Of a stretch of 64,000 nt of DNA, positions 1-64,000 are shown one piece after another. The stretch spans positions 558,001 to 622,000 of the forward strand of contig NZ_CP109013.1 of the NCBI RefSeq assembly GCF_036226745.1. The letters run 5' to 3'. The notes under the pieces were generated by a model. The model had not been told where the DNA came from. It ran no database searches and saw only the letters and a program-made list of their open reading frames with translations. Position 1 is the first letter of the stretch. Every line of letters begins with the position of its first letter. The position numbers were made by a program, and so were the translations under genes. Source of the DNA: Streptomyces sp. NBC_00683. GTDB lineage: Bacteria; Actinomycetota; Actinomycetes; Streptomycetales; Streptomycetaceae.

Positions 1-312
1 GGGATCGGCGGTGCCCTGTACGAGGAGATGGTCTACGGCCCCGACGGCCAGCCCCGCACCGGCACGTACATGGACTATCTGGTGCCCACGTCCTCGGAGA
101 TACCCGACCTCGACATGGACGAGACCTTCACCCCCAGTCCCATGAACGATCTCGGGGTCAAGGGACTCGGTGAGGGCGGCGCGATCGCCCCGCAGGCGGT
201 GCTGGCCGGCGCCGTCGAAGACGCGCTGCGCCCCTTCGGTGTGGTCGTACGCCGAGGACCGCTCTCCCCCAGCCGGGTCCGTGACCTGATCCGTACGGCC
301 GACCGCACCTGA
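1..312 (+). CDS. Xanthine/CO-dehydrogenase-type molybdopterin-binding subunit, C-terminal end (5' truncated)
   Basis: Only the last 103 codons are in the window; the frame is open from base 1. The visible part reads GIGGALYEEM, then a Y-DYLVPTSSEIP stretch and LGVKGLGEGG, which are typical of the C-terminal domain of the large subunit of aerobic xanthine/CO dehydrogenases. These subunits bind the molybdopterin cytosine dinucleotide cofactor and hydroxylate purines, aldehydes or CO. The true start and the usual FAD and 2Fe-2S subunits would lie to the left. The CoxG-like gene 62 bp downstream supports a molybdenum hydroxylase operon. The substrate cannot be told from this fragment. Confidence 0.88.
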   Translation, partial: GIGGALYEEMVYGPDGQPRTGTYMDYLVPTSSEIPDLDMDETFTPSPMNDLGVKGLGEGGAIAPQAVLAGAVEDALRPFGVVVRRGPLSPSRVRDLIRTADRT

Positions 313-374
313 GCCCGAGCTCGTTCCGCACCTGAATCCGGCCCCGGCCGGCAGCTCCTCCGATTGGACACCCC

Positions 375-1004
375 ATGCAGCTCGACCACTCCTTCACCGT
401 CCCGGCAGGTCCCGACGACGCCTGGAAGCTGTTCCTCGACCTCGGCCGGGTCGCACCGTGCATGCCCGGCGCCGTGCTGGACACCCTCGACGGTGACTCG
501 TTCACCGGCCGCGTCAAGGTCAAGGTCGGCGCGGTGCAGATGAGTTACCGCGGTGAGGGCACCGTCAGCCGCGACGGGTCCGCCCGTTCGATGCACCTCG
601 ACCTCAGCGGGAGCGAGACCCGGGGCTCGGGTACCGCGTCGGCCACGGTCACCGCGACGCTGGCCGCCGACCCGCTCGGCACCCGGGTGCGCGTACGTAC
701 GGACCTCGACATCACCGGCCGCCCCGCGCAGTTCGGCCGGGGCATCATGACCGAGGTCGGCGACCGCATCGTCCAGCAGTTCGCCACCCGTCTCGAAGAG
801 CTGCTGCGGGACTCCGGGGGCTCCGCTTCCGTCACGGCGACGACGGGTGCCGTGGGGTCGCCCGCCCACTCGCCCGAGCCGGAGGCGGTGGACCTCGGAG
901 CGGCGGTACTGCCCGTGCTGCTCAGGAAGGCTGCCGTGCCGACGGCAGCGGTGCTCGTCACCGTCGTGGTGATCCAGCTGCTGAGGCGACGTTCCCGCAG
1001 GTGA
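375..1004 (+). CDS. CoxG-family SRPBCC protein with C-terminal membrane anchor
   Basis: A 209-residue protein. Residues 1-145 match the CoxG (CO dehydrogenase subunit G) branch of the SRPBCC fold: it opens MQLDHSFTVPAGPDDAW, has the GRVAPCMPGA turn and the GRVKVKVGAVQMSYRGEG strand. A low-complexity linker follows. The last 30 residues form one hydrophobic helix (AAVPTAAVLVTVVVIQLL) ending in RRRSRR, so the protein probably sits on the inner face of the membrane. CoxG homologues recruit or bind lipophilic electron acceptors for molybdenum hydroxylases. The position directly after the molybdopterin subunit supports this role. The exact function of this copy is unproven. Confidence 0.85.
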   Translation: MQLDHSFTVPAGPDDAWKLFLDLGRVAPCMPGAVLDTLDGDSFTGRVKVKVGAVQMSYRGEGTVSRDGSARSMHLDLSGSETRGSGTASATVTATLAADPLGTRVRVRTDLDITGRPAQFGRGIMTEVGDRIVQQFATRLEELLRDSGGSASVTATTGAVGSPAHSPEPEAVDLGAAVLPVLLRKAAVPTAAVLVTVVVIQLLRRRSRR

Positions 1005-1103
1005 TTCGGGCTGCGCGGCCCCTCCCCCGGTCCGGCCCATCGCCTCAGCGGTAAGATTCTCAGTGCCGTGAGAAGCTGGCGGGCGCTGTACGAGGGGATG
1101 GGC

Positions 1104-1643
1104 ATGGCTGCATCGAGGCCGGTGGACCGGGACGCCGTCGCGAACGTGATCGAGGACTGGGCGCGCGAACGCCCCGAGCTGGACACCAGTCCGCTCGAGG
1201 TCCTCGCGCGCCTCCACCGTTCCTTCCTGCGTTACAGCACCAGGCTGACGGCATCGATCGAGCGTCACGGCCTGTCCGTGGCCGGCTTCGATGTGCTGAC
1301 CGCCCTTCGGCGGTCCGGAGCTCCCTACCGGCTGACGGCCGGACAGCTCGCGGACACCGGACTGGTGTCATCGGCAGGAGTGACGCTGCGGATCGACCGC
1401 CTGGAGAAGGACGGCCTCATCGTCCGCGAACGGGACTCCGACGACCGCCGGGTCGTCTACTCCCGTCTCACGGACAAGGGTCTGTCGACGGTGGACACCG
1501 TGTTCTCGGAGCACCTCGACAACGAACGCCGGATGCTCAGCGGGCTCTCACCGTCCGAGTGCCGCCAGCTGGCGCGACTGCTGCGCAAGCTCGAGGTCTC
1601 GATCATCCATTCCGACGAGGAACCGACCGACGCCACGGCGTGA
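1104..1643 (+). CDS. MarR-family transcriptional regulator
   Basis: About 179 residues with a winged helix: LTAGQLADTGLVSSAGVTLRIDRLEKDGLI is the recognition region and ERDSDDRRVVYSRLTDKG is the wing, both typical of MarR. ATG 1104 is preferred because GAGGGG (1092-1097) lies 6 nt upstream; ATG 1098 and GTG 1068 are in-frame alternatives. MarR proteins usually repress neighbouring catabolic or efflux genes and respond to small aromatic ligands. It follows the molybdenum hydroxylase genes on the same strand and converges with the hydrolase at 1662, so either could be a target. Confidence 0.88.
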   Translation: MAASRPVDRDAVANVIEDWARERPELDTSPLEVLARLHRSFLRYSTRLTASIERHGLSVAGFDVLTALRRSGAPYRLTAGQLADTGLVSSAGVTLRIDRLEKDGLIVRERDSDDRRVVYSRLTDKGLSTVDTVFSEHLDNERRMLSGLSPSECRQLARLLRKLEVSIIHSDEEPTDATA

Positions 1644-1661
1644 TCAGCGGTGCGGCGCCCG

Positions 1662-2501
1662 TCATCCGAGGAATGCCGCGGTGGTCGCCACGAACGTGCC
1701 GGGGTCGTCGAGCCACGGGAAGTGCCCGGCCTCGGGCTGAACGACCAGCTCGGCGTGCGGGAACAGACCGGCGAACTCGGCCACGGCGGGCGGAGGGGAG
1801 TTCAGGTCGACCTCCCCGGCCAGCAGGAGGACCGGCGCGGTGAACCGGGCGAGCGCCGCCCGCGTGGCGTCCGGGTCGAAGGCGCCCTCGGCAGCGAACA
1901 AGCCCGCCGCCTCCGCGTTCTTCTGCCCGTCCTCCGCAGCCCTGAACGCCCGGGCCGCTTCGTCCCAGCGGCCGTGGAAGAACGGCGCGATGGCCTCGAA
2001 CGCTTCGGACGTCGCGTTGCCGGCAACGATCGCTTCCAGGGCGGCGAAGGCCTCGGGGAACCATGGCTCGTCCCGACGGAGCAGCGCCGTCCCGCGCCGG
2101 AGTTCACCCGTGATCGTGATGCCGACGGCCATGACGCTCGGCGCGATCAGCGCGAGTCTGCCGACGCGCTCCGGGTGGCACTCCGCGTACAGCGCGGCCA
2201 GATTGACGCCTGCCGAGTGCGCGAGGACGTCCACCGTGTCGAGACCCAGGTGGACGCGCAGGGATTCGACGTCGTCGACGAGCCGGTCGCAGCGGTAGGA
2301 GGAGACGTCCTCGGGTACGGCCGACTGTCCGGTTCCGCGCAGGTCCAGCATGATCAACTGCCGGTGCGCGGTGAGGCCGCCGAGGTTCCCGAGGTAGACG
2401 GAGTCCTGCATCGGTCCGCCGGGCAGGCAGAGCACCGGAGCGCCCTCCCCGAACGCATGGTAGGCAAGCTTGGTCCCGTCATGCGCGGTGAAGGCGGTCA
2501 T
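1662..2501 (-). CDS. Alpha/beta-fold hydrolase (proline iminopeptidase-like)
   Basis: 279 residues with the alpha/beta hydrolase order: oxyanion strand LCLPGGPM, LDLRGTGQS, nucleophile elbow LAHSAGVNLA (Ser), acid in LAGEVDLNSP (Asp) and catalytic His in PEAGHFPW. The GGP and DLRGTGQS motifs resemble prolyl iminopeptidases and related esterases. ATG 2501 (MTAFTAHDG) is chosen over a longer reading frame because family alignment starts there. It ends 18 bp from the convergent MarR gene. The substrate is unknown. Confidence 0.85.
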   Translation of the reverse strand: MTAFTAHDGTKLAYHAFGEGAPVLCLPGGPMQDSVYLGNLGGLTAHRQLIMLDLRGTGQSAVPEDVSSYRCDRLVDDVESLRVHLGLDTVDVLAHSAGVNLAALYAECHPERVGRLALIAPSVMAVGITITGELRRGTALLRRDEPWFPEAFAALEAIVAGNATSEAFEAIAPFFHGRWDEAARAFRAAEDGQKNAEAAGLFAAEGAFDPDATRAALARFTAPVLLLAGEVDLNSPPPAVAEFAGLFPHAELVVQPEAGHFPWLDDPGTFVATTAAFLG

Positions 2502-2662
2502 GACCAGGACTCTGCCGGAGGCGTAGGGACGGAGCAACCGGATTACCCGGTGGCCGCGGTCGACGAGCAAGGCGGGGCCCGGTGGGCCGCTATAGCTTGC
2601 CTATCAACCTCAGGGCCCGGGAGTCCGGGTCGTCCAGATCGTGCCAGTGGAGGGGACAAGCC

Positions 2663-3100
2663 GTGCTGATCGCGTCTGTCAGGTACCCGGGACTGTGTTC
2701 GGGCTGCGGCTCGGAGATGGAGTGCGTCGGCGTTCAGGCGTTGGTCGGGCACAGCCTTGAATGGGACATCGGCTACCACTGCTCCGTCTGTGGCGACGCT
2801 CTGTACGAGTGCGGGCCAGGAGGAGGTTCCGTACCGGACGACTTGCGCCGGCGTCTTCTGGCCGAGCACGGCGAGGCACGGCTCGTACTCGGTGATCCTC
2901 TCGCCAGTCCGGTCCTCGTGATGAAGGTTCTGCGCGCCGAGGTCGGCGGAGACCTGGCCCGGACGAAGAGGACGCTCCAGCAGATCCGGGCCGGCACGTT
3001 CGCAGGGACGATGCCCGAGATGACTCTTCTCGCCCTTCGGCTGCGGGCCGCTGGTGTCGAGGCTGAGGCCGAGTGTCGCGCGCATTCGTCGAGTGACTGA
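2663..3100 (+). CDS. Hypothetical protein with N-terminal zinc-ribbon-like Cys pairs
   Basis: A 145-residue protein. GTG 2663 is chosen because GGAGGGG (2649-2655) lies 7 nt upstream; the frame itself is open from 2582. Residues 10-50 carry two CxxC pairs (CSGC and CSVC), which could bind one zinc. The second half (about residues 75-140) contains LVMKVLRAEVGGDLARTKRTLQQ and resembles a fold seen in Streptomyces hypothetical proteins that look like the ribosomal L7/L12 C-terminal domain. No enzyme motif, signal peptide or membrane segment is visible. I do not recognise a function. Confidence 0.6.
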   Translation: MLIASVRYPGLCSGCGSEMECVGVQALVGHSLEWDIGYHCSVCGDALYECGPGGGSVPDDLRRRLLAEHGEARLVLGDPLASPVLVMKVLRAEVGGDLARTKRTLQQIRAGTFAGTMPEMTLLALRLRAAGVEAEAECRAHSSSD

Positions 3101-3158
3101 TCGATGCCGGGCAGGTGGACGGACGGCGCCCCGGAGACCTGATCGAAGCGCGCAGGAT

Positions 3159-3419
3159 CTAGGAACCTGTCATCCAGGACAACAACTGCCAGCCAGGCCA
3201 CAGGGAAACGGCCGCGCTGACCGCCAGTACGACCACGGCACGCCCACCGAAGCGAACCGACCCGGAACCGCTGAAGGCGAACATCCCCAGGCCGTCGCCG
3301 ACGAACGTCAGGAGAAAGGCGAGGGAGAGGATCGTCGCCGCGCCTTCGGGACACGGCGGGCCGTACCTCCCCCCGCACGAGTTGCCGGGTATCGCTCCCC
3401 AGCGCCTCCACCCCTGCAT
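3159..3419 (-). CDS. Possible small membrane protein (uncertain)
   Basis: An 86-codon frame with two hydrophobic stretches (ATILSLAFLLTFVGDGLGMFAF and AVVVLAVSAAVSLWPGWQLL), compatible with two membrane helices. No good ribosome binding site precedes ATG 3419, and the frame is part of a longer one whose upstream half is a shadow of the 3538-3765 gene. The rest of 3101-3537 shows no other convincing coding signal. This may be a real small membrane protein, a remnant, or non-coding. Confidence 0.3.
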   Translation of the reverse strand: MQGWRRWGAIPGNSCGGRYGPPCPEGAATILSLAFLLTFVGDGLGMFAFSGSGSVRFGGRAVVVLAVSAAVSLWPGWQLLSWMTGS

Positions 3420-3537
3420 ACGCGCGCGTGATCCATGATCACTGAGCGCACCGGAGTGTATCCGGCCCGCGTGCGACTTGGTTGGGATCAACGGGGTGGC
3501 AGGGAGCACGAGGCGACCAGCAGTTTCGGGACAGCCC

Positions 3538-3765
3538 TCAGGCGCACGCCCGGCCCGGATACTCGTCGTCCTCGGGTGCGCCGGCCTCACGCATTCTGCG
3601 CAGGACCTCACGCAGGTCCGAGTCGGCCACCTCGGCGGGCATGTTGAGCTCCCTGTCGAAGACCATGCTCGCCCCGTCCGTGTTCCAGATGACCCACCGG
3701 GCGGCCGGTGCCGGCGTCTGCCACAGCCCCGCCCATCGTTCGGGCGCTTTCGTTCGCTCACTCAC
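3538..3765 (-). CDS. Hypothetical 75-residue protein
   Basis: A small acidic protein (W-rich middle GLWQTPAPAARWVIWNTDG, then NMPAEVADSDLREVLRRMREAG). The GTG start at 3765 overlaps the TGA of the upstream amidohydrolase as GTGA, so the two genes are probably translationally coupled. The DLREVLRRMREAGAP stretch looks helical. No known domain is recognised. It could be an accessory or unrelated small cytosolic protein carried on the amidohydrolase transcript. Confidence 0.6.
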   Translation of the reverse strand: MSERTKAPERWAGLWQTPAPAARWVIWNTDGASMVFDRELNMPAEVADSDLREVLRRMREAGAPEDDEYPGRACA

Positions 3766-5342
3766 GGCTTTCCCGTCTCCTTGGTGTCACGGCCGGCCAC
3801 GTACGTGGCCACGACCTCGATGTCCCCGATCCGCGAAGGTGCGACGCGCCTCGGATCGTCCCCGAGTACCACCAGGTCGGCGCGTCTGCCCGGGGTGAGG
3901 GTGCCGGCGGTGTCGTCCCACCGGCAGGCGTGGGCACCGGCGACGGTGTAGGCACGCAGGGCCTCGTCGACGGTGATGCCCTCGTCCGGTCCGATCAGCA
4001 GGCCGGAGGTGGAGGCCCGCTCGACCATGAACTGGATCGCGCGCAACGGCGAACCGTCCGTGACGGGCCGGTCGGAGCTGCCCACGAGCGTGACGCCGTG
4101 GTCGAGGAATCCCCGGCCCCGGTACATCCACGCCGCCCGCTCCTCCCCCATGACGGCCGCGTAGTCGTCGCCGAAGTAGCGGAGGAAGTTGGGCTGGATC
4201 ACGGCGCTCACGTCGAGGCGGGCGAAGCGCGGCAGCTGGTCGGGCCGGATCAGTCCGGCGTGCTCGATGCGGTGGCGCGCGTCCGGCCGGGGCCTCAGGC
4301 TCTGCGCCCGCTCCAGCGCGTCCAGTGCCAGGTCGGCGGCACGGTCGCCGATGGCGTGGACCGCGAGCTGCCAGCCGGCGAGGTGGCCGTCCACGATGAG
4401 GTCGGCGAGACGGTCGGGGTCGTCCTGGAGCTGCCCGGTGTGGGTCATGCCCTCGTACGGGGAGGTGAGCGCCGCGGTGCGCGCCATCATGCCGCCGTCG
4501 GTGTAGATCTTGAGCGCCCCCAGCGAGAGCCAGTCGTCGCCGAACCCGGTGCGCAGGCCCAGGTCGAGGGCGCGCGGGATGCCGTCGTCGCGGTGCGCGT
4601 CGCGTGACCGCAGGGTGTCTCCCGCGGCCATGAGCTGAACCCTCAGGGGCAGCCGGCCCTGCTCCCGGAGGAGTTGGTACGCCCCGGCTTCGACCGGGCT
4701 GTTGCCCAGGAGGCCTCCCCCGATGCCCGCCTCCGCGCAGGCGGTGATGCCCTCGGCGAGACAGCCTCGGGCCGCGTACTCGATCGCGTCGGCGAGCTCC
4801 TCCTGGGAGTACGGCAGGCGCAGTCTCCTGGCGGCGGTCATGGCGCTCTCCGCCAGGAAGCCCTCCTGCTGCGGCAATCCGTCCGGAAGGAGCTCCAGGA
4901 CCGCGCTGTTGACCACGCAGGCGTGTCCGGAGTCGTGCATCAGGAACACCTTGCGGCCCTGGCTGACCCGGTCCAGTTCGGCGGCGGTCAGATGGCGTCC
5001 CAGGGCCCGTTGGTCGTAGCCGGCGATGTCGACCCAGGCACCGGGCGCGGACGTCCGCGAGACGGCCTCCGCGACGACGGCGAGGACATCCTCGACCCGC
5101 TCGCACGGGGCCACACTGGGCGTGCTCGCCCTGAGGCCGGTCCAGGCCAGGTGTACGTGACTGTCGATGAACCCGGGCAGGACGGTGGCGCCCTGGAGAT
5201 CGATGACCTCACGTGCGGGGAGGGCGGCCACCTCGTCGTCGAGTCCCACGATCAGGCCGTGCCAGACGCCCAGTTCGCGGGCGACGGGGCGGTCCGGGTC
5301 CATGGTGAGGATGTGCGCGTTCGTCAGCCTCGTACAGAGCAT
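3762..5342 (-). CDS. YtcJ-type metal-dependent amidohydrolase
   Basis: A 526-residue protein, close to the usual length of the YtcJ/AepA family. It opens with LTNAHILTMDPDRP, typical of cytosolic amidohydrolases. The metal site is visible as PGFIDSHVHL (HxH), LAVHAIGDRA (His), HRIEHAGLI (His) and SSDRPV (Asp). The C-terminal beta-sandwich returns in GTLTPGRRADLVVLGDDP. Such enzymes hydrolyse amide or imide bonds on unknown small substrates; PLP or SAM motifs are absent. An iron-box-like palindrome lies 106 bp upstream of the start, and a small gene is coupled downstream. Confidence 0.88.
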   Translation of the reverse strand: MLCTRLTNAHILTMDPDRPVARELGVWHGLIVGLDDEVAALPAREVIDLQGATVLPGFIDSHVHLAWTGLRASTPSVAPCERVEDVLAVVAEAVSRTSAPGAWVDIAGYDQRALGRHLTAAELDRVSQGRKVFLMHDSGHACVVNSAVLELLPDGLPQQEGFLAESAMTAARRLRLPYSQEELADAIEYAARGCLAEGITACAEAGIGGGLLGNSPVEAGAYQLLREQGRLPLRVQLMAAGDTLRSRDAHRDDGIPRALDLGLRTGFGDDWLSLGALKIYTDGGMMARTAALTSPYEGMTHTGQLQDDPDRLADLIVDGHLAGWQLAVHAIGDRAADLALDALERAQSLRPRPDARHRIEHAGLIRPDQLPRFARLDVSAVIQPNFLRYFGDDYAAVMGEERAAWMYRGRGFLDHGVTLVGSSDRPVTDGSPLRAIQFMVERASTSGLLIGPDEGITVDEALRAYTVAGAHACRWDDTAGTLTPGRRADLVVLGDDPRRVAPSRIGDIEVVATYVAGRDTKETGKP

Positions 5343-5447
5343 GGGCAGTCAGTCACCGGTCGTCGCAGGTCCCGGCCATCTCGTGGTCCGTGCCCGGCAC
5401 TTGGGCAGGGCTGTCCGCCGCTCGGATGGCAGGCGACCGGTCGGAAC

Positions 5448-5466
5448 TTAGGTAACGCTAACCTGA
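5448..5466. promoter_or_regulatory. DtxR/IdeR-type iron-box-like palindrome
   Basis: The sequence TTAGGTAACGCTAACCTGA matches the IdeR/DmdR1 iron-box consensus TTAGGTTAGSCTAACCTAA at about 16 of 19 positions, including both TTAGGT and CTAACCT arms. It sits between the amidohydrolase start (5342, minus strand) and the end of the oxidoreductase gene (5551), so the amidohydrolase is the only plausible target. The role is inferred from the motif alone. Confidence 0.55.
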
Positions 5467-5550
5467 ATCCGGGCGGCCTGTCGACGGGGCGGACCGGTCG
5501 TGCGCGCGGCCGCGGCCGGAAACCGGTCCGTCCACGGCCGCGCCGCCCGG

Positions 5551-6540
5551 TCAGACGTCCTGGGACCCGACGACCAGCACGATCTTGCCGGTGGTCCGGC
5601 CGGTCTCTCCGAGGGCGTGGGCCTTCGCCGCTTCGGCGAGCGGGAAGGCGGCCTCGATGTGGGCACGCAGGGAGCCCGCTTCCACGAGGTCCGCGATCGC
5701 CTCCATACCGGCCCGGTCCGCCTCGACGAGCAGGGTCTCGACACGTACGCCCAGCTGGGCCGCCCGGGCCGCCTCGTCCGGGTCGGTGCCCGGCAGCAGG
5801 GAGACGAGAATGCCGCCGGGGCGCAGGACTCCGAGGGAGCGGGCGCGGGTGTCCCCGGACATGGGGTCGAGGACGACGTCGATGTCCTGGACCACTTCGG
5901 CGAAGTCGACGCTGCGGTAGTCGATCACTTCGTCCGCTCCGAGTGAGCGCACGAAGTCGTGCTTGGCGCCGCTCGCGGTACCGATGACGTGGGCGCCGCG
6001 GGCCTTGGCGATCTGGACGGCGAGGTGGCCGACGCCGCCGGCGGCCGCGTGGACGAGGACCCGCTGCCCGGCGCTGACGCCGGCGGTGTCGACGAGTGCC
6101 TGGTACGCGGTGAGAGCGGCGAGCGGGAGGGCTCCGGCCTGGATGTGGTCGATACCGGCGGGCTTGTGGGCGAAGGCCCGCGCCGGGCCCGTCACGTACT
6201 CGGCGTGGGACCCCAGACCGTACGGGTACGGAAGCATCCCGAAGACCTCGTCACCGGGCTTGAAGAGGGTGACGCCGTAGCCGACGGCTTCGACGGTCCC
6301 GGAGACGTCCCAGCCGAGTACGAGCGGCAGGCGGTCGAGGAAGAGGCCGCCCTCCCGGTGCTTCCAGTCGGTGGGGTTGACGCCTGCCGCGCGGACGGCC
6401 ACCAGGATCTGGCTCGGTCCGGGGACGGGCCGCGGCAGGCTGACCTCCTCGAGGACATCCGGGGTTCCGTAGGTGTTCTGGCTGATGGCACGCATGGTGG
6501 TGACGGAGGGGGCAGCGCTGTTCGCTGTGCTGTGACTCAT
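5551..6540 (-). CDS. NADP-dependent zinc-free alcohol dehydrogenase / quinone oxidoreductase
   Basis: 329 residues of the MDR superfamily. The N-terminal GroES-like domain has VRAAGVNPTDWKHREG and LGWDVSGTVEAVG; the Rossmann motif VLVHAAAGGVGHLAVQIAKARG binds NADPH; EVIDYRS and LRPGGILVSL are standard. The structural zinc cysteines are missing, as in quinone oxidoreductases. ATG 6540 gives MSHSTANSAAP; an internal ATG at 6495 (MRAISQNTY) is possible. It is transcribed divergently from the GlxA regulator at 6610, which probably controls it. Confidence 0.88.
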   Translation of the reverse strand: MSHSTANSAAPSVTTMRAISQNTYGTPDVLEEVSLPRPVPGPSQILVAVRAAGVNPTDWKHREGGLFLDRLPLVLGWDVSGTVEAVGYGVTLFKPGDEVFGMLPYPYGLGSHAEYVTGPARAFAHKPAGIDHIQAGALPLAALTAYQALVDTAGVSAGQRVLVHAAAGGVGHLAVQIAKARGAHVIGTASGAKHDFVRSLGADEVIDYRSVDFAEVVQDIDVVLDPMSGDTRARSLGVLRPGGILVSLLPGTDPDEAARAAQLGVRVETLLVEADRAGMEAIADLVEAGSLRAHIEAAFPLAEAAKAHALGETGRTTGKIVLVVGSQDV

Positions 6541-6572
6541 ACGTCCAGCATCGCGGCGGCCCCGGTTGAGTA

Positions 6573-6613
6573 CCATGGCATGATTGCCACCTTTCGACAG
6601 GATCCTGCCATGG
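6573..6613. promoter_or_regulatory. Candidate operator: repeated TGGCA/TGCCA arms in a divergent promoter
   Basis: CCATGGCA (6573-6580) and TGCCATGG (6606-6613) form a perfect inverted repeat 25 nt apart. Nested inside is TGGCA-TGAT-TGCCA (6576-6589). Three copies of the same half-site thus span the start regions of the divergent oxidoreductase and GlxA genes. The last arm overlaps the GlxA start codon at 6610, which suits autoregulation. Binding by the GlxA protein is an inference. Confidence 0.4.
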
Positions 6614-7569
6614 GACGTCCACACCGCGTCGTCGTTCTCGCACTGGACGGCGTATACCCGTTCGAGCTGGGTATTCCGAGCCGGGTCTTCGGGGCCGCCG
6701 GCGGCCGGTACGAGGTCGTGACCTGCACCGTCGACGGCCGTCCGGTGCACACCAACTCCGACTTCTCGGTCACCGTCGAGCAGGGACCGGAGGCGCTGGC
6801 CACGGCCGACACCGTCGTGATCCCGCCCTTCGACACCTCGCGCATCACCCGGGAAGTACCGCCGCCGGTCGCGGCGGCCCTCGCGTCCGTACCGAAGGGC
6901 ACGCGCATCGTGTCCATCTGCACGGCCGCGTTCGTCCTCGCCGCGACCGGTCTCCTCGACGGCCGGCCGGCCACGACGCACTGGGCCGTCACCCAGCTGT
7001 TCCAGGAGTGGTTCCCGCACATCGCGCTCGATCCGGATGTGCTCTTCGTCGACGACGACGACGTCCTGACGTCGGCGGGTGCGGCCTCAGGGGTGGACGT
7101 GTGTCTGCACCTCGTGCGCAAGGACCACGGCAGCGCCGTCGCCAACCACGTCGCGCGCGCCTGCGTCGTTCCGCCGTGGCGGGACGGCGGGCAGGCGCAG
7201 TACATCGAACAGCCGGTGCCCGGGGCGTCCGCGAACAGTACGGCCGCCACCCGCCAATGGGCGTTGGAGCACCTGTACGAGCCCCTGAGTCTGACCGAAC
7301 TCGCCGGCCACGCGCGCATGAGCCTGCGCACCTTCGCCCGCCGCTTCGGCGAGGAGGTGGGGATGAGTCCGGGGCGTTGGCTGATCCAGCAGCGGGTCGT
7401 CCGGGCACGTCATCTGCTCGAATCGACCGATCTTCCGGTGGACGACATCGCCGCGCAGGTCGGCTTCGGCACCGGCACGTCGTTGCGGCAGCACCTGCAC
7501 ACGGCCATCGGTGTGACTCCGCTCGCCTACCGTCGTACGTTCCGCGGCGTACCGGCGGACGCCCGCTGA
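6610..7569 (+). CDS. GlxA-family transcriptional regulator (DJ-1/PfpI + AraC HTH)
   Basis: 319 residues. The first 190 are a DJ-1/PfpI-like amidotransferase fold (VVVLALDGVYPFELGIPSRVFG; nucleophile elbow region RIVSICTAAFVLAATGLLDG). The C-terminal 100 are an AraC double helix-turn-helix (LSLTELAGHARMSLRTFARRF; VDDIAAQVGFGTGTSLRQHL). ATG 6610 has AGGA 7 nt upstream; ATG 6580 is an alternative. It is divergent from the oxidoreductase, and the last 43 bp overlap the convergent gene at 7527. Confidence 0.92.
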   Translation: MGRPHRVVVLALDGVYPFELGIPSRVFGAAGGRYEVVTCTVDGRPVHTNSDFSVTVEQGPEALATADTVVIPPFDTSRITREVPPPVAAALASVPKGTRIVSICTAAFVLAATGLLDGRPATTHWAVTQLFQEWFPHIALDPDVLFVDDDDVLTSAGAASGVDVCLHLVRKDHGSAVANHVARACVVPPWRDGGQAQYIEQPVPGASANSTAATRQWALEHLYEPLSLTELAGHARMSLRTFARRFGEEVGMSPGRWLIQQRVVRARHLLESTDLPVDDIAAQVGFGTGTSLRQHLHTAIGVTPLAYRRTFRGVPADAR

Positions 7570-8651
7570 GCGGATCGGTCCGCGTCGGCGGGCAGGTCGA
7601 GCCGGGTGAGGTGCTCGGGCGTCAGCGCACGCAGGAAGCTCCCCGCGTCGAACGCCTCACCGGCCGCGGCCACGCCCGTTGCCTTGCAGCGTCCGTCGAG
7701 GATGCGCGCGACCGCTTCCACGACGAGCGGTGCCGTGACCGCGTAGATGTCGCGCCCGCCTGCGACGGCACGGCGTGTCTCCTGGCCGCGGCGGACGACC
7801 GCCTCGACGAGGAAGGTCTGTGCGGAGCGCCCGCTGCCGTCCGCGGGGACGGGCGCCGGGGTGTCCTCCGCGCGGAGGTCCTGCAGCGGCGCGAGGTTCA
7901 TCACCGCGCGTACCTCAGGTGTCCGCACGTGGCGCGGGAGGGTGACCTGTTCGGCCGCCGGGAACGCACTGGCGTCCTGGGTGCCGAGCGGCTCCGGGAA
8001 ACGCCACGGGAAGACGTCCGGGGAGTAGCCGAAGGGCTGGAGCCTGCCTCCCGTGTACGTGAGGTGCTGCCCCGCGTTGCTCTCTCCGGTGAGCCGTGTG
8101 CCGGGCGTCGGGTGCCAGCTGTCGAGTCCGTACGCAAGGGTGATTTCGTCCGCGTCCGGCCAGGCGCCCAGGGCCGCGGTGGCGAGCAGGTCGCCCAGAC
8201 CGCCGTAGAAGGCCAGGGACGGCACGAGGACGACTCCGGCTTCCCGGGCCTCGTCCCCGTACGTGTCGAACAGGGCGGCGGTGACGCCTTGTTCGGCGGA
8301 GACATCCAGGTACGGGAGGCCCGCGCGAAGCGCCGCCTCGGCCACTGCGGGAGCGGTCGCGAGAAACGGGCCGGCGCAGTTGACGACCGCGCCGGCGCCG
8401 TCGAGCGCACGGTCGAGGGAAGCCGCGTCCTCGGTGGTCGCCACACGTACGGGCGCGCCGGGGGCCAGGTCCCGCAGCGCGTCGAGTCTCGTCCGGTCCC
8501 GTCCGACGAGGAGGGGTGTCATGCCCCGGCGCAGCAGCTCGGCCACGACGAAGCGGCCGGTGTGTCCGTAGGCACCGACGACAGCGACCACAGGCGGCAC
8601 GGAAAGGTCGCCGGCTGACGGTGCGGCAGATACGGCAGAGGTGTGGCTCAT
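7527..8651 (-). CDS. Saccharopine dehydrogenase-like NAD(P)-binding protein
   Basis: 374 residues. After a short tail comes a Rossmann start (PPVVAVVGAYGHTGRFVVAELLRRG) followed by LLVGRDRTRLDAL and VVNCAGPF, the pattern of trans-acting enoyl reductase / saccharopine dehydrogenase-like proteins. LPYLDVSAEQ and LVPSLAFYGGLGDLL follow as in that family. AAGGAGA lies upstream of ATG 8651. Such proteins reduce or epimerise unknown small acids or lipids. The gene is divergent from a second GlxA regulator. The C-terminus overlaps the convergent gene at 6610-7569 by 43 bp. Confidence 0.82.
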   Translation of the reverse strand: MSHTSAVSAAPSAGDLSVPPVVAVVGAYGHTGRFVVAELLRRGMTPLLVGRDRTRLDALRDLAPGAPVRVATTEDAASLDRALDGAGAVVNCAGPFLATAPAVAEAALRAGLPYLDVSAEQGVTAALFDTYGDEAREAGVVLVPSLAFYGGLGDLLATAALGAWPDADEITLAYGLDSWHPTPGTRLTGESNAGQHLTYTGGRLQPFGYSPDVFPWRFPEPLGTQDASAFPAAEQVTLPRHVRTPEVRAVMNLAPLQDLRAEDTPAPVPADGSGRSAQTFLVEAVVRRGQETRRAVAGGRDIYAVTAPLVVEAVARILDGRCKATGVAAAGEAFDAGSFLRALTPEHLTRLDLPADADRSAQRASAGTPRNVRR

Positions 8652-8730
8652 CGCTGTCTCCTTGCGTCCGAGGGGCGAAGTGCCCCTCGGACACAATGTT
8701 CCGCGCCCGCCCCGCATGCGGCCAGTGGCT

Positions 8731-8755
8731 GAAACGACGAGGGGCGTACAGTTTC
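8731..8755. promoter_or_regulatory. Candidate operator GAAAC-N15-GTTTC
   Basis: GAAAC (8731-8735) and GTTTC (8751-8755) form an inverted repeat, and a further GAAAC lies just inside the GlxA coding start. They sit in the 108-bp divergent interval between the saccharopine dehydrogenase-like gene and the GlxA regulator at 8760. The arms are short, so this is only a candidate. Confidence 0.25.
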
Positions 8756-8759
8756 GGAC

Positions 8760-9719
8760 ATGCGAAACGTGGTGATGGCCCTCACCGAGGGCAGCATGCT
8801 CTTCGAGGCCGCCGCGGCCTGCGAGGTCTTCGGCACGGACCACTCGGACCTGGCCGGGCCCTGGTACTCCTTCACCGTCTGCGGGGCCGACGGGGCCCGG
8901 GTCGGGAACTGGTTCCGGGCCGAGACCGCCCAGGGGCTGGAAGCCCTGGCCGACGCGCACACCGTGGTCGTCCCGGCGTGGCGTGGCGTGGACATGGACC
9001 CGCCAGGAGATCTGGTCGACGCCGTCCGTGCCGCCCACGCGGCGGGAGCGCGGATCGTGTCCCTGTGCACCGGCGCTTTCGTCCTGGCCGCGGCGGGACT
9101 CCTGGACGGACGCCGCGCCACCACGCACTGGGCCCATACGGACGTGCTCGCGGCGCGGTATCCGCGCGTCAGGGTCGATGCCGGGGTGCTCTTCACCGAC
9201 GAGGGCGACGTCCTCACCTCGGCGGGGAAGGCCGCCGGCATGGATCTGTGTCTGCACATCGTCCGTGCCGACTACGGGGCGACGGTGGCCAACGCGCTCG
9301 CCAGACGACTCGTCACCCCGCCCCATCGGGACGGCGGCCAGGCGCAGTTCATTCCGGCGCCGGTGACGCACGGCCGCGACCACCCGCTCGCCGACCTGCT
9401 TCCCTGGGCACTGGCCCGGCTCGACCAGCCGCTCACGGTGGAGGACCTGGCCCGGCAGGCGGGGATGAGCAGCCGCAACCTGGCCCGGCACTTCCACGCC
9501 GTCACCGGAACGGCGCCGCTGCGGTGGCTGCTCAGTCAGCGTGTGCGGCAGGCGCAGGAGTTGCTGGAGTCGAGCGACGCCGGCATCGAGCGGATCGCGG
9601 TGTGGACGGGCATGGGGACGGCCGCCACGCTGCGGCGGCACTTCACTCGTGTCACGGGGCTGCCGCCCGAGGCGTACCGGCGGACCTTCGGCGCCCCGGG
9701 CCCCGGCCCGACGGGCTGA
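8760..9719 (+). CDS. GlxA-family transcriptional regulator (DJ-1/PfpI + AraC HTH)
   Basis: 319 residues, the same length as the regulator at 6610 and clearly paralogous. The DJ-1/PfpI domain has VVMALTEGSMLFEAAAACEVFG and IVSLCTGAFVLAAAGLLDG with the nucleophile Cys. The AraC domain has LTVEDLARQAGMSSRNLARHF and IERIAVWTGMGTAATLRRHF. It is divergent from the saccharopine dehydrogenase-like gene, its likely target. No strong Shine-Dalgarno sits at the usual spacing. Confidence 0.92.
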   Translation: MRNVVMALTEGSMLFEAAAACEVFGTDHSDLAGPWYSFTVCGADGARVGNWFRAETAQGLEALADAHTVVVPAWRGVDMDPPGDLVDAVRAAHAAGARIVSLCTGAFVLAAAGLLDGRRATTHWAHTDVLAARYPRVRVDAGVLFTDEGDVLTSAGKAAGMDLCLHIVRADYGATVANALARRLVTPPHRDGGQAQFIPAPVTHGRDHPLADLLPWALARLDQPLTVEDLARQAGMSSRNLARHFHAVTGTAPLRWLLSQRVRQAQELLESSDAGIERIAVWTGMGTAATLRRHFTRVTGLPPEAYRRTFGAPGPGPTG

Positions 9720-9731
9720 ACAGCGGCCCTT

Positions 9732-10910
9732 TCAGGCCCTGTTGTCCGCGAAGACGCCGGTGGCGGCGAATGCCGCGGCGGCGAAGCGCTCGCCGATGCG
9801 ACGGTGCGACGCGGCGTCCGGGTGGAGCTGGTCGGGCAGGGGCAGTTCGGCGAAGTCCGCCTCGCCGTAGAGCGCGCGGCCGTCGAGGTAGTGCAGGTCG
9901 GGGTCCTCGGCGGCCCGTTCGGTGGTGATGCGGACGAGTTCCTGCCGGATGATGTCGAGCGTCAGGCGGGTGGAGTCCTCGCGGTCGCCCATGGCGAGGA
10001 AACTCAGCTTCCCTTCGCCGATGTTGCTGAAGTCCGGGGCGGCAGGGCCGGGCGTGTCCTCGTGGATCGGGCAGAGGATGGGCGACACGACCAGCAACGG
10101 CGTGGTCGGGTGCCCCTCCCGGATGGTGTCGAGGAAGCCGTGCACCGCCGGGCCGAAGGCACGCAGGCGCATCAGGTCGGCGTTGACGAGATTGATGCCG
10201 ATCTTGACGCTGATCAGGTCTGCCGGCGTGTCCCGCATGGTCCGCGCGGTGAACGGGTCGAGCAGCGCGCTGCCGGCCAGGCCCAGATTGATCAGTTCCA
10301 CGCCGCCGAGGGACGCGGCGAGTGCGGGCCAGGTGCTGGTGGGGCCCGCGGCGTCGGATCCGTGGCTGATCGAACTGCCGTGGTGCAGCCACACCTTGCG
10401 GCCCCGGTCCGGTGCGGGCTCGATGGGGGCGTCGGTGCGCAGCGCGACCAGTTCGGTGGTCTCGTTGTGCGGCAGCCAGATCTCGACGTCCTTGTCGCCG
10501 TCGGGCAGATCGGCGAAACGGAGAGTGCCTGCCGGGCCGGGTTCGTGCACGACCGACCCGGTGGTCATGTCGATGGTGAGGGTGTTGCCGCCGTCCACGC
10601 CGGCCCGGCCGGCCAGGCGGCCGTCGACGAGCAGGTCGTACATGCCGTCGGGGCGGGACGGAGCACCCACGTAGACGCGCTTCGTCGGCAGGGTGTCCAG
10701 TTCGACGGCGGTCGCCCGGGTGCGGAACACCAGCCGTACGCCGGAGGGCTGGGACTCCGCCATCGCCAGTTGCCCGTCGGCGCACTGGGCGCGGGCCCAG
10801 GCGGGAAGCCGGTGCGGCAGAAGGCCCTGAGCGGTGCGCTCCAGGTCGAGGGCGCCGCGGAGGATGTCAGCGGTGACGGGCGTGGTGATCCAGTTGGGCT
10901 CTGTGTACAT
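9732..10910 (-). CDS. SGNH/GDSL-type esterase
   Basis: 392 residues with an N-terminal jelly-roll-like region (about 1-180) and a C-terminal SGNH hydrolase domain. The block I serine is in VWLHHGSSISHGSDA, block II Gly in NLGLAGSAL, block III Asn in ISVKIGINLVN, and block V DxxH in LPDQLHPDAASH. No signal peptide is visible, so it is probably cytosolic. Such proteins deacylate carbohydrates or other esters. The gene follows the TetR gene by 48 bp on the same strand, which suggests a two-gene operon. Confidence 0.85.
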   Translation of the reverse strand: MYTEPNWITTPVTADILRGALDLERTAQGLLPHRLPAWARAQCADGQLAMAESQPSGVRLVFRTRATAVELDTLPTKRVYVGAPSRPDGMYDLLVDGRLAGRAGVDGGNTLTIDMTTGSVVHEPGPAGTLRFADLPDGDKDVEIWLPHNETTELVALRTDAPIEPAPDRGRKVWLHHGSSISHGSDAAGPTSTWPALAASLGGVELINLGLAGSALLDPFTARTMRDTPADLISVKIGINLVNADLMRLRAFGPAVHGFLDTIREGHPTTPLLVVSPILCPIHEDTPGPAAPDFSNIGEGKLSFLAMGDREDSTRLTLDIIRQELVRITTERAAEDPDLHYLDGRALYGEADFAELPLPDQLHPDAASHRRIGERFAAAAFAATGVFADNRA

Positions 10911-10958
10911 GTCTCAGCCTGTTGATCGAAGTGTTCGGGTGCGTCGGGTCACGGGGCC

Positions 10959-11528
10959 TCAGACTGCGGGCCAGTTCCGCAACAGGGCGTCGAGGGCGTC
11001 CATCATCCGGGTCCAGGTCTCCTGGGTGTCCGGGGCGCTGTGGCTGAACCCTCCGCCCATCTCCAGGCTGACGTAGCCGTGGAAGAAGCTGCCCAGCAGC
11101 CGGACCGCGTGGGTCTGGTCGGGTTCCTCCAGGTCGTAGCCCCGGAGGATCGCGCGTGTCATCTGCGCGTGCCTGCTGCCGGCACTGGCGGCCGCCGCCT
11201 CCGGATCGAGCCTCAGCTGGGCCGCGGCGTACCGGCCGGGATGCTCGTGGGCGTAGTCGCGGTAGACGTTCGCGAGGGCGGCCAGGGCGTCCTTGCCGGC
11301 TCGCCCCGCCAGGGCGGCGGCGCCACGGTCGGCGAGCTCCTCCAGGGCGAGCAGCGCGATCCTGGTCCGGAGGTCCTGGGAGTTCTTGAGGTGCGAGTAC
11401 AGACTCGCGACCTTGACGTCGAACTGCCTGGCGAGCGCGGAGACGGTCACCTGCTCGAAGCCGACCTCGTCGGCCAGTTCCGCTCCGGCCAGGGTGAGGC
11501 GTTCCGCGTTCAGTCCTGCGCGCGCCAT
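10959..11528 (-). CDS. TetR-family transcriptional regulator
   Basis: 189 residues. The N-terminal helix-turn-helix is LTLAGAELADEVGFEQVTVS followed by LARQFDVKVASLYSHLKNSQDL. The C-terminal ligand domain (YAHEHPGRYAAAQ, LLGSFFHGYVSLEMGGGF) is of the WHG / TetR_C_33 type. GGGAGGA lies 6 nt upstream of ATG 11528. A 25-bp near-palindrome 34 bp upstream suits autorepression. The downstream SGNH esterase is the likely target. Confidence 0.9.
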   Translation of the reverse strand: MARAGLNAERLTLAGAELADEVGFEQVTVSALARQFDVKVASLYSHLKNSQDLRTRIALLALEELADRGAAALAGRAGKDALAALANVYRDYAHEHPGRYAAAQLRLDPEAAAASAGSRHAQMTRAILRGYDLEEPDQTHAVRLLGSFFHGYVSLEMGGGFSHSAPDTQETWTRMMDALDALLRNWPAV

Positions 11529-11561
11529 GGAATTCCTCCCGTTGGACTGAACCCATGATGC

Positions 11562-11586
11562 ATTTACCTAATACCTTTAGGCAAAT
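11562..11586. promoter_or_regulatory. TetR operator candidate (10-5-10 near-palindrome)
   Basis: ATTTACCTAA (11562-11571) and TTAGGCAAAT (11577-11586) are inverted arms with one mismatch around a 5-nt centre. The site is A+T-rich against the local base composition and lies 34 bp upstream of the TetR start, where a promoter is expected. Length and spacing are typical for a TetR dimer pair. Confidence 0.55.
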
Positions 11587-11702
11587 CAGGGAGTCGCTGT
11601 TTCCGGGAGGGTGAGCCGGCCGGAGGCCCGCGCATCACGACGCGCAGGCCTCCGGCCGCCTCACGGGATGCCCGTGCCGGCCCCGTGCACCGCCGGGCGC
11701 CG

Positions 11703-12416
11703 TCAGTCCGTGACCGCGTCGAGCTCGGCGATACGCGCCTGGGCCCGGGGGCTGTCGGCGCGTCCCATCGCGGTCCACTGCTGGGCCAGGACGCCCGGAC
11801 CGTAGTTCCTGGATCCGCCGATGCTCGCCGCCAGCGTCTGGGCGCGGGCGCCCTCCTCGATGAGCAGGATCGTACGGGCGAGGTCCAGCAGTCCGCCGCG
11901 CCCCCAGATGGTGGCGCCGCCGTTGGCCTCCAGGATTCCCGGTACCTCGGGGTCCTCGTCCAGCACCCGGATGATGAACGCGTCCTCGGCCTCACGACGG
12001 TCGAGGTAGACCGGCAGTTCATCGGCGAGCGTGTCGCGCTGGACCGGCACATAGCGGATGGGCAGCGGACGGTGGGTCTGCCCCCAGGCCGCGAGGTACG
12101 GCGTGTGGACGTGCGAGATCGCGTTGAGCCACGGGTGAGCCGCGAACACCGCCGCGTAGCGGAGCCCGTCGCCCCACGGACGCAGCGCGTCCGGACCGTC
12201 GAGGATGGAGGTCAGCACCACCTCCGGCCTGGCGCCGGGGCGCAGCGGGTCAGGGTGCTTCACCGCGGCGACCAGTTGCTCGCCCGGTGCCCGCACCACG
12301 AAGCTCAGGGTCGCGCTGGCGGTGGTCGTCCCGGTCTCGCGAAGTACCTTGAACGCCGTCGTCGCCTCGTCGAGCAGCGTGGCCGTGAACGCGTCGACAT
12401 CGACTCCGGCGCTCAT
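11703..12416 (-). CDS. Class II aldolase/adducin-family protein
   Basis: 237 residues. The family signature is seen in LSFVVRAPGEQLVAAVKHPDP and the metal-binding HxH in AISHVHTPYLAAWG. Class II aldolases of this type (fuculose-phosphate aldolase-like) cleave or decarboxylate hydroxy-acids using a divalent metal. The ATG at 12416 overlaps the TGA of the DszB-like gene as ATGA, so it is the last gene of a coupled four-gene operon. Its job may be to process a carbon fragment released by the upstream desulfurisation steps (inference). Confidence 0.82.
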   Translation of the reverse strand: MSAGVDVDAFTATLLDEATTAFKVLRETGTTTASATLSFVVRAPGEQLVAAVKHPDPLRPGARPEVVLTSILDGPDALRPWGDGLRYAAVFAAHPWLNAISHVHTPYLAAWGQTHRPLPIRYVPVQRDTLADELPVYLDRREAEDAFIIRVLDEDPEVPGILEANGGATIWGRGGLLDLARTILLIEEGARAQTLAASIGGSRNYGPGVLAQQWTAMGRADSPRAQARIAELDAVTD

Positions 12417-13465
12417 CGGGCGGCCACCAGCGCGTGCGCTGCCCGGAGCGGCTCGTGGGCCACCCACGCGTCCAGCGGGAAGTCGGGCCTGACAAAGGAA
12501 TGGGACACGAGGAACTCCTTCTGTTGGTCGAGCAGGGTGAGCCGGTCGTCGGACAGACCGGGGTGCAGACGGCGGTGGAAGTCGCCGCGGTGGGCCGCGG
12601 CGACCGCTTCCGGTGTGCCACCGGTATCGCTGTGCAGGATCCGCAGCAGCTCCTCCCGGTGGCCGGCCGCCCAGTCGGCGGCCCGCAGCGTCTCGGCGAG
12701 GAACCGCACGACAAGCTCGGGATGCTCGGCGAGCGTCCGTTCGTGGACGGTGATCGGCCGGGGCGTGCCGTTGTTGACCCGGCTGCGCGGGTCGTCCTCG
12801 TCGTCGAGGTCGATGCCGATCACCACGCCCGCCTCGGCGGCGTGGGCGAGTGCGGCGGCTCCTTTGACGTAGACGGCGTCGACATCGCCGCGCCGGAGGG
12901 CCTCGATGCCGGTCCACGGGTGGGGCAGCGCGCCGTTGACCGTCCACTCGGGGTGCGCGTCCCGGGCGTCGGGAACCTCGGTGAACTCCACGGCGTGGAG
13001 GCCGAGTCCGGCGATCCCGAGCGCCCCCCTGAAGCCCTGCAGCGCCATCGCCCGCATGATGCCCGCGCCCGGTTCGGCGCCGTGGACCGGCAGCGCGGCA
13101 CGCCGTCCGGCGAGGGCCCCGGGGCTGTCGATACCCGATCCGGGGCGGACGAGAATCGCCTGCCGCTCCTCGATCCAGGTCAGGCCGATGAGCCGGGTCG
13201 GCGCACCCCGGGCCCGGGCGGCGAGCGCCGGGATGCTGCCTCCTTCGCGGAAGAGACCGGGCAGTTCGTGGTCGAGGTGGTGGCGGGCCAGCTCCGGCGC
13301 ACCGTCCTGGAGGAGGGTGACCGTGATGCCGTCGCCCGCGAACGCCGCGTCGAGCAGCCCGAGTCGATGGGCGAGGCCGCTCGCGGTGGGGACGGGGCAC
13401 CGGGTGAGACGGATCGTGTCGATGGTCCGCGCAACCGCGGCCCCCGGTCCCCGGTGGCCGGTCAT
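12413..13465 (-). CDS. DszB-like sulfinate desulfinase / SsuA-fold protein
   Basis: 350 residues with the periplasmic-binding-protein fold but no signal peptide, as in DszB (2'-hydroxybiphenyl-2-sulfinate desulfinase). The start TIRLTRCPVP matches the DszB region holding its catalytic Cys27. By alignment Cys23, His63 and Arg73 fall on the DszB triad Cys27/His60/Arg70, and His and Arg keep the same 10-residue spacing. The end DFHRRLHPGLSDD..LDQQKEFL also matches. DszB removes sulfite from an aryl sulfinate. The gene is coupled by ATGA at both ends. The substrate need not be aromatic; a cytosolic sulfonate-binding role is the alternative. Confidence 0.75.
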   Translation of the reverse strand: MTGHRGPGAAVARTIDTIRLTRCPVPTASGLAHRLGLLDAAFAGDGITVTLLQDGAPELARHHLDHELPGLFREGGSIPALAARARGAPTRLIGLTWIEERQAILVRPGSGIDSPGALAGRRAALPVHGAEPGAGIMRAMALQGFRGALGIAGLGLHAVEFTEVPDARDAHPEWTVNGALPHPWTGIEALRRGDVDAVYVKGAAALAHAAEAGVVIGIDLDDEDDPRSRVNNGTPRPITVHERTLAEHPELVVRFLAETLRAADWAAGHREELLRILHSDTGGTPEAVAAAHRGDFHRRLHPGLSDDRLTLLDQQKEFLVSHSFVRPDFPLDAWVAHEPLRAAHALVAAR

Positions 13466-14697
13466 CGGGACCCGGATCCGCGGGCCGCGACTGCGGGCGC
13501 GACCTCGGGGCCCCGAGGGGGCGGGAAGTGGGCAAGCAGTGCGTCGTAGCCGTCCGGCTGGAACGGCGGGATGTCGAACTCGTGGTCGGTGTCGAGGAGT
13601 GGCAGCACGTCCCGTCCGAAACGCAGCGCTTCGGACGCGAGCGGCCATCCCGAGAGGATGAAGGCCTCGGCGCCGTGCGCGGCGTACTCCTGGATCCGCT
13701 CGGCGACCTGGGCGGGTGTGCCGACCAGCCATGTTCCGGCGCCGGGCCCGAAGAAGTCGAATCCGAACGTGCTCGGTCCGAGCCAGATGTTGGGGTGGAC
13801 GACCAGGTCCTCGACCTCGGGCAGCCGGCCGGCACGGAGCGCGTCGACACAGCGCCGCACCCGTGGGTCGTCGGTCTCGACCTCCTTGTCCAGCCAGCCG
13901 GGTCCGAGCTTGTACGAGACGAGTTCCACGGCCTTCTCGTACGAGGTCTGCTCCAGCAGCCACCGGGCATGGGCCCACGCCTCCTCCTCCGTGTCGCGTA
14001 CGACGACCTGGAGCCGGGTGCCGTACCCGAGCGTGCGTCCGTGCGTGGCGGCGATCGCTGCGACCTTCTGGAACCTCGCCCCGAGCCGGTCCGGAAGATC
14101 GGCGAAGCTGAGGTAGAAGTCGACGGTCCTGGCCGCGTGTTCGACTCCTGCCTCGGAGGCTCCTGCGCCCCACAGCGGGATGCGGGACTGGACGGCCTCC
14201 GGGAAGAAGGTGAGCGGGACGTCGAAGGTCCGGGCCGCCAGCCGGATGTGCTTGCCCTCGTAGGGCTCTTTGCTGCTGGTCCAGCGGCGGGAGAAGGCTT
14301 CCCAGTACTCGGCGCTGTAGGAGTAGCGCTCGTCGTGCGGAAGGAACATGCCGTATTCGGGCAGCCAGGAGTCGTGCCCGTTGACGACGTTGAAGAGCAG
14401 GCGCCCCTCGCTGAAGTTGTCGATGGCCAGCGCGATGTCGACGAGTTTGGCCGGGGAGACCAGCCCCGGGTACAGGGCCACCAGGAAGCGCATCCGCCGG
14501 GTGAGCGGTGTCAGCGCCGAGGCGAGGGCGAGCGGCTCGTGCGGGCCGGTCGGCAGCAGCGCGCCGTAGAGCCCCACCCGGTCGATCACTTCGGCGGTCG
14601 CCCGCAGCCGGGGCAGGTCGTTGCGCCAGACGCCGTGCTCCTCCCACGGGACGGGTCCGTCGGCCGACTGGAGGTACCAGAGGATCTTCACCGTCAT
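13462..14697 (-). CDS. SsuD-like FMNH2-dependent monooxygenase (LLM class)
   Basis: 411 residues of the bacterial luciferase-like fold. Typical landmarks are RMRFLVALYPGLVSPAKLVDIALAID-type strand order, NFSEGRLLFNVVNGHD, IPLWGAGASEAG and the C-terminal LVGTPAQVAERIQEY followed by FILSGWPL. The last resembles SsuD (alkanesulfonate monooxygenase). Such enzymes use reduced FMN from a separate reductase to cleave C-S bonds. Here it is coupled by ATGA to the GMC oxidoreductase and the DszB-like gene. A flavin reductase at 17462 could supply FMNH2. Confidence 0.85.
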   Translation of the reverse strand: MTVKILWYLQSADGPVPWEEHGVWRNDLPRLRATAEVIDRVGLYGALLPTGPHEPLALASALTPLTRRMRFLVALYPGLVSPAKLVDIALAIDNFSEGRLLFNVVNGHDSWLPEYGMFLPHDERYSYSAEYWEAFSRRWTSSKEPYEGKHIRLAARTFDVPLTFFPEAVQSRIPLWGAGASEAGVEHAARTVDFYLSFADLPDRLGARFQKVAAIAATHGRTLGYGTRLQVVVRDTEEEAWAHARWLLEQTSYEKAVELVSYKLGPGWLDKEVETDDPRVRRCVDALRAGRLPEVEDLVVHPNIWLGPSTFGFDFFGPGAGTWLVGTPAQVAERIQEYAAHGAEAFILSGWPLASEALRFGRDVLPLLDTDHEFDIPPFQPDGYDALLAHFPPPRGPEVAPAVAARGSGSR

Positions 14698-16310
14698 GGC
14701 TGCCGCTCCTTCGCGTGCTCGGTGTGGCGGGAGCGCGCGGTGAAGTCCGCGCGCCCGGTGTGCTCCGCGTTCGCGTCCCCGGTGCGCCACGAGCGCCGGA
14801 CGAGCGCTGCGGCGCGTTCGGCGACGAACGCCGTGGGCGCCATGGTGTGACCGCGGTTGAGTACGGGGATCGCTGAGGCGTCGACGACGCGGAGCCCGGT
14901 GATGCCCCGGACGCGCAGTTCGGCGTCGAGCACGGCGTCCGGGTCGCCGTCCGGGCCGAACCGGGCGGTTCCGGCCGGGTGGAACATGGCCCCGGCCGCA
15001 CTTCGGATGTGGGCGTCGGTGTCCTCGTCGGCGAGGGAGGGCCCGAGGGGCGCTCCCGCGTACGGGGTGAGGGAGGGCGCGGCGAGGAGGCGGCGGGCGA
15101 GGCGCACCCCGGCACGCAGCACGGCGAGGTCGTCGCCGCCGGGATCGCTCAGATAGCCGGGATCGATGAGGGGCGGCGCCAGCGGGTCCGTGCTCGCGAG
15201 GCGCACGGTCCCCCTGCTGCGTGGCTGGAGCGCGACCACACCGAACGTCACCCCGGGCCCCTCGCCCCGGGGAGTGTCCCGGCCCGGTGCGAGCACGATC
15301 TCGATGTCGGGAGCGGGCACTTCGGGGCGGCTGCGCGCGAACACCACCGCTCCCGCCGTGCCGTCGGCCGATCCCTTGCGGTGCGGCTCCCCGGTGCCGG
15401 CGGTGTCCGGGGCGCGTACCGCGCCACCGACGCATATGTGGTCGTGGAGATTGCGCCCGACGCCCGGAAGCTCCGCGACGACGGGAATCCCGAGCCGCTC
15501 CAGGTCCTGTGCGGGGCCGATACCCGAGAGCAGCAGGAGCTGCGGAGACCGTACGGCGCCCGCGGCGAGAAGCACCTCCCGCCGTGCGGCCACGGAGACG
15601 GGCGGGCCGCCGTCGTGCCGGTAGGTGACACCCGTGGCGCGGCCGCCCTCGACGACGATCCGGGTGACGTGGGCTCCGGTCACGATCCGCAGGTTCGCGC
15701 GGGTCCGCGCGGGGGCGAGGAACGCGTCCGCGAAGGTGACGCGATGCCCGTCCCGCACCGTGAGGCGCAGGGCGTCGACGCCCTCGGGGCTTTCCGCGTC
15801 CCTCTCTGCGCGGGGCAGACCCAGCCCCTGTGCGGCACTGAACAGAGCTTCGGTCAGAGGGTGTTCGGCTCCGGGGCGGACGGGCAGCGGGCCCCGTCCG
15901 GTCCCCGTGCCGTCGTCCTCCAGCCGGCGGAGGGACGCTCGGGCGCTCTCCCAGGACCAGCCCTCGCCGTAGGTACTCCAGGCGTCGTAGTCCGCCGCGC
16001 CGCCGGGAACCCACAACGACGCGTTGATGGCGGACGAACCGCCGAGCGCGCGGCCCGAGGGCCAGGGGACGGCCCGTCCGCCGAGTCCGGGCTGCGGCAC
16101 GGTGTCGTAGGACCAGTCGGCGTCCGAGCCCCACAGCTCGGCGCCACGTAACGGGTCACGGGCCTGCGGGGTATCGGGGAGTTCGGGTCCGGCTTCGAGC
16201 AACAGAACGGTGGTATCGGGGAGTTCGGAGAGCCGGGCGGCTACGACCGAGCCGGCGACTCCCGCGCCCACAACCAGGAAGTCGTACGTGGGTGGTGGGG
16301 CGTCAGGCAT
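14694..16310 (-). CDS. GMC-family FAD oxidoreductase (choline dehydrogenase-like)
   Basis: 538 residues. The FAD dinucleotide motif is DFLVVGAGVAGSVVAARLSE and the GMC signature 1 is PWPSGRALGGSSAINASLW. Signature 2 is seen in LLAAGAVRSPQLLLLSGIGP. The C-terminal catalytic part has MFHPAGTARFG and LRVVDASAIPVLNRGHTMAP. GMC enzymes oxidise alcohols to aldehydes or ketones. It is the first gene of the operon with the SsuD-like, DszB-like and aldolase genes and faces the IclR regulator. It may oxidise a hydroxyl-bearing organosulfur substrate before C-S cleavage (inference). Confidence 0.9.
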   Translation of the reverse strand: MPDAPPPTYDFLVVGAGVAGSVVAARLSELPDTTVLLLEAGPELPDTPQARDPLRGAELWGSDADWSYDTVPQPGLGGRAVPWPSGRALGGSSAINASLWVPGGAADYDAWSTYGEGWSWESARASLRRLEDDGTGTGRGPLPVRPGAEHPLTEALFSAAQGLGLPRAERDAESPEGVDALRLTVRDGHRVTFADAFLAPARTRANLRIVTGAHVTRIVVEGGRATGVTYRHDGGPPVSVAARREVLLAAGAVRSPQLLLLSGIGPAQDLERLGIPVVAELPGVGRNLHDHICVGGAVRAPDTAGTGEPHRKGSADGTAGAVVFARSRPEVPAPDIEIVLAPGRDTPRGEGPGVTFGVVALQPRSRGTVRLASTDPLAPPLIDPGYLSDPGGDDLAVLRAGVRLARRLLAAPSLTPYAGAPLGPSLADEDTDAHIRSAAGAMFHPAGTARFGPDGDPDAVLDAELRVRGITGLRVVDASAIPVLNRGHTMAPTAFVAERAAALVRRSWRTGDANAEHTGRADFTARSRHTEHAKERQP

Positions 16311-16395
16311 GGCGGCGGACCCCGGGGGTCGCTGCCGCGGCCTCTGCGTGTGTCATGCCGTCAGGCTCGGGCAGCCGCGAAGAGCTTGTCAAATA

Positions 16396-16412
16396 GTGAA
16401 GGCACATTTCAC
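16396..16412. promoter_or_regulatory. Candidate IclR operator GTGAA-N7-TTCAC
   Basis: GTGAA (16396-16400) and TTCAC (16408-16412) form an inverted repeat inside an A+T-rich stretch of the 199-bp interval between the divergent GMC and IclR genes. The position is right for control of both promoters. The call rests only on symmetry and context. Confidence 0.4.
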
Positions 16413-16509
16413 ATAGCGGCAACCTTTGCCATGATGGGGTCGACGACGGCAGCCCCCTCCCCCACTCCCGTCCCCGTCCACACGGACGGCCCAAGGAACA
16501 GGACCTCCC

Positions 16510-17316
16510 ATGGCACGACAGGACACTCCGGAGCCCGCACCCAGCCGCCCGGCGGGCGCCCAGACGGTTGAGCGGGCCTTCGAGGTCCTCCAATGCCTCA
16601 GAACGGCCCCGGGGCCCGTCGGCGTGTCCGACATAGCCCGGAGCCTCGACCTGAACGTCAGCAGCGTCTATCGGATGACGAGAGCCCTGGAGAAAGCCGG
16701 TTTCCTCGAGCAGGACCCGACGACCCGGCGCTACCGGCTCGGCAGCGCCATCGCCGGGCTCAACCGCGTACTGATCCACCAGCGCAGGTTCGACCTGGCA
16801 CGACCCGAGTTGCAGCGGCTCGCCGAGGAGACGTCCGGTTCGGCCACACTCGCACTGCGCGACCGCAACGAGGCCCTGGTCGTCAGCGACCTGCCCGTCA
16901 CCGAGGCCACCGGCGACTGGGGTACCCGGGTCGCCAACTCCGTCCCCCTGCACGCGTCCGCGTTCGGCAAGGCCCTCCTCGCCTGGCCGGCTCCCACGGA
17001 CGCGGAGCTGGACTCGCTCGCTCCCTTCGAACGGTTCACGGAGCGCACGATCACCTCGGCCGAGCGACTGCGCGACGAGCTGGCGGCCACCAGGGAACGC
17101 GGTTACGCCGTCTCCAGCAGAGAGCTCTATCCACTGCAGTTGACCGTCGCGGTGCCGATCCTCAACCAGGACGGCGGCAGCTATCTCGCCCTGGGCGTGG
17201 GCACCACCTGGAGCCGGGGAGCGGCGGCCCGTACGAGGACCATGGCCCGCCTGGCCCAGGACAGCGCGCACCGGCTGCGCACCCTCCTGGTCCCCGACTC
17301 CCCCGGCCGGTGGTGA
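16510..17316 (+). CDS. IclR-family transcriptional regulator
   Basis: 268 residues. Residues 18-80 hold the winged helix (QTVERAFEVLQCL, VGVSDIARSLDLNVSSVYRM, LEQDPTTRRYRLG). The C-terminal effector domain shows GTRVANSVPLHASAFGKALLAW and SRELYPLQLTVAVPI. IclR proteins respond to small organic acids. Divergent placement next to the GMC-SsuD-DszB-aldolase operon makes that operon the probable target. Confidence 0.92.
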   Translation: MARQDTPEPAPSRPAGAQTVERAFEVLQCLRTAPGPVGVSDIARSLDLNVSSVYRMTRALEKAGFLEQDPTTRRYRLGSAIAGLNRVLIHQRRFDLARPELQRLAEETSGSATLALRDRNEALVVSDLPVTEATGDWGTRVANSVPLHASAFGKALLAWPAPTDAELDSLAPFERFTERTITSAERLRDELAATRERGYAVSSRELYPLQLTVAVPILNQDGGSYLALGVGTTWSRGAAARTRTMARLAQDSAHRLRTLLVPDSPGRW

Positions 17317-17390
17317 GCCGGGTCCCGCCTCGTGCGGGCCAACTCGCGTTGATGCGGGTTCACTTCAGTCCCGTGAACAGATCCCGATGG

Positions 17391-17443
17391 GAGTTGACGT
17401 ATCACCTCGGAGTCCCACACCCTTGAGTTGATACATCAACTCA
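17391..17443. promoter_or_regulatory. 20-bp perfect palindrome plus a degenerate copy upstream of the flavin reductase
   Basis: TGAGTTGATACATCAACTCA (17424-17443) is a perfect 9-2-9 inverted repeat ending 18 bp before the ATG of the flavin reductase. A weaker copy GAGTTGACGTATCACCTC lies at 17391-17408, 34 bp away. A third inverted repeat GTTCAC-N9-GTGAAC is at 17358-17378. Such GTTGAT/ATCAAC palindromes suit HxlR- or MarR-type repressors. No such regulator is adjacent. Confidence 0.6.
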
Positions 17444-17461
17444 TAGGGATGGGGAGCAGTC

Positions 17462-18019
17462 ATGCCCAAAATTGCCGTGATCGTCGGAAGCGTTCGCCCG
17501 GGCCGGGTCACCCGCGAGGTGGCCGACTGGGTGCACACCGTCGCTTCCAAGCGTCCGGAGGCCGACTACGAGCTGGTCGACATCGCGGACTTCGACCTGC
17601 CGGCCTACGACGAGGCGCTGCCGCCGCAGTACGGGCAGTACGAGGGTGCGCACACCAAGCGCTGGGCAGCGAAGATCGCCGAGTTCGACGGCTTCGTCTT
17701 CGTCACCCCCGAGTACAACCACAGCGCTCCCGCGGCGCTGAAGAACGCGCTCGACTACATCTACGGCGAGTGGAACAACAAGGCCGCGGGCTTCGTCAGC
17801 ATCGGCGCCGCGGGCGGCGTGCGCGCGGTCGAGCACCTGCGGCAGATCGCCTCCGAACTGCAGATCGCGACCGTGCAGGCGCAGCTCGGGCTGCCCGTCT
17901 CGGTCGACTTCCCGAGTTACCCCGCCTTCTCCCCGTCGGAAACCCGCGAGGAGGAGCTGGGCCGGGTGCTCGACCAGCTCGAGAACTGGGCAGGCGCACT
18001 GAAGGCAGTTCGCGGCTGA
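17462..18019 (+). CDS. NAD(P)H-dependent FMN reductase
   Basis: 185 residues of the flavodoxin-like FMN reductase family. The phosphate loop is IAVIVGSVRPGRVTREVADW, the flavin loop VFVTPEYNHSAPAALKNALDY, and the later strand AAGFVSIGAAGGVRAVEHL is conserved. It would supply FMNH2 to luciferase-like monooxygenases. Two of these occur here (13462-14697 and 21287-22318), so it may belong to the sulfur operon or to the biosynthetic cluster. A strong palindrome precedes it and a hairpin terminator follows it. Confidence 0.9.
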   Translation: MPKIAVIVGSVRPGRVTREVADWVHTVASKRPEADYELVDIADFDLPAYDEALPPQYGQYEGAHTKRWAAKIAEFDGFVFVTPEYNHSAPAALKNALDYIYGEWNNKAAGFVSIGAAGGVRAVEHLRQIASELQIATVQAQLGLPVSVDFPSYPAFSPSETREEELGRVLDQLENWAGALKAVRG

Positions 18020-18055
18020 CGGTACGGCACACGCCGTACAGCCACCGCACCATGG

Positions 18056-18082
18056 TCCCTCCCGCGCCCGTCGCGGGAGGGA
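18056..18082. terminator. Hairpin terminator after the flavin reductase
   Basis: TCCCTCCCGCG (18056-18066) and CGCGGGAGGGA (18072-18082) form an 11-bp perfect stem with a 5-nt loop, 37 bp after the flavin reductase stop. It separates that gene from the rmlA promoter region. Confidence 0.7.
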
Positions 18083-18123
18083 ACTCCTTTGCGGGCCTCG
18101 CAAAATCCCCGGAGGAGAGCATC

Positions 18124-18156
18124 CATAGGGGTTTCGGGAGACCGCTCAGGGGACGC
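18124..18156 (+). promoter_or_regulatory. Paired AGGGG boxes upstream of rmlA (putative LAL operator)
   Basis: CATAGGGGTTTC (18124-18135) and CTCAGGGGACGC (18145-18156) are in the same orientation, 21 bp apart or two helical turns. The second ends 31 bp before the rmlA start. The same CATAGGGG core recurs at 28513-28522 and 31115-31126. Recognition by the LAL regulator at 35059 is inferred from recurrence. Confidence 0.45.
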
Positions 18157-18187
18157 AGGCGGGGATTCTCCGTGAAATATGGGATGC

Positions 18188-19255
18188 ATGAAATCATTGG
18201 TACTCGCCGGTGGTTCCGGCACCCGCCTGCGCCCGATCACGCACACCTCGGCAAAACAGCTGGTTCCGGTAGGTAACAAACCAGTTCTCTTCTACGGGCT
18301 CGAGGCCATTGCCGCCACCGGTATCACCGAAGTGGGCATCGTCGTGGGCGATACGGCGGACGAGATAGAGAAGGCCGTCGGTGACGGTTCGCAATTCGGT
18401 ATCGAAGTCACCTACATCCGGCAGGAAGCCCCCCTGGGCCTCGCCCACGCGGTCCTCATTTCCCGCGACTTCCTCGGCGACGAAGATTTCCTGATGTACC
18501 TGGGCGACAACTTCATCGTCGGCGGGATCACGGACGTCGTCGACTCCTTCCGCAGGGACCGGCCGGACGCCCAGGTTCTGGTCACCCGGGTCCCCGACCC
18601 TTCCCGGTTCGGCGTCGCCGAGCTGGATTCCGCCGGGCATGTGGTGAGGCTGGAGGAGAAGCCGCAGCAGCCCAGGAGCGACCTGGCGCTGGTCGGTGTC
18701 TATCTGTTCACCCCCGCGGTCCACCGGGCCGTGCGGGCGGTCAAGGCGTCGTGGCGCGGCGAGCTGGAGATCACCGACGCCATCCAGTGGCTCATCGACG
18801 AGCGCCTGCGGGTCCGGTCGACGACGATCACCGGCTACTGGAAGGACACCGGGAACGTCGACGACATGCTGGAGGCCAACCGCACCGTGCTGGAGACCCT
18901 GGTCCCCGGGATCGAGGGCGAGACGGACGACGCGACGCGGATCATCGGCCGGGTACGGATCGAGGCCGGCGCCGTGGTCCGAGGATCCCGGATCGTCGGA
19001 CCGGCCGTCGTGGGCGCGGGAGCGGTGGTCATCGACTCCTACCTCGGGCCGTTCACCTCGGTCTCCGAGAACTGCCACATCGAGGACAGCGAAATAGAGT
19101 TCTCGATCATCCTGGCCGACTCGTCGATCAGAGGCGTGCACCGCGTCGAGGCGTCCCTCATCGGCCGTTCGGTCGAAGTGACCCCGGCTCCGCGGGTGCG
19201 CGCGGCCCACCGGCTGGTACTCGGCGACTACAGCAAGGTGCAGATCTCCTCATGA
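18188..19255 (+). CDS. rmlA: Glucose-1-phosphate thymidylyltransferase
   Basis: 355 residues, the long StrD-like form found in antibiotic clusters. The nucleotidyltransferase signature is LVLAGGSGTRLRPITHTSAKQ near residue 4. FLMYLGDNFI, GELEITDAIQWLI and TGYWKDTGNVDDML follow the sugar-nucleotide site pattern. Residues 240-355 form a hexapeptide-rich left-handed helix ending GDYSKVQI. It makes dTDP-glucose, the first step to the cluster's deoxysugar. ATG 18188 gives the conserved MKSLVLAGG. The stop overlaps the rmlB start as ATGA. Confidence 0.95.
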   Translation: MKSLVLAGGSGTRLRPITHTSAKQLVPVGNKPVLFYGLEAIAATGITEVGIVVGDTADEIEKAVGDGSQFGIEVTYIRQEAPLGLAHAVLISRDFLGDEDFLMYLGDNFIVGGITDVVDSFRRDRPDAQVLVTRVPDPSRFGVAELDSAGHVVRLEEKPQQPRSDLALVGVYLFTPAVHRAVRAVKASWRGELEITDAIQWLIDERLRVRSTTITGYWKDTGNVDDMLEANRTVLETLVPGIEGETDDATRIIGRVRIEAGAVVRGSRIVGPAVVGAGAVVIDSYLGPFTSVSENCHIEDSEIEFSIILADSSIRGVHRVEASLIGRSVEVTPAPRVRAAHRLVLGDYSKVQISS

Positions 19256-20238
19256 CCACCAAGATCCTTGTGACGGGTGGCGCCGGATTCATCGGCTCGC
19301 ACCACGTGCGCACCCTCCTCGGCCCCGAAGGACCGGACGGGGTCACGGTCACGGTGCTGGACGCCCTGACGTACGCCGGCAACACCGCCAATCTCGCCCC
19401 TGTCCGGGATCATCCCGGCTTCCGCTTCGTTCACGGTGACATCCGGGACAGCGCTCTCGTGGACCGGCTGGTCCCGGAACACGACCAGATCGTGCACTTC
19501 GCCGCCGAGTCCCACGTCGACCGTTCGATACTCAGCGCGACCGAGTTCGTCACCACGAACGTCCTGGGGACGCAGACGCTCCTGGACGCCGCGCTGCGCA
19601 GCGGTCTGGAGACGTTCGTCCACATCTCCACCGACGAGGTGTACGGCTCCGCCGCCGAGGGCTCCTGGCCCGAGACCGATCCGCTCCGGCCGAACTCGCC
19701 CTATGCGGCCTCCAAGGCGGCGGCCGAACTGCTGGCCATCGCCTGCCACCGTACGCACGGCCTGGACGTGCGGGTGACGCGCTGCTCCAACAACTTCGGC
19801 CCGTTCCACTACCCCGAGAAGCTCATCCCCCTGTTCATCACGAACCTCCTCGACGGACGGCCGGTTCCGTTGTACGGGGACGGCCTCCACATCAGGGACT
19901 GGCTGCACGTCGACGACCACGTCCAGGGCATCGAGCTGGTCCGCACCAAGGGGATCCCCGGCTCGGTCTACAACATCGGTGGCGGCACCGAACTCACGAA
20001 CAAGGATCTGACGGGGCGGCTGCTCGCGGCCTGCGGGGCCGGCTGGGAGCACGTCGAGTACGTCGAGGACCGCAAGGGCCACGACCGGCGGTACTCGGTG
20101 GACTGCACCAGGATCCGCGACGAGCTGGGTTACGTACCGCGCGCCGACTTCGACGGAGCCCTCGCCGAGACCGTGGCCTGGTACCGGGCGAACCGTGCCT
20201 GGTGGGAACCGCTGAAGAAGCGGTCGGCGCCGTCATGA
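19252..20238 (+). CDS. rmlB: dTDP-glucose 4,6-dehydratase
   Basis: 328 residues of the extended SDR family. The NAD motif is ILVTGGAGFIGSH; the active site has STDEVYG and YAASKAAAE (Tyr and Lys); SNNFGPFHYPEKLIP and RDWLHVDDH are signature blocks. It converts dTDP-glucose to dTDP-4-keto-6-deoxyglucose, the branch point for the 2,3-dehydratase, 3-ketoreductase and 3-dehydratase encoded at 28.5-32.7 kb. It is coupled to rmlA by ATGA and ends just before a strong bidirectional hairpin. Confidence 0.95.
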   Translation: MTTKILVTGGAGFIGSHHVRTLLGPEGPDGVTVTVLDALTYAGNTANLAPVRDHPGFRFVHGDIRDSALVDRLVPEHDQIVHFAAESHVDRSILSATEFVTTNVLGTQTLLDAALRSGLETFVHISTDEVYGSAAEGSWPETDPLRPNSPYAASKAAAELLAIACHRTHGLDVRVTRCSNNFGPFHYPEKLIPLFITNLLDGRPVPLYGDGLHIRDWLHVDDHVQGIELVRTKGIPGSVYNIGGGTELTNKDLTGRLLAACGAGWEHVEYVEDRKGHDRRYSVDCTRIRDELGYVPRADFDGALAETVAWYRANRAWWEPLKKRSAPS

Positions 20239-20251
20239 CCGCGCGCGCCGT

Positions 20252-20291
20252 GAGCAGGCCCCTGTCCGGGTGGGTGGACAGGGGCCTGCTC
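20252..20291. terminator. Bidirectional terminator between convergent operons
   Basis: A perfect 16-bp stem, GAGCAGGCCCCTGTCC (20252-20267) and GGACAGGGGCCTGCTC (20276-20291), encloses an 8-nt loop. It lies between the end of rmlB and the end of the convergent permease gene, so it can serve both transcripts. Confidence 0.85.
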
Positions 20292-20307
20292 GTGCCGCCG
20301 GAAGACT

Positions 20308-21282
20308 CTAGACGGGGACGCCGACCGCAGCGGGTACCGGCGGGCGCCGGCGTCGTCCCTCGCGTGCGATGCGCGGGTCGATCACCGGGTAGAGGAGGTC
20401 GATCAGCAGGTTGACCACGGCGAACACCGTGGCGCCGAGCAGCACCAGGGCCTGGACGACCGGAAGGTCCTGCCCGCTGACCGCCTGCGTGGTGAGCCGG
20501 CCGAGCCCGTCGCGCGAGAACACCGTCTCGACGACCACGGAACCCGACAGCATTCCGCCGACCAGCAGCCCGACCATGGTCAGGGCAGGCAGGACGGCGT
20601 TGCGCAGCGCGTGCCGCACATGCACGACCGGCCGTGTCACGCCTTTCGCCCGTGCCGTCTCCACGTAGCCCTCCAGGAGTTCCGACTGCAGGCTCTTGCC
20701 CAGCAGCTGGGCGATGAGCGCGCCGGCGGGCAGCGCGAGGGTGAGTGCCGGCAGGACCATGCTCTGCGGTCCTTCGTTGCCGATCGCCGGGAAGACGTGC
20801 CATCGGAACGAGAACTGCTGCAGGAGCAGCAGGCCCACCCAGTACGAGGGCAGCGACACACCGAGCGGTGGGAGGCTCATCAGCAGCTGCTGCAGCCAGC
20901 GCCACCGCACCAGCGAGGCGCCCACCGCGAGCGCCGTGCCGAGCAGGAGGCCGAGCCCCAGACCCGCGCCGGTGATCTGCGCGGTCTGGGGCAGGGCCTG
21001 ACCGATGAGGTGGGAGACCTGTTCCCGGCTCTGGATCGACTGGCCGAGATCGCCCTGCAGGACCGCGCCGAGCCGGCTCACGTACTGCTCGGTCATCGGG
21101 CGGTCGAGGCCGAGGTCGGCGCGCATCGCGTCGAGCTCGGCGGGGCTGAGGCTGGAGTTGGGTCCGGCCATCACCGCGACCGGATCGCTGGGCAGCGCGA
21201 ACAGCACCACGAAGGAGATGGTGAAGGCGGCCCAGATCACGAAGACGGCCTGGCCGGCCCGTGACAGCAGATAGCGCGCCAT
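20308..21282 (-). CDS. Dipeptide/nickel-type ABC transporter permease (DppB-like)
   Basis: 324 residues with about six membrane helices, starting at FVIWAAFTISFVVLFAL. GLDRPMTEQYVSRLGAVLQGDLGQSI is the usual periplasmic loop of DppB proteins. The EAA loop EGYVETARAKGVTRPVVHVRHALRN contacts the ATPase. It pairs with the DppC-like permease at 27404, but is separated from it by the ATPase, binding protein, PPOX, glycosyltransferase and monooxygenase genes of the same operon. It starts 4 nt after the monooxygenase stop. Confidence 0.92.
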   Translation of the reverse strand: MARYLLSRAGQAVFVIWAAFTISFVVLFALPSDPVAVMAGPNSSLSPAELDAMRADLGLDRPMTEQYVSRLGAVLQGDLGQSIQSREQVSHLIGQALPQTAQITGAGLGLGLLLGTALAVGASLVRWRWLQQLLMSLPPLGVSLPSYWVGLLLLQQFSFRWHVFPAIGNEGPQSMVLPALTLALPAGALIAQLLGKSLQSELLEGYVETARAKGVTRPVVHVRHALRNAVLPALTMVGLLVGGMLSGSVVVETVFSRDGLGRLTTQAVSGQDLPVVQALVLLGATVFAVVNLLIDLLYPVIDPRIAREGRRRRPPVPAAVGVPV

Positions 21283-21286
21283 CGGT

Positions 21287-22318
21287 TCAGCTGCTCCCGT
21301 CCAGTGCCCGGCTCGGGAGCTCGCGTCGGAGCACCGGGGCGATTTCGTCGAAGAAGAGCTCCAGCGTGGCGTCGTACTGTGCGCGGCTGAGGATCTCGCC
21401 GTCGACGTGCAGATGGAGGAGCTCGTGGCCGAACTCCTGGTGCTGGCCGATGACTTTGTCGATGATCTGCTGGGGGCTGCCCACCAGGACGGAACTGTGC
21501 TCGATCCAGTCCTCGACGGTGTCGTACGCGATCGAGCCGCCGTCGAAGGTGCGGTTGACGGCCAGGCGTGCCTCGAAGACGGGGCGGTAGGCGGCGACGG
21601 CCTCCTGGGAGTTCCGCGCTCCGAAGTAGCCGGCCGTACCGGCGCCGACGAGGGCCCGGCGGGGGTCGTGCCCGTAGGAGGCGAAGCGTTCCCGGTAGTG
21701 GTGGATCAGCTTGGCGTAGCGGTCGAGCGGACCGCTGCCGTTGGAGGAGAAGACCGGGTCGCCGTGCTGGGCGGCGAAGTCGACCGATCCGGTGCTGCTG
21801 CCGCTGCCGTGCCAGATCCGGATGTTCTTCTGGTACGGCCGCGGCAGGGCCTCGGCGTTCTCCAGGGAGCGGCCGAGGCGGCCTTCCCAGGTGACGTCGT
21901 CCTCGGTCCACAGCCGCCGGAACAGCGCGTAGTTCTCCCGGAGCAGGTCCCACTGGTTCTCCGGGGTGATCCCGAACAGTTTGCTGGACCTGGGGTAAGC
22001 GCCCTTGGCGACGATGAGGTCGAGGCGGCCGCCGGAGAGGTTGTCGAGCGTGGAGTAGTCCTCGAACGCCCTCAGCGGGTCGAGCATGCCGAGCGTCGTC
22101 ACGGCGGTGAAGAGCCGGATCTTCGAGGTCCGCGCGGCGATGTTGCTCAGGAGGACCGGTGGGGAGGACGACACGGCGGGGCGGTCGTGGCGTTCGCCGA
22201 TCCCGTAGGCGTCGAACCCCCATTCCTCGGCGCGTACCGCGTAGTCGATGAGCTCCTTGAGCTGGAGCTCGTCCGGCTTGTCCTGCCGTGGCAGATGAGG
22301 GAGGAGGAGGAATTTCAT
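21287..22318 (-). CDS. LLM-class flavin-dependent monooxygenase
   Basis: 343 residues of the luciferase-like fold: MKFLLLPHLPRQDKPDE, EEWGFDAYGIGERHD, IRLFTAVTTLGMLDPLRAFEDYSTLDNLSGGRLDLIVAKG, and the C-terminal VLVGSPQQIIDKVI. FMNH2 or F420 dependence cannot be told from the motifs. The start overlaps the glycosyltransferase stop as ATGA. It could tailor the ansamycin, or handle the solute brought in by the ABC transporter of the same operon. Confidence 0.85.
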   Translation of the reverse strand: MKFLLLPHLPRQDKPDELQLKELIDYAVRAEEWGFDAYGIGERHDRPAVSSSPPVLLSNIAARTSKIRLFTAVTTLGMLDPLRAFEDYSTLDNLSGGRLDLIVAKGAYPRSSKLFGITPENQWDLLRENYALFRRLWTEDDVTWEGRLGRSLENAEALPRPYQKNIRIWHGSGSSTGSVDFAAQHGDPVFSSNGSGPLDRYAKLIHHYRERFASYGHDPRRALVGAGTAGYFGARNSQEAVAAYRPVFEARLAVNRTFDGGSIAYDTVEDWIEHSSVLVGSPQQIIDKVIGQHQEFGHELLHLHVDGEILSRAQYDATLELFFDEIAPVLRRELPSRALDGSS

Positions 22319-23499
22319 CGCTGCTCCCGCTTGAGGTGGTTCTCGATCTCGTCGACCGCGAGCGCGGGCCCGCCCGATGCGCGGGTGTGCTCCTGCAGCT
22401 CGCGTACGCGCCGGGCGACGGCCTCGTCGCCCGCCACCGAGAGCACGGCCTCACGCAGCGCCGCCGCATCGAGGTTCTCGGGCCGGACGACGGTGCCGAT
22501 GCCCAGTTCGGTCACCCGCTCCGCGTAGGGGAGGACGTCGACGCCCTGCGGCACCACCACGACCGGTGTGGCGGTGTGGAGGGCTTCGGAGAGGCTGCCG
22601 GTGCCGCCGTGGGTCACGAATGCGGCGGCGTGTTCGAGGACCTTCACATGGTGTATCCAGCGGTGGACCTCGACATTGGGCGGCAGGGGTGCCAGCTCGG
22701 CCGGGTCCAGGCCGTTGCCCACCGAGATCACCGCGTGCAGGGGCTGGTCGCGGAAGGCTTCGACGGCGGTTCGGAAGAAGCCGATGTGCTGGTTGTTGAC
22801 GGTTCCGAGCGAAATCAGCACGGTGGGCAGACCGTCGGCCGGCGGCTGCCAGTCGTCGAGGAAGTCCCGGTCCCCCAGGCTCGGCCCGATGAACACGAAG
22901 CGTTCGTCGAAAGTCTCGTGGGCGGGCTGGAACTGCCGGGGCACGAAGACGACGGTGAGCTCGTCCGGGACCCGCCGGGTCCACAGGAACTCCTCGACCC
23001 GGTCGGCGATGCCGTATTCGTCGAGGAACGCGGAGATCTCGTCCACCGGGTCGGTGAGGGCGAAGTCCGGTGCGAGGGCGAAGATCCGCTCGAAGTACGA
23101 GTAGTGCGCGTTGGACACGACACTCGGCGCGAGGTGGACGGCGGGGAGCTGCCAGCTGTGGCGCAGTACGCGGCCGGCCTGGAAGGCGGCCTCGTCGTAG
23201 GCGAGGAGGTCCGGACGGTCGTCGCCGTAGTGCGCCTCGACGGCCCGCAGAATGGCGACGTTCTCCCGGAAGAACGCCTCGGTCGGGGTGATGGAGGTGT
23301 CGTTGGCCAGGCTCTCGAGCGGCTTCACCGAGGTGTAGGTCAGCACGTCGGCGCCGGCCCCGCGCACCTTCTCGGCGAACTCCTCGATCGTCACGTAGGT
23401 GACCTGGTGGCCGCGCCGGACCAGTTCGGAGACCAGTGCCAGCTTGGGGAAGAGATGTCCGTTGGACGGTATGTCGATGATCAGTGCTCGTATGGACAT
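22315..23499 (-). CDS. MGT-family glycosyltransferase (GT1)
   Basis: 394 residues with two Rossmann domains (GT-B). The N-terminal acceptor half has PSNGHLFPKLALVSELVRRGHQVTYVT. The C-terminal donor half has TVLISLGTVNN, VEVHRWIHHVKVLEHAAAFVTHGGTGSLSEAL and TPVVVVPQGVDVLPYAERV, the nucleotide-sugar motif of UGT/MGT enzymes. AAGGAGGA lies upstream of ATG 23499. It is the only glycosyltransferase seen, so it is the best candidate to attach the trideoxysugar to the aglycone. A role in self-resistance, as for OleD/MgtA, is the alternative. Confidence 0.9.
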   Translation of the reverse strand: MSIRALIIDIPSNGHLFPKLALVSELVRRGHQVTYVTIEEFAEKVRGAGADVLTYTSVKPLESLANDTSITPTEAFFRENVAILRAVEAHYGDDRPDLLAYDEAAFQAGRVLRHSWQLPAVHLAPSVVSNAHYSYFERIFALAPDFALTDPVDEISAFLDEYGIADRVEEFLWTRRVPDELTVVFVPRQFQPAHETFDERFVFIGPSLGDRDFLDDWQPPADGLPTVLISLGTVNNQHIGFFRTAVEAFRDQPLHAVISVGNGLDPAELAPLPPNVEVHRWIHHVKVLEHAAAFVTHGGTGSLSEALHTATPVVVVPQGVDVLPYAERVTELGIGTVVRPENLDAAALREAVLSVAGDEAVARRVRELQEHTRASGGPALAVDEIENHLKREQR

Positions 23500-23516
23500 G
23501 GGAGTCCTCCTTGGCG

Positions 23517-23912
23517 TCAGGTCCGGGGAAAGGCGATGATCTTCTCGGGCACGACCCGCACGGCGACCCGCACCAGGCCGTCCGGCGGTGCGTGGGTCTC
23601 CCCCAGGTACTTGAGGGCCAGTTCGTCGGACAGCTCCTGTGCGCCGTCCTCGGAGAGGTGCGCGATCCCGCGCACCTCCACCGAGCTGTACGGGTTCGCC
23701 GCATCGAACACCGAGACACTGATCCGCGGATCGCGTGCCAGGTTCCTTGCCTTGCCGCGCGCCACCGGGGCCACGAACAGCAGGGTGTCGCCGTCCCGCT
23801 TCACCCACACCACCGAGGACTGCGGGCTTCCGTCGGGGTTCACGGTGGCGATGACCGGGAAGTTCCGGCCGTCGAAGAGCGCACGGGTTCGTTCGTCGAG
23901 CGTCACCGGCAT
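23517..23912 (-). CDS. PPOX-class FMN/F420-binding protein
   Basis: About 131 residues of the pyridoxamine-5'-phosphate-oxidase-like split barrel: MPVTLDERTRALFDGRNFPVIATVNPDGSPQSS fits the family start, then LFVAPVARGKARNLARDPRISVSVFD and EVRGIAHLSEDGA. ATG 23912 is preferred since AAGGAGG lies 11 nt upstream; ATG 23933 is an alternative. Such proteins reduce or bind flavins, F420 or haem. It precedes the glycosyltransferase and monooxygenase on the same transcript. Confidence 0.8.
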   Translation of the reverse strand: MPVTLDERTRALFDGRNFPVIATVNPDGSPQSSVVWVKRDGDTLLFVAPVARGKARNLARDPRISVSVFDAANPYSSVEVRGIAHLSEDGAQELSDELALKYLGETHAPPDGLVRVAVRVVPEKIIAFPRT

Positions 23913-23974
23913 GGCGACGATCGCCTCCTTCATCAGTCGTTCGGTACGTGGGTGGGAGCGGGGACGGCGGACCG

Positions 23975-25591
23975 TCAGGAGAGCCAGACGGGCGTCAGCG
24001 GGTTCAGCCCGGCGCCCGCGCCCAGCGTGAGTCCGTGCACCTGCTTGCCGGTGGCGACGACGGTCGTCTGCTCGAACACCGGGAGGTAGACGACCTCTTC
24101 GACGATGCGTCGCTGGGCCTGGGCCAGGATCTTGTTGCGGGCGGCGGGGTCACCGGTCGCGACCTGCTCCTGGAGCAGCGGCTCCAGCGTCGTGTCGTTG
24201 ATCCGGTAGTAGTTCGGCGGCGCTCCGGAGAAGGAGGTGCGCAGCACGTCACCGTCGGCCTGGGTTCCGTTGGTCCAGAAGAAGTCGTACTTCTCCTGCT
24301 TGAGGCCGTCGAGGATCTGCAGGCCGGTCTGCTGGAGCAGCTTCAGCTCGATGCCGTTCTCGGCGAGCTGGGCCTTGATGAGTTCCAGGGTCTTCTGGCT
24401 GGCGGTGTAGCCGGGGAACCAGCCGACGACGAGGCTGAGCTTCTTGCCGTCCTTGGCCCGTACGCCGTCGCCGCTGCGGGTCCAGCCGGCGGTGTCCAGC
24501 AGCTTGCCCGCTTCGGTGGGGTCGTGCTTCACCACGGAGCCGAGGTCGGTGTAACCGGGCGTGGTGGACGCCAGCACGCTGGTCGCGGGCTTGAAGTCCG
24601 GGCTCAGTACGGCGTCGCGTACCTCCGTCCGGTCGACCGACAGGGCGATGGCCTTGCGGACGCGTACGTCGTCGAGCGGCTTGCGTGCGGAGATGGGCAC
24701 CAGCCCCCACACCAGGCCGGGGTTGGGCCGGGTGACGAGCTTCAGACCGTTGTCGCGTACGGACGCGATGTCGCCCGGAGGTACGTCGCTGACCGCCTGG
24801 ACCTGCCCGGACTCGAGGCTGCCGGTGCGGACGCTCGCCTCCGGCACCACCTTGAAGACGACCTTGTCGAGGTAGGCGTCTCCGGTGTGCCGGACACTGC
24901 CGGGCGACCAGTCGTACCCCTTGCGCTTGGAGAGGGTGACCTGGCCGGGTGCGAAGGTGTCCAGGACGAAGGGGCCCGAGCCGATCACGTTGTCGACGCG
25001 CTTGTCCCAGGGGAGCTTGAGCGTGGCCGGGGCGACGAGGGACAGCCCGGTCTGGGAGGCCGCGACGAGGAAGGGCGCGTTGGGCTTGCTGAAGGAGACC
25101 GTCACCGTCGCCGGGTCGACGACCGAGGCTTCGGTGAACGCGCTGACCGTCGGCGCGATCGAGGGGTTCACCTTCGCCTTGTTCGCGACCAGGTCGTCGA
25201 AGTTGGCCTTGACCACCTCGGCTGTCAGCGGGGTGCCGTCGGAGAAGGTGACGCCTTCGCGGAGGTGGAAGGTGAACTCGGTGGCGTCCTTGTTGATCTC
25301 CCAAGACTTCGCGAGCCACGGCACGATCTTGCCGGTCTCGGGGTCCTGGTTCACGAGCGAGTCGAAGAGCTGCCGGTTGACGTAGACGGCACCCGTGTCG
25401 GTGAACGCACGGGGGTTGGCGCTCTGCGGGGACTGCTGGAGGGCGAGGGTGAGGGTCCCGCCCTTCTTCGGTGCGCTGTTGGCGGCGTCGCCGGACGCGG
25501 CGTCGTCCGTGCCGCCGCAGGCGGTGAGCAGGACGGTCAGGCCGGCGGCCAGGGCCAGGGTGGAGCGGAGTCTGCGTGCTCGGGTGTACAT
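23975..25591 (-). CDS. Extracellular solute-binding lipoprotein (SBP family 5, Dpp/Opp-like)
   Basis: 538 residues. The signal peptide RRLRSTLALAAGLTVLL ends in the lipobox LTAC, so the protein is a lipid-anchored exported receptor. KKGGTLTLALQQSPQSANP, LRFTFH-type FTFHLREGVTFSDGTPLTAEVV and VRKAIALSVDRTEV are standard family 5 blocks. It would capture peptides or other small solutes for the adjacent ABC transporter. The ligand is unknown. AAGGAGA precedes the start. Confidence 0.92.
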   Translation of the reverse strand: MYTRARRLRSTLALAAGLTVLLTACGGTDDAASGDAANSAPKKGGTLTLALQQSPQSANPRAFTDTGAVYVNRQLFDSLVNQDPETGKIVPWLAKSWEINKDATEFTFHLREGVTFSDGTPLTAEVVKANFDDLVANKAKVNPSIAPTVSAFTEASVVDPATVTVSFSKPNAPFLVAASQTGLSLVAPATLKLPWDKRVDNVIGSGPFVLDTFAPGQVTLSKRKGYDWSPGSVRHTGDAYLDKVVFKVVPEASVRTGSLESGQVQAVSDVPPGDIASVRDNGLKLVTRPNPGLVWGLVPISARKPLDDVRVRKAIALSVDRTEVRDAVLSPDFKPATSVLASTTPGYTDLGSVVKHDPTEAGKLLDTAGWTRSGDGVRAKDGKKLSLVVGWFPGYTASQKTLELIKAQLAENGIELKLLQQTGLQILDGLKQEKYDFFWTNGTQADGDVLRTSFSGAPPNYYRINDTTLEPLLQEQVATGDPAARNKILAQAQRRIVEEVVYLPVFEQTTVVATGKQVHGLTLGAGAGLNPLTPVWLS

Positions 25592-25679
25592 GACGGGGTT
25601 GTCTCCTTGTGGTGCTTCTCGAAGGGTGCGGGGGGTGGTTCTGCGTCAAAGGGGCGGGCGTGAGCGGGTCGTCCGGTGC

Positions 25680-27404
25680 TCAGAGGCGTGCGGCGGACGG
25701 TTGTCCGGTCTGCCCGAGCTGCTCACGGCCGGGGATGGCGGCCAGCAGAGCCTCGGTGTACGGATGGCCCGGACGTGTGAGGACCTGCTCGGCGGGGCCT
25801 TCCTCGACGAGGCGGCCGGCGCGCATGACACCGACCCGGTGGGCGATCTGCCGCACCACGGCCAGGTCGTGGGAGATGAACAGACAGCTGAGTCCGAGCC
25901 GGGCCTGGAGCTCGGCGAGCAGGTCGAGGATCTGGGCCTGGACGGAGACGTCCAGTGCGGACACCGGCTCGTCGCAGACCAGCAGGCCCGGGTTGAGCGC
26001 GAGGGCCCGTGCGATCGCCACGCGTTGCCGCTGGCCGCCCGAGAGTTCGGAGGGCCGGCGCTCCAGGGCCGTGGCGGGCAGGGCGACGAGGTCGATGAGT
26101 TCGGCGGCCCGCTGGGTGCGCTGACGGCGCGTCCCCAGTCCGAACGAGGTGAGGGGGTCGGCGACGATCTGGCCGACCGTCAGCCGGGGGTTGAGGGCCG
26201 CGTAGGGGTTCTGGTGGACGATCTGCATCCGGCGGCGCAGCGCGCGCAGTTCCCGCCCTCGGTGGGCGGTGACGTCCTCGCCGTCGACGTACACCCGGCC
26301 CGAGGTCGGGGTGGTGAGCCGCAGCAGCAGCCGTGCCACGGTCGACTTGCCCGATCCGGACTCGCCCACCAGCGCGAGCGTCTCGCCGCGCGGGACCGTC
26401 AGGCTGACGTCGTCGACGGCGCGCAGGACCGTGCGCTCGCCGGCCGCGCGCGGCAGCCGGTACTCCTTCACCAGGTGCTCGGCGCTGATCTGTACCGGGC
26501 CCGTGGGAGCGGCGAAGGCGTCGGAAGCCTCCGGTGCCGGGCCGCCCGGTTCCCGGACGGTGGCCGCGGGGCGTGCCGGAGGTCGGGGCCCCCGGCCCGG
26601 GGCCGCGGCGACGAGTGCCTTCGTGTACGGGTGCGTCGGGGCGGACACGATGCTTTCCGGCAGACCGTCCTCGACGACCTCGCCCTGTGCCATGACCAGG
26701 ACGCGGTCGCTCCGTTCGGCGGCGACCCCGAGGTCGTGCGTGATCAGCAGGACGCTCGTGCCCGCGGCACGGGTCAGCGACTGGATGTGGTCGAGGATCT
26801 GGCGCTGCACGATGACGTCGAGCGCGCTGGTCGGCTCGTCGGCGACGATCAGTCGTGGCCGGGCGGCGACGGCGATGGCGATGAGTACGCGTTGGCGCAG
26901 ACCGCCGGAGAGCTCGTGGGGGAACTGACCGGCGCGCCGGCGTGGATCGGGTACGCCCGCGTCGGCCAGCAGATCGAGTACGGCGGCGCGTGCGCCGCGC
27001 CGGTCGGTGATCCCGTGGGTGATCAGCGCCTCGGCCACCTGCCGCCCGATGCGGTGCACGGGGTTCAGCGCGGTTCCGGGGTCCTGGGGGATCAGGGCGA
27101 TCTCCCGGCCGCGCAGGCCTCGCAGGTGCCGTTCGCCCAGGCGGGTGAGGTCCTGGCCGCCGAAGCCAATGCTGCCGCTGCTCAGTTCGGCGGCGGGCGG
27201 CAGGAGGCCGAGCACGGCGTGCGCCGTCGTGGACTTTCCCGATCCGGACTCGCCGACGACCGCGACGGTCTCGCCCGGGGCGACGGTGAAACTGACGGAC
27301 CGTACGGCTTCGACGACACTGCGGCGCAGCCGATAGCGCACGACGAGGTCGCGGACGTCGAGGAGCGGGGCGGGTTCGGAGCCGGGAATCGTTGCGGAGC
27401 TCAT
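25680..27404 (-). CDS. Fused double ABC ATPase (DppD-DppF type)
   Basis: 574 residues holding two complete ATPase domains. Each has Walker A (GESGSGKST, near residues 44 and 345), a signature (LSGGLRQRV, then LSGGQRQRV) and Walker B (RLIVADEPTSALD, then LLVCDEPVSALD). The oligopeptide C-terminal motif HPYTKAL / HPYTEALL follows each. Fused ATPases of this type energise dipeptide/nickel-class importers. The ATG at 27404 shares one base with the upstream permease stop (TGATG). Confidence 0.93.
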   Translation of the reverse strand: MSSATIPGSEPAPLLDVRDLVVRYRLRRSVVEAVRSVSFTVAPGETVAVVGESGSGKSTTAHAVLGLLPPAAELSSGSIGFGGQDLTRLGERHLRGLRGREIALIPQDPGTALNPVHRIGRQVAEALITHGITDRRGARAAVLDLLADAGVPDPRRRAGQFPHELSGGLRQRVLIAIAVAARPRLIVADEPTSALDVIVQRQILDHIQSLTRAAGTSVLLITHDLGVAAERSDRVLVMAQGEVVEDGLPESIVSAPTHPYTKALVAAAPGRGPRPPARPAATVREPGGPAPEASDAFAAPTGPVQISAEHLVKEYRLPRAAGERTVLRAVDDVSLTVPRGETLALVGESGSGKSTVARLLLRLTTPTSGRVYVDGEDVTAHRGRELRALRRRMQIVHQNPYAALNPRLTVGQIVADPLTSFGLGTRRQRTQRAAELIDLVALPATALERRPSELSGGQRQRVAIARALALNPGLLVCDEPVSALDVSVQAQILDLLAELQARLGLSCLFISHDLAVVRQIAHRVGVMRAGRLVEEGPAEQVLTRPGHPYTEALLAAIPGREQLGQTGQPSAARL

Positions 27405-28369
27405 CAGGCGGCCCTCGGATCGCTGTCGAGGGCGCGTGCCACCCGGTTGGAGGCGACCACGGTCGCGGCGACGGCCAGGCCGGGGAAGGTGGTCAGCCAC
27501 CAGGCGACCCGCAGTGAGTCACGGCCCTCCGAGACCAGTGCGCCCCACTCCGGTGTCGGCGGCTGCACTCCGTAGCCGAGGAAGCTGAGCGCGGAGACCG
27601 CGAGGATCGCGGTGCCGAACTCCAGGGCGGCCAGCGCCCAGACCGGTCCGAGGGTGTTCGGCAGGACGTGCCGTGTCAGGACGCGAGGCCACCGTGCTCC
27701 GCCGGAGTGCGCCGCTTCCACGTACAGGCTCTCGCGGACCTTGAGTACTTCGGCGCGCATGATGCGGGCGCAGGTGGCGATGCTCGTCAGACCGACCGCG
27801 ATGGCCGCGTTCCGGGTGCCGGGTCCCAGCGCCACGATCAGCACCAGGGACAGCAGCAGACCGGGTATGGACAGCAGCATGTCCACCAGCCGCATGATCA
27901 CCATGTCCGTGCTTCCTCTGAGGAATCCGGCCAGGAGGCCGAGCAGTGCTCCCGCGGTCAGTCCGATCAGGGTGGCGATCAGGGCGGACAGCAGGGACAC
28001 TCCGGCCCCGTGCACGAGTCGCGTGAACAGGTCCCGGCCGAGCTGATCGGTCCCCAGAAGGTGCTCGGCGGAGGGACCGAGCAGCCGGTCCGGGGTGTCC
28101 ACGGCGAGGGGATCCCGCGAGGTGAACAGTTCGGGGGCGAGCGCGGCGGTGACTGCGGCGAGGAGCCAGAGCACCGCCAGCGCCAGTCCCGGCCGGACGG
28201 CCGGCAGCCGCCGGGTGCCGGTGCGGAGCCGTAGCCGGGGCTTCGAGGTCCCGTCGCCGGAGCCCTTCGGCGACGCGGCACGTTCGGCGGGTGGGGTCTC
28301 GGGGGTACGAGCCCCGTCGGCACCCGGCCCGGTCACCGCGCCCGGCAGGGAGTCGGGTAGCAATCTCAC
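27404..28369 (-). CDS. Dipeptide/nickel-type ABC transporter permease (DppC-like)
   Basis: About 321 residues. A long Pro/Gly-rich N-terminal tail precedes PGLALAVLWLLAAVTAAL, the first helix; LLGTDQLGRDLFTRLVHGAGVSL is the DppC hallmark; the EAA loop is LYVEAAHSGGARWPRVLTRHVLPNT. GTG 28369 is preferred since GGAGAGG precedes it; a TTG at 28402 also opens the frame. It is the first gene of a seven-gene minus-strand transcript. The AGGGG boxes at 28499-28522 lie 130-155 bp upstream. Confidence 0.88.
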   Translation of the reverse strand: MRLLPDSLPGAVTGPGADGARTPETPPAERAASPKGSGDGTSKPRLRLRTGTRRLPAVRPGLALAVLWLLAAVTAALAPELFTSRDPLAVDTPDRLLGPSAEHLLGTDQLGRDLFTRLVHGAGVSLLSALIATLIGLTAGALLGLLAGFLRGSTDMVIMRLVDMLLSIPGLLLSLVLIVALGPGTRNAAIAVGLTSIATCARIMRAEVLKVRESLYVEAAHSGGARWPRVLTRHVLPNTLGPVWALAALEFGTAILAVSALSFLGYGVQPPTPEWGALVSEGRDSLRVAWWLTTFPGLAVAATVVASNRVARALDSDPRAA

Positions 28370-28498
28370 GGCCTCTCCAGATGTGCGGACTGTCGTTCGC
28401 AATACCGCGCCCGGCAGCTCGGAAGGCCGCGCTTGGTGAATCGCAGGAACTGTCGATAAAACTGCGTCGGCGAAACTCTGTCGGGAAATCAGGCTTTC

Positions 28499-28522
28499 GA
28501 CCCCCCTGCACCCACCCCTATG
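28499..28522 (-). promoter_or_regulatory. Paired AGGGG boxes upstream of the ABC/glycosyltransferase operon
   Basis: On the minus strand CATAGGGGTG (28513-28522) is followed by TGCAGGGGGGTC (28499-28510), with AGGGG cores 12 bp apart. They sit in the 201-bp gap between the sugar 3-dehydratase stop and the permease start and point toward the permease. The core equals that found at rmlA and at the 3-ketoreductase/2,3-dehydratase promoter. Confidence 0.42.
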
Positions 28523-28570
28523 CCCGCCCTGACCTCCGGGCGAAAGGTGTCGGCAGTGTTTCGCCGTGTG

Positions 28571-29941
28571 TCAGCGCCGTCCCGCGGAGAACTCCCGGAT
28601 CGACGCGGCGACGTAGTCGATCATTTCTGTGGTCAGTCCGGGATACACACCGATCCAGAACGTCCGTTCGGTGATGATGTCGCTGTTGCGCAGATCGCCG
28701 ACCACCCGGAATTCGACATCCTGATAGGCGGGTTGGCGCGCGAGATTCCCGGAGAACAGCATGCGCGTGCCGATCTTCCGGGATTCCAGGAAGGATATGA
28801 GCTCGGCGCGGTCGAAGGGCGCGTCGTCGGTGACCGTCAGGACGAAGCCGAACCAGCTCGGATCGCTGCCGGGAGTCGCCTCCGGCAGCTGGAGCCCTCG
28901 AACGCCGTCCAGCCCTTCCCGCAGCCGTTGCCAGTTGCGTCGGCGGGCGGCGCCGAATTCCGGCAGCTTGCCCAGCTGGGTGAGTCCCAGAGCTGCCTGG
29001 AGGTCGGTGGTCTTGAGGTTGTAGCCGACGCGCGAGAACGTGTACTTGTGGTCGTACCCCTTGGGGAGCCGGCCCAGTTGGTGACCGAATCTCTTGTGGC
29101 AGGTGTCGCTGGCGGCGGGCGGGCACCAGCAGTCGCGCCCCCAGTCGCGCAGTGACTCGATGACCTTGGCGAGGGCCACCCGGTCGGTCACCACGCAGCC
29201 GCCCTCACCCATCGTCAGATGGTGGGCCGGATAGAAGCTCGCGGTGGCCACGTCGCCGAAGCTGCCGGTGGGCCTGCCCCGGTAGAAGGAGCCGACGGCG
29301 TCGCAGTTGTCCTCGATGAAGTGCAGACCGTGCTCGTCCGCGATCTCCCTGACCTCGGCCACCGGGAAGGGGTTGCCGAGGGCATGGGCGATCATGATGG
29401 CCTTCGTGCGGGGCCCGACGGCCTCCGCCACCCGCTCCGCGGTGGTGTTGTAGGTCCGCAGCGAGACGTCGATCATCACCGGGATCATGCCGTTCTGCAC
29501 GATCGGGTTGACCGTGGTGGGGAATCCGGCCGCGACCGTGATCACTTCGTCGCCGGGGCGCAGCCGTCGCCTGCCCAGCTCCCGCTGGGTGAGCGCGGTC
29601 AGGGCCAGCAGGTTCGCGGAGGACCCGGAGTTGGTCAGGTGGGCCTTGCGGCGGCCCAGCAGCGTCGCGAACTCCCGCTCGAACTGCTGGGCGGCCGGAC
29701 CTGCGGCGATCCGCATGTTCAGGGCGGCCTCGACCAGCGAGACCCGGTCGTCCTCGTCGAAAACCGCACCCGAGGGGAGGATCGGCGTCTCACCGGGCAC
29801 GAAGCGCCGGCCGGCCTCCTGGTCCCGGTGGAGCTTCCGGACCAGTTCGAGGATGGGACCGTGCTCAGGGTGCTCGGTCTGCTGCGTCTGCTGCGTGGTT
29901 TCAGGGTGCTCGTTCTCTTGCGTGTGTTCGGCGCCGCTCAT
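28571..29941 (-). CDS. NDP-4-keto-6-deoxyhexose 3-dehydratase (E1/SpnQ-like, PLP and 2Fe-2S)
   Basis: 456 residues of the DegT/DnrJ/EryC1/StrS fold. The PLP lysine is replaced by His in FYPAHHLTMGEGG, the mark of 3-dehydratases such as E1 (AscC), SpnQ and UrdQ. The cysteines follow the E1 iron-sulfur pattern exactly: C-x57-C-x1-C-x7-C, from EDNCDAV to RDCWCPPAASDTC. It removes the C-3 hydroxyl of the sugar nucleotide. ATG 29941 shares one base with the stop of the 3-ketoreductase gene. No dedicated reductase partner is seen. Confidence 0.93.
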   Translation of the reverse strand: MSGAEHTQENEHPETTQQTQQTEHPEHGPILELVRKLHRDQEAGRRFVPGETPILPSGAVFDEDDRVSLVEAALNMRIAAGPAAQQFEREFATLLGRRKAHLTNSGSSANLLALTALTQRELGRRRLRPGDEVITVAAGFPTTVNPIVQNGMIPVMIDVSLRTYNTTAERVAEAVGPRTKAIMIAHALGNPFPVAEVREIADEHGLHFIEDNCDAVGSFYRGRPTGSFGDVATASFYPAHHLTMGEGGCVVTDRVALAKVIESLRDWGRDCWCPPAASDTCHKRFGHQLGRLPKGYDHKYTFSRVGYNLKTTDLQAALGLTQLGKLPEFGAARRRNWQRLREGLDGVRGLQLPEATPGSDPSWFGFVLTVTDDAPFDRAELISFLESRKIGTRMLFSGNLARQPAYQDVEFRVVGDLRNSDIITERTFWIGVYPGLTTEMIDYVAASIREFSAGRR

Positions 29942-30987
29942 CACAACCCCATCGGCTCGCGGTCGGACAGGGAACTCAGGAGTGCCTGCTCCCGTACTCG
30001 GTCGACGAGCCGGGCCTGGGAGAGGACGGATTCGCCCTCCAGGCCGGACGGCAGCCCGTCACGTACACGTGCGACGAACGCCGCGACCACATGGGCGAAC
30101 TGGTCCTCGGCCGGCAGGGTGAGCTCCTCGACGTGGTCCTGGCGCTCGATGCGAATCACCGGACCGTGGGTGGGGGGCGGCGTGTAGGCCCAGGAGGTGG
30201 ATATCCGCCCCGCACTGCCCCAGAGGGCGTAGCGCGAACGGTAGGCGTGCTCCATGCCCCAGGTCAGATGGGCGGTCACCCCGTCGCGGTTCGCCAGGAG
30301 CGCGGATCCTCCCAGGTCGACCCCGAGCCGATGGTCCATGTGGAGGGCGGCCCCGAGTACGTCGAGCTCCTCTCCCAGGTACAGCAGGGCTGTGCGAACG
30401 GGGTAGACGCCGATGTCGGTCAGCGCCCCGCCTCCCACGTCGGGCCGGTAGCGGATGTCGTCCTCGCCCTTGGCCGGGAAGGCGAACTCCGCTGTCAGAG
30501 TGCGCAGTTCGCCGACGACACCGTCGGCCACGAGTTGCCGCACCCGGGCGTGCTGGGGGTGGCACAGGAACATGAAGCTCTCCAGCAGCGCCAGTCCACG
30601 TGACTCGGCGAGCTTGACGAGCGCGGCGGCGTCCTCGGACGTCGCGGCGAGCGGCTTCTCGGACAGCACGTGCTTGCCCGCCAGCAGGGCGCGCTCGATC
30701 CATTCGGCGTGCAGGAGGGCGGGCAGCGGTACGTACACCGCGTCGATGTCGTCCCGCGACAGCAGTTGGTCGTAGCCGGCCACCGGGTCGCCGCCGAAGC
30801 GCCGGGTGAAGCGACGGGCCTTGGCCTCGTCCCTGCTGGCGACGGCCACCAGTTCCACGTCCGGATTCCGCTCGATCGCCGGAAGCATGCGACGCCAGGC
30901 GATCCCCGCACAGCCGACCACACCGATTCTCAGCGGGCCCGGGTTCACACGGGGATTCGGGGGGCTCCCCCCGGAAGAATGCTTCAC
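29941..30987 (-). CDS. NDP-hexose 3-ketoreductase (Gfo/Idh/MocA family)
   Basis: 348 residues. The NAD(P) motif is RIGVVGCAGIAWRRMLPAI; the catalytic block is VLSEKPLAAT (EKP) and YRPDVGGGALTDIGVYPV holds the conserved Asp/Tyr region. It matches TylC1/UrdT/SpnN-type reductases that act after a 2,3-dehydratase to give 2-deoxysugars. GTG 30987 is chosen for GGAGG 7 nt upstream. It is coupled to the 3-dehydratase and divergent from its partner, the 2,3-dehydratase at 31214. Confidence 0.9.
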   Translation of the reverse strand: MKHSSGGSPPNPRVNPGPLRIGVVGCAGIAWRRMLPAIERNPDVELVAVASRDEAKARRFTRRFGGDPVAGYDQLLSRDDIDAVYVPLPALLHAEWIERALLAGKHVLSEKPLAATSEDAAALVKLAESRGLALLESFMFLCHPQHARVRQLVADGVVGELRTLTAEFAFPAKGEDDIRYRPDVGGGALTDIGVYPVRTALLYLGEELDVLGAALHMDHRLGVDLGGSALLANRDGVTAHLTWGMEHAYRSRYALWGSAGRISTSWAYTPPPTHGPVIRIERQDHVEELTLPAEDQFAHVVAAFVARVRDGLPSGLEGESVLSQARLVDRVREQALLSSLSDREPMGL

Positions 30988-31079
30988 TCCACGACCTCCA
31001 TCGGGCTGACCGGTCGCGCACCGGGGAATTATTCGATTCATTGAATTCGGCATGACGGTAGGCAAGTCCTTCCTGGACC

Positions 31080-31126
31080 GTCAACCCCCTGACCCGGGCC
31101 CCGGAACCCACAAATACCCCCCTATG
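31080..31126 (-). promoter_or_regulatory. Paired AGGGG boxes in the divergent deoxysugar promoter
   Basis: On the minus strand CATAGGGGGGTA (31115-31126) and GTCAGGGGGTTGAC (31080-31093) have AGGGG cores 33 bp apart, about three turns. They lie between the divergent 3-ketoreductase (30987) and 2,3-dehydratase (31214) genes, so they could control both. A related GTCCCCTGAT is at 31128-31137. Confidence 0.45.
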
Positions 31127-31213
31127 CGTCCCCTGATTATCCGCACCGCATGGCCCGGCTAATCAGCATCCCGGCATAGTGGGCGACATTATTGCGTGCG
31201 ACAGGGAGGCCCG

Positions 31214-32665
31214 GTGTCCGGAATTGTGTCAACGTTGACGGTGGATCAGAGGAATGCCGAGCGAATCGCCGAATCCGCACTCGCGCTCACAGGGCTCTCC
31301 GGCCTTCCGGCTGTACAGCAGTGGTTCGACGAGCGCCGGCGGATCGACGTGGCGCGCGTGGAGCGGATCGCCCTGACGGATCTGGTCAACTGGCGGACCG
31401 ATCCGGACACCGGCAACATCGTGCACGACAGCGGCAGGTTCTTCAGCCTGGAAGGACTCGCCGCCGAGGTGCCGGCGGGCGCGGTCACCTCCTGGACCCA
31501 GCCCATCATCCACCAGCCGGAGATCGGAATCCTGGGAATCCTGGCCAAGGAATTCGATGGCGTACTGCATTTCCTCATGCAGGCCAAGAATGAGCCCGGC
31601 AATGTCGACGGTGTCGAGCTGTCCCCCACGGTGCAGGCCACCCGGAGCAACTACACCCGGGTGCACCGGGGCAGCTTCGTACCGTATGTCGAGTACTTCC
31701 AGGAGGAAAACCGCAGGAAGGTGCTCGCCGATGTGCTCCAGTCCGAGCAGGGCGCCTGGTTCTATCAGAAGCGCAATCGCAACATCATTGTCGAGACCGA
31801 CCAGGAAGTCGAACTGCTGGAAGGATTTCGGTGGTTGACCCTGGGACAGATCCATCAGTTGCTGGCGGGCGATGCGGTGATCAATATGGATTCCCGTACG
31901 GTGCTGTCCTGCCTGCCGTTCTCGGGAACCGGTCTCGCCGATCGCTTCCCGTTCCAGGGGCAGGAATTCCGGCGGTCGGTCCTCCGCTCCAGCAGTGCCG
32001 ATCTCGCCGGGCTGCACACCATCGGTGAGACGCTGAGCTGGATCACCGAGACCCGTACCCGCCACGAGGTCCGCGCCCGGCGGGTACCGCTGCGGGAGGT
32101 GACCGGGTGGACCCGGGGCCCGGAGGCCGTCACCCATGACTCCGGTCTCTTCTTCAGAGTCATCGGTATCGACGTCGAGACGGAACGCCGTGAGGTCGCC
32201 GGCTGGAGCCAGCCGGTCGTGGAGCCGGTCGGGGTGGGCGTCAACGCCTTCCTCGTGAAGCGGGTGGACGGTGTGCTGCACGCCCTGGTGAACGCCCGTG
32301 TCCAGCCCGGCTTCCTGGACGTCATCGAGCTGGCTCCGACCGTGCAGTGCACACCTGACAACTACGACTGGCTGCCGTCCGCCGCGCGCCCGCGGTTCCT
32401 CGACGACGTCCTGCGCGCCGGTCCCGACCGCATCCGTTTCGAGAGCCTGCTGTCGGAGGAGGGAGGGCGCTTCTACCACGCGCGCAACCGCTATCTCGTC
32501 ATCGAGACCGATGCGGACCACGCACCTGATCCCGGCCCCGACTTCAGGTGGCTGACTCTGCACCAGCTCGTCGGGCTGCTCCGCCACAGCCACTACGTCA
32601 ACGTCGAGGCCCGCAGCCTGATCGCCTGCCTGCACAGCCTCACGGGCGAGTCCACGGCCGGCTGA
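31214..32665 (+). CDS. NDP-hexose 2,3-dehydratase
   Basis: 483 residues, the normal length for the EvaA/TylX3/UrdS family. It is an internal tandem duplication. Repeat 1 has NIVHDSGRFFSLEGL and GVLHFLMQAKNEPGN with ELSPTVQATRSNY; repeat 2 has AVTHDSGLFFRVIGI, GVLHALVNARVQPGF and ELAPTVQCTPDNY. It eliminates the C-2 hydroxyl of dTDP-4-keto-6-deoxyglucose. GTG 31214 follows GGGAGG; a GTG at 31196 is an alternative. It ends before a hairpin shared with the convergent oxidase gene. Confidence 0.93.
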   Translation: MSGIVSTLTVDQRNAERIAESALALTGLSGLPAVQQWFDERRRIDVARVERIALTDLVNWRTDPDTGNIVHDSGRFFSLEGLAAEVPAGAVTSWTQPIIHQPEIGILGILAKEFDGVLHFLMQAKNEPGNVDGVELSPTVQATRSNYTRVHRGSFVPYVEYFQEENRRKVLADVLQSEQGAWFYQKRNRNIIVETDQEVELLEGFRWLTLGQIHQLLAGDAVINMDSRTVLSCLPFSGTGLADRFPFQGQEFRRSVLRSSSADLAGLHTIGETLSWITETRTRHEVRARRVPLREVTGWTRGPEAVTHDSGLFFRVIGIDVETERREVAGWSQPVVEPVGVGVNAFLVKRVDGVLHALVNARVQPGFLDVIELAPTVQCTPDNYDWLPSAARPRFLDDVLRAGPDRIRFESLLSEEGGRFYHARNRYLVIETDADHAPDPGPDFRWLTLHQLVGLLRHSHYVNVEARSLIACLHSLTGESTAG

Positions 32666-32687
32666 CACAGCATCGAACGGCCGACGT

Positions 32688-32718
32688 GCGGGGAGGCGCT
32701 CCGGGAGCGCCTCCCCGC
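32688..32718. terminator. Bidirectional hairpin terminator
   Basis: GCGGGGAGGCGCTC (32688-32701) and GAGCGCCTCCCCGC (32705-32718) form a perfect 14-bp stem with a 3-nt loop. It lies in the 73-bp gap between the convergent 2,3-dehydratase and multicopper oxidase genes. Confidence 0.8.
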
Positions 32719-32738
32719 GTGCGTGCCGCGGGTCCGGA

Positions 32739-34646
32739 TCAGTGGTGGTGCGCCGAGTGCGGCATACGGTCGAGGATCTCCCGAGGGGCGACGACGAAGG
32801 GCCGCATCATGCCTTCGTCCTCGTGCTCCAGGATGTGGCAGTGGTAGACGAACCGGCCGGTGGCTCCGGTGAACTGACCCGCCACGGACACGAGTTCGTG
32901 CTCCTCGATCCTGATGGTGTCCTTCCAGCCCTTCTCCTCGTCCCCCAGGGCGCCCACCCGGTCGTAGCCCGCGGTCCAGGTCACCACGTCCGTACCCGGC
33001 CCGGTGGCACTGGAGACCGTGTAGACATCCCGGTTCAGCGCCTGGAAGCCCAGCAGGTGGACATGCATCGGGTGCCCGGGGCCGACGAGGTGGAGGAAGT
33101 TCCACACCTCCCAGCCGCTGCTCTCGACGAAGAATCCGACCTTGTCGTCGAAGGCGGCGGCCTCCTTGCGGAACGTACGGAGTGTGCCGCCCTGGTCCGT
33201 GACGCGGACGAGCCGGTCGCCGTCCTGCGCCTGGTAGCCGGACGCGGTCTCGGACAGCTCCCACATTTCGGGGTGGCCGAGCGGAGTGCCGTCCGAGGTG
33301 CCGAAGGCGATCCACCGACTGGTGTGCCCGGCGGGTATCGCGGACCGTGTCAGCCGGACGAACGACGGCGACGTGGTGGCGGGCAGGCTGAACGGGTCGG
33401 TGACGGCTGTGGCCCCGACACGGAACTGCATGACCTCGGGACCGAGCGGGGACGGCCCGTTGCTGTTGGTGTTGACGAGTTGGAGCCGCTTGCCGCGGAA
33501 GGCGTCGAAGTCGATGAGGATGTCCGCCCGTTCGGCCGGGGCCAGTGTCACCGCGTCCAGCGTGACGGGGCTGGGCAGCAGCCCCTGGTCGCTGCCGATC
33601 TGGACCAGGGCCCCGGTGACCGGTGTCGTGGTGCCGTCCGCGTTCTCCACCTGGAGACGCAGGGTGTACGGGCGGGTGTTGGCCCCGTTGAGCACCCGGA
33701 AGCGGTACCACCGCGGCGCCACCTCCAGGTACGGCCAGATGACCCCGTTGACCAGGTTGTACGGGCCTATGAACGGCAGGTTCAGGCGGGTGGGGGAACT
33801 TGCCGTGCCGGTGTCGAGGTAGCCGATCCGGTGCAGGAGCCGTCCGGTCGGGACACCCGCGTCGTCGGTGTCCAGATTGCGGTCGTTGATCAGTAGCGGG
33901 ATCTCGTACGCCCCGCTGGGAAGGTTGAGGGCGGCTTCCTCCTCGTCCCGGACCAGCAGGCTGCCGGCCAGCCCCGCGAAGACGTTGAACGCCGTGATGT
34001 TCATGGCGTGGTCGTGATACCAGAGGCCCGTGGCCCGCTGACCGTTCGGGTACTCGGAGAGCTGAGCGTCGCCGGGTGACACACCGTTCTCGGTCCATCC
34101 GTCGTTGTTGCCACCGGTGACCGCGCCGTGCACGTGGACGACTGTCCAGGCGGGCAGGGCGGCGACGGAGGCGTCGCGGGTGGCTGAGCCCCGGCCGGGG
34201 CTCAGGATCGAGTCGAGATCCGTGAACGGCACCTGGATACCGGTGACGGGGAAGGCTCCGCCGATCTCGTTGAGCCAAGCCACTTTGAGGCGCTGCTCGG
34301 TGGACACCTCGATGGTCGGTCCGGGAAAGGACCCTTCGTAGGTCCACACCGGAGTCGGCGGGAGCTGGGAGTGGAGCAGGACGGAGGCGGCCTTCTGGCG
34401 GATCGTCAGCGAGGCGCCGGGGATCAGGACCGGCGGTATCCGCAGCGAGTCGGCGAACTTGGTGAGGTTGGTGGACGTGGCCCGTGGGACCCCGGTGGCG
34501 ACGGGCCCACCGGTGCCGGGTCTCCGTGAGGCTCTCGGGTGCGAGGTTGATGGTCCCCGGCTGCTGCTCACCAGCGCCGCTCCCCCGCTCACGGTGGCTA
34601 CGGCCGCTGCCGCGGATCCTATGACGAACTGACGACGATTGGGCAT
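32739..34646 (-). CDS. Tat-exported multicopper oxidase (CotA/phenoxazinone synthase-like)
   Basis: 635 residues. The N-terminus NRRQFVIGSAAAAVATVSGG is a twin-arginine signal, so the enzyme acts outside the cell or in the wall. All copper motifs are present: VVHVHGAV, WYHDHAMNIT, HPMHVHLLGF and YHCHILEHEDEGMM, the last with the type 1 Cys and axial Met. Such oxidases take electrons from phenols or aminophenols to O2. Phenoxazinone synthase does this in a Streptomyces antibiotic pathway. GAGGAG precedes ATG 34646. It shares a promoter region carrying AGGGG boxes with the LAL gene and could oxidise the AHBA-derived ring (inference). Confidence 0.92.
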   Translation of the reverse strand: MPNRRQFVIGSAAAAVATVSGGAALVSSSRGPSTSHPRASRRPGTGGPVATGVPRATSTNLTKFADSLRIPPVLIPGASLTIRQKAASVLLHSQLPPTPVWTYEGSFPGPTIEVSTEQRLKVAWLNEIGGAFPVTGIQVPFTDLDSILSPGRGSATRDASVAALPAWTVVHVHGAVTGGNNDGWTENGVSPGDAQLSEYPNGQRATGLWYHDHAMNITAFNVFAGLAGSLLVRDEEEAALNLPSGAYEIPLLINDRNLDTDDAGVPTGRLLHRIGYLDTGTASSPTRLNLPFIGPYNLVNGVIWPYLEVAPRWYRFRVLNGANTRPYTLRLQVENADGTTTPVTGALVQIGSDQGLLPSPVTLDAVTLAPAERADILIDFDAFRGKRLQLVNTNSNGPSPLGPEVMQFRVGATAVTDPFSLPATTSPSFVRLTRSAIPAGHTSRWIAFGTSDGTPLGHPEMWELSETASGYQAQDGDRLVRVTDQGGTLRTFRKEAAAFDDKVGFFVESSGWEVWNFLHLVGPGHPMHVHLLGFQALNRDVYTVSSATGPGTDVVTWTAGYDRVGALGDEEKGWKDTIRIEEHELVSVAGQFTGATGRFVYHCHILEHEDEGMMRPFVVAPREILDRMPHSAHHH

Positions 34647-35058
34647 ACGGATGCTCCTCGATGGCTGTCGATGACGGAGCCGATCGTGAGCGCCGGGTGG
34701 GCCGAGTTCAATGGAAACAGTGGGTCTTAGGGGGATGCGGACGGCTTCACCCGACATCGGAGACCGCCACCCCATGGGTACCCCCCTGAACATTGGCCGG
34801 AATGCCCCAGTAGGCAGCCCGTGGGTGGCCCGTTCCCGGGGAGTAGGCGATGTCCGACCATCATGGAATCCGGGCAGGGGGAGCGCGCAATGGGGCCTGT
34901 TCGATGCCCTGCACCGCACAGACGGTCGATCACGCACAGCCCGTACGGCCACGGACACAGGTGGCCGGGAGCACGGTCGAGGTCACGCACCTGGCCAGTT
35001 ACGCCTGCTGCGGGTCGCAGACTCCGTTGATCACGAACATGACGTCCTGGGGGATCGA
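34647..35058. other. 412-bp interval between the oxidase and LAL genes, with boxes and a small open frame
   Basis: The first half holds two AGGGG boxes. The second half has an open frame starting at ATG 34850 with GGGGAG 6 nt upstream. Codons 34961-35059 in that frame have G or C at 31 of 33 third positions and encode a Ser/Thr/Cys-rich stretch including ASYACCGSQTPLITN. The frame runs on to 35233, over the LAL start. It may be a leader peptide, a small gene, or chance. Confidence 0.3.
34726..34790. promoter_or_regulatory. Two inverted AGGGG boxes between the multicopper oxidase and LAL genes
   Basis: CTTAGGGGGATG (34726-34737, plus strand) and TTCAGGGGGGTA (34779-34790, minus strand) face each other about 54 bp apart. 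They lie 80-144 bp upstream of the oxidase start and well upstream of the proposed LAL start. The sequence agrees with the boxes found at three other cluster promoters. Confidence 0.38.
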
Positions 35059-39218
<4,160 letters not shown>

Positions 39219-39240
39219 GGTCCGTCGGCCGCCCACCGGG

Positions 39241-40899
39241 TCAGCCGATGAGTGCCCCGGACCCGAGCCGGGCGTGCAGGTCATCGACGAGCGAGGCCAG
39301 TGCGTCCCGGTCCCGGGCCGCCCCGAAGACGTAGAAGTCGGGTCGCACCAGCAGAGCCACGGCCCCGCCACCGGGCCCGGGCCCGCATTCGGCCAGATAC
39401 GGCAGGTAGACGGCGTCCACGTCCACGACGGCGGGCGCCGTCACCCCTGCGGCCGGCGTCCCGGCGGGCAGCAGATGCACGAGGCGCACACCGATCCGCT
39501 CGAGGAGCGCCAGTCGGTCGCCGTCGAGGAGTTCGGCGGGCGGAGCCGTAGTGAGCAGGGCGAAGCCCGGCCCCACCACGGCGTCGAACAGTCCGGTGGC
39601 GTCCGCGCGGGCGACGACGGCCTGCCGCACGAGCTCTCCGGCCGGGGCGACGGGCTGTCCGTCACTCTGCCGTCCGTGGAGAAGTCCGGTGGTCAACGCC
39701 TGGACGGCGGACCGCGGCTGCGCGGTGCCGATGCCCCGTTCGCGTACGGCGATCATCACCGTGTCACGGTCCCTCGCGGCGGCAGGATCGGTCTCGCAGA
39801 TGACCCGGCCCAGATCCATGGACATCTTCAGCGCGTGCCGGACGTGCTCGCGCCGCTCGCTGGTGTACGTGTCGAGCAGCCGCTCGTCGGCCCGGCCGGC
39901 CAGGACCAGATCGAGTTTCCAGGCCAGATTGGCGGCGTCCCGGAACCCCGAGCACATGCCCTGTCCGGCGAACGGAGGCATGAGGTGGGCGGCGTCCCCG
40001 GCGAGCAGCACCCGGCCAACCCTCCACTCGTCCACGTAACGCGCCTGGAAGGTGTAGACGGTATGGCGCTCCAGGGTGGCACGGTCGCGGTCGATCCCGA
40101 ACAGGCCGAGCAGACGCCAGGCGTTGGCTGTGCTTCCGAACTCCTCGGCGGGCTCGTCGGCCAGGCGCATGAACTCCCAGCGCCTGTGCCCGGGCCCGGC
40201 GGACACCTCGGTGCGGGGCCGGGCCGGGTCGCAGATCTGCAGGTTGTTGGGCACGAACTCGCGCGGTTCGTGCAGCTTCACGTCGCAGGTGAGCCAGTCG
40301 TTGAAGAACCCGAAGTCGGTCGCCGTGACGCCGATGGCCTCCCGTACGAAGCTGTTGGCACCGTCGCAGCCCACGACCCACCGGGCGGACAGCTGCCGGT
40401 CGTGGGGGGGTGCGTCCTGCGGTCCCTCCACGGTGATCTCCACGCGCGTGCCGTGGTCCTTGAGAGCGACCACCCGATGCCCGCGCAGCACGCGCAGATT
40501 GGGCAGCTCCTCACCCCGCGCGGCCAGAGCCGCTTCCAGGCCCGGCTGGTACATGGAGGTCGAGTCGGGCCAGCCGGAGTGCCCGGTGGCGGCGACGTCG
40601 ACGTGGAAGAGCGTCTGCCCGGCGGCGTTGCGCCAGACGTAGTCCCGCGAGGGCTCTCCCAGTTCGCCCATGGAGTCGCCGACTCCGGCCGCGGCCAGGA
40701 TCCTGGCGGACTCGCCGTCGAAGGAGACGGCCCGCGGCATCGGATAGGGCGTGGGCCAGCGCTCCACCACGGTGACCTGCCAGCCGCGTGCGGCCAGCAA
40801 CAACGCGGTGACCTGCCCGACCGGGCCGTATCCGACCACGATGACGTCGGTGGAGGTGGTGCCCGTGCGGGGAGGGGCGGAGGAGTCCGCGGTGGTCAC
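39241..40899 (-). CDS. MhpA-like FAD-dependent monooxygenase (Rif-Orf19/GdmM type)
   Basis: 552 residues of the aromatic hydroxylase family. The FAD motif is VIVVGYGPVGQVTALLLAARG, the DG motif ARWVVGCDGANSFVRE, and the GD motif GRVLLAGDAAHLMPPFAGQG. The C-terminal thioredoxin-like domain of MhpA proteins follows. Homologues next to the amide synthase in rifamycin and geldanamycin clusters hydroxylate the AHBA-derived ring. The start overlaps the amide synthase stop as ATGA, so the two are co-translated. Here it probably oxidises the aromatic ring before or after ring closure (inference). Confidence 0.9.
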   Translation of the reverse strand: MTTADSSAPPRTGTTSTDVIVVGYGPVGQVTALLLAARGWQVTVVERWPTPYPMPRAVSFDGESARILAAAGVGDSMGELGEPSRDYVWRNAAGQTLFHVDVAATGHSGWPDSTSMYQPGLEAALAARGEELPNLRVLRGHRVVALKDHGTRVEITVEGPQDAPPHDRQLSARWVVGCDGANSFVREAIGVTATDFGFFNDWLTCDVKLHEPREFVPNNLQICDPARPRTEVSAGPGHRRWEFMRLADEPAEEFGSTANAWRLLGLFGIDRDRATLERHTVYTFQARYVDEWRVGRVLLAGDAAHLMPPFAGQGMCSGFRDAANLAWKLDLVLAGRADERLLDTYTSERREHVRHALKMSMDLGRVICETDPAAARDRDTVMIAVRERGIGTAQPRSAVQALTTGLLHGRQSDGQPVAPAGELVRQAVVARADATGLFDAVVGPGFALLTTAPPAELLDGDRLALLERIGVRLVHLLPAGTPAAGVTAPAVVDVDAVYLPYLAECGPGPGGGAVALLVRPDFYVFGAARDRDALASLVDDLHARLGSGALIG

Positions 40900-41681
40900 C
40901 GTTCCGCCCTTTCCGTCCGGAGGATGTCGGCCAGGACACGCGCGTGGTCGGCCGGATCGATCACGCCCCGGATCCGGTCGTGTCCGCCGTCAACTGTGAG
41001 CAGCCGCTTGCCGATGAGGATCTGCTGCCCGTTGTCGAAGGCACGCCCGCGCACGACCGTCCCCGCACCCGCCAGCCGGCGGGCGAAGTGCTCCAGTTCG
41101 GCGGACGGCACCAGCCACTCCGCCAGCTCTCTGGGCTTCGGCTCGAACCGGTACACGGCTTGCCAGTCCCCGGCCTGCCCCTTGCGCTGCACCACGTGAT
41201 AGCCGTCCTGCGCGACGATCCTGTACTGGTTGCCGTACTGCTGACTGATCCGGTCCGTCACCACGGGCAGCGGTTCGAGGTAGGACGGGCCTACGAACCC
41301 GACATCGACGAGCAGAAGTCTGCCGTCGAGCCTGACGTAGTTGAACACATGCTCCAGGTCGGGTCCGAAGGAGTCGTCGACCTGGCGGATGCCGGCGGCG
41401 AGCACCCCCGCCTCGAAGCCCAGTTTCAGGAGCAGCAGGCGGAACAGACCGTTGAGCTCGTAGCACACACCTCCGCGCCCGCCGAGGACGATCTCGTCGA
41501 AGACTGCGTCCGCGTCGATGTCAACGCCCGCCCACAGTGCCGCGCCCCGGGCCGTGTTGAGGGAGCTGTCGTAGGGAAGGGCGATCAGATGCCGCTTGTG
41601 GAGATCCCGCAGAGTCTCCCAAGTGGGGTCGGTCGGTCCTTCGTAATCCAGGGCCTTCAGATAGGTATCGACTGCGAACAC
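40896..41681 (-). CDS. RifF-like macrolactam (amide) synthase, arylamine N-acetyltransferase fold
   Basis: 261 residues. The NAT catalytic triad is visible: Cys in GGRGGVCYELNGLF, His in LEHVFNYV and Asp in LLLVDVGFVG. RifF-type enzymes release the polyketide chain by joining it to the aryl amine of the AHBA starter. The GTG at 41681 is 5 bp after the last PKS gene, and its stop overlaps the monooxygenase start. The final PKS has no thioesterase, which fits release by this enzyme. Confidence 0.94.
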   Translation of the reverse strand: MFAVDTYLKALDYEGPTDPTWETLRDLHKRHLIALPYDSSLNTARGAALWAGVDIDADAVFDEIVLGGRGGVCYELNGLFRLLLLKLGFEAGVLAAGIRQVDDSFGPDLEHVFNYVRLDGRLLLVDVGFVGPSYLEPLPVVTDRISQQYGNQYRIVAQDGYHVVQRKGQAGDWQAVYRFEPKPRELAEWLVPSAELEHFARRLAGAGTVVRGRAFDNGQQILIGKRLLTVDGGHDRIRGVIDPADHARVLADILRTERAER

Positions 41682-41686
41682 GGCTC

Positions 41687-44600
41687 TCAGCCCTTCTCGT
41701 TCAGCAACGCGTGCAGGTGGTGGGCGAGTTCGGTCGGCGTGGGATGGTCGAAGATCAGCATCGCGGGGAGTTCCAGGCCGGTGACGTCGGACAGGCGGTT
41801 CCGGAACTGCACGGCGGTCAGCGAGATGAAACCGACCTCGAAGAAGACGCTGCCCGACTCCACGGACTCCGGGGTTTCGTGACCCAGGACAGTGGCGGCT
41901 TCGGCACGCACGAGGTCCAGGAGCAACTGCTCCTGTTCGTCCTTGGACAGCTCGGCCAGCTTGTGCGCCAGGGCCGATCCGGGAATCTCGTCATCGGTGA
42001 CGGGGACGGACGGTGCTGGGGGGACGAGATCACCGGTCACGGTGTGACGTGCTCCTTGGGTTGACTCCAGCCAGTAGTGCTGGTGCTGGAAGGCGTACGT
42101 GGGCAACTCGACTCGAGGGGAACGCGGTTCACCGAACGCGGGGGTCCAGTCGACGGGAATCCCTCTGACGTGGAGTTCGGCGATGGACAGCAGGATCCGG
42201 TCCGGTCCTCCGTCGTCGCGTCGGAGGGTCCCTGTGACAACGCTCGGCGTCTGAGGACTGCTGTCCAGGGTCTCCTGAATGCTGTGCGCCAAGACGGGAT
42301 GGGCGCTCACCTCGACGAACGCCCGGAAGCCCTCCGCAACGAGAGCAGCGGTGGCGTCGGCGAACCGCACCGTCTGCCGCAGATTGCGGAACCAGTAACC
42401 GCCGTCCAGCTCCGTTCCCTCCACCCAACGACCGTCCACCGACGAATACATCGGGATGGCTGCCGACCCGGGCTTCAACCCTGCAAGCACATCGGCCAAC
42501 TCGGCCTCGATCAACTCGACATGGGAGGTATGGGACGCGTAGTCCACCGGCACCCGCCGAACCCGGACACCCTGTGCCTCGTACTCGGAAACCAACCGGT
42601 CCAACGCCTCGGGATCACCCGCCACCACCACCGACGACGGACCGTTCACCGCGGCCAGCTCCACACCCTCACCCAGCCGCACCTCCTCAGCCGGAAGAGC
42701 AACCGACACCATCCCGCCACGGCCGGCCAGACCACCCGCGATCGCACGGCTGCGCAACACCACCACCCGGGCCGCGTCCTCCAACGACAACACACCCGCC
42801 ACATGAGCAGCCGCAATCTCACCCTGCGAATGCCCCACCACCGCATCCGCCCGCACCCCGAACGACTCCCACACCCGCGCCAACGCCACCATCACCGCAA
42901 ACGACACCGGCTGCACCACATCCACCCGGCCCAACGACACAGCACCCTCAACACCCCGCACCACATCCAGCACCGACCACCCACTCACCGACCCCAACAC
43001 ACCACTGACCTCCGTCAACGCCCGCGCAAACACCGACGACGAATCAAGCAGATCGCGGCCCATCCCCACCCACTGCGAACCCTGCCCCGGAAACACAAAC
43101 ACCGACCGACCCGACACATCCGCCACACCCGACACCACACCAGGCCCCACACCACCACCCGCCAACACCGACACACCAGCCAACGCACCACCACGACCCG
43201 CAGCCACCACCACCGCACGATGGGGCAGCTGGGCACGCGAGGTGGCGAGCACCTGTCCGGCACCCTCGATATCGACCTCGGTGCGTTCCCGTACGAACGA
43301 CTGCAGGCGTTCCGCCTGGCCCCGCAGCCCCTTCGCCGAGGCGCCGGAGATCAGCCACGGCACGACGGCAGCTCCCGGATCATTCACTCCGGACGCCACC
43401 GCAACCTCAGGAGCAACCGGGGCCTGCTCCACAATCACGTGCGCGTTCGTACCGCTCACACCGAACGCCGACACACCCGCCCTGCGCGGACGGTCCACCT
43501 CCGGCCACGGCCTGGACTCCGTCAGCAACTCCACAGACCCAGACGACCAGTCCACCTTCGACGATGGCTCATCCACATGCAGCGTCCCCGGCAGCACACC
43601 ATGCCGGATCGCCTGCACCATCTTGATGATCCCCGCAGCACCCGCCGCAGCCTGCGTATGACCGATGTTCGACTTCAACGACCCCAACCACAGGGGCTGG
43701 TCCTGTGCACGGTCCTGCCCGTAGGTCGCCAGCAAAGCCTGCGCCTCGATCGGGTCACCCAGCGTCGTCCCGGTGCCATGGCCCTCCACCGCATCGACCT
43801 CCGTGGCAGACAATCGGGCGTTCGCCAGCGCCCGCCGGATCACTCTCTGCTGGGAGGGTCCGTTCGGCGCGGTGAGTCCATTGGAAGCGCCGTCCTGGTT
43901 GACGGCCGACCCCCGTACCACCGCGAGGACCTCGTGGCCCAGCCTCCGTGCATCCGACAGCCGCTCCAGCAGGAGCACGGCGACACCTTCGGCCCAGCCC
44001 GTTCCGTCGGCCGCGTCGGCGAACGCCTTGCACCGGCCGTCGCGCGCCAGCCCCCGCTGCCGGGAGAACTCGACGAATGGTGACGGATTCGCCATGACAG
44101 CGACCCCGCCTGCCAGAGCAAGCGAGCAGTCACCGCCGCGGAGTGCCTGCGCGGCGAGATGTACAGCGACGAGTGAGGACGAGCACGCCGTGTCCACCGT
44201 GACGGCGGGGCCCTCCAGACCCAGGGCGTACGACACCCGCCCCGAGGCCACGCTTCCCGAGTTCCCGGTACCGAGGAAGCCTTCCAGTCCTTCGGGCACC
44301 TCGCCGAGACCGGTCGCGTAGTCGTGGTACATGAGCCCGGAGAAGACGCCGACGCTGCTGCCCCGCAGGGAGGTCGGGTCGATGCCCGCGCGCTCGAACA
44401 CCTCCCACGACACCTCCAGCAGCAGACGCTGCTGCGGATCCATCGCCACCGCCTCACGCGGCGAAATACCGAAGAGCGAGGCGTCGAACCCGCCGGCGTC
44501 GTGCAGGAAGCCGCCTTCGCTGACATAGGACGTACCGGGGCGGTCGGGGTCCGGGTCGAACAGGTCGTCCAGGTTCCAGCCCCGATCGGACGGGAACGGG

Positions 44601-44803
44601 GTGACGCCGTCGCGTCCGTCTGCCACGAGCTGCCACAGGTCGTCCGGCGTGGAGATCCCGCCCGGCAGTCGGCAGCCCATGCCCACGATCGCGATCGGTT
44701 CCGTGACTGCGGCAATGAGTTGGTCGTTCTCGCGCAGCAACCGCTCGTTGTCGGTGAGGGCCGCGCGCAGGGCCTCGACGAGTTTGTCAGTGGACGTGGT
44801 CAT
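41687..44803 (-). CDS. Type I PKS, extension module 4 (KS-AT-ACP)
   Basis: 1038 residues. A coiled docking helix (1-33) is followed by KS (34-460; Cys in [30 protein letters not shown]), AT (about 575-870; GHSQG and YASH, methylmalonyl type) and ACP (about 955-1030). No KR, DH or ER is present, so the chain keeps its last beta-ketone. The ACP serine loop reads VGFISL instead of the usual GxDSL; the Ser is kept. There is no thioesterase. The product is a beta-ketoacyl-ACP for the amide synthase encoded 5 bp downstream. GGAAGG precedes ATG 44803. Confidence 0.95.
42310..43217. repeat. AT-encoding repeat, copy in module 4
   Basis: About 0.9 kb nearly identical in DNA to the other three AT copies (47840-48762, 53396-54311, 58578-59487). 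Only scattered single-base differences are seen. It covers the AT catalytic core from the N-terminal PGQGSQW block to past YASH. Confidence 0.85.
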
Positions 44804-44830
44804 GGGAACCTTCCGAAGTCCGAAGTGCGG

Positions 44831-47800
44831 TCACTGCCTGCCGCCGAGCGCTCGCTCGACGAGATCGTCGATGTCCATCGCTGCGATGGCGTCGGCCGCC
44901 GTCCCGGCGTCACGCGCGTCTCCGGCGCCTGTGCCGCGGCCGGCCGGCTGCGAGGACACCAGCGCCTCCACCGCTTCCAGTACGCCGAGTTCGCGGAGTG
45001 TGGCGAGGGGTACCGTGGCAAGCGCCCGCCGGATGTCGGCCTCGGAGGCATCGGCTCCGATCAGGTGGTCGCGGGCGTTGGCTGTAGCGCCCACATGTCC
45101 CAGGGCATCGGCCGAGGGCACGAGTGCGGTCTGGAGGTGGTGCGCGAGTGCGGTCGGGTTGGGGTGGTCGAAGACGAGGGTCACGGGCAGTCGTACGCCC
45201 GTCACCCCGGTGAGCCGATTGCGCAGCTCGACCGAGGCGAGCGAGTCGAATCCGATGTCCTTGAATGCCTGGGCGGCGCCGATCGCGTCCTTCGTGGCGT
45301 GACCGAGCACGGTGGCCGACGCACTTTGGACGAGTTCGAGCAGCTCACGTATCCGGTCGCGCTCGGAGAGCGTCGCCAGGCGCTGGGCAAAGGATTCCGG
45401 ACTCCGGCCGTCCGTGGGCGCCGCCGCGGCGGTCCGCCTCGGGGCTCGTACGAGTCCGCGCAGGAGCGGTGCCAGCTCTCCGGCCGCCGCCTGCTTACGG
45501 AGGACGGCGAAGTCGAGCTTCGTCGGCACCAGCAAGGCCTCTTCGGATTGCAGCGCACTGTCGAACAGCGCGAGCCCCTCGGCCGAGGACAGTCCCACCA
45601 GTCCGCTGCGGGCCAGCCGCGCGCGACCGGTGTCGTCCAGGTGTCCGGTCATGCCGCTCGCCTCGGACCACAGTCCCCACGCCAGCGACACCGCAGGCAG
45701 ACCCTCGTCCCTACGCGTGCGAGCCAGCCCGTCCAGGAAACCGTTCGCCGCCGCGTAGTTGCCCTGACCGGCATTACCGAGGACGCCGGCGCCGGAGGAA
45801 AACAGCACGAACGCCGACAGGTCCAGTTCACGCGTGAGTTCGTGCAGGTGCCACGCAGCATCTGCCTTCGGGCGGAACACGTTCTCGAGCCACTGGGGGT
45901 CGAGCGCCGTCATGATCCCGTCGTCAAGGACTCCGGCGGTGTGGACGACGGCGGTGAGGGGGTGCTCGGCCGGAATCCCCGCCAGCACATCGACCAACGC
46001 CTCACGGTCACCCGCATCCGCCGCAACCACCTCCACCCGCGCACCCGCAGCCGTCAGCTCCTCGACCAACTCCGCCGCACCCTCGGCAGACGGACCACGA
46101 CGACTCACCAACACCACACTGCGCACACCATGCACACCCACCACATGCCGGGCCACCAACCCGCCCAACGTCCCCGTACCACCCGTGATCAACACCGACC
46201 CCGAACGATCAAGAACCCCACCGGAACCCGACGCCTTCCGAGGCACCCCGGCCCGCACCAACCTCGGCACGAACACCTCCCCCGCACGCACCCCCACCTG
46301 CGACTCACCCGACGCCACCACACCCGACAACAACCCGGCCACACCCGCCACCGAGCCACCATCCACATCCACCAAAACCACCCGACCCGGCTGCTCCAAC
46401 TGCACCGACCGCACCAACCCCCACACCGCAGCCCCCGCAGGATCACCAGCCGCGTCCTTGGTCAGGATCACCAGGGTCTGCGAGTTCGAGTCCGGGTCGG
46501 ACAGTCGGGTGTGAAGGAAGTCCACGGTGGCTGCGGTCAGTTCACGTGCCGCCTGGGGGCCTTCTCCCCCGTGCTCGATGAGATCGAGTACCGCCCCGGC
46601 AGGTACGGGAACGTCGGACTCGGGCAGCGTGAGGGGAGCCCAGTCGAGCTGGTACGACAGCTCGTCGGCCGTGCTGCCGAGCGACGCCAGACGCTCGGCT
46701 GCGACGGGCCGCAGTGCGAGGGAGTCGACCGTGGCGACGGGGGCGCCGGTCTGGTCGGTCACCGTCACAGAAAAGGCCTCCGGTCCGGTGGGTTCGGCCC
46801 TCAGGCGCAGAGCCGAGGCGCCCGTCGCGTGCAGCGTGACCCCGCTCCAGGCAAACGGCAGGAGAAGACGACCCGGCTCCCGATCCGCCAGGCTGATCAG
46901 ACTGGTCGCCTGCAGGGCCGCATCCAGAAGCGCGGGGTGCAGCCCGTACCTGGCTGCCTCGGAGATCAGCGCTTCCGGCAACGACAGTTCCGCGAACACC
47001 TCACGGCCCCGCCGCCACGCGGCACGCACTCCCTGGAACGCCGGACCGTACGTGTACCCCTGCTCCGCCAACCCCTCGTAGAACCCCTCCACCGACACGG
47101 GCTCCGCACCCTCCGGAGGCCACTGCGCAAGCCGGCCAAGGGGAGCGGGAGCGCTCAAGCCCAGGAATCCGCTCGCGTGCCGTGTCCACGGCCCCGCCTC
47201 GTCGGCGGTCTCGGGGCGGGAGTACACCGCCACAATCCGGTGTTCGGCGGCTTCGCGCAACGGCTGGTCCTGGTGCTCATCGCCAAGCAGGTCCTGGTCG
47301 GCAACGGTGACCCGTATCTGTACCGCACCCTGTTCGGGCAGGACGAGCGGGGCCTCGATGGCGAGTTCTTCGACCGTGCCCAGATCGGCTTCGTCCGCGG
47401 CGCGCAGGGCGAGCTCCAGCAGTGCGGCCCCGGGGACGAGCACCGTCCCCGCCACCGCGTGGTCTCCAAGCCAGGGATGCTCCTTGAGTGACAACCTGCC
47501 GGTGAGCAACGTTCCACCGGCTTCCGGCAGATGCACCACCGCACCCAGCAACGGGTGTTCGGCCGCCCGAAGCCCGACCGCACCGAGGTCGCCACTCCCT
47601 CGGCCGCCGGCCAGCCAGTAGTGCTCGTGCTGGAAGGCGTACGTGGGCAACTCGACGCGACGCGGTACCGGTTCACCGTACGAACTCGACCAGTCCACCG
47701 GAATGCCACGGACGTGGAGTTCAGCGGCAGAGAGCAGGATCCGGTCCGGACCTCCGTCGTCGCGGCGGAGGGTCCCGGTGACCACACTCGGGACCTCTGG

Positions 47801-50341
47801 CTGCTCGTCCAGGGTCTCCTGAATGCTGTGCGCCAAGACGGGGTGGGCGCTCACCTCGACGAAGGCTTGGAAGCCCTCCGCAACGAGGGCGGCGGTGGCG
47901 TCGGCGAACCGCACCGTCTGCCGCAGATTGCGGAACCAGTAACCGCCGTCCAGCTCCGTTCCCTCCACCCAACGACCGTCCACCGACGAATACATCGGGA
48001 TGGTCGCCGACCCGGGCTTCAACCCTGCAAGCACATCGGCCAACTCGGCCTCGATCAACTCGACATGGGAGGTATGGGACGCGTAATCCACCGGCACCCG
48101 CCGAACCCGAACACCCTGTGCCTCGTACTCGGAAACCAACCGGTCCAACGCCTCGGGATCACCCGCCACCACCACCGACGACGGACCGTTCACCGCGGCC
48201 AACTCCACACCCTCACCCAGCCGCACCTCCTCAGCCGGAAGAGCAACCGACACCATCCCGCCACGGCCGGCCAGACCACCCGCGATCGCACGGCTGCGCA
48301 ACACCACCACCCGGGCCGCGTCCTCCAACGACAACACACCCGCCACATGAGCAGCCGCAATCTCACCCTGCGAATGCCCCACCACCGCATCCGCCCGCAC
48401 CCCGAACGACTCCCACACCCGCGCCAACGCCACCATCACCGCAAACGACACCGGCTGCACCACATCCACCCGGCCCAACGACACAGCACCCTCAACACCC
48501 CGCACCACATCCAGCACCGACCACCCACTCACCGACCCCAACACACCGCTGACCTCCGTCAACGCCCGCGCAAACACCGACGACGAATCAAGCAGATCGC
48601 GGCCCATCCCCACCCACTGCGAACCCTGCCCCGGAAACACAAACACCGACCGACCCGACACATCCGCCACACCCGACACCACACCAGGCCCCACACCACC
48701 ACCCGCCAACACCGACACACCAGCCAACGCACCACCACGACCCGCAGCCACCACCACCGCACGGTGCTCCAGACCCGCCCGCCCCACAGCAAGCGAATGA
48801 CCCACCTCGGCAACCGTCACGTCCGAACGCCCGACGAGGTGGTCCACCAACTGCTGAGCCTGCGCCTGCAGCGCTCGGGGCGAAGCCCCGGACAGTGGCC
48901 ACGGCACGGACGCGAGGGGCGGCGCCTCCTTCACGCCCGCCACGGTTTCGGCGACAGGCGGCGCCTGCTCGAGGATCACGTGGGCGTTCGTGCCGCTCAC
49001 ACCGAACGAGGAGACACCCGCCCTGCGCGGACGGTCCACCTCCGGCCACGGCCTGGACTTCGTCAGCAACTCCACAGACCCCGACGACCAGTCCACCTTC
49101 GACGACGGCTCATCCACATGCAGCGTCCGCGGCAACACACCATGCCGAAGCGCCTGCACCATCTTGATGACACCCGCAGCACCCGCCGCAGCCTGCGTAT
49201 GACCAATGTTGGACTTCAACGACCCCAACCACAGCGGGCGGTCGCCGGTCCGCTCGCGTCCGTACGTCGCCAGAAGTGCCTGCGCCTCGATCGGATCACC
49301 CAACGTGGTGCCCGTACCGTGCGCCTCGACCGCGTCGACATCTGCCGGTGACAGGCGCGCGCCGGCCAGCGCCTGGCGGATCACCCGCTCCTGCGAGGGA
49401 CCGTTCGGCGCAGTGAGTCCATTGGACGCACCGTCCTGATTGACAGCCGACCCCCGCACCACCGCCAGAACCTCATGCCCCAGCCGCTGCGCATCCGACA
49501 ACCGCTCCAGCAACAGGACCGCCACGCCTTCCGCGAGCCCTGTTCCATCGGCCGCGTCGGCGAAGGCCTTGCACCGGCCGTCGCGCGCCAGCCCGCGCTG
49601 CCGGGAGAAGTCGACGAACACTTCGGGGGTCGCCATCACGGCCACGCCGCCGGCCAGAGCCATCCCGCACTCACCGTTGCGCAGCGCCTGCGCCGCGAGA
49701 TGCAGCGCCACCAAGGACGACGAGCACGCCGTGTCCACGGTCACGGCAGGGCCCTCCAGGCCCAACGTGTACGCGACGCGCCCCGACGCCACGCTCCCCG
49801 AGTTGCCGATGCCGAAGTAGCCCTCAAGTCCTTCGGGCAGCTTCTCCACGTCATCGGCGTAGTCGTGGTACATGAGCCCGGTGTAGATGCCGACGCTGTG
49901 TCCGTGCAGCGACGTGGGATCGATGCCCGCGCGCTCGAACACCTCCCACGACACCTCCAGCAGCAGCCGCTGCTGCGGATCGATGGCAAGTGCCTCACGC
50001 GGCGATATACCGAACAACGAGGCGTCGAACCCGCCGGGTTCGTCGATGAAGCCGCCCTCGTTGGCGTACGACGTACCGGTCCGGTCCGGGTCCGGGTCGT
50101 AGAGGCCGTCCAGGTCCCAGCCCCGGTCGGCGGGGAACGGGGACATCGCGTCCACGCCTCCGTCGACGAGGTTCCACAGGTCGTCCGGTGACGCGACCCC
50201 GCCCGGCAGGCGGCAGCCCATGCCCACGATCGCAATCGGCTCCGTCCTCCTGGACTCGATCTCACGGATCCTCTTGCGGGTCTGCTGCAGCTCGCCCGTC
50301 ACGCGCTTGAGGTAGTCACGCAGCTTGTCGTCGTTCGACAT
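44831..50341 (-). CDS. Type I PKS, extension module 3 (KS-AT-DH-KR-ACP)
   Basis: 1836 residues. Docking helix 1-33; KS 34-460 with VDTACSSSL and [12 protein letters not shown] about 570-870 (GHSQG, YASH, so methylmalonyl); DH about 925-1150 with [10 protein letters not shown] and DAALQ intact; KR about 1245-1650 with [11 protein letters not shown] (B-type) and GQGNYAAAN intact; ACP about 1668-1745 with GFDSL. A C-terminal docking segment follows. The predicted step adds a methyl-branched trans double bond. AAGGAAG precedes ATG 50341, 114 bp after the previous PKS stop. Confidence 0.95.
45945..46446. repeat. KR-encoding repeat, copy in module 3
   Basis: About 500 bp including the NADPH motif region, with only a handful of differences from 51520-52026 in module 2. 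Its borders do not match the domain borders, as expected from recombination. Confidence 0.82.
47840..48762. repeat. AT-encoding repeat, copy in module 3
   Basis: Second member of the four-copy near-identical AT family. It differs from the module 4 copy by a few silent changes, for example around the YASH codons at 48080-48115. Confidence 0.85.
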
Positions 50342-50455
50342 GAGGTTCTTCCTTGTGTCGGTCAGCTGTACGGCGGATCGGGCCGGTCGGCTGCTCAGCG
50401 GGGTCGCCGGAACGCCCGGTTGGCGGGTCGTCCGGTCGTCCGGTCGGGACCTGGG

Positions 50456-53400
50456 TCAGGAAAGGCCGAGTTCGTTGTCGATCAGGTCGAAGATCTGGTC
50501 GTCGGTCGCCACGTCGAGATCGACGCCCTGGTCGGGTCCGGTCACCGCAACGAGGGTCTCGGCCCACTTCGCCGTCAGCGCTTCGAGTCGCGCGGCCACC
50601 TGCACCCGTACCTTGTCGTCCGTGGATGTCCGGGCGAGGGTCTGCTCGAGCCGGTCAAGTTCGGCGAGCGCCGCCGGGACCACGGCTGTGTCCGTCGGCT
50701 GGAGCAGGTCGCGCAGGTGGTGCGCGAGCACTGTGGGAGTCGGGTGGTCGAAGACAACCGTGGCGGGGAGCCGCACACCGGTGGACTCGGCCAGGCGGTT
50801 ACGCATCCGGACTGCGGTCAGCGAATCGAATCCGATGTCGTTGAAGGCCTGGTTCACCTTGATCGTTTCGTGCGCTGCGTGCCCGAGTACGTGTGCCGCG
50901 TCGCTCCGGACGAGTTCCACGAGGAGGCGGGTCTGCTCGGCCTCGCCGACCGCAGCGAGTCGTCGTGCCAGGGTCTGTCCGCTTCCGTCGGCCACGGCCC
51001 GTGCGGTCTTCCTCGGGGCTCGGACGAGTCCGCGCAGGAGCGGTGCCAGTTCTCCGGCCGCCGCCTGCTTACGGAGGACGGCGAAGTCGAGCTTCGTCGG
51101 CACCAGCAAGGCCTCTTCGGATTGCAGCGCACTGTCGAACAGCGCCAGCGCCTCGGCGGACGACAGCCCTGCCTGGCCACTGCGTGCCATACGGCCGAGT
51201 TCGACGTCGTCCAGGTGTCCGGTCATGCCGCTCGCCTCGGACCACAGGCCCCACGCCAGCGACACCGCAGGCAGACCCTGTTCCCGCCGTGTGCGTGCCA
51301 GCCCGTCCAGGAAACCGTTCGCCGCCGCGTAGTTGCCCTGACCGGCATTGCCGAGGACGCCGGCGCCGGAGGAGAACAGCACGAACGCCGACAGGTCCAG
51401 TTCACGCGTGAGTTCGTGAAGGTGCCACGCAGCATCGGCCTTCGGGCGGAAAACAGTGTCGACGCGTTCCGGAGTCAGGGACGAGAACACTCCGTCGTCG
51501 AGGACTCCGGCGGTGTGGACGACGGCGGTGAGGGGGTGCTCGGCCGGGATCCCCGCCAGCACATCGACCAACGCCTCACGGTCACCCGCATCCGCCGCAA
51601 CCACCTCCACCCGCGCACCCGCAGCCGTCAGCTCCTCGACCAACTCCGCCGCACCCTCGGCCGACGGACCACGACGACTCACCAACACCACACTGCGCAC
51701 ACCATGCACACCCACCACATGCCGGGCCACCAACCCGCCCAACGTCCCCGTACCACCCGTGATCAACACCGACCCCGAACGATCAAGAACCCCACCGGAA
51801 CCCGACGCCTTCCGAGGCACCCCGGCCCGCACCAACCTCGGCACGAACACCTCCCCCGCCCGCACCCCCACCTGCGACTCACCCGACGCCACCACACCCG
51901 ACAACAACCCGGCCACACCCGCCACCGAGCCACCATCCACATCCACCAACACCACCCGACCCGGCTGCTCCAACTGCACCGACCGCACCAACCCCCACAC
52001 CGCAGCCCCCGCAGGATCACCAGCCGCGGCATTCCGGGTGAGTACGACGAGGGGACGAGTGCCCGGATCCGATTGATCCGTTCGGCGCTGGATTTCAGCG
52101 AGAGCCCTGATGACCAGGTCGCGCGCTGCCTGCGTGCCCGGTGTCGGCTGCTCGGCCGTCAGATCGAGAATGTCCTCCGGCGGCAGCGTCACCGCACCCG
52201 GAGCGTGCATCACATCGACCGGGTGCCAGTCCACGCGGTAGAGCGAGTCCCGCACGGTGGTGTCCGCGCCGGCCGAGTGATCGGTACGCACGGAGCGGAG
52301 CAGGAGTGACCCGATCTCGGCGACGGGCTGGCCCGTGCCGTCCGTGAGAGTGAAGGACACACCACCCTCGCCATCAGCCGGTTTCGCATGCACACGCAAG
52401 GTTGTGGCGCCGACCGCGTGCAGAGTGACGTCGTTCCAGGCGAAGGGCAGGAGTACCTGACCCGGTTCGGCCGTCGGTGCCGCCCCGAAGTTCGCTGCTT
52501 GAAGGGCCGCATCCAGGAGTGCCGGGTGCAGCCCGTACTTGACCGCCTCGGGCACCAACGCTTCCGTCAAGGCCAGCTCCGCGAACACCTCACGGCCCCG
52601 CCGCCACGCGGCACGCACCCCCTGGAACGCCGGACCGTACGCGTATCCCTGCTCCGCCAACCCCTCGTAGAACCCCTCCACCGACACCGACTCCGCACCC
52701 TCCGGAGGCCACGACTCGAAATCGAACGCAGGTTCTTGGGCCGCCGCCGACAACAGACCGTCGACGTGCCGGTCCCACGGTGTCTCAGGACCGGAATCCT
52801 CGGGCCGGGAGTAGATGTGCAGCGGCCGGCGACCGACCTCATCCGCTCCGCCCAGTCCGACCCGGAGCTGCACCGCACCGTGCGCGGGAAGAGTGAGCGG
52901 AGACTCGATCACCAGCTCTTCGATGGTGCCGAGTCCGGCCTCCTCCCCGGCACGCAACGCCAGTTCCAGGAACGCCGCCCCCGGCAGCAGGACACTGCCG
53001 GACACCGCATGGTCGGCCAGCCAGGGCTGTGCGCGCAGGGACAGTCGGCTGGTGAACAACTCGCCACCCGAATCGGGTAGTCCGACCACCGCTCCGAGCA
53101 GCGGATGCTCCGCCGCCGTCAGCCCTGCTGACGACACGTCGCCCGCACCCTGCGGAGCCTCCAGCCAGTAGTGCTGGTGCTGGAAGGCGTACGTGGGCAA
53201 CTCGACTCGAGGGGAACGCGGTTCACCGTACGCAGTCGACCAGTCGACTCGAACTCCACGGACGAACAACTCCGCGACGGACAGGAGAAGGCGGTCCAGT
53301 CCACCGTCGTCGCGGCGGAGTGTGCCGGTGACGACGTTCGGCGCCTCAAGGGTCGCGTCGAGGGTCTCCTGAACGCTGTGCGCAAGAACGGGATGCGAAC

Positions 53401-56400
53401 TCACCTCGACGAACGCCCGGAAGCCCTCCGCAACGAGAGCCGCGGTGGCATCGGCGAACCGCACCGTCTGCCGCAGATTCCGGAACCAATATCCGCCGTC
53501 CAGCTCCGTTCCCTCCACCCAACGACCGTCCACCGACGAATACATCGGGATGGTCGCCGAACCGGGCTTCAACCCTGCAAGCACATCGGCCAACTCGGCC
53601 TCGATCAACTCGACATGGGAGGTATGGGACGCGTAGTCCACCGGCACCCGCCGAACCCGGACACCCTGTGATTCGTACTCGGAGACCAACCGGTCCAACG
53701 CCTCGGGATCACCCGCCACCACCACCGACGACGGACCGTTGACCGCGGCCAACTCCACACCGTCACCCAGCCGCACCTCCTCTGCCGGAAGAGCAACCGA
53801 AACCATCCCGCCACGGCCGGCCAGACCACCCGCGATCGCACGGCTGCGCAACACCACCACCCGGGCCGCGTCCTCCAACGACAACACACCCGCCACATGA
53901 GCAGCCGCAATCTCACCCTGCGAATGCCCCACCACCGCATCCGCCCGCACCCCGAACGACTCCCACACCCGCGCCAACGCCACCATCACCGCAAACGACA
54001 CCGGCTGCACCACATCCACCCGGCCCAACGACACAGCACCCTCAACACCCCGCACCACATCCAGCACCGACCACCCACTCACCCCCGCCAACACACCACT
54101 GACCTCCGTCAACGCCCGCGCAAACACCGGCGACGAATCAAGCAGATCGCGGCCCATCCCCACCCACTGCGAACCCTGCCCCGGAAACACAAACACCGAC
54201 CGACCCGACACATCCGCCACACCCGACACCACACCAGGCCCCACACCACCACCCGCCAACACCGACACACCAGCCAACGCACCACCACGACCCGCAGCCA
54301 CCACCACCGCACGATGGGCAAACGTGCCGCGCGTCGTCGTCAGCGCGTGTCCGATCGCTGTGTCCGGCAGATCCTGATGCTCACGCACGAACGACTCCAG
54401 GCGTTCCGCCTGGCCCCGCAGCCCCTTCGCCGAGGCGCCGGAAATCACCCACGGCACCACGGCAGGCTCCGGATCACTCGCCTCGGGCACCACAGCCACC
54501 TCGGAAACAACCGGGGCCTGCTCCAAAATCACATGCGCGTTCGTACCGCTCACACCGAACGCCGACACACCCGCCCTGCGCGGACGGTCCACCCCCGGCC
54601 AGGACCGAGCCTCCGTCAGCAACTCCACAGACCCCGACGACCAGTCCACCTTCGACGACGGCTCATCCACATGCAGCGTCCGCGGCAACACACCATGCCG
54701 AATCGCCTGCACCATCTTGATGATCCCCGCAGCACCCGCCGCAGCCTGCGTATGACCGATGTTCGACTTCACGGAGCCCATCCACAGTGGCCACTCCTCG
54801 GGGCGGCCCTTCCCGTACGTCGCCAGAAGTGCCTGCGCCTCGATCGGATCGCCCAGCGGGGTGCCCGTGCCGTGCGCCTCGACCGCGTCGACATCTCCAG
54901 GTGACAGGCGCGCGCCGGCCAGCGCCTGGCGGATCACCCGCTCCTGCGACGGACCGTTCGGCGCAGTGAGTCCATTGGACGCACCGTCCTGATTGACGGC
55001 GGAACCCCGCACCACCGCCAGAACCTCATGCCCCAGCCGCTGCGCATCGGACAACCGCTCCACCAGCAGCATGCCGACACCTTCCGACATGCCGAATCCG
55101 TCGGCGCCCTCGGCAAATGCCTTGCTGCGGCCGTCGGTGGCGAGCCCGCGCTGCCGGCTGAAGCCGACGACTCCTTCCAGCGTCGACATGACGGATACAC
55201 CGCCTGCGAGCGCGAGCGAGCATTCCCCGTTACGCAGTGCCTGCACCGCCAAGTGCAGCGCGACCAGCGACGACGAGCAGGCGGTGTCCACCGTCAGCGC
55301 GGGGCCCTCCAGTCCCAGGGTGTACGAGACGCGGCCGGAGAGGACGCTGCCCGCGTTGCCGGTCACGAGGTAGCCCTCGTCGGCCTGGCCCGCCGTTTCG
55401 CCCGTTCCGTAGTCCTGGCCGTGAGTACCGACGAACACGCCGGTGGGGGTGCCCTTCAGCGACGTCGGGTCGATGCCCGCGCGCTCGAGTACCTCCCACG
55501 ACACCTCCAGCAGCAGCCGCTGCTGCGGGTCCATCGCCAGCGCCTCACGCGGGTTGATCCCGAAGAACCCGGCGTCGAAGCCTCCGACACCCTGCAGGAA
55601 TCCGCCACCGCGGACGTACGTCTTCCCCGGCGCATCGGGGTCCGGATCGTAGAGACCGTCCAGGTCCCAGCCCCGGTCGGCGGGCAGGCCGGTGATGACG
55701 TCGCCGCCCGTCTCGACCAGCTGCCACAGGTCCTCCGCCGATGACAGTCCACCCGGGAAGCGGCATCCCAGTGCCACGATCGCGATCGGCTCGTCGGCCG
55801 GAGATCCCGCTGTGTGGGAGGAAGTGGCAGCGACGGTGGGACCGTGCGGCTGCTGGTCTGCGGCCTCCTCGCCGAGCAGTTCGGTGCGCAGGTGCTCGGC
55901 AAGTTCGGAGGCGGTCGGGTAGTTGAAGACCAGGGTGACGGGCAGCCGCAGGCCGGTGGCCGCGGTGAGCCGGTTGCGCAGCTCGACCGCGGTGAGCGAG
56001 TCGACTCCCAGTTCCTTGAACGCCCGTTGTGCTTCGATCGCGTCGGCCGTGGCGTGGCCGAGGACGGCCGCGGCGCCGGTGCGTACCAGATCGAGCAGCA
56101 CATCGAGCTGCTCGGGCACCCCGAGCGCGGCCAGCCGCCGTTTCAGTGTCGAGGCGCTGTCGCTGCCGGCCACGGCGTCACGTCGCACCACGCGCCGCGT
56201 CGGCGCAGGCACCAGGTCGCTCAGCAGGGCGGGAATCTCCGCGCTGTCGCGTACGGCGGCCAGGTCCAGCCGGATGGGGACGAGGGCCGGACTGTCGCTC
56301 TCCAGCGCGGCGTCGAACAGGGCGAGCCCTTGCTCGGCGGAGAGCGGCCTCGTACCCGCTCGGGCCATCCTGGCCAGGTCGGTGTCGCTGAGCCGTCCGC

Positions 56401-59400
56401 CCATGCCGGCGGACTCCGCCCACAGTCCCCAGGCGAGGGACACGGCAGCAAGTCCCTTCGCGCGCCGGTGCACGGCCAGGGCGTCGAGGAAGGCGTTACC
56501 GGCCGCGTAGTTGCCCTGGCCCGAGCCGCCGAAGGTGGAGGAGGCCGACGAGTAGAGGACGAACGCCGTCAGGTCCAGGCCCTCGGTCAGCTCGTGCAGA
56601 TGCCACGCCGCGTCCACCTTGGGCCGCAGCGCGGTGTGCCACCGCTGCGCGTCCAGCTCTCCGATCACGCGGTCGTCGACCACGCCCGCCACATGGACCA
56701 CCGCGGTCAGCCGGTCGGAGACAGCGGCCACGATCCGCGCCAGAGCTTCGCGGTCCCCCACATCGGCGGCCACCGCACTCACGCGGACGCCGGATGCCGA
56801 CAACTCCTCCAGTCGTTCGTCCGGCAGTCCGGACCGGGACACCAGCACAAGCTCGGCCACTTCGTGGGAGCGGACGAGGTGATCGGTGACGAGCCGGCCC
56901 AGACCGCCGGTGGCGCCCGTGACCAGCACGGTGCCTCCCGTCAGTCGCGGGCGCTCCGGCGGAGCGGGTGAGTGCGCACGCCTGAGACGGGCTACGAGCG
57001 TCTGCCCTCCGCGTACCGCCACCTGCGGTTCGTCCCGCAGCGCGCCGCCGAGTCCGGCTGCGACCGTCTCCTCGTCGAATCGTTCCACCTCAAGCAGTCC
57101 GAACCGGCCGGGATGTTCGGACTGGGCGGTGCGGACGAGGCCCCGGACCGGTTCCTGGACCAGGTCGTCGCGGCGCGTGGCGACCACCAGACGGGACGCC
57201 TGGGTCCGGGGATCGGCCAGCCACTCCTGCAGCACGCCGAGGACGTTCAGCCCGACCTCGTGCACCTGCTCAGGAATCGTCCGGTCCGCAGAGCCGTCGG
57301 GAGCCCTGAGAACCACCACGGGGGGTACGGAGGATTCGGACGCTCCGAGACCCGAGTGGAACGCCCAGAGCGGCGTGTCGGCTGTGACCGGAGGAGCGGG
57401 AACAGCGGGAACCCACGCGACCTCGTAGAGAGAGCCGCCCAGTTGAGGAGCAGAGACGCGCAGGCGCGCCGGATCGACGGGCCGCACGGTCAGCGCATCT
57501 ATGTCGAGGACAGAAGCGCCTGTGTCGTCGGCGGCGCTGATCGACACCGTGTCGGGGCCCGCCGGAGCCAGGACGACACGAAGGGACCGGGCTCCGGTTG
57601 CGTGGAGCCGGACACCCGCCCAGGAGAAGGCCAGCCGGGGGCTGTCCGGGTCGGCGAAGAAGTCCGACACGGCGAGCGGGTGCAGGGCGGCGTCGAGCAG
57701 CGCGGGATGGATTCCGTAGCCGTCGGTTTCGTCGGACGTACCCGCGCCGGACTCCGGGAGCCGCAGTGCCGCGTATACGCGCCCGTCCTGTACCCAGGCC
57801 GCTTCGACGGCCCGGAACGCCGGACCGTAGTCGACGGTCAGACGGTCGTAGAAGCCGTCCAGGTCGACGGGCCGGGCGCCGGCGGGCGGCCACGACGTGA
57901 GATCTGCCTGTACGGGGGACGGCTTCGACGACGCCGTCAGGAGGCCGGTGGCGTTTTCGCTCCAGTCCTCGTCGGCGCCTGACCGGGTGTACACCCGCAC
58001 CACCCGTGCGCCGGGGCCTTCCGCTTGTTCCACGGTCATCTGGAGGTCAACGCCTCCGCCGTCCGGGACGACGATCGGCGCGGAGATCGTCAACTCGTCC
58101 ACGACCGGTACCCGCAGCCGCTCACCCACATGGCACAGCATGTCCAGCAGCGCCGTACCGGGCAGCAGCATCAGACCGCCTACGCGATGACCGTCCAGCC
58201 AGGGGTGCTCGCGCTGTGTCAGACGCCCTGAGAACACGCTGCGTTCGGTATCCGCCACCGTGATCGCGGCTTGCAGGAGCGGGTGGCCCGCTTCCTCCAG
58301 ACCGACTGCGGCGAGGTCGCCTGCTCCGAGCGACGGTTCGAGCCAGTAGCGCTGACGCTGGAAGGCGTACGTGGGCAGCTCGACGCGGCGCGGGACCGGT
58401 TCGCCGAAGGAGGTCGACCAGTCGACGGGGATCCCTCGGACGTACAGCTCCGCCGCTGACAGCAACAGACGGTCCAGCCCGCCGTCGTCACGGCGCAGCG
58501 TCCCTGTCACGACGCTCGGCGTCCGAGCACTCGCGTCGAGGGTCTCCTGAACGCTGTGCGCAAGTACGGGATGCGAACTCACCTCGACGAACGCCCGGAA
58601 GCCCTCCGCAACGAGAGCAGCGGTGGCGTCGGCGAACCGCACCGTCTGCCGCAGATTGCGGAACCAGTAACCGCCGTCCAGCTCCGTTCCCTCCACCCAA
58701 CGACCGTCCACCGACGAATACATCGGGATGGCTGCCGACCCGGGCTTCAACCCTGCAAGCACATCGGCCAACTCGGCCTCGATCAACTCGACATGGGAGG
58801 TATGGGACGCGTAGTCCACCGGCACCCGCCGAACCCGGACACCCTGTGCCTCGTACTCGGAAACCAACCGGTCCAACGCCTCGGGATCACCCGCCACCAC
58901 CACCGACGACGGACCGTTCACCGCGGCCAGCTCCACACCCTCACCCAGCCGCACCTCCTCAGCCGGAAGAGCAACCGACACCATCCCGCCACGGCCGGCC
59001 AGACCACCCGCGATCGCACGGCTGCGCAACACCACCACCCGGGCCGCGTCCTCCAACGACAACACACCCGCCACATGAGCAGCCGCAATCTCACCCTGCG
59101 AATGCCCCACCACCGCATCCGCCCGCACCCCGAACGACTCCCACACCCGCGCCAACGCCACCATCACCGCGAACGACACCGGCTGCACCACATCCACCCG
59201 GCCCAACGACACAGCACCCTCAACACCCCGCACCACATCCAGCACCGACCACCCACTCACCCCGGCCAACACACCACTGATCTCCGTCAACGCCCGCGCA
59301 AACACCGACGACGAATCAAGCAGATCGCGGCCCATCCCCACCCACTGCGAACCCTGCCCCGGAAACACAAACACCGACCGGCCCGACACATCCGCCACAC

Positions 59401-62400
59401 CCGACACCACACCAGGCCCCACACCACCACCCGCCACCACCGACACACCAGCCAACGCACCACCACGACCCGCAGCCACCACCACCGCCCGGTGCTCCAG
59501 ACCCGCCCGCCCCACAGCAAGCGAATGACCCACCTCGGCAACCGTCACGTCCGAACGCCCGACGAAGGTCCGGAGCCGTTCGGCCTGGGCCCGCAGGGCA
59601 TCCGCCGTGCGGGCCGACACCACCCACGGCACGGCGGCAGGCTCGGAGGCGGGTGCTGCTGTTTCCTGTGGCTCTCCGGACACGAGCGCGGGGGCCTGCT
59701 CCAGAATCACGTGAGCGTTCGTGCCGCTCACACCGAACGAGGAGACACCCGCCCTCCGCGGACGGTCCACCTCCGGCCACGGCCTGGACTTCGTCAGCAA
59801 CTCCACAGACCCCGACGACCAGTCCACCTTCGACGACGGCTCATCCACATGCAGCGTCCGCGGCAACACACCATGCCGAATCGCCTGCACCATCTTGATG
59901 ACACCCGCAGCACCTGCCGCAGCCTGGGCGTGCCCGATGTTCGACTTCAACGACCCCAACCACAGCGGCTGGTCCTGCGCACGGTCCTGCCCGTAGGTCG
60001 CCAGCAGAGCCTGCGCCTCGATCGGGTCACCCAGCGTCGTCCCGGTGCCGTGGCCCTCCACCGCATCGACGTCGGCGACCGACAGCTCTGCGCCCGCCAG
60101 TGCCTCGCGGATCACCCGCTCCTGCGACGGACCGTTCGGCGCTGTCAGACCGTTCGACGCACCGTCCTGGTTGACCGCCGACCCACGGACGACCGCCAGA
60201 ACCTCGTGCCCCAGCCTCCGTGCGTCCGAAAGCCGTTCCAGGAGCAGCACACCGGCGCCCTCGGACCAGGCAGTGCCGTCGGCAGCCTCGGCGTAGGGCC
60301 TGCATCGGCCGTCTGCCGCCAGGGCGCGCTGCCGGGAGAACTCCACGAAGGACGTCGGCCGGGACATCACGGCCACGCCGCCGGCCAGGGCCATCGCGCA
60401 GTCGCCGTTGCGCAGCGCCTGCGCCGCCAGATGCAGCGCCACCAAGGACGACGAGCACGCCGTGTCCACGGTGACGGCAGGGCCCTCCAGACCCAGCGTG
60501 TACGCGACGCGCCCCGACGCCACACTGCCCGCGTTGCCCGTGCCCAGGTAGCCCTCGAGACCGTCGGGGACGCGGGCGAGCCCGGTGGCGTAGTCGTGGT
60601 ACATCACACCGCTGTAGACGCCCACACTGCTGCCGTGCAGTGACGTGGGATCGATGCCCGCGCGCTCGAACACCTCCCACGACACCTCCAGCAGCAGCCG
60701 CTGCTGCGGATCCATCGCCAGCGCCTCACGCGGGGATATGTCGAAGAATCCCGCGTCGAAGGATCCCGCGTCGTGCAGGAAGCCGCCGTGTCTGGCGTAC
60801 GACGTGCCCACGTGCTCGGGATCCGGGTCGTAGAGGCCGTCCAGGTCCCAGCCCCGGTCCGCAGGGAACGGGGAGATCGCGTCCACACCGTCGGTGACGA
60901 GTCGCCACAGGTCGTCGGGGGACGTGACTCCGCCGGGCAGCCGGCAGCCCATGCCCACGATCGCAATGGGGTCGTCGCTCGGGTCCGTGCGACGGGCGCG
61001 GACGGCGGGTGCGGCGGCGGAGGCGCGGCCGAGGTGGTGGCCGCCGAGGAGTCGCACGCGGAGGTGGCGGGCGACCGCGGCCGGGGTCGGGTGGTCGAAG
61101 GCCACGGTGACCGGGAGGTGCAGGCCGGTGGCCGAGGTGAGGCGGTTACGGAGTTCGACGGCGGTCAGTGAAGTGAATCCGAGGTCCTTGAACGGCCGGT
61201 CGGCGCGTACGGCGTCACCGGGTTCCTGTTGTATTCGGCCGACCTCGTCGCGAACGAGGTCGAGAAGGAGACGGTCCTGGTCGGCCTCGGCGAGACCGGT
61301 GATGAGCCGGCGCAGCTCCGCCGATGTCGTGTTGTCCGGTGCGGAGTTGCGTGCGGGGGCATCGATCAGACCGCGCAGGGGTGGCGCGATGGTGGCGGGG
61401 TCCAGGGTGGCGCCGCCGAGGGCCTCGTTGTCCAGACGCATCACGATGAGCGACGTCCGGTCGGCGAGGTGCGCGGCGTCGAACATCGCTGTGCTCTGCT
61501 GCTCGGTGAGGCGTCCGAGACCTGCCGGGGCGGCCCGGCCGTCCCCTTCGTACGGGCCTGTGCGCAGGGAGAGGGCGGGGAGACCGCGGGCCGCCCTGTG
61601 CTGGATGAGGGCGTCGAGGAACACGCCGGCTGCCGCTTCCTCGGCATGGTCGGACGAGCCGAGCACACCGGTGGCCGAGGAGTGGACGACGAAGGCGGAC
61701 AGGTCGGTGTCCACGGTGAGTTCGTGGAGGTTGAGCGCGCCTTCCAGGGTGGATTTCAGTCCGGGGGGAACCGCGCCCGGCGTGTGGACGACGGCGTCCG
61801 GCCGGTGCCCCGGGCGGGACAGCAGGGCGGCGAGAGCGCTCCGGTCGGCGATGTCGCAGGCCGAGAGGGTCACCTCGGCGCCGTGCGCGGTCAGTTCGGC
61901 CGCGAGCGCGGCGGCTGTACGGTCCCCTGCGCCCCGCTCGCTGATGAGGAGCAGGCGGCGGACTCCGTGGCCGCCGACGAGGTGACGGGCCACGGTGGCT
62001 GCGGTCGGGCCGTCGGCGCCGGTGACGAGCACTGTCCCCCGGGGGGCGAAGGTGGCGGGCTGCTCGGGATCGGCGACCGCGGACACCCGTGAGGCCCTCG
62101 GGCGCAGGGGGACGCCCGAACGTACGACGACCTGGGGTTCTCCGGAGGCCAGCGCGTCGGCCAGGGCGGGCGACGGGTCGTCGTCCTCGATGTCCAGGTC
62201 GATGAGGACGAGGCGGCCGGGGTGCGCGGCCTGGGCGCTGCGGACGATGCCCCACAGGGGTGCCTGGATCAGGTCGGTGACGTCGTCCTCGGCCCCGACG
62301 GCGACGGCCCCTCGGGTGGCGATGACGAGGATGGAGGCGGATGTGCGGTCGTCGTCCAGCCACGCCTCCAGTTGCGCGGTGAGTGCGCGGACGGTGTCCT

Positions 62401-64000
62401 GTACCGCTTCGGGGAGCGGGCCCGACCTGCGGACTCCTGCTCCGCAGGACAGCACGGCCACGTCCGGGACATGGGCGTCGGCGCCGGCGGTGTCGCGCAG
62501 TGCGTCAAGCGTCGGGTACCGGCCGACGGTCTGTCCGAGCGCGCGCAGATGACCTGCGACGCCGAATGCGTCGGCGCCGATGACGGCCCAGGTGCGCGCG
62601 GGCGACTGCGGTACGGGGACGGAGGACAGGGGTATCCAGTCGAGCCGGAAGAGCTGCTCGTAGTGACTTCCGTTGGCGGCGCGCAGCCTGGCGGGCCTTT
62701 CGAGGAGCACATGGCGGGTGATCTTGCCGGATGCCGTGCGGGGAATCCGGTCGATCTCATAGAGCTCCTCCGGCACCTTGAAGTAGGAGAGCCGGTCGCG
62801 GCAGGCGGTGAGGAGTGCCTCGGGGTCGAGGCCTTCGGGACCCGGTACCAGGAAGGCCACCGGTACTTCCCCGAGGACGTCGTGGGGTTTGCCCACGACG
62901 GCGACGTCGGCGGTGCCGGGGACCGAGCGCAGCACCTCCTCGACCTCTCCGGGGTGGATGTTCTCGCCACCGCGGATGATGAGTTCCTTGATGCGGCCGG
63001 TGATCGTGAAGTAGCCGGCGCCGTCCCGCCGGGCCAGGTCGCCGGTGTGGTACCAGCCGTGCCGCAGGGCTTCTGCGGTTGCTTCCGGCTGGTTGTGGTA
63101 GCCGAGCATGACGCTCGGACCCCGGACCCAGACCTCCCCCTCCTCGCCCTCGGCGGCGTCGAGGCCCGTCTCCGGGTCGACGATGCGCACGCCCAGGCCC
63201 GGCACGGGCAGTCCGCAGGAGCCTTCGACCCGGGCGCCGGTGGGCCAGTTGATGGTGATGGAGCCGCACGTCTCGGTGCTGCCGTACGCGTCCAGCAGGG
63301 GTGCGGCGAACGCCTCCTCGAACGACCGGCGCAGCGCCGCGGTGGTAACGGCCCCGCCGACCAGGCACATGCGGAGGTCGGGGGCGTCGAAGTCTTCCTC
63401 CTTGGCGGCGCGCACCAGTTGGTGGTACATCGTGGGGACACCGGCCAGGAACGTCGAGGACTCCTCGCGCAGGGCGTCGAGTACGTCCGCCGCGGCGAAA
63501 CCGTCGACGATGCGCGCGGTGGCTCCCACGGCCGTGACGCCCAGTACGCAGACGATGTGGGAGAGGCTGTGGAAGAGGGGCAGGGGCCACAGGACCCGGT
63601 CGTCGGCACTGAGTGCGGGGATGGGCGCGTAGCACGCGGCCACGGACCAGAGGCAGTTGCGCTGGGTGGACAGGACTCCCTTGGGCCTGCCCGTGGTGCC
63701 GGAGGTGTAGAGCATCCAGGCGGGGTCGTCCAGGCCGAGGTCGTCCCGGGCGGGGCTCGACGGGGTGGTCGTCGCAAGTTCCTCGAACGAGTCCGTGCCG
63801 GGGGGCACGCCCCCGTCGCCGGTGACCAGGATCCGCAGGTCGGTCCGGCTGCCCAGGAGTGTGGCCAGTTGCTCCGCGTGTGCGGGGTCCGTGATCACGG
63901 CGCGTGCGCCGCTGTCGTCGAGGAGGTACGTCAGCTCGGCTTCGGTGACTCTCGGGTTGAGGGGTACGCCGATCACACCAGCCCGGGTGAGGGCCAGGTA
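50456..64000 (-). CDS. Type I PKS: CoA-ligase loading module plus extension modules 1 and 2 (5' end outside window)
   Basis: 4514 residues are visible; the frame is open at the window edge, and perhaps 60-80 N-terminal residues are missing. Order: CoA ligase 1-440 ([38 protein letters not shown]); degenerate KR about 450-860; ACP 883-983 (GFTSL); KS1 1005-1435, AT1 1537-1840, DH1 1898-2120 ([15 protein letters not shown]), KR1 2190-2600 ([20 protein letters not shown]), ACP1 2627-2711; KS2 2738-3160, AT2 3267-3570, DH2 3624-3840 ([15 protein letters not shown]), KR2 3935-4330, ACP2 4350-4430; docking tail. Both ATs have GHSQG and YASH (methylmalonyl). The ligase would load an aryl acid, AHBA by context. 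Confidence 0.95.
51520..52026. repeat. KR-encoding repeat, copy in module 2
   Basis: Partner of 45945-46446. Module 1's KR does not share this block; its NADPH region (about 56880-56935) is clearly divergent. Confidence 0.82.
53396..54311. repeat. AT-encoding repeat, copy in module 2
   Basis: Third member. It carries small changes not shared by the others, such as ESQG for EAQG near 53670 and GDGVE for GEGVE near 53763. Confidence 0.83.
58578..59487. repeat. AT-encoding repeat, copy in module 1
   Basis: Fourth member, in large part base-for-base the same as the module 4 copy at 42310-43217 although 16 kb away. Confidence 0.85.

Follow-up and report, generated by a model that had tools for sequence, protein, structure and literature searches.

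A putative glycosylated pentaketide ansamycin cluster with a multicopper oxidase gene in Streptomyces sp. NBC_00683

Pentaketide ansamycins are few (seven scaffolds have been counted, and the tetrapetalones are among these compounds; PMC13000494), and no gene cluster for a glycosylated member, or for the tetrapetalones, was found in the literature searched, which leaves out most subscription journals. The question raised by a locus of Streptomyces sp. NBC_00683 is which product its genes specify. The original prediction, made for positions 18124 to 64000 of the 64,000-nucleotide stretch analysed (the window), was a glycosylated pentaketide ansamycin with tetrapetalone-like logic; no compound reported from this cluster was found in the literature searched. 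The best explanation (rough probability of 0.6) is a glycosylated pentaketide ansamycin with the chain of the cebulactams (i.e., AHBA plus four methylmalonyl units), the ring of which would be hydroxylated by an MhpA homologue and then oxidised extracellularly by a multicopper oxidase (MCO). The domains, extender motifs, AHBA set and release enzyme are read directly from the sequence; the inactivity of the first dehydratase (DH1) and the tailoring steps are inferred.

Assembly line, starter supply and predicted chain

The following genes make up the assembly line and its neighbourhood:

50456..64000, minus strand: PKS_A (true start beyond the window, at about 64222), comprising a loading module (CoA ligase, KR-like domain and ACP) and modules 1 and 2 (KS-AT-DH-KR-ACP; Pfam and motifs)
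44831..50341, minus strand: PKS_B, module 3, KS-AT(YASH)-DH-KR-ACP
41687..44803, minus strand: PKS_C, module 4, KS-AT(YASH)-ACP, without a reductive domain or thioesterase
40896..41681, minus strand: amide synthase, RifF/GdmF-like (PF00797; best solved relative GdmF 8ot2, 224 bits)
39241..40899, minus strand: MhpA-like FAD monooxygenase, proposed ring hydroxylase (NF004829, 662 bits, cut-off 390; PF01494)
37881..39218 (start approximate), plus strand: class II DAHP synthase, RifH-like (TIGR01358, 534 bits, below the cut-off of 615)
34711..37863, plus strand: LAL regulator with AAA_16 and LuxR-type GerE domains (PF13191, PF00196; 77% in Streptomyces sp. CB02058)

The PKS genes together span 41687-64222, with PKS_A starting 222 bases beyond the window and an AMP-binding domain (PF00501, Pfam) opening it as the loading domain. 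The KS motif DTACSSS occurs in four copies over the three genes, i.e., exactly four extension modules, and domain and motif scans agree with the predicted CoA-ligase loading module and four extension modules (three with DH-KR, the last with none). Further PKS modules upstream of the loading module, which had been named as a point to check, were ruled out: the frame is closed by an in-frame stop at 64262-64264, and RifM-, RifL- and RifK-like genes come next. At the other end, PKS_C stops after its ACP and has no thioesterase match, and the predicted RifF-like amide synthase shows the NAT-type Cys, His and Asp by eye.

An AHBA synthase gene, the other point to check, is present right of the window (66468-67634; 633 bits to the solved AHBA synthase 1b9h), which rules out its absence. 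The AHBA set further comprises RifG-, RifH-, RifI- and RifJ-like genes (AroB-, DAHPS-, AroE- and AroQ-like), a RifL-like Gfo/Idh oxidoreductase, a HAD phosphatase (RifM role) and a ROK kinase (RifN role). The DAHP synthase and MhpA-like monooxygenase of the original prediction were both recovered, the former in the plus-strand frame ending at 39218 (the minus-strand ORF 37935-39371 has no family match and is a wrong-frame shadow of it). With the AHBA gene set present and further modules absent, the assignment as a pentaketide ansamycin cluster is strongly supported. The predicted content of 18124 to 64000 stands as well, but the cluster continues to about 74.9 kb with AHBA genes, a SARP-type regulator and a MarR regulator, and the MCO and an Opp/LLM operon had gone unlisted. 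The regulator at 71157-74243 is not a second LAL: besides AAA_16 it carries the BTAD domain of SARP-type proteins.

The tropansamycin cluster tpm from Streptomyces sp. LR53 is organised in a similar way: its PKS is likewise encoded by three genes and has a loading module with an inactive KR0, and AHBA genes, an amide synthase, the hydroxylase TpmE and regulators of the LAL and SARP types accompany it. Unlike the present locus, tpm is described in a main text without sugar, glycosyl, multicopper or laccase terms, with C3-C2-C3-C3 extenders and P450-based tailoring (PMC13000494).

All ATs had been predicted to carry methylmalonyl motifs, and GHSQG and YASH are indeed found in 4/4. Pairwise AT identity is 95-98% inside the window set and 92-96% inside the set of CB02058 (where YASH is likewise found in all ATs), vs. 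79-80% between sets; judged from these identities, the four ATs are homogenised, separately in two species. Since they are homogenised, near-identical and all of the YASH type, a single extender is predicted, and the chain would be AHBA plus four C3 units.

In DH1, the GY of the GYxYGPxF motif is deleted and LPFxW is changed to LAFSW in 3/3 clusters, and in CB02058 the G of HxxxGxxxxP is additionally replaced by D. DH1 thus looks impaired and largely inactive, with its catalytic His and Asp kept and inactivation therefore unproven; DH1 and KR0 of tropansamycin have been called inactive (PMC13000494). For the predicted triene chain with beta-ketoamide closure, the four C3 units and the last module without reduction hold, but the first (benzylic) C=C is doubtful because DH1 is altered, and a benzylic hydroxyl group, a natural sugar acceptor, appears likelier.

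The multicopper oxidase and proposed ring chemistry

32739..34646, minus strand: MCO resembling o-aminophenol oxidases; a twin-arginine signal (MPNRRQF...) is recognised by eye

The MCO carries all four copper-ligand motifs (HVH, HDH, HPMHVH and HCHILEH), scores 690.9 bits against NCBIfam PhsA (NF045554, equivalog), below the cut-off of 950, and has the phenoxazinone (o-aminophenol) synthase 3gyr as its closest solved relative (504 bits; 571/575 submitted residues matched). About 60 residues with the Tat-like signal precede the matched part, vs. 10 in 3gyr, and the enzyme is predicted from this signal to be Tat-exported. The plus-strand ORF 32742-33896 has no family match and is a wrong-frame shadow of the MCO.

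The MCO, sugar genes, Opp/LLM/glycosyltransferase genes and amide synthase of CB02058 and Actinacidiphila paucisporea are syntenic with this cluster, and Actinomadura roseirufa has most parts spread over several contigs, with the 3-dehydrase missing from its sugar-gene stretch. An amide synthase match lies within the stretch at only 2/80 kept MCO loci, and MCO relatives of 58-63% occur away from ansamycin genes in two genomes: one (G729, probably Thermomonospora umbrina; 62-63%) shows, over 100 kb, no match to an amide synthase, to AHBA genes or to deoxysugar genes, and in Amycolatopsis azurea the copy (58%) is on a contig other than that of the AHBA synthase, with no close amide synthase. These copies rule out the MCO as an ansamycin-only gene.

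In the proposed route, the AHBA genes would provide 3-amino-5-hydroxybenzoate, which would be activated by the loading ligase and extended by the four modules, after which the amide synthase would close the beta-ketoamide macrolactam. With DH1 largely inactive, a hydroxyl group would stay on the carbon adjoining the ring, and modules 2 and 3 would leave a conjugated diene beside the 3-ketone. The MhpA-like enzyme would hydroxylate the ring ortho to the amide nitrogen, for which precedent has been proposed with TpmE/Nam7 (TpmE being proposed to hydroxylate C1 in tropansamycin; PMC13000494), and the resulting o-amidophenol or hydroquinone would be oxidised extracellularly by the exported MCO, giving a quinone or quinone imine. 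The glycosyltransferase (GT) would attach a 2,3,6-trideoxyhexose, probably D, to the benzylic hydroxyl group. The oxidised ring beside the diene would then be poised for a transannular reaction, i.e., either an ether bridge as in the cebulactams, or a [4+3] addition yielding a tetrapetalone-type tetracycle with methyl replacing ethyl.

It is a tentative and rather doubtful extension of this route that the MCO makes the quinone imine extracellularly from the glycosylated macrolactam o-amidophenol and thereby triggers the transannular [4+3] reaction onto the C9-C12 diene, giving a tetrapetalone-type tetracycle (nor-methyl, C19 aglycone). To our knowledge, [4+3] closure of the tetrapetalone type is known only from chemical synthesis. 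If true, this would be an enzyme-triggered [4+3] route, for which Streptomyces and Actinacidiphila have syntenic clusters and Actinomadura has a fragmented one. The locus and its syntenic relatives supply named strains, a predicted mass and one candidate enzyme for tetrapetalone-like oxidative ring chemistry, whereby the origin of this ring system is made testable.

Cebulactam A3 (C19H23NO5, four methyls, with C9-OH adjoining the ring; PMC13302746) corresponds, by our count from formula and methyls, to AHBA plus four C3 units; its authors propose methylmalonyl-CoA and malonyl-CoA as extenders for that PKS and invoke a conjugated diene over C-4/C-7 in its formation (PMC13302746). With the cebulactam group (cebulactam, Q-1047, goondansamycin and shengliangmycin, grouped as one scaffold; PMC13000494), the present locus shares the AHBA starter, C19 chain, four C3 units, beta-ketoamide macrolactam and hydroxylated ring. 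At somewhat less than even odds, the product is an ordinary cebulactam/shengliangmycin-type aglycone, with the MCO only converting hydroquinone to benzoquinone or acting on unrelated phenols, and with MCO-independent ether bridges and no [4+3] tetracycle. This would agree with the C19 count, with the MCO relatives in other contexts, and with the co-isolated shengliangmycin B (compound 4), a 1,4-benzoquinone form reported in a main text without a copper oxidase (PMC13302746). However, sugar and copper-oxidase terms are both absent from that main text outside the references, whereas both gene types are present here and travel together in three syntenic clusters; moreover, in a genome with an amide-synthase relative at 68% (G377), the MCO match is not close (51%) and a close GT is likewise lacking.

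Sugar genes, the Opp/LLM operon and the tetrapetalones

The glycosylated reading draws on the following genes:

18179..19255, plus strand: glucose-1-phosphate thymidylyltransferase, RmlA (TIGR01208, 444 bits, cut-off 320)
19252..20238 (ATG at 19252), plus strand: dTDP-glucose 4,6-dehydratase, RmlB (TIGR01181, 412 bits, cut-off 365)
28571..29944, minus strand: NDP-4-keto-6-deoxyhexose 3-dehydrase, C-3 deoxygenation (NF011936, 658 bits, cut-off 423)
29941..31065, minus strand: NDP-sugar 3-ketoreductase, Gfo/Idh/MocA (PF01408; best solved relative sugar 3-ketoreductase 3rbv, 382 bits)
31196..32665, plus strand: NDP-hexose 2,3-dehydratase (PF03559, 538 bits; EvaA 4j7g, 489 bits)
22315..23499 (ATG at 23499 behind AGGAGG), minus strand: macrolide-family GT (TIGR01426, 378 bits, cut-off 260)

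The predicted set for a 2,3,6-trideoxysugar is thus largely borne out, including one GT and a 3-dehydrase with the CDP-4-keto-6-deoxyhexose 3-dehydrase 3bcx as best solved relative, but neither a 4-ketoreductase nor an epimerase was found among the genes scanned at the cluster. A finished rhodinose would therefore need a 4-ketoreductase from elsewhere, and, with no epimerase gene among those scanned, the trideoxyhexose probably has the D configuration. The minus-strand ORF 19228-20082 has no family match and is a wrong-frame shadow of RmlB.

Among 392 same-genus genomes, a close GT copy is present only in CB02058 (86%), the other matches listed being at most 44%. A product glycosylated by a trideoxysugar is supported by this cluster-specific GT near conserved sugar genes. 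Around the GT gene lies the Opp/LLM operon (20308-28402), with an FMN reductase and an IclR-type regulator further left:

20308..21282, minus strand: Opp/Nik-type ABC permease B (NCBIfam Opp/Nik permease matches, below cut-offs)
21287..22318, minus strand: flavin monooxygenase of the luciferase-like (LLM) type, its gene overlapping that of the GT (PF00296; TIGR04036/TIGR03858 below cut-off)
23975..25591, minus strand: Opp/Nik-type substrate-binding protein (TIGR04028, 334 bits, below the cut-off of 468)
25680..27500, minus strand: fused Opp ATPases D-F (NCBIfam Opp/Dpp/Nik ATPase matches)
27404..28402, minus strand: Opp/Nik-type ABC permease C (NCBIfam matches, below cut-offs)
17462..18019, plus strand: NADPH-dependent FMN reductase, which may serve the LLM monooxygenase (PF03358; 93% in CB02058)
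16510..17316, plus strand: IclR-type regulator, left edge, membership uncertain (NCBIfam IclR matches, all below cut-offs)

Elsewhere, LLM/Opp sets adjoin rhamnosidases (A. roseirufa and A. azurea). Because the A. roseirufa locus has an alpha-L-rhamnosidase, a biosynthetic role of the operon is not claimed, and the operon, perhaps also the GT inside it, may have another role. Self-protection or uptake, with the GT inactivating the ansamycin with UDP-glucose in an OleI-like manner instead of transferring the trideoxysugar, would fit the TIGR01426 MGT family of the GT, the oleandomycin glycosyltransferases among its solved relatives and its overlap with an importer operon of this kind. This is nevertheless unlikely, as CalG2, CalG4 and EspG2, the best solved relatives, outscore the oleandomycin glycosyltransferase 2iya (340-319 vs. 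268 bits), and this sole GT found in the region lies near a full C2 and C3 deoxygenation set.

The tetrapetalones, from Streptomyces sp. USF-4727, carry the trideoxysugar D-rhodinose and have a tetracyclic p-quinol core from oxidative ring closure; we take tetrapetalone A to be C26H33NO7 with a C20 aglycone, presumably needing one C4 (ethylmalonyl-type) extender. The predicted tetrapetalone-like logic is upheld only in part: the pentaketide ansamycin class agrees, the sugar genes agree apart from the 4-ketoreductase that was not found, and tetrapetalone-like ring chemistry has its best support in the previously unnoticed MCO, which could set the ring oxidation state. It fails on the carbon count, which equals the C19 of cebulactam A3 and not C20: unlike what a tetrapetalone presumably requires, all four ATs are methylmalonyl-type, and the proviso that near-identical ATs would point to a related product distinct from tetrapetalone applies. 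Tetrapetalone itself, with one AT taking ethylmalonyl-CoA despite four look-alikes, is highly improbable given ATs homogenised separately in two species and cluster gene annotations that include no crotonyl-CoA carboxylase/reductase, even though sugar genes without an epimerase suit D-rhodinose, the MCO fits oxidative ring closure and the last extender would give a 3-methyl tetramate carbon. A 3-methyl tetramate unit is said to occur in the tetrapetalones (PMC10161427).

Finally, the IclR-type regulator at the left edge has counterparts at the matching place in CB02058 (81%) and A. paucisporea (72%).

Assembly line and starter supply

The window spans bases 558001–622000 of a single-contig genome of 8.52 Mb, and the region read also covers 18 kb to its left and 48 kb to its right (coordinates above 64000 carry the window numbering on rightwards). 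The first of the three polyketide synthase (PKS) genes, PKS_A (loading module and modules 1 and 2), starts at about 64222. Since its frame is closed by a stop at 64262–64264, no module is fused upstream of it, and the loading module opens the assembly line as originally proposed. Its Pfam domains comprise one AMP-binding, three KR, two KS, two AT, two DH and three carrier domains. The KR-like domain between ligase and carrier of the loading module is not odd, since PMC13000494 describes a KR0, called inactive, in the loading module of the tropansamycin cluster (PV541294). PKS_B (module 3) reads KS-AT-DH-KR-ACP, and PKS_C (module 4) KS-AT-ACP, with no thioesterase.

All four ATs carry GHSQG and YASH, the latter being the methylmalonyl motif of ATs. 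Their identity is 95–98% within the window and 92–96% among the four ATs of Streptomyces sp. CB02058, vs. 79–80% between the two species, which points to independent homogenisation in both lineages. The same extender should therefore be used at all four positions, and the predicted chain amounts to AHBA (C7) plus four C3 units, i.e., C19. The expected metabolites are a C19 aglycone on its own and one bearing a C6 trideoxyhexose. Tetrapetalone A (C26H33NO7, thus with a C20 aglycone) contains one C4 unit, in contrast to the four C3 units of the window chain. The C19 count does equal that of cebulactam A3 (C19H23NO5, with four methyls and a C9 hydroxyl adjoining the ring, according to PMC13302746). 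The authors of that paper propose both methylmalonyl-CoA and malonyl-CoA as extenders of the cebulactam PKS; in our reading, the four methyls on its C1–C9 chain fit four C3 units only.

In the dehydratase of module 1 (DH1), the GY of GYxYGPxF is missing (LTVDYGPAF) and LAFSW replaces LPFxW, in the window as in CB02058 and Actinacidiphila paucisporea, while CB02058 additionally has D instead of G in HxxxGxxxxP. The active-site His is retained, as is the Asp in DAALH. Tropansamycin DH1 is reported inactive in PMC13000494. In the window, DH1 is judged probably weak or dead, which would leave the benzylic hydroxyl in place and remove the first (benzylic) C=C from the originally predicted chain.

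The last ACP of PKS_C (around 41.8 kb) carries GFISL in place of GFDSL (GFISL in CB02058 and GFVSL in A. paucisporea), and the loading ACP reads GFTSL; the Asp beside the pantetheine serine is lost at both ends of the assembly line. Far from this cluster, at 7328156–7505686 of the own chromosome, roughly 180 kb are crowded on both strands with matches to the KS region of the window, indicating one or more very large modular PKS clusters.

The AHBA synthase gene expected to the right of the window was indeed found there, among the following genes.

Genes to the right of PKS_A (window numbering)
64535–65227, HAD phosphatase (RifM role)
65329–66471, Gfo/Idh oxidoreductase (RifL role)
66468–67634, AHBA synthase (633 bits to the solved 1b9h)
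67795–68229, type II dehydroquinase
68265–69176, ROK kinase (RifN role)
69016–70308, AroB-like frame
70295–71098, AroE-like gene
71157–74243, SARP-type regulator (BTAD and AAA_16 domains)
74355–74894, MarR regulator

Together with the DAHP synthase at 37881–39218, these provide a candidate for each RifG–N role. The amide synthase has GdmF as its best solved relative (224 bits).

Sugar genes, glycosyltransferase and copper oxidase

The sugar genes encode RmlA, RmlB, an EvaA-like 2,3-dehydratase, a 3rbv-like 3-ketoreductase and a 3bcx-like PMP-type 3-dehydrase, a set predicted to yield a 2,3,6-trideoxy-4-keto hexose. The genes scanned from 16.5 to 75 kb include neither an epimerase nor a 4-ketoreductase. 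The missing epimerase suggests a D sugar, and 4-keto reduction either falls to a gene elsewhere or to the luciferase-like flavin monooxygenase (LLM), or does not take place. A single glycosyltransferase (GT) was found in the scanned region, at 22315–23499; its nearest solved relatives are CalG2, CalG4 and EspG2 (340–319 bits), followed by the oleandomycin glycosyltransferase 2iya (268 bits). It finds a match at 1e-60 in 202 of 392 same-genus genomes, where, among the matches listed, only CB02058 holds a close copy (86%) and the others reach at most 44%.

The multicopper oxidase (MCO) gene at 32739–34646 encodes 635 residues, and its N-terminus, MPNRRQFVIGSAAAAVATVSGG, was judged by eye to be a twin-arginine signal; the copies of CB02058 and Actinomadura roseirufa begin MPSRRQF. 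The 575 residues past the leader align with phenoxazinone synthase 3gyr over 1–571 (504 bits), and all four copper motifs are present. Because its 691 bits lie below the NCBIfam PhsA cut-off of 950, the protein is named PhsA-like rather than PhsA.

Proposed oxidative closure

The starter, chain length, extender motifs, release enzyme, ring hydroxylase family, MCO family and signal, and sugar genes can all be read from the sequence; the chemistry proposed here builds on them. PMC13000494 proposes that TpmE, whose assignment is based on 49.7% identity with Nam7, adds the C1 hydroxyl between the chain-bearing and amide-bearing ring carbons. If the MhpA-like FAD monooxygenase (39241–40899) acted as proposed for TpmE, the ring would become both an o-amidophenol and a p-hydroquinone. 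The MCO, being o-aminophenol-oxidase-like, would suit as the next catalyst and could oxidise this o-amidophenol by two electrons to a quinone or quinone imine. The diene from modules 2 and 3 would then lie across the ring, and its addition at C1 and N would form the C1–C9 and N–C12 bonds. Such a [4+3] closure would create the p-quinol, azepine, cyclopentane and tetramate rings, i.e., the ring structure of tetrapetalone, in one step. A synthetic transannular [4+3] has reportedly been described by Porco.

The redox count fits this [4+3] proposal, as the hydroquinone macrolactam and the p-quinol differ by one two-electron oxidation, an oxidation step that cebulactam-type ether bridging would not need. 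We put the probability that the MCO has a quinone-forming role at roughly 0.6, and consider it rather unlikely that the [4+3] closure itself occurs in this pathway.

No gene cluster for a glycosylated pentaketide ansamycin, and no report linking an ansamycin to a phenoxazinone synthase, was found among the papers listed by the literature searches; most subscription journals lie outside those searches, and such absence is weak evidence. In PMC10143065, CB02058 serves only as a member of a strain panel for bioassays.

Occurrence in other genomes

In CB02058, the entire cluster from IclR to MarR is present in the same order, inverted, at 70–93% identity. Contig 68 of A. paucisporea carries the MCO (69%), amide synthase (77%), GT (74%), deoxygenation genes, LLM and Opp/Nik-type ABC importer (Opp) genes, and on its contig 34 the AHBA genes adjoin the PKS; the stretches read there show no RmlA or RmlB. 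One frame, located where contig 68 ends, connects a module-1-like DH with a module-4-like end, which may reflect near-identical AT sequences having collapsed during assembly. In A. roseirufa, the MCO (66%) occurs together with the 2,3-dehydratase, 3-ketoreductase, RmlA and RmlB, and the amide synthase (70%), AHBA synthase (80%) and GT (56%) are on different contigs, with no 3-dehydrase in the stretches read. The first two are thus syntenic clusters, and the third fits but is broken up.

Protein searches suggest further carriers of both MCO and GT (identities respectively), i.e., Streptomyces sp. cmx-18-6 (85%, 91%), Yinghuangia sp. ASG 101 (66%, 81%) and Spirillospora sp. CA-255316 (64%, 59%), in each of which the MCO and GT contigs are listed at equal length, and Microbispora sp. 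NBRC 16548 (63%, 58%), Actinomadura litoris (58%, 57%) and Actinomadura parmotrematis (58%, 57%), in which the two contigs differ in length. For further MCO carriers, among them Actinomadura sp. LD22 and Actinoallomurus acaciae, no GT was among the matches listed.

An amide synthase match is present in 28 of the 392 same-genus genomes (own genome counted); 12 of these 28 have any MCO match (1e-20), and two, the own genome and CB02058, a copy of at least 82%. The next-best MCOs (50–52%; G030, G377, G301, G350 and G362) are on another contig or 0.6 Mb or more away from the amide synthase, though draft contigs may still be close. A related stretch of 10.8 kb in G377 (contig 115, L048) holds an amide synthase (68%), MhpA (66%), a LuxR-type large regulator, a SARP-like gene and DAHP synthase. 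The stretch lacks sugar genes, and the G377 genome has neither a close MCO nor a close GT; this locus is perhaps an unglycosylated form.

A pattern-based contig scan yielded 252 MCO relatives, the best 80 of which were examined: CB02058 (82%), A. paucisporea (69%), A. roseirufa (66%) and Amycolatopsis azurea (58%) were followed by others at 55% or less, and an amide synthase match occurred at two of these 80 loci. The A. azurea copy sits beside RmlA/B-, LLM- and Opp-like genes on a 530 kb contig, vs. a 731 kb contig for the AHBA synthase, and no close amide synthase occurs in that genome (best match 37%). Its AHBA synthase (72%; L196–L198) is accompanied by RifL-, RifJ-, DAHP synthase- and RifM-like genes; within 60 kb there is no PKS_B or PKS_C match and a single 31% match to part of PKS_A, and the locus appears to be an AHBA pathway of another kind.

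MCO relatives are also found in other settings, which counts against the main reading. In a class-wide draw of 394 genomes, MCO matches at 1e-172 were confined to three, i.e., the own genome, G767 (54%) and G729 (62–63%). In the 100 kb read at the G729 copy (L201–L205), nothing matches the amide synthase, the AHBA genes or the deoxysugar genes. The MCO lies there near weak PKS-like matches (27–33%) and an MhpA-type FAD monooxygenase (34%), with Opp-like genes (32–50%) about 50 kb away; possibly, as a guess, this is an aromatic (type II) polyketide locus.

LLM and Opp genes accompany an alpha-L-rhamnosidase in A. roseirufa (L183) and A. azurea (L089), a combination pointing to an uptake or catabolic module that the ansamycin cluster has recruited. 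The A. azurea set also includes an HxlR regulator and adjoins the MCO copy. In the window, 11703–28402 holds an aldolase-II-like ORF, a GMC oxidoreductase, IclR, an FMN reductase, the Opp importer and the LLM monooxygenase, which together resemble an uptake or catabolic set. Both CB02058 and A. paucisporea retain the neighbouring GMC and IclR genes.
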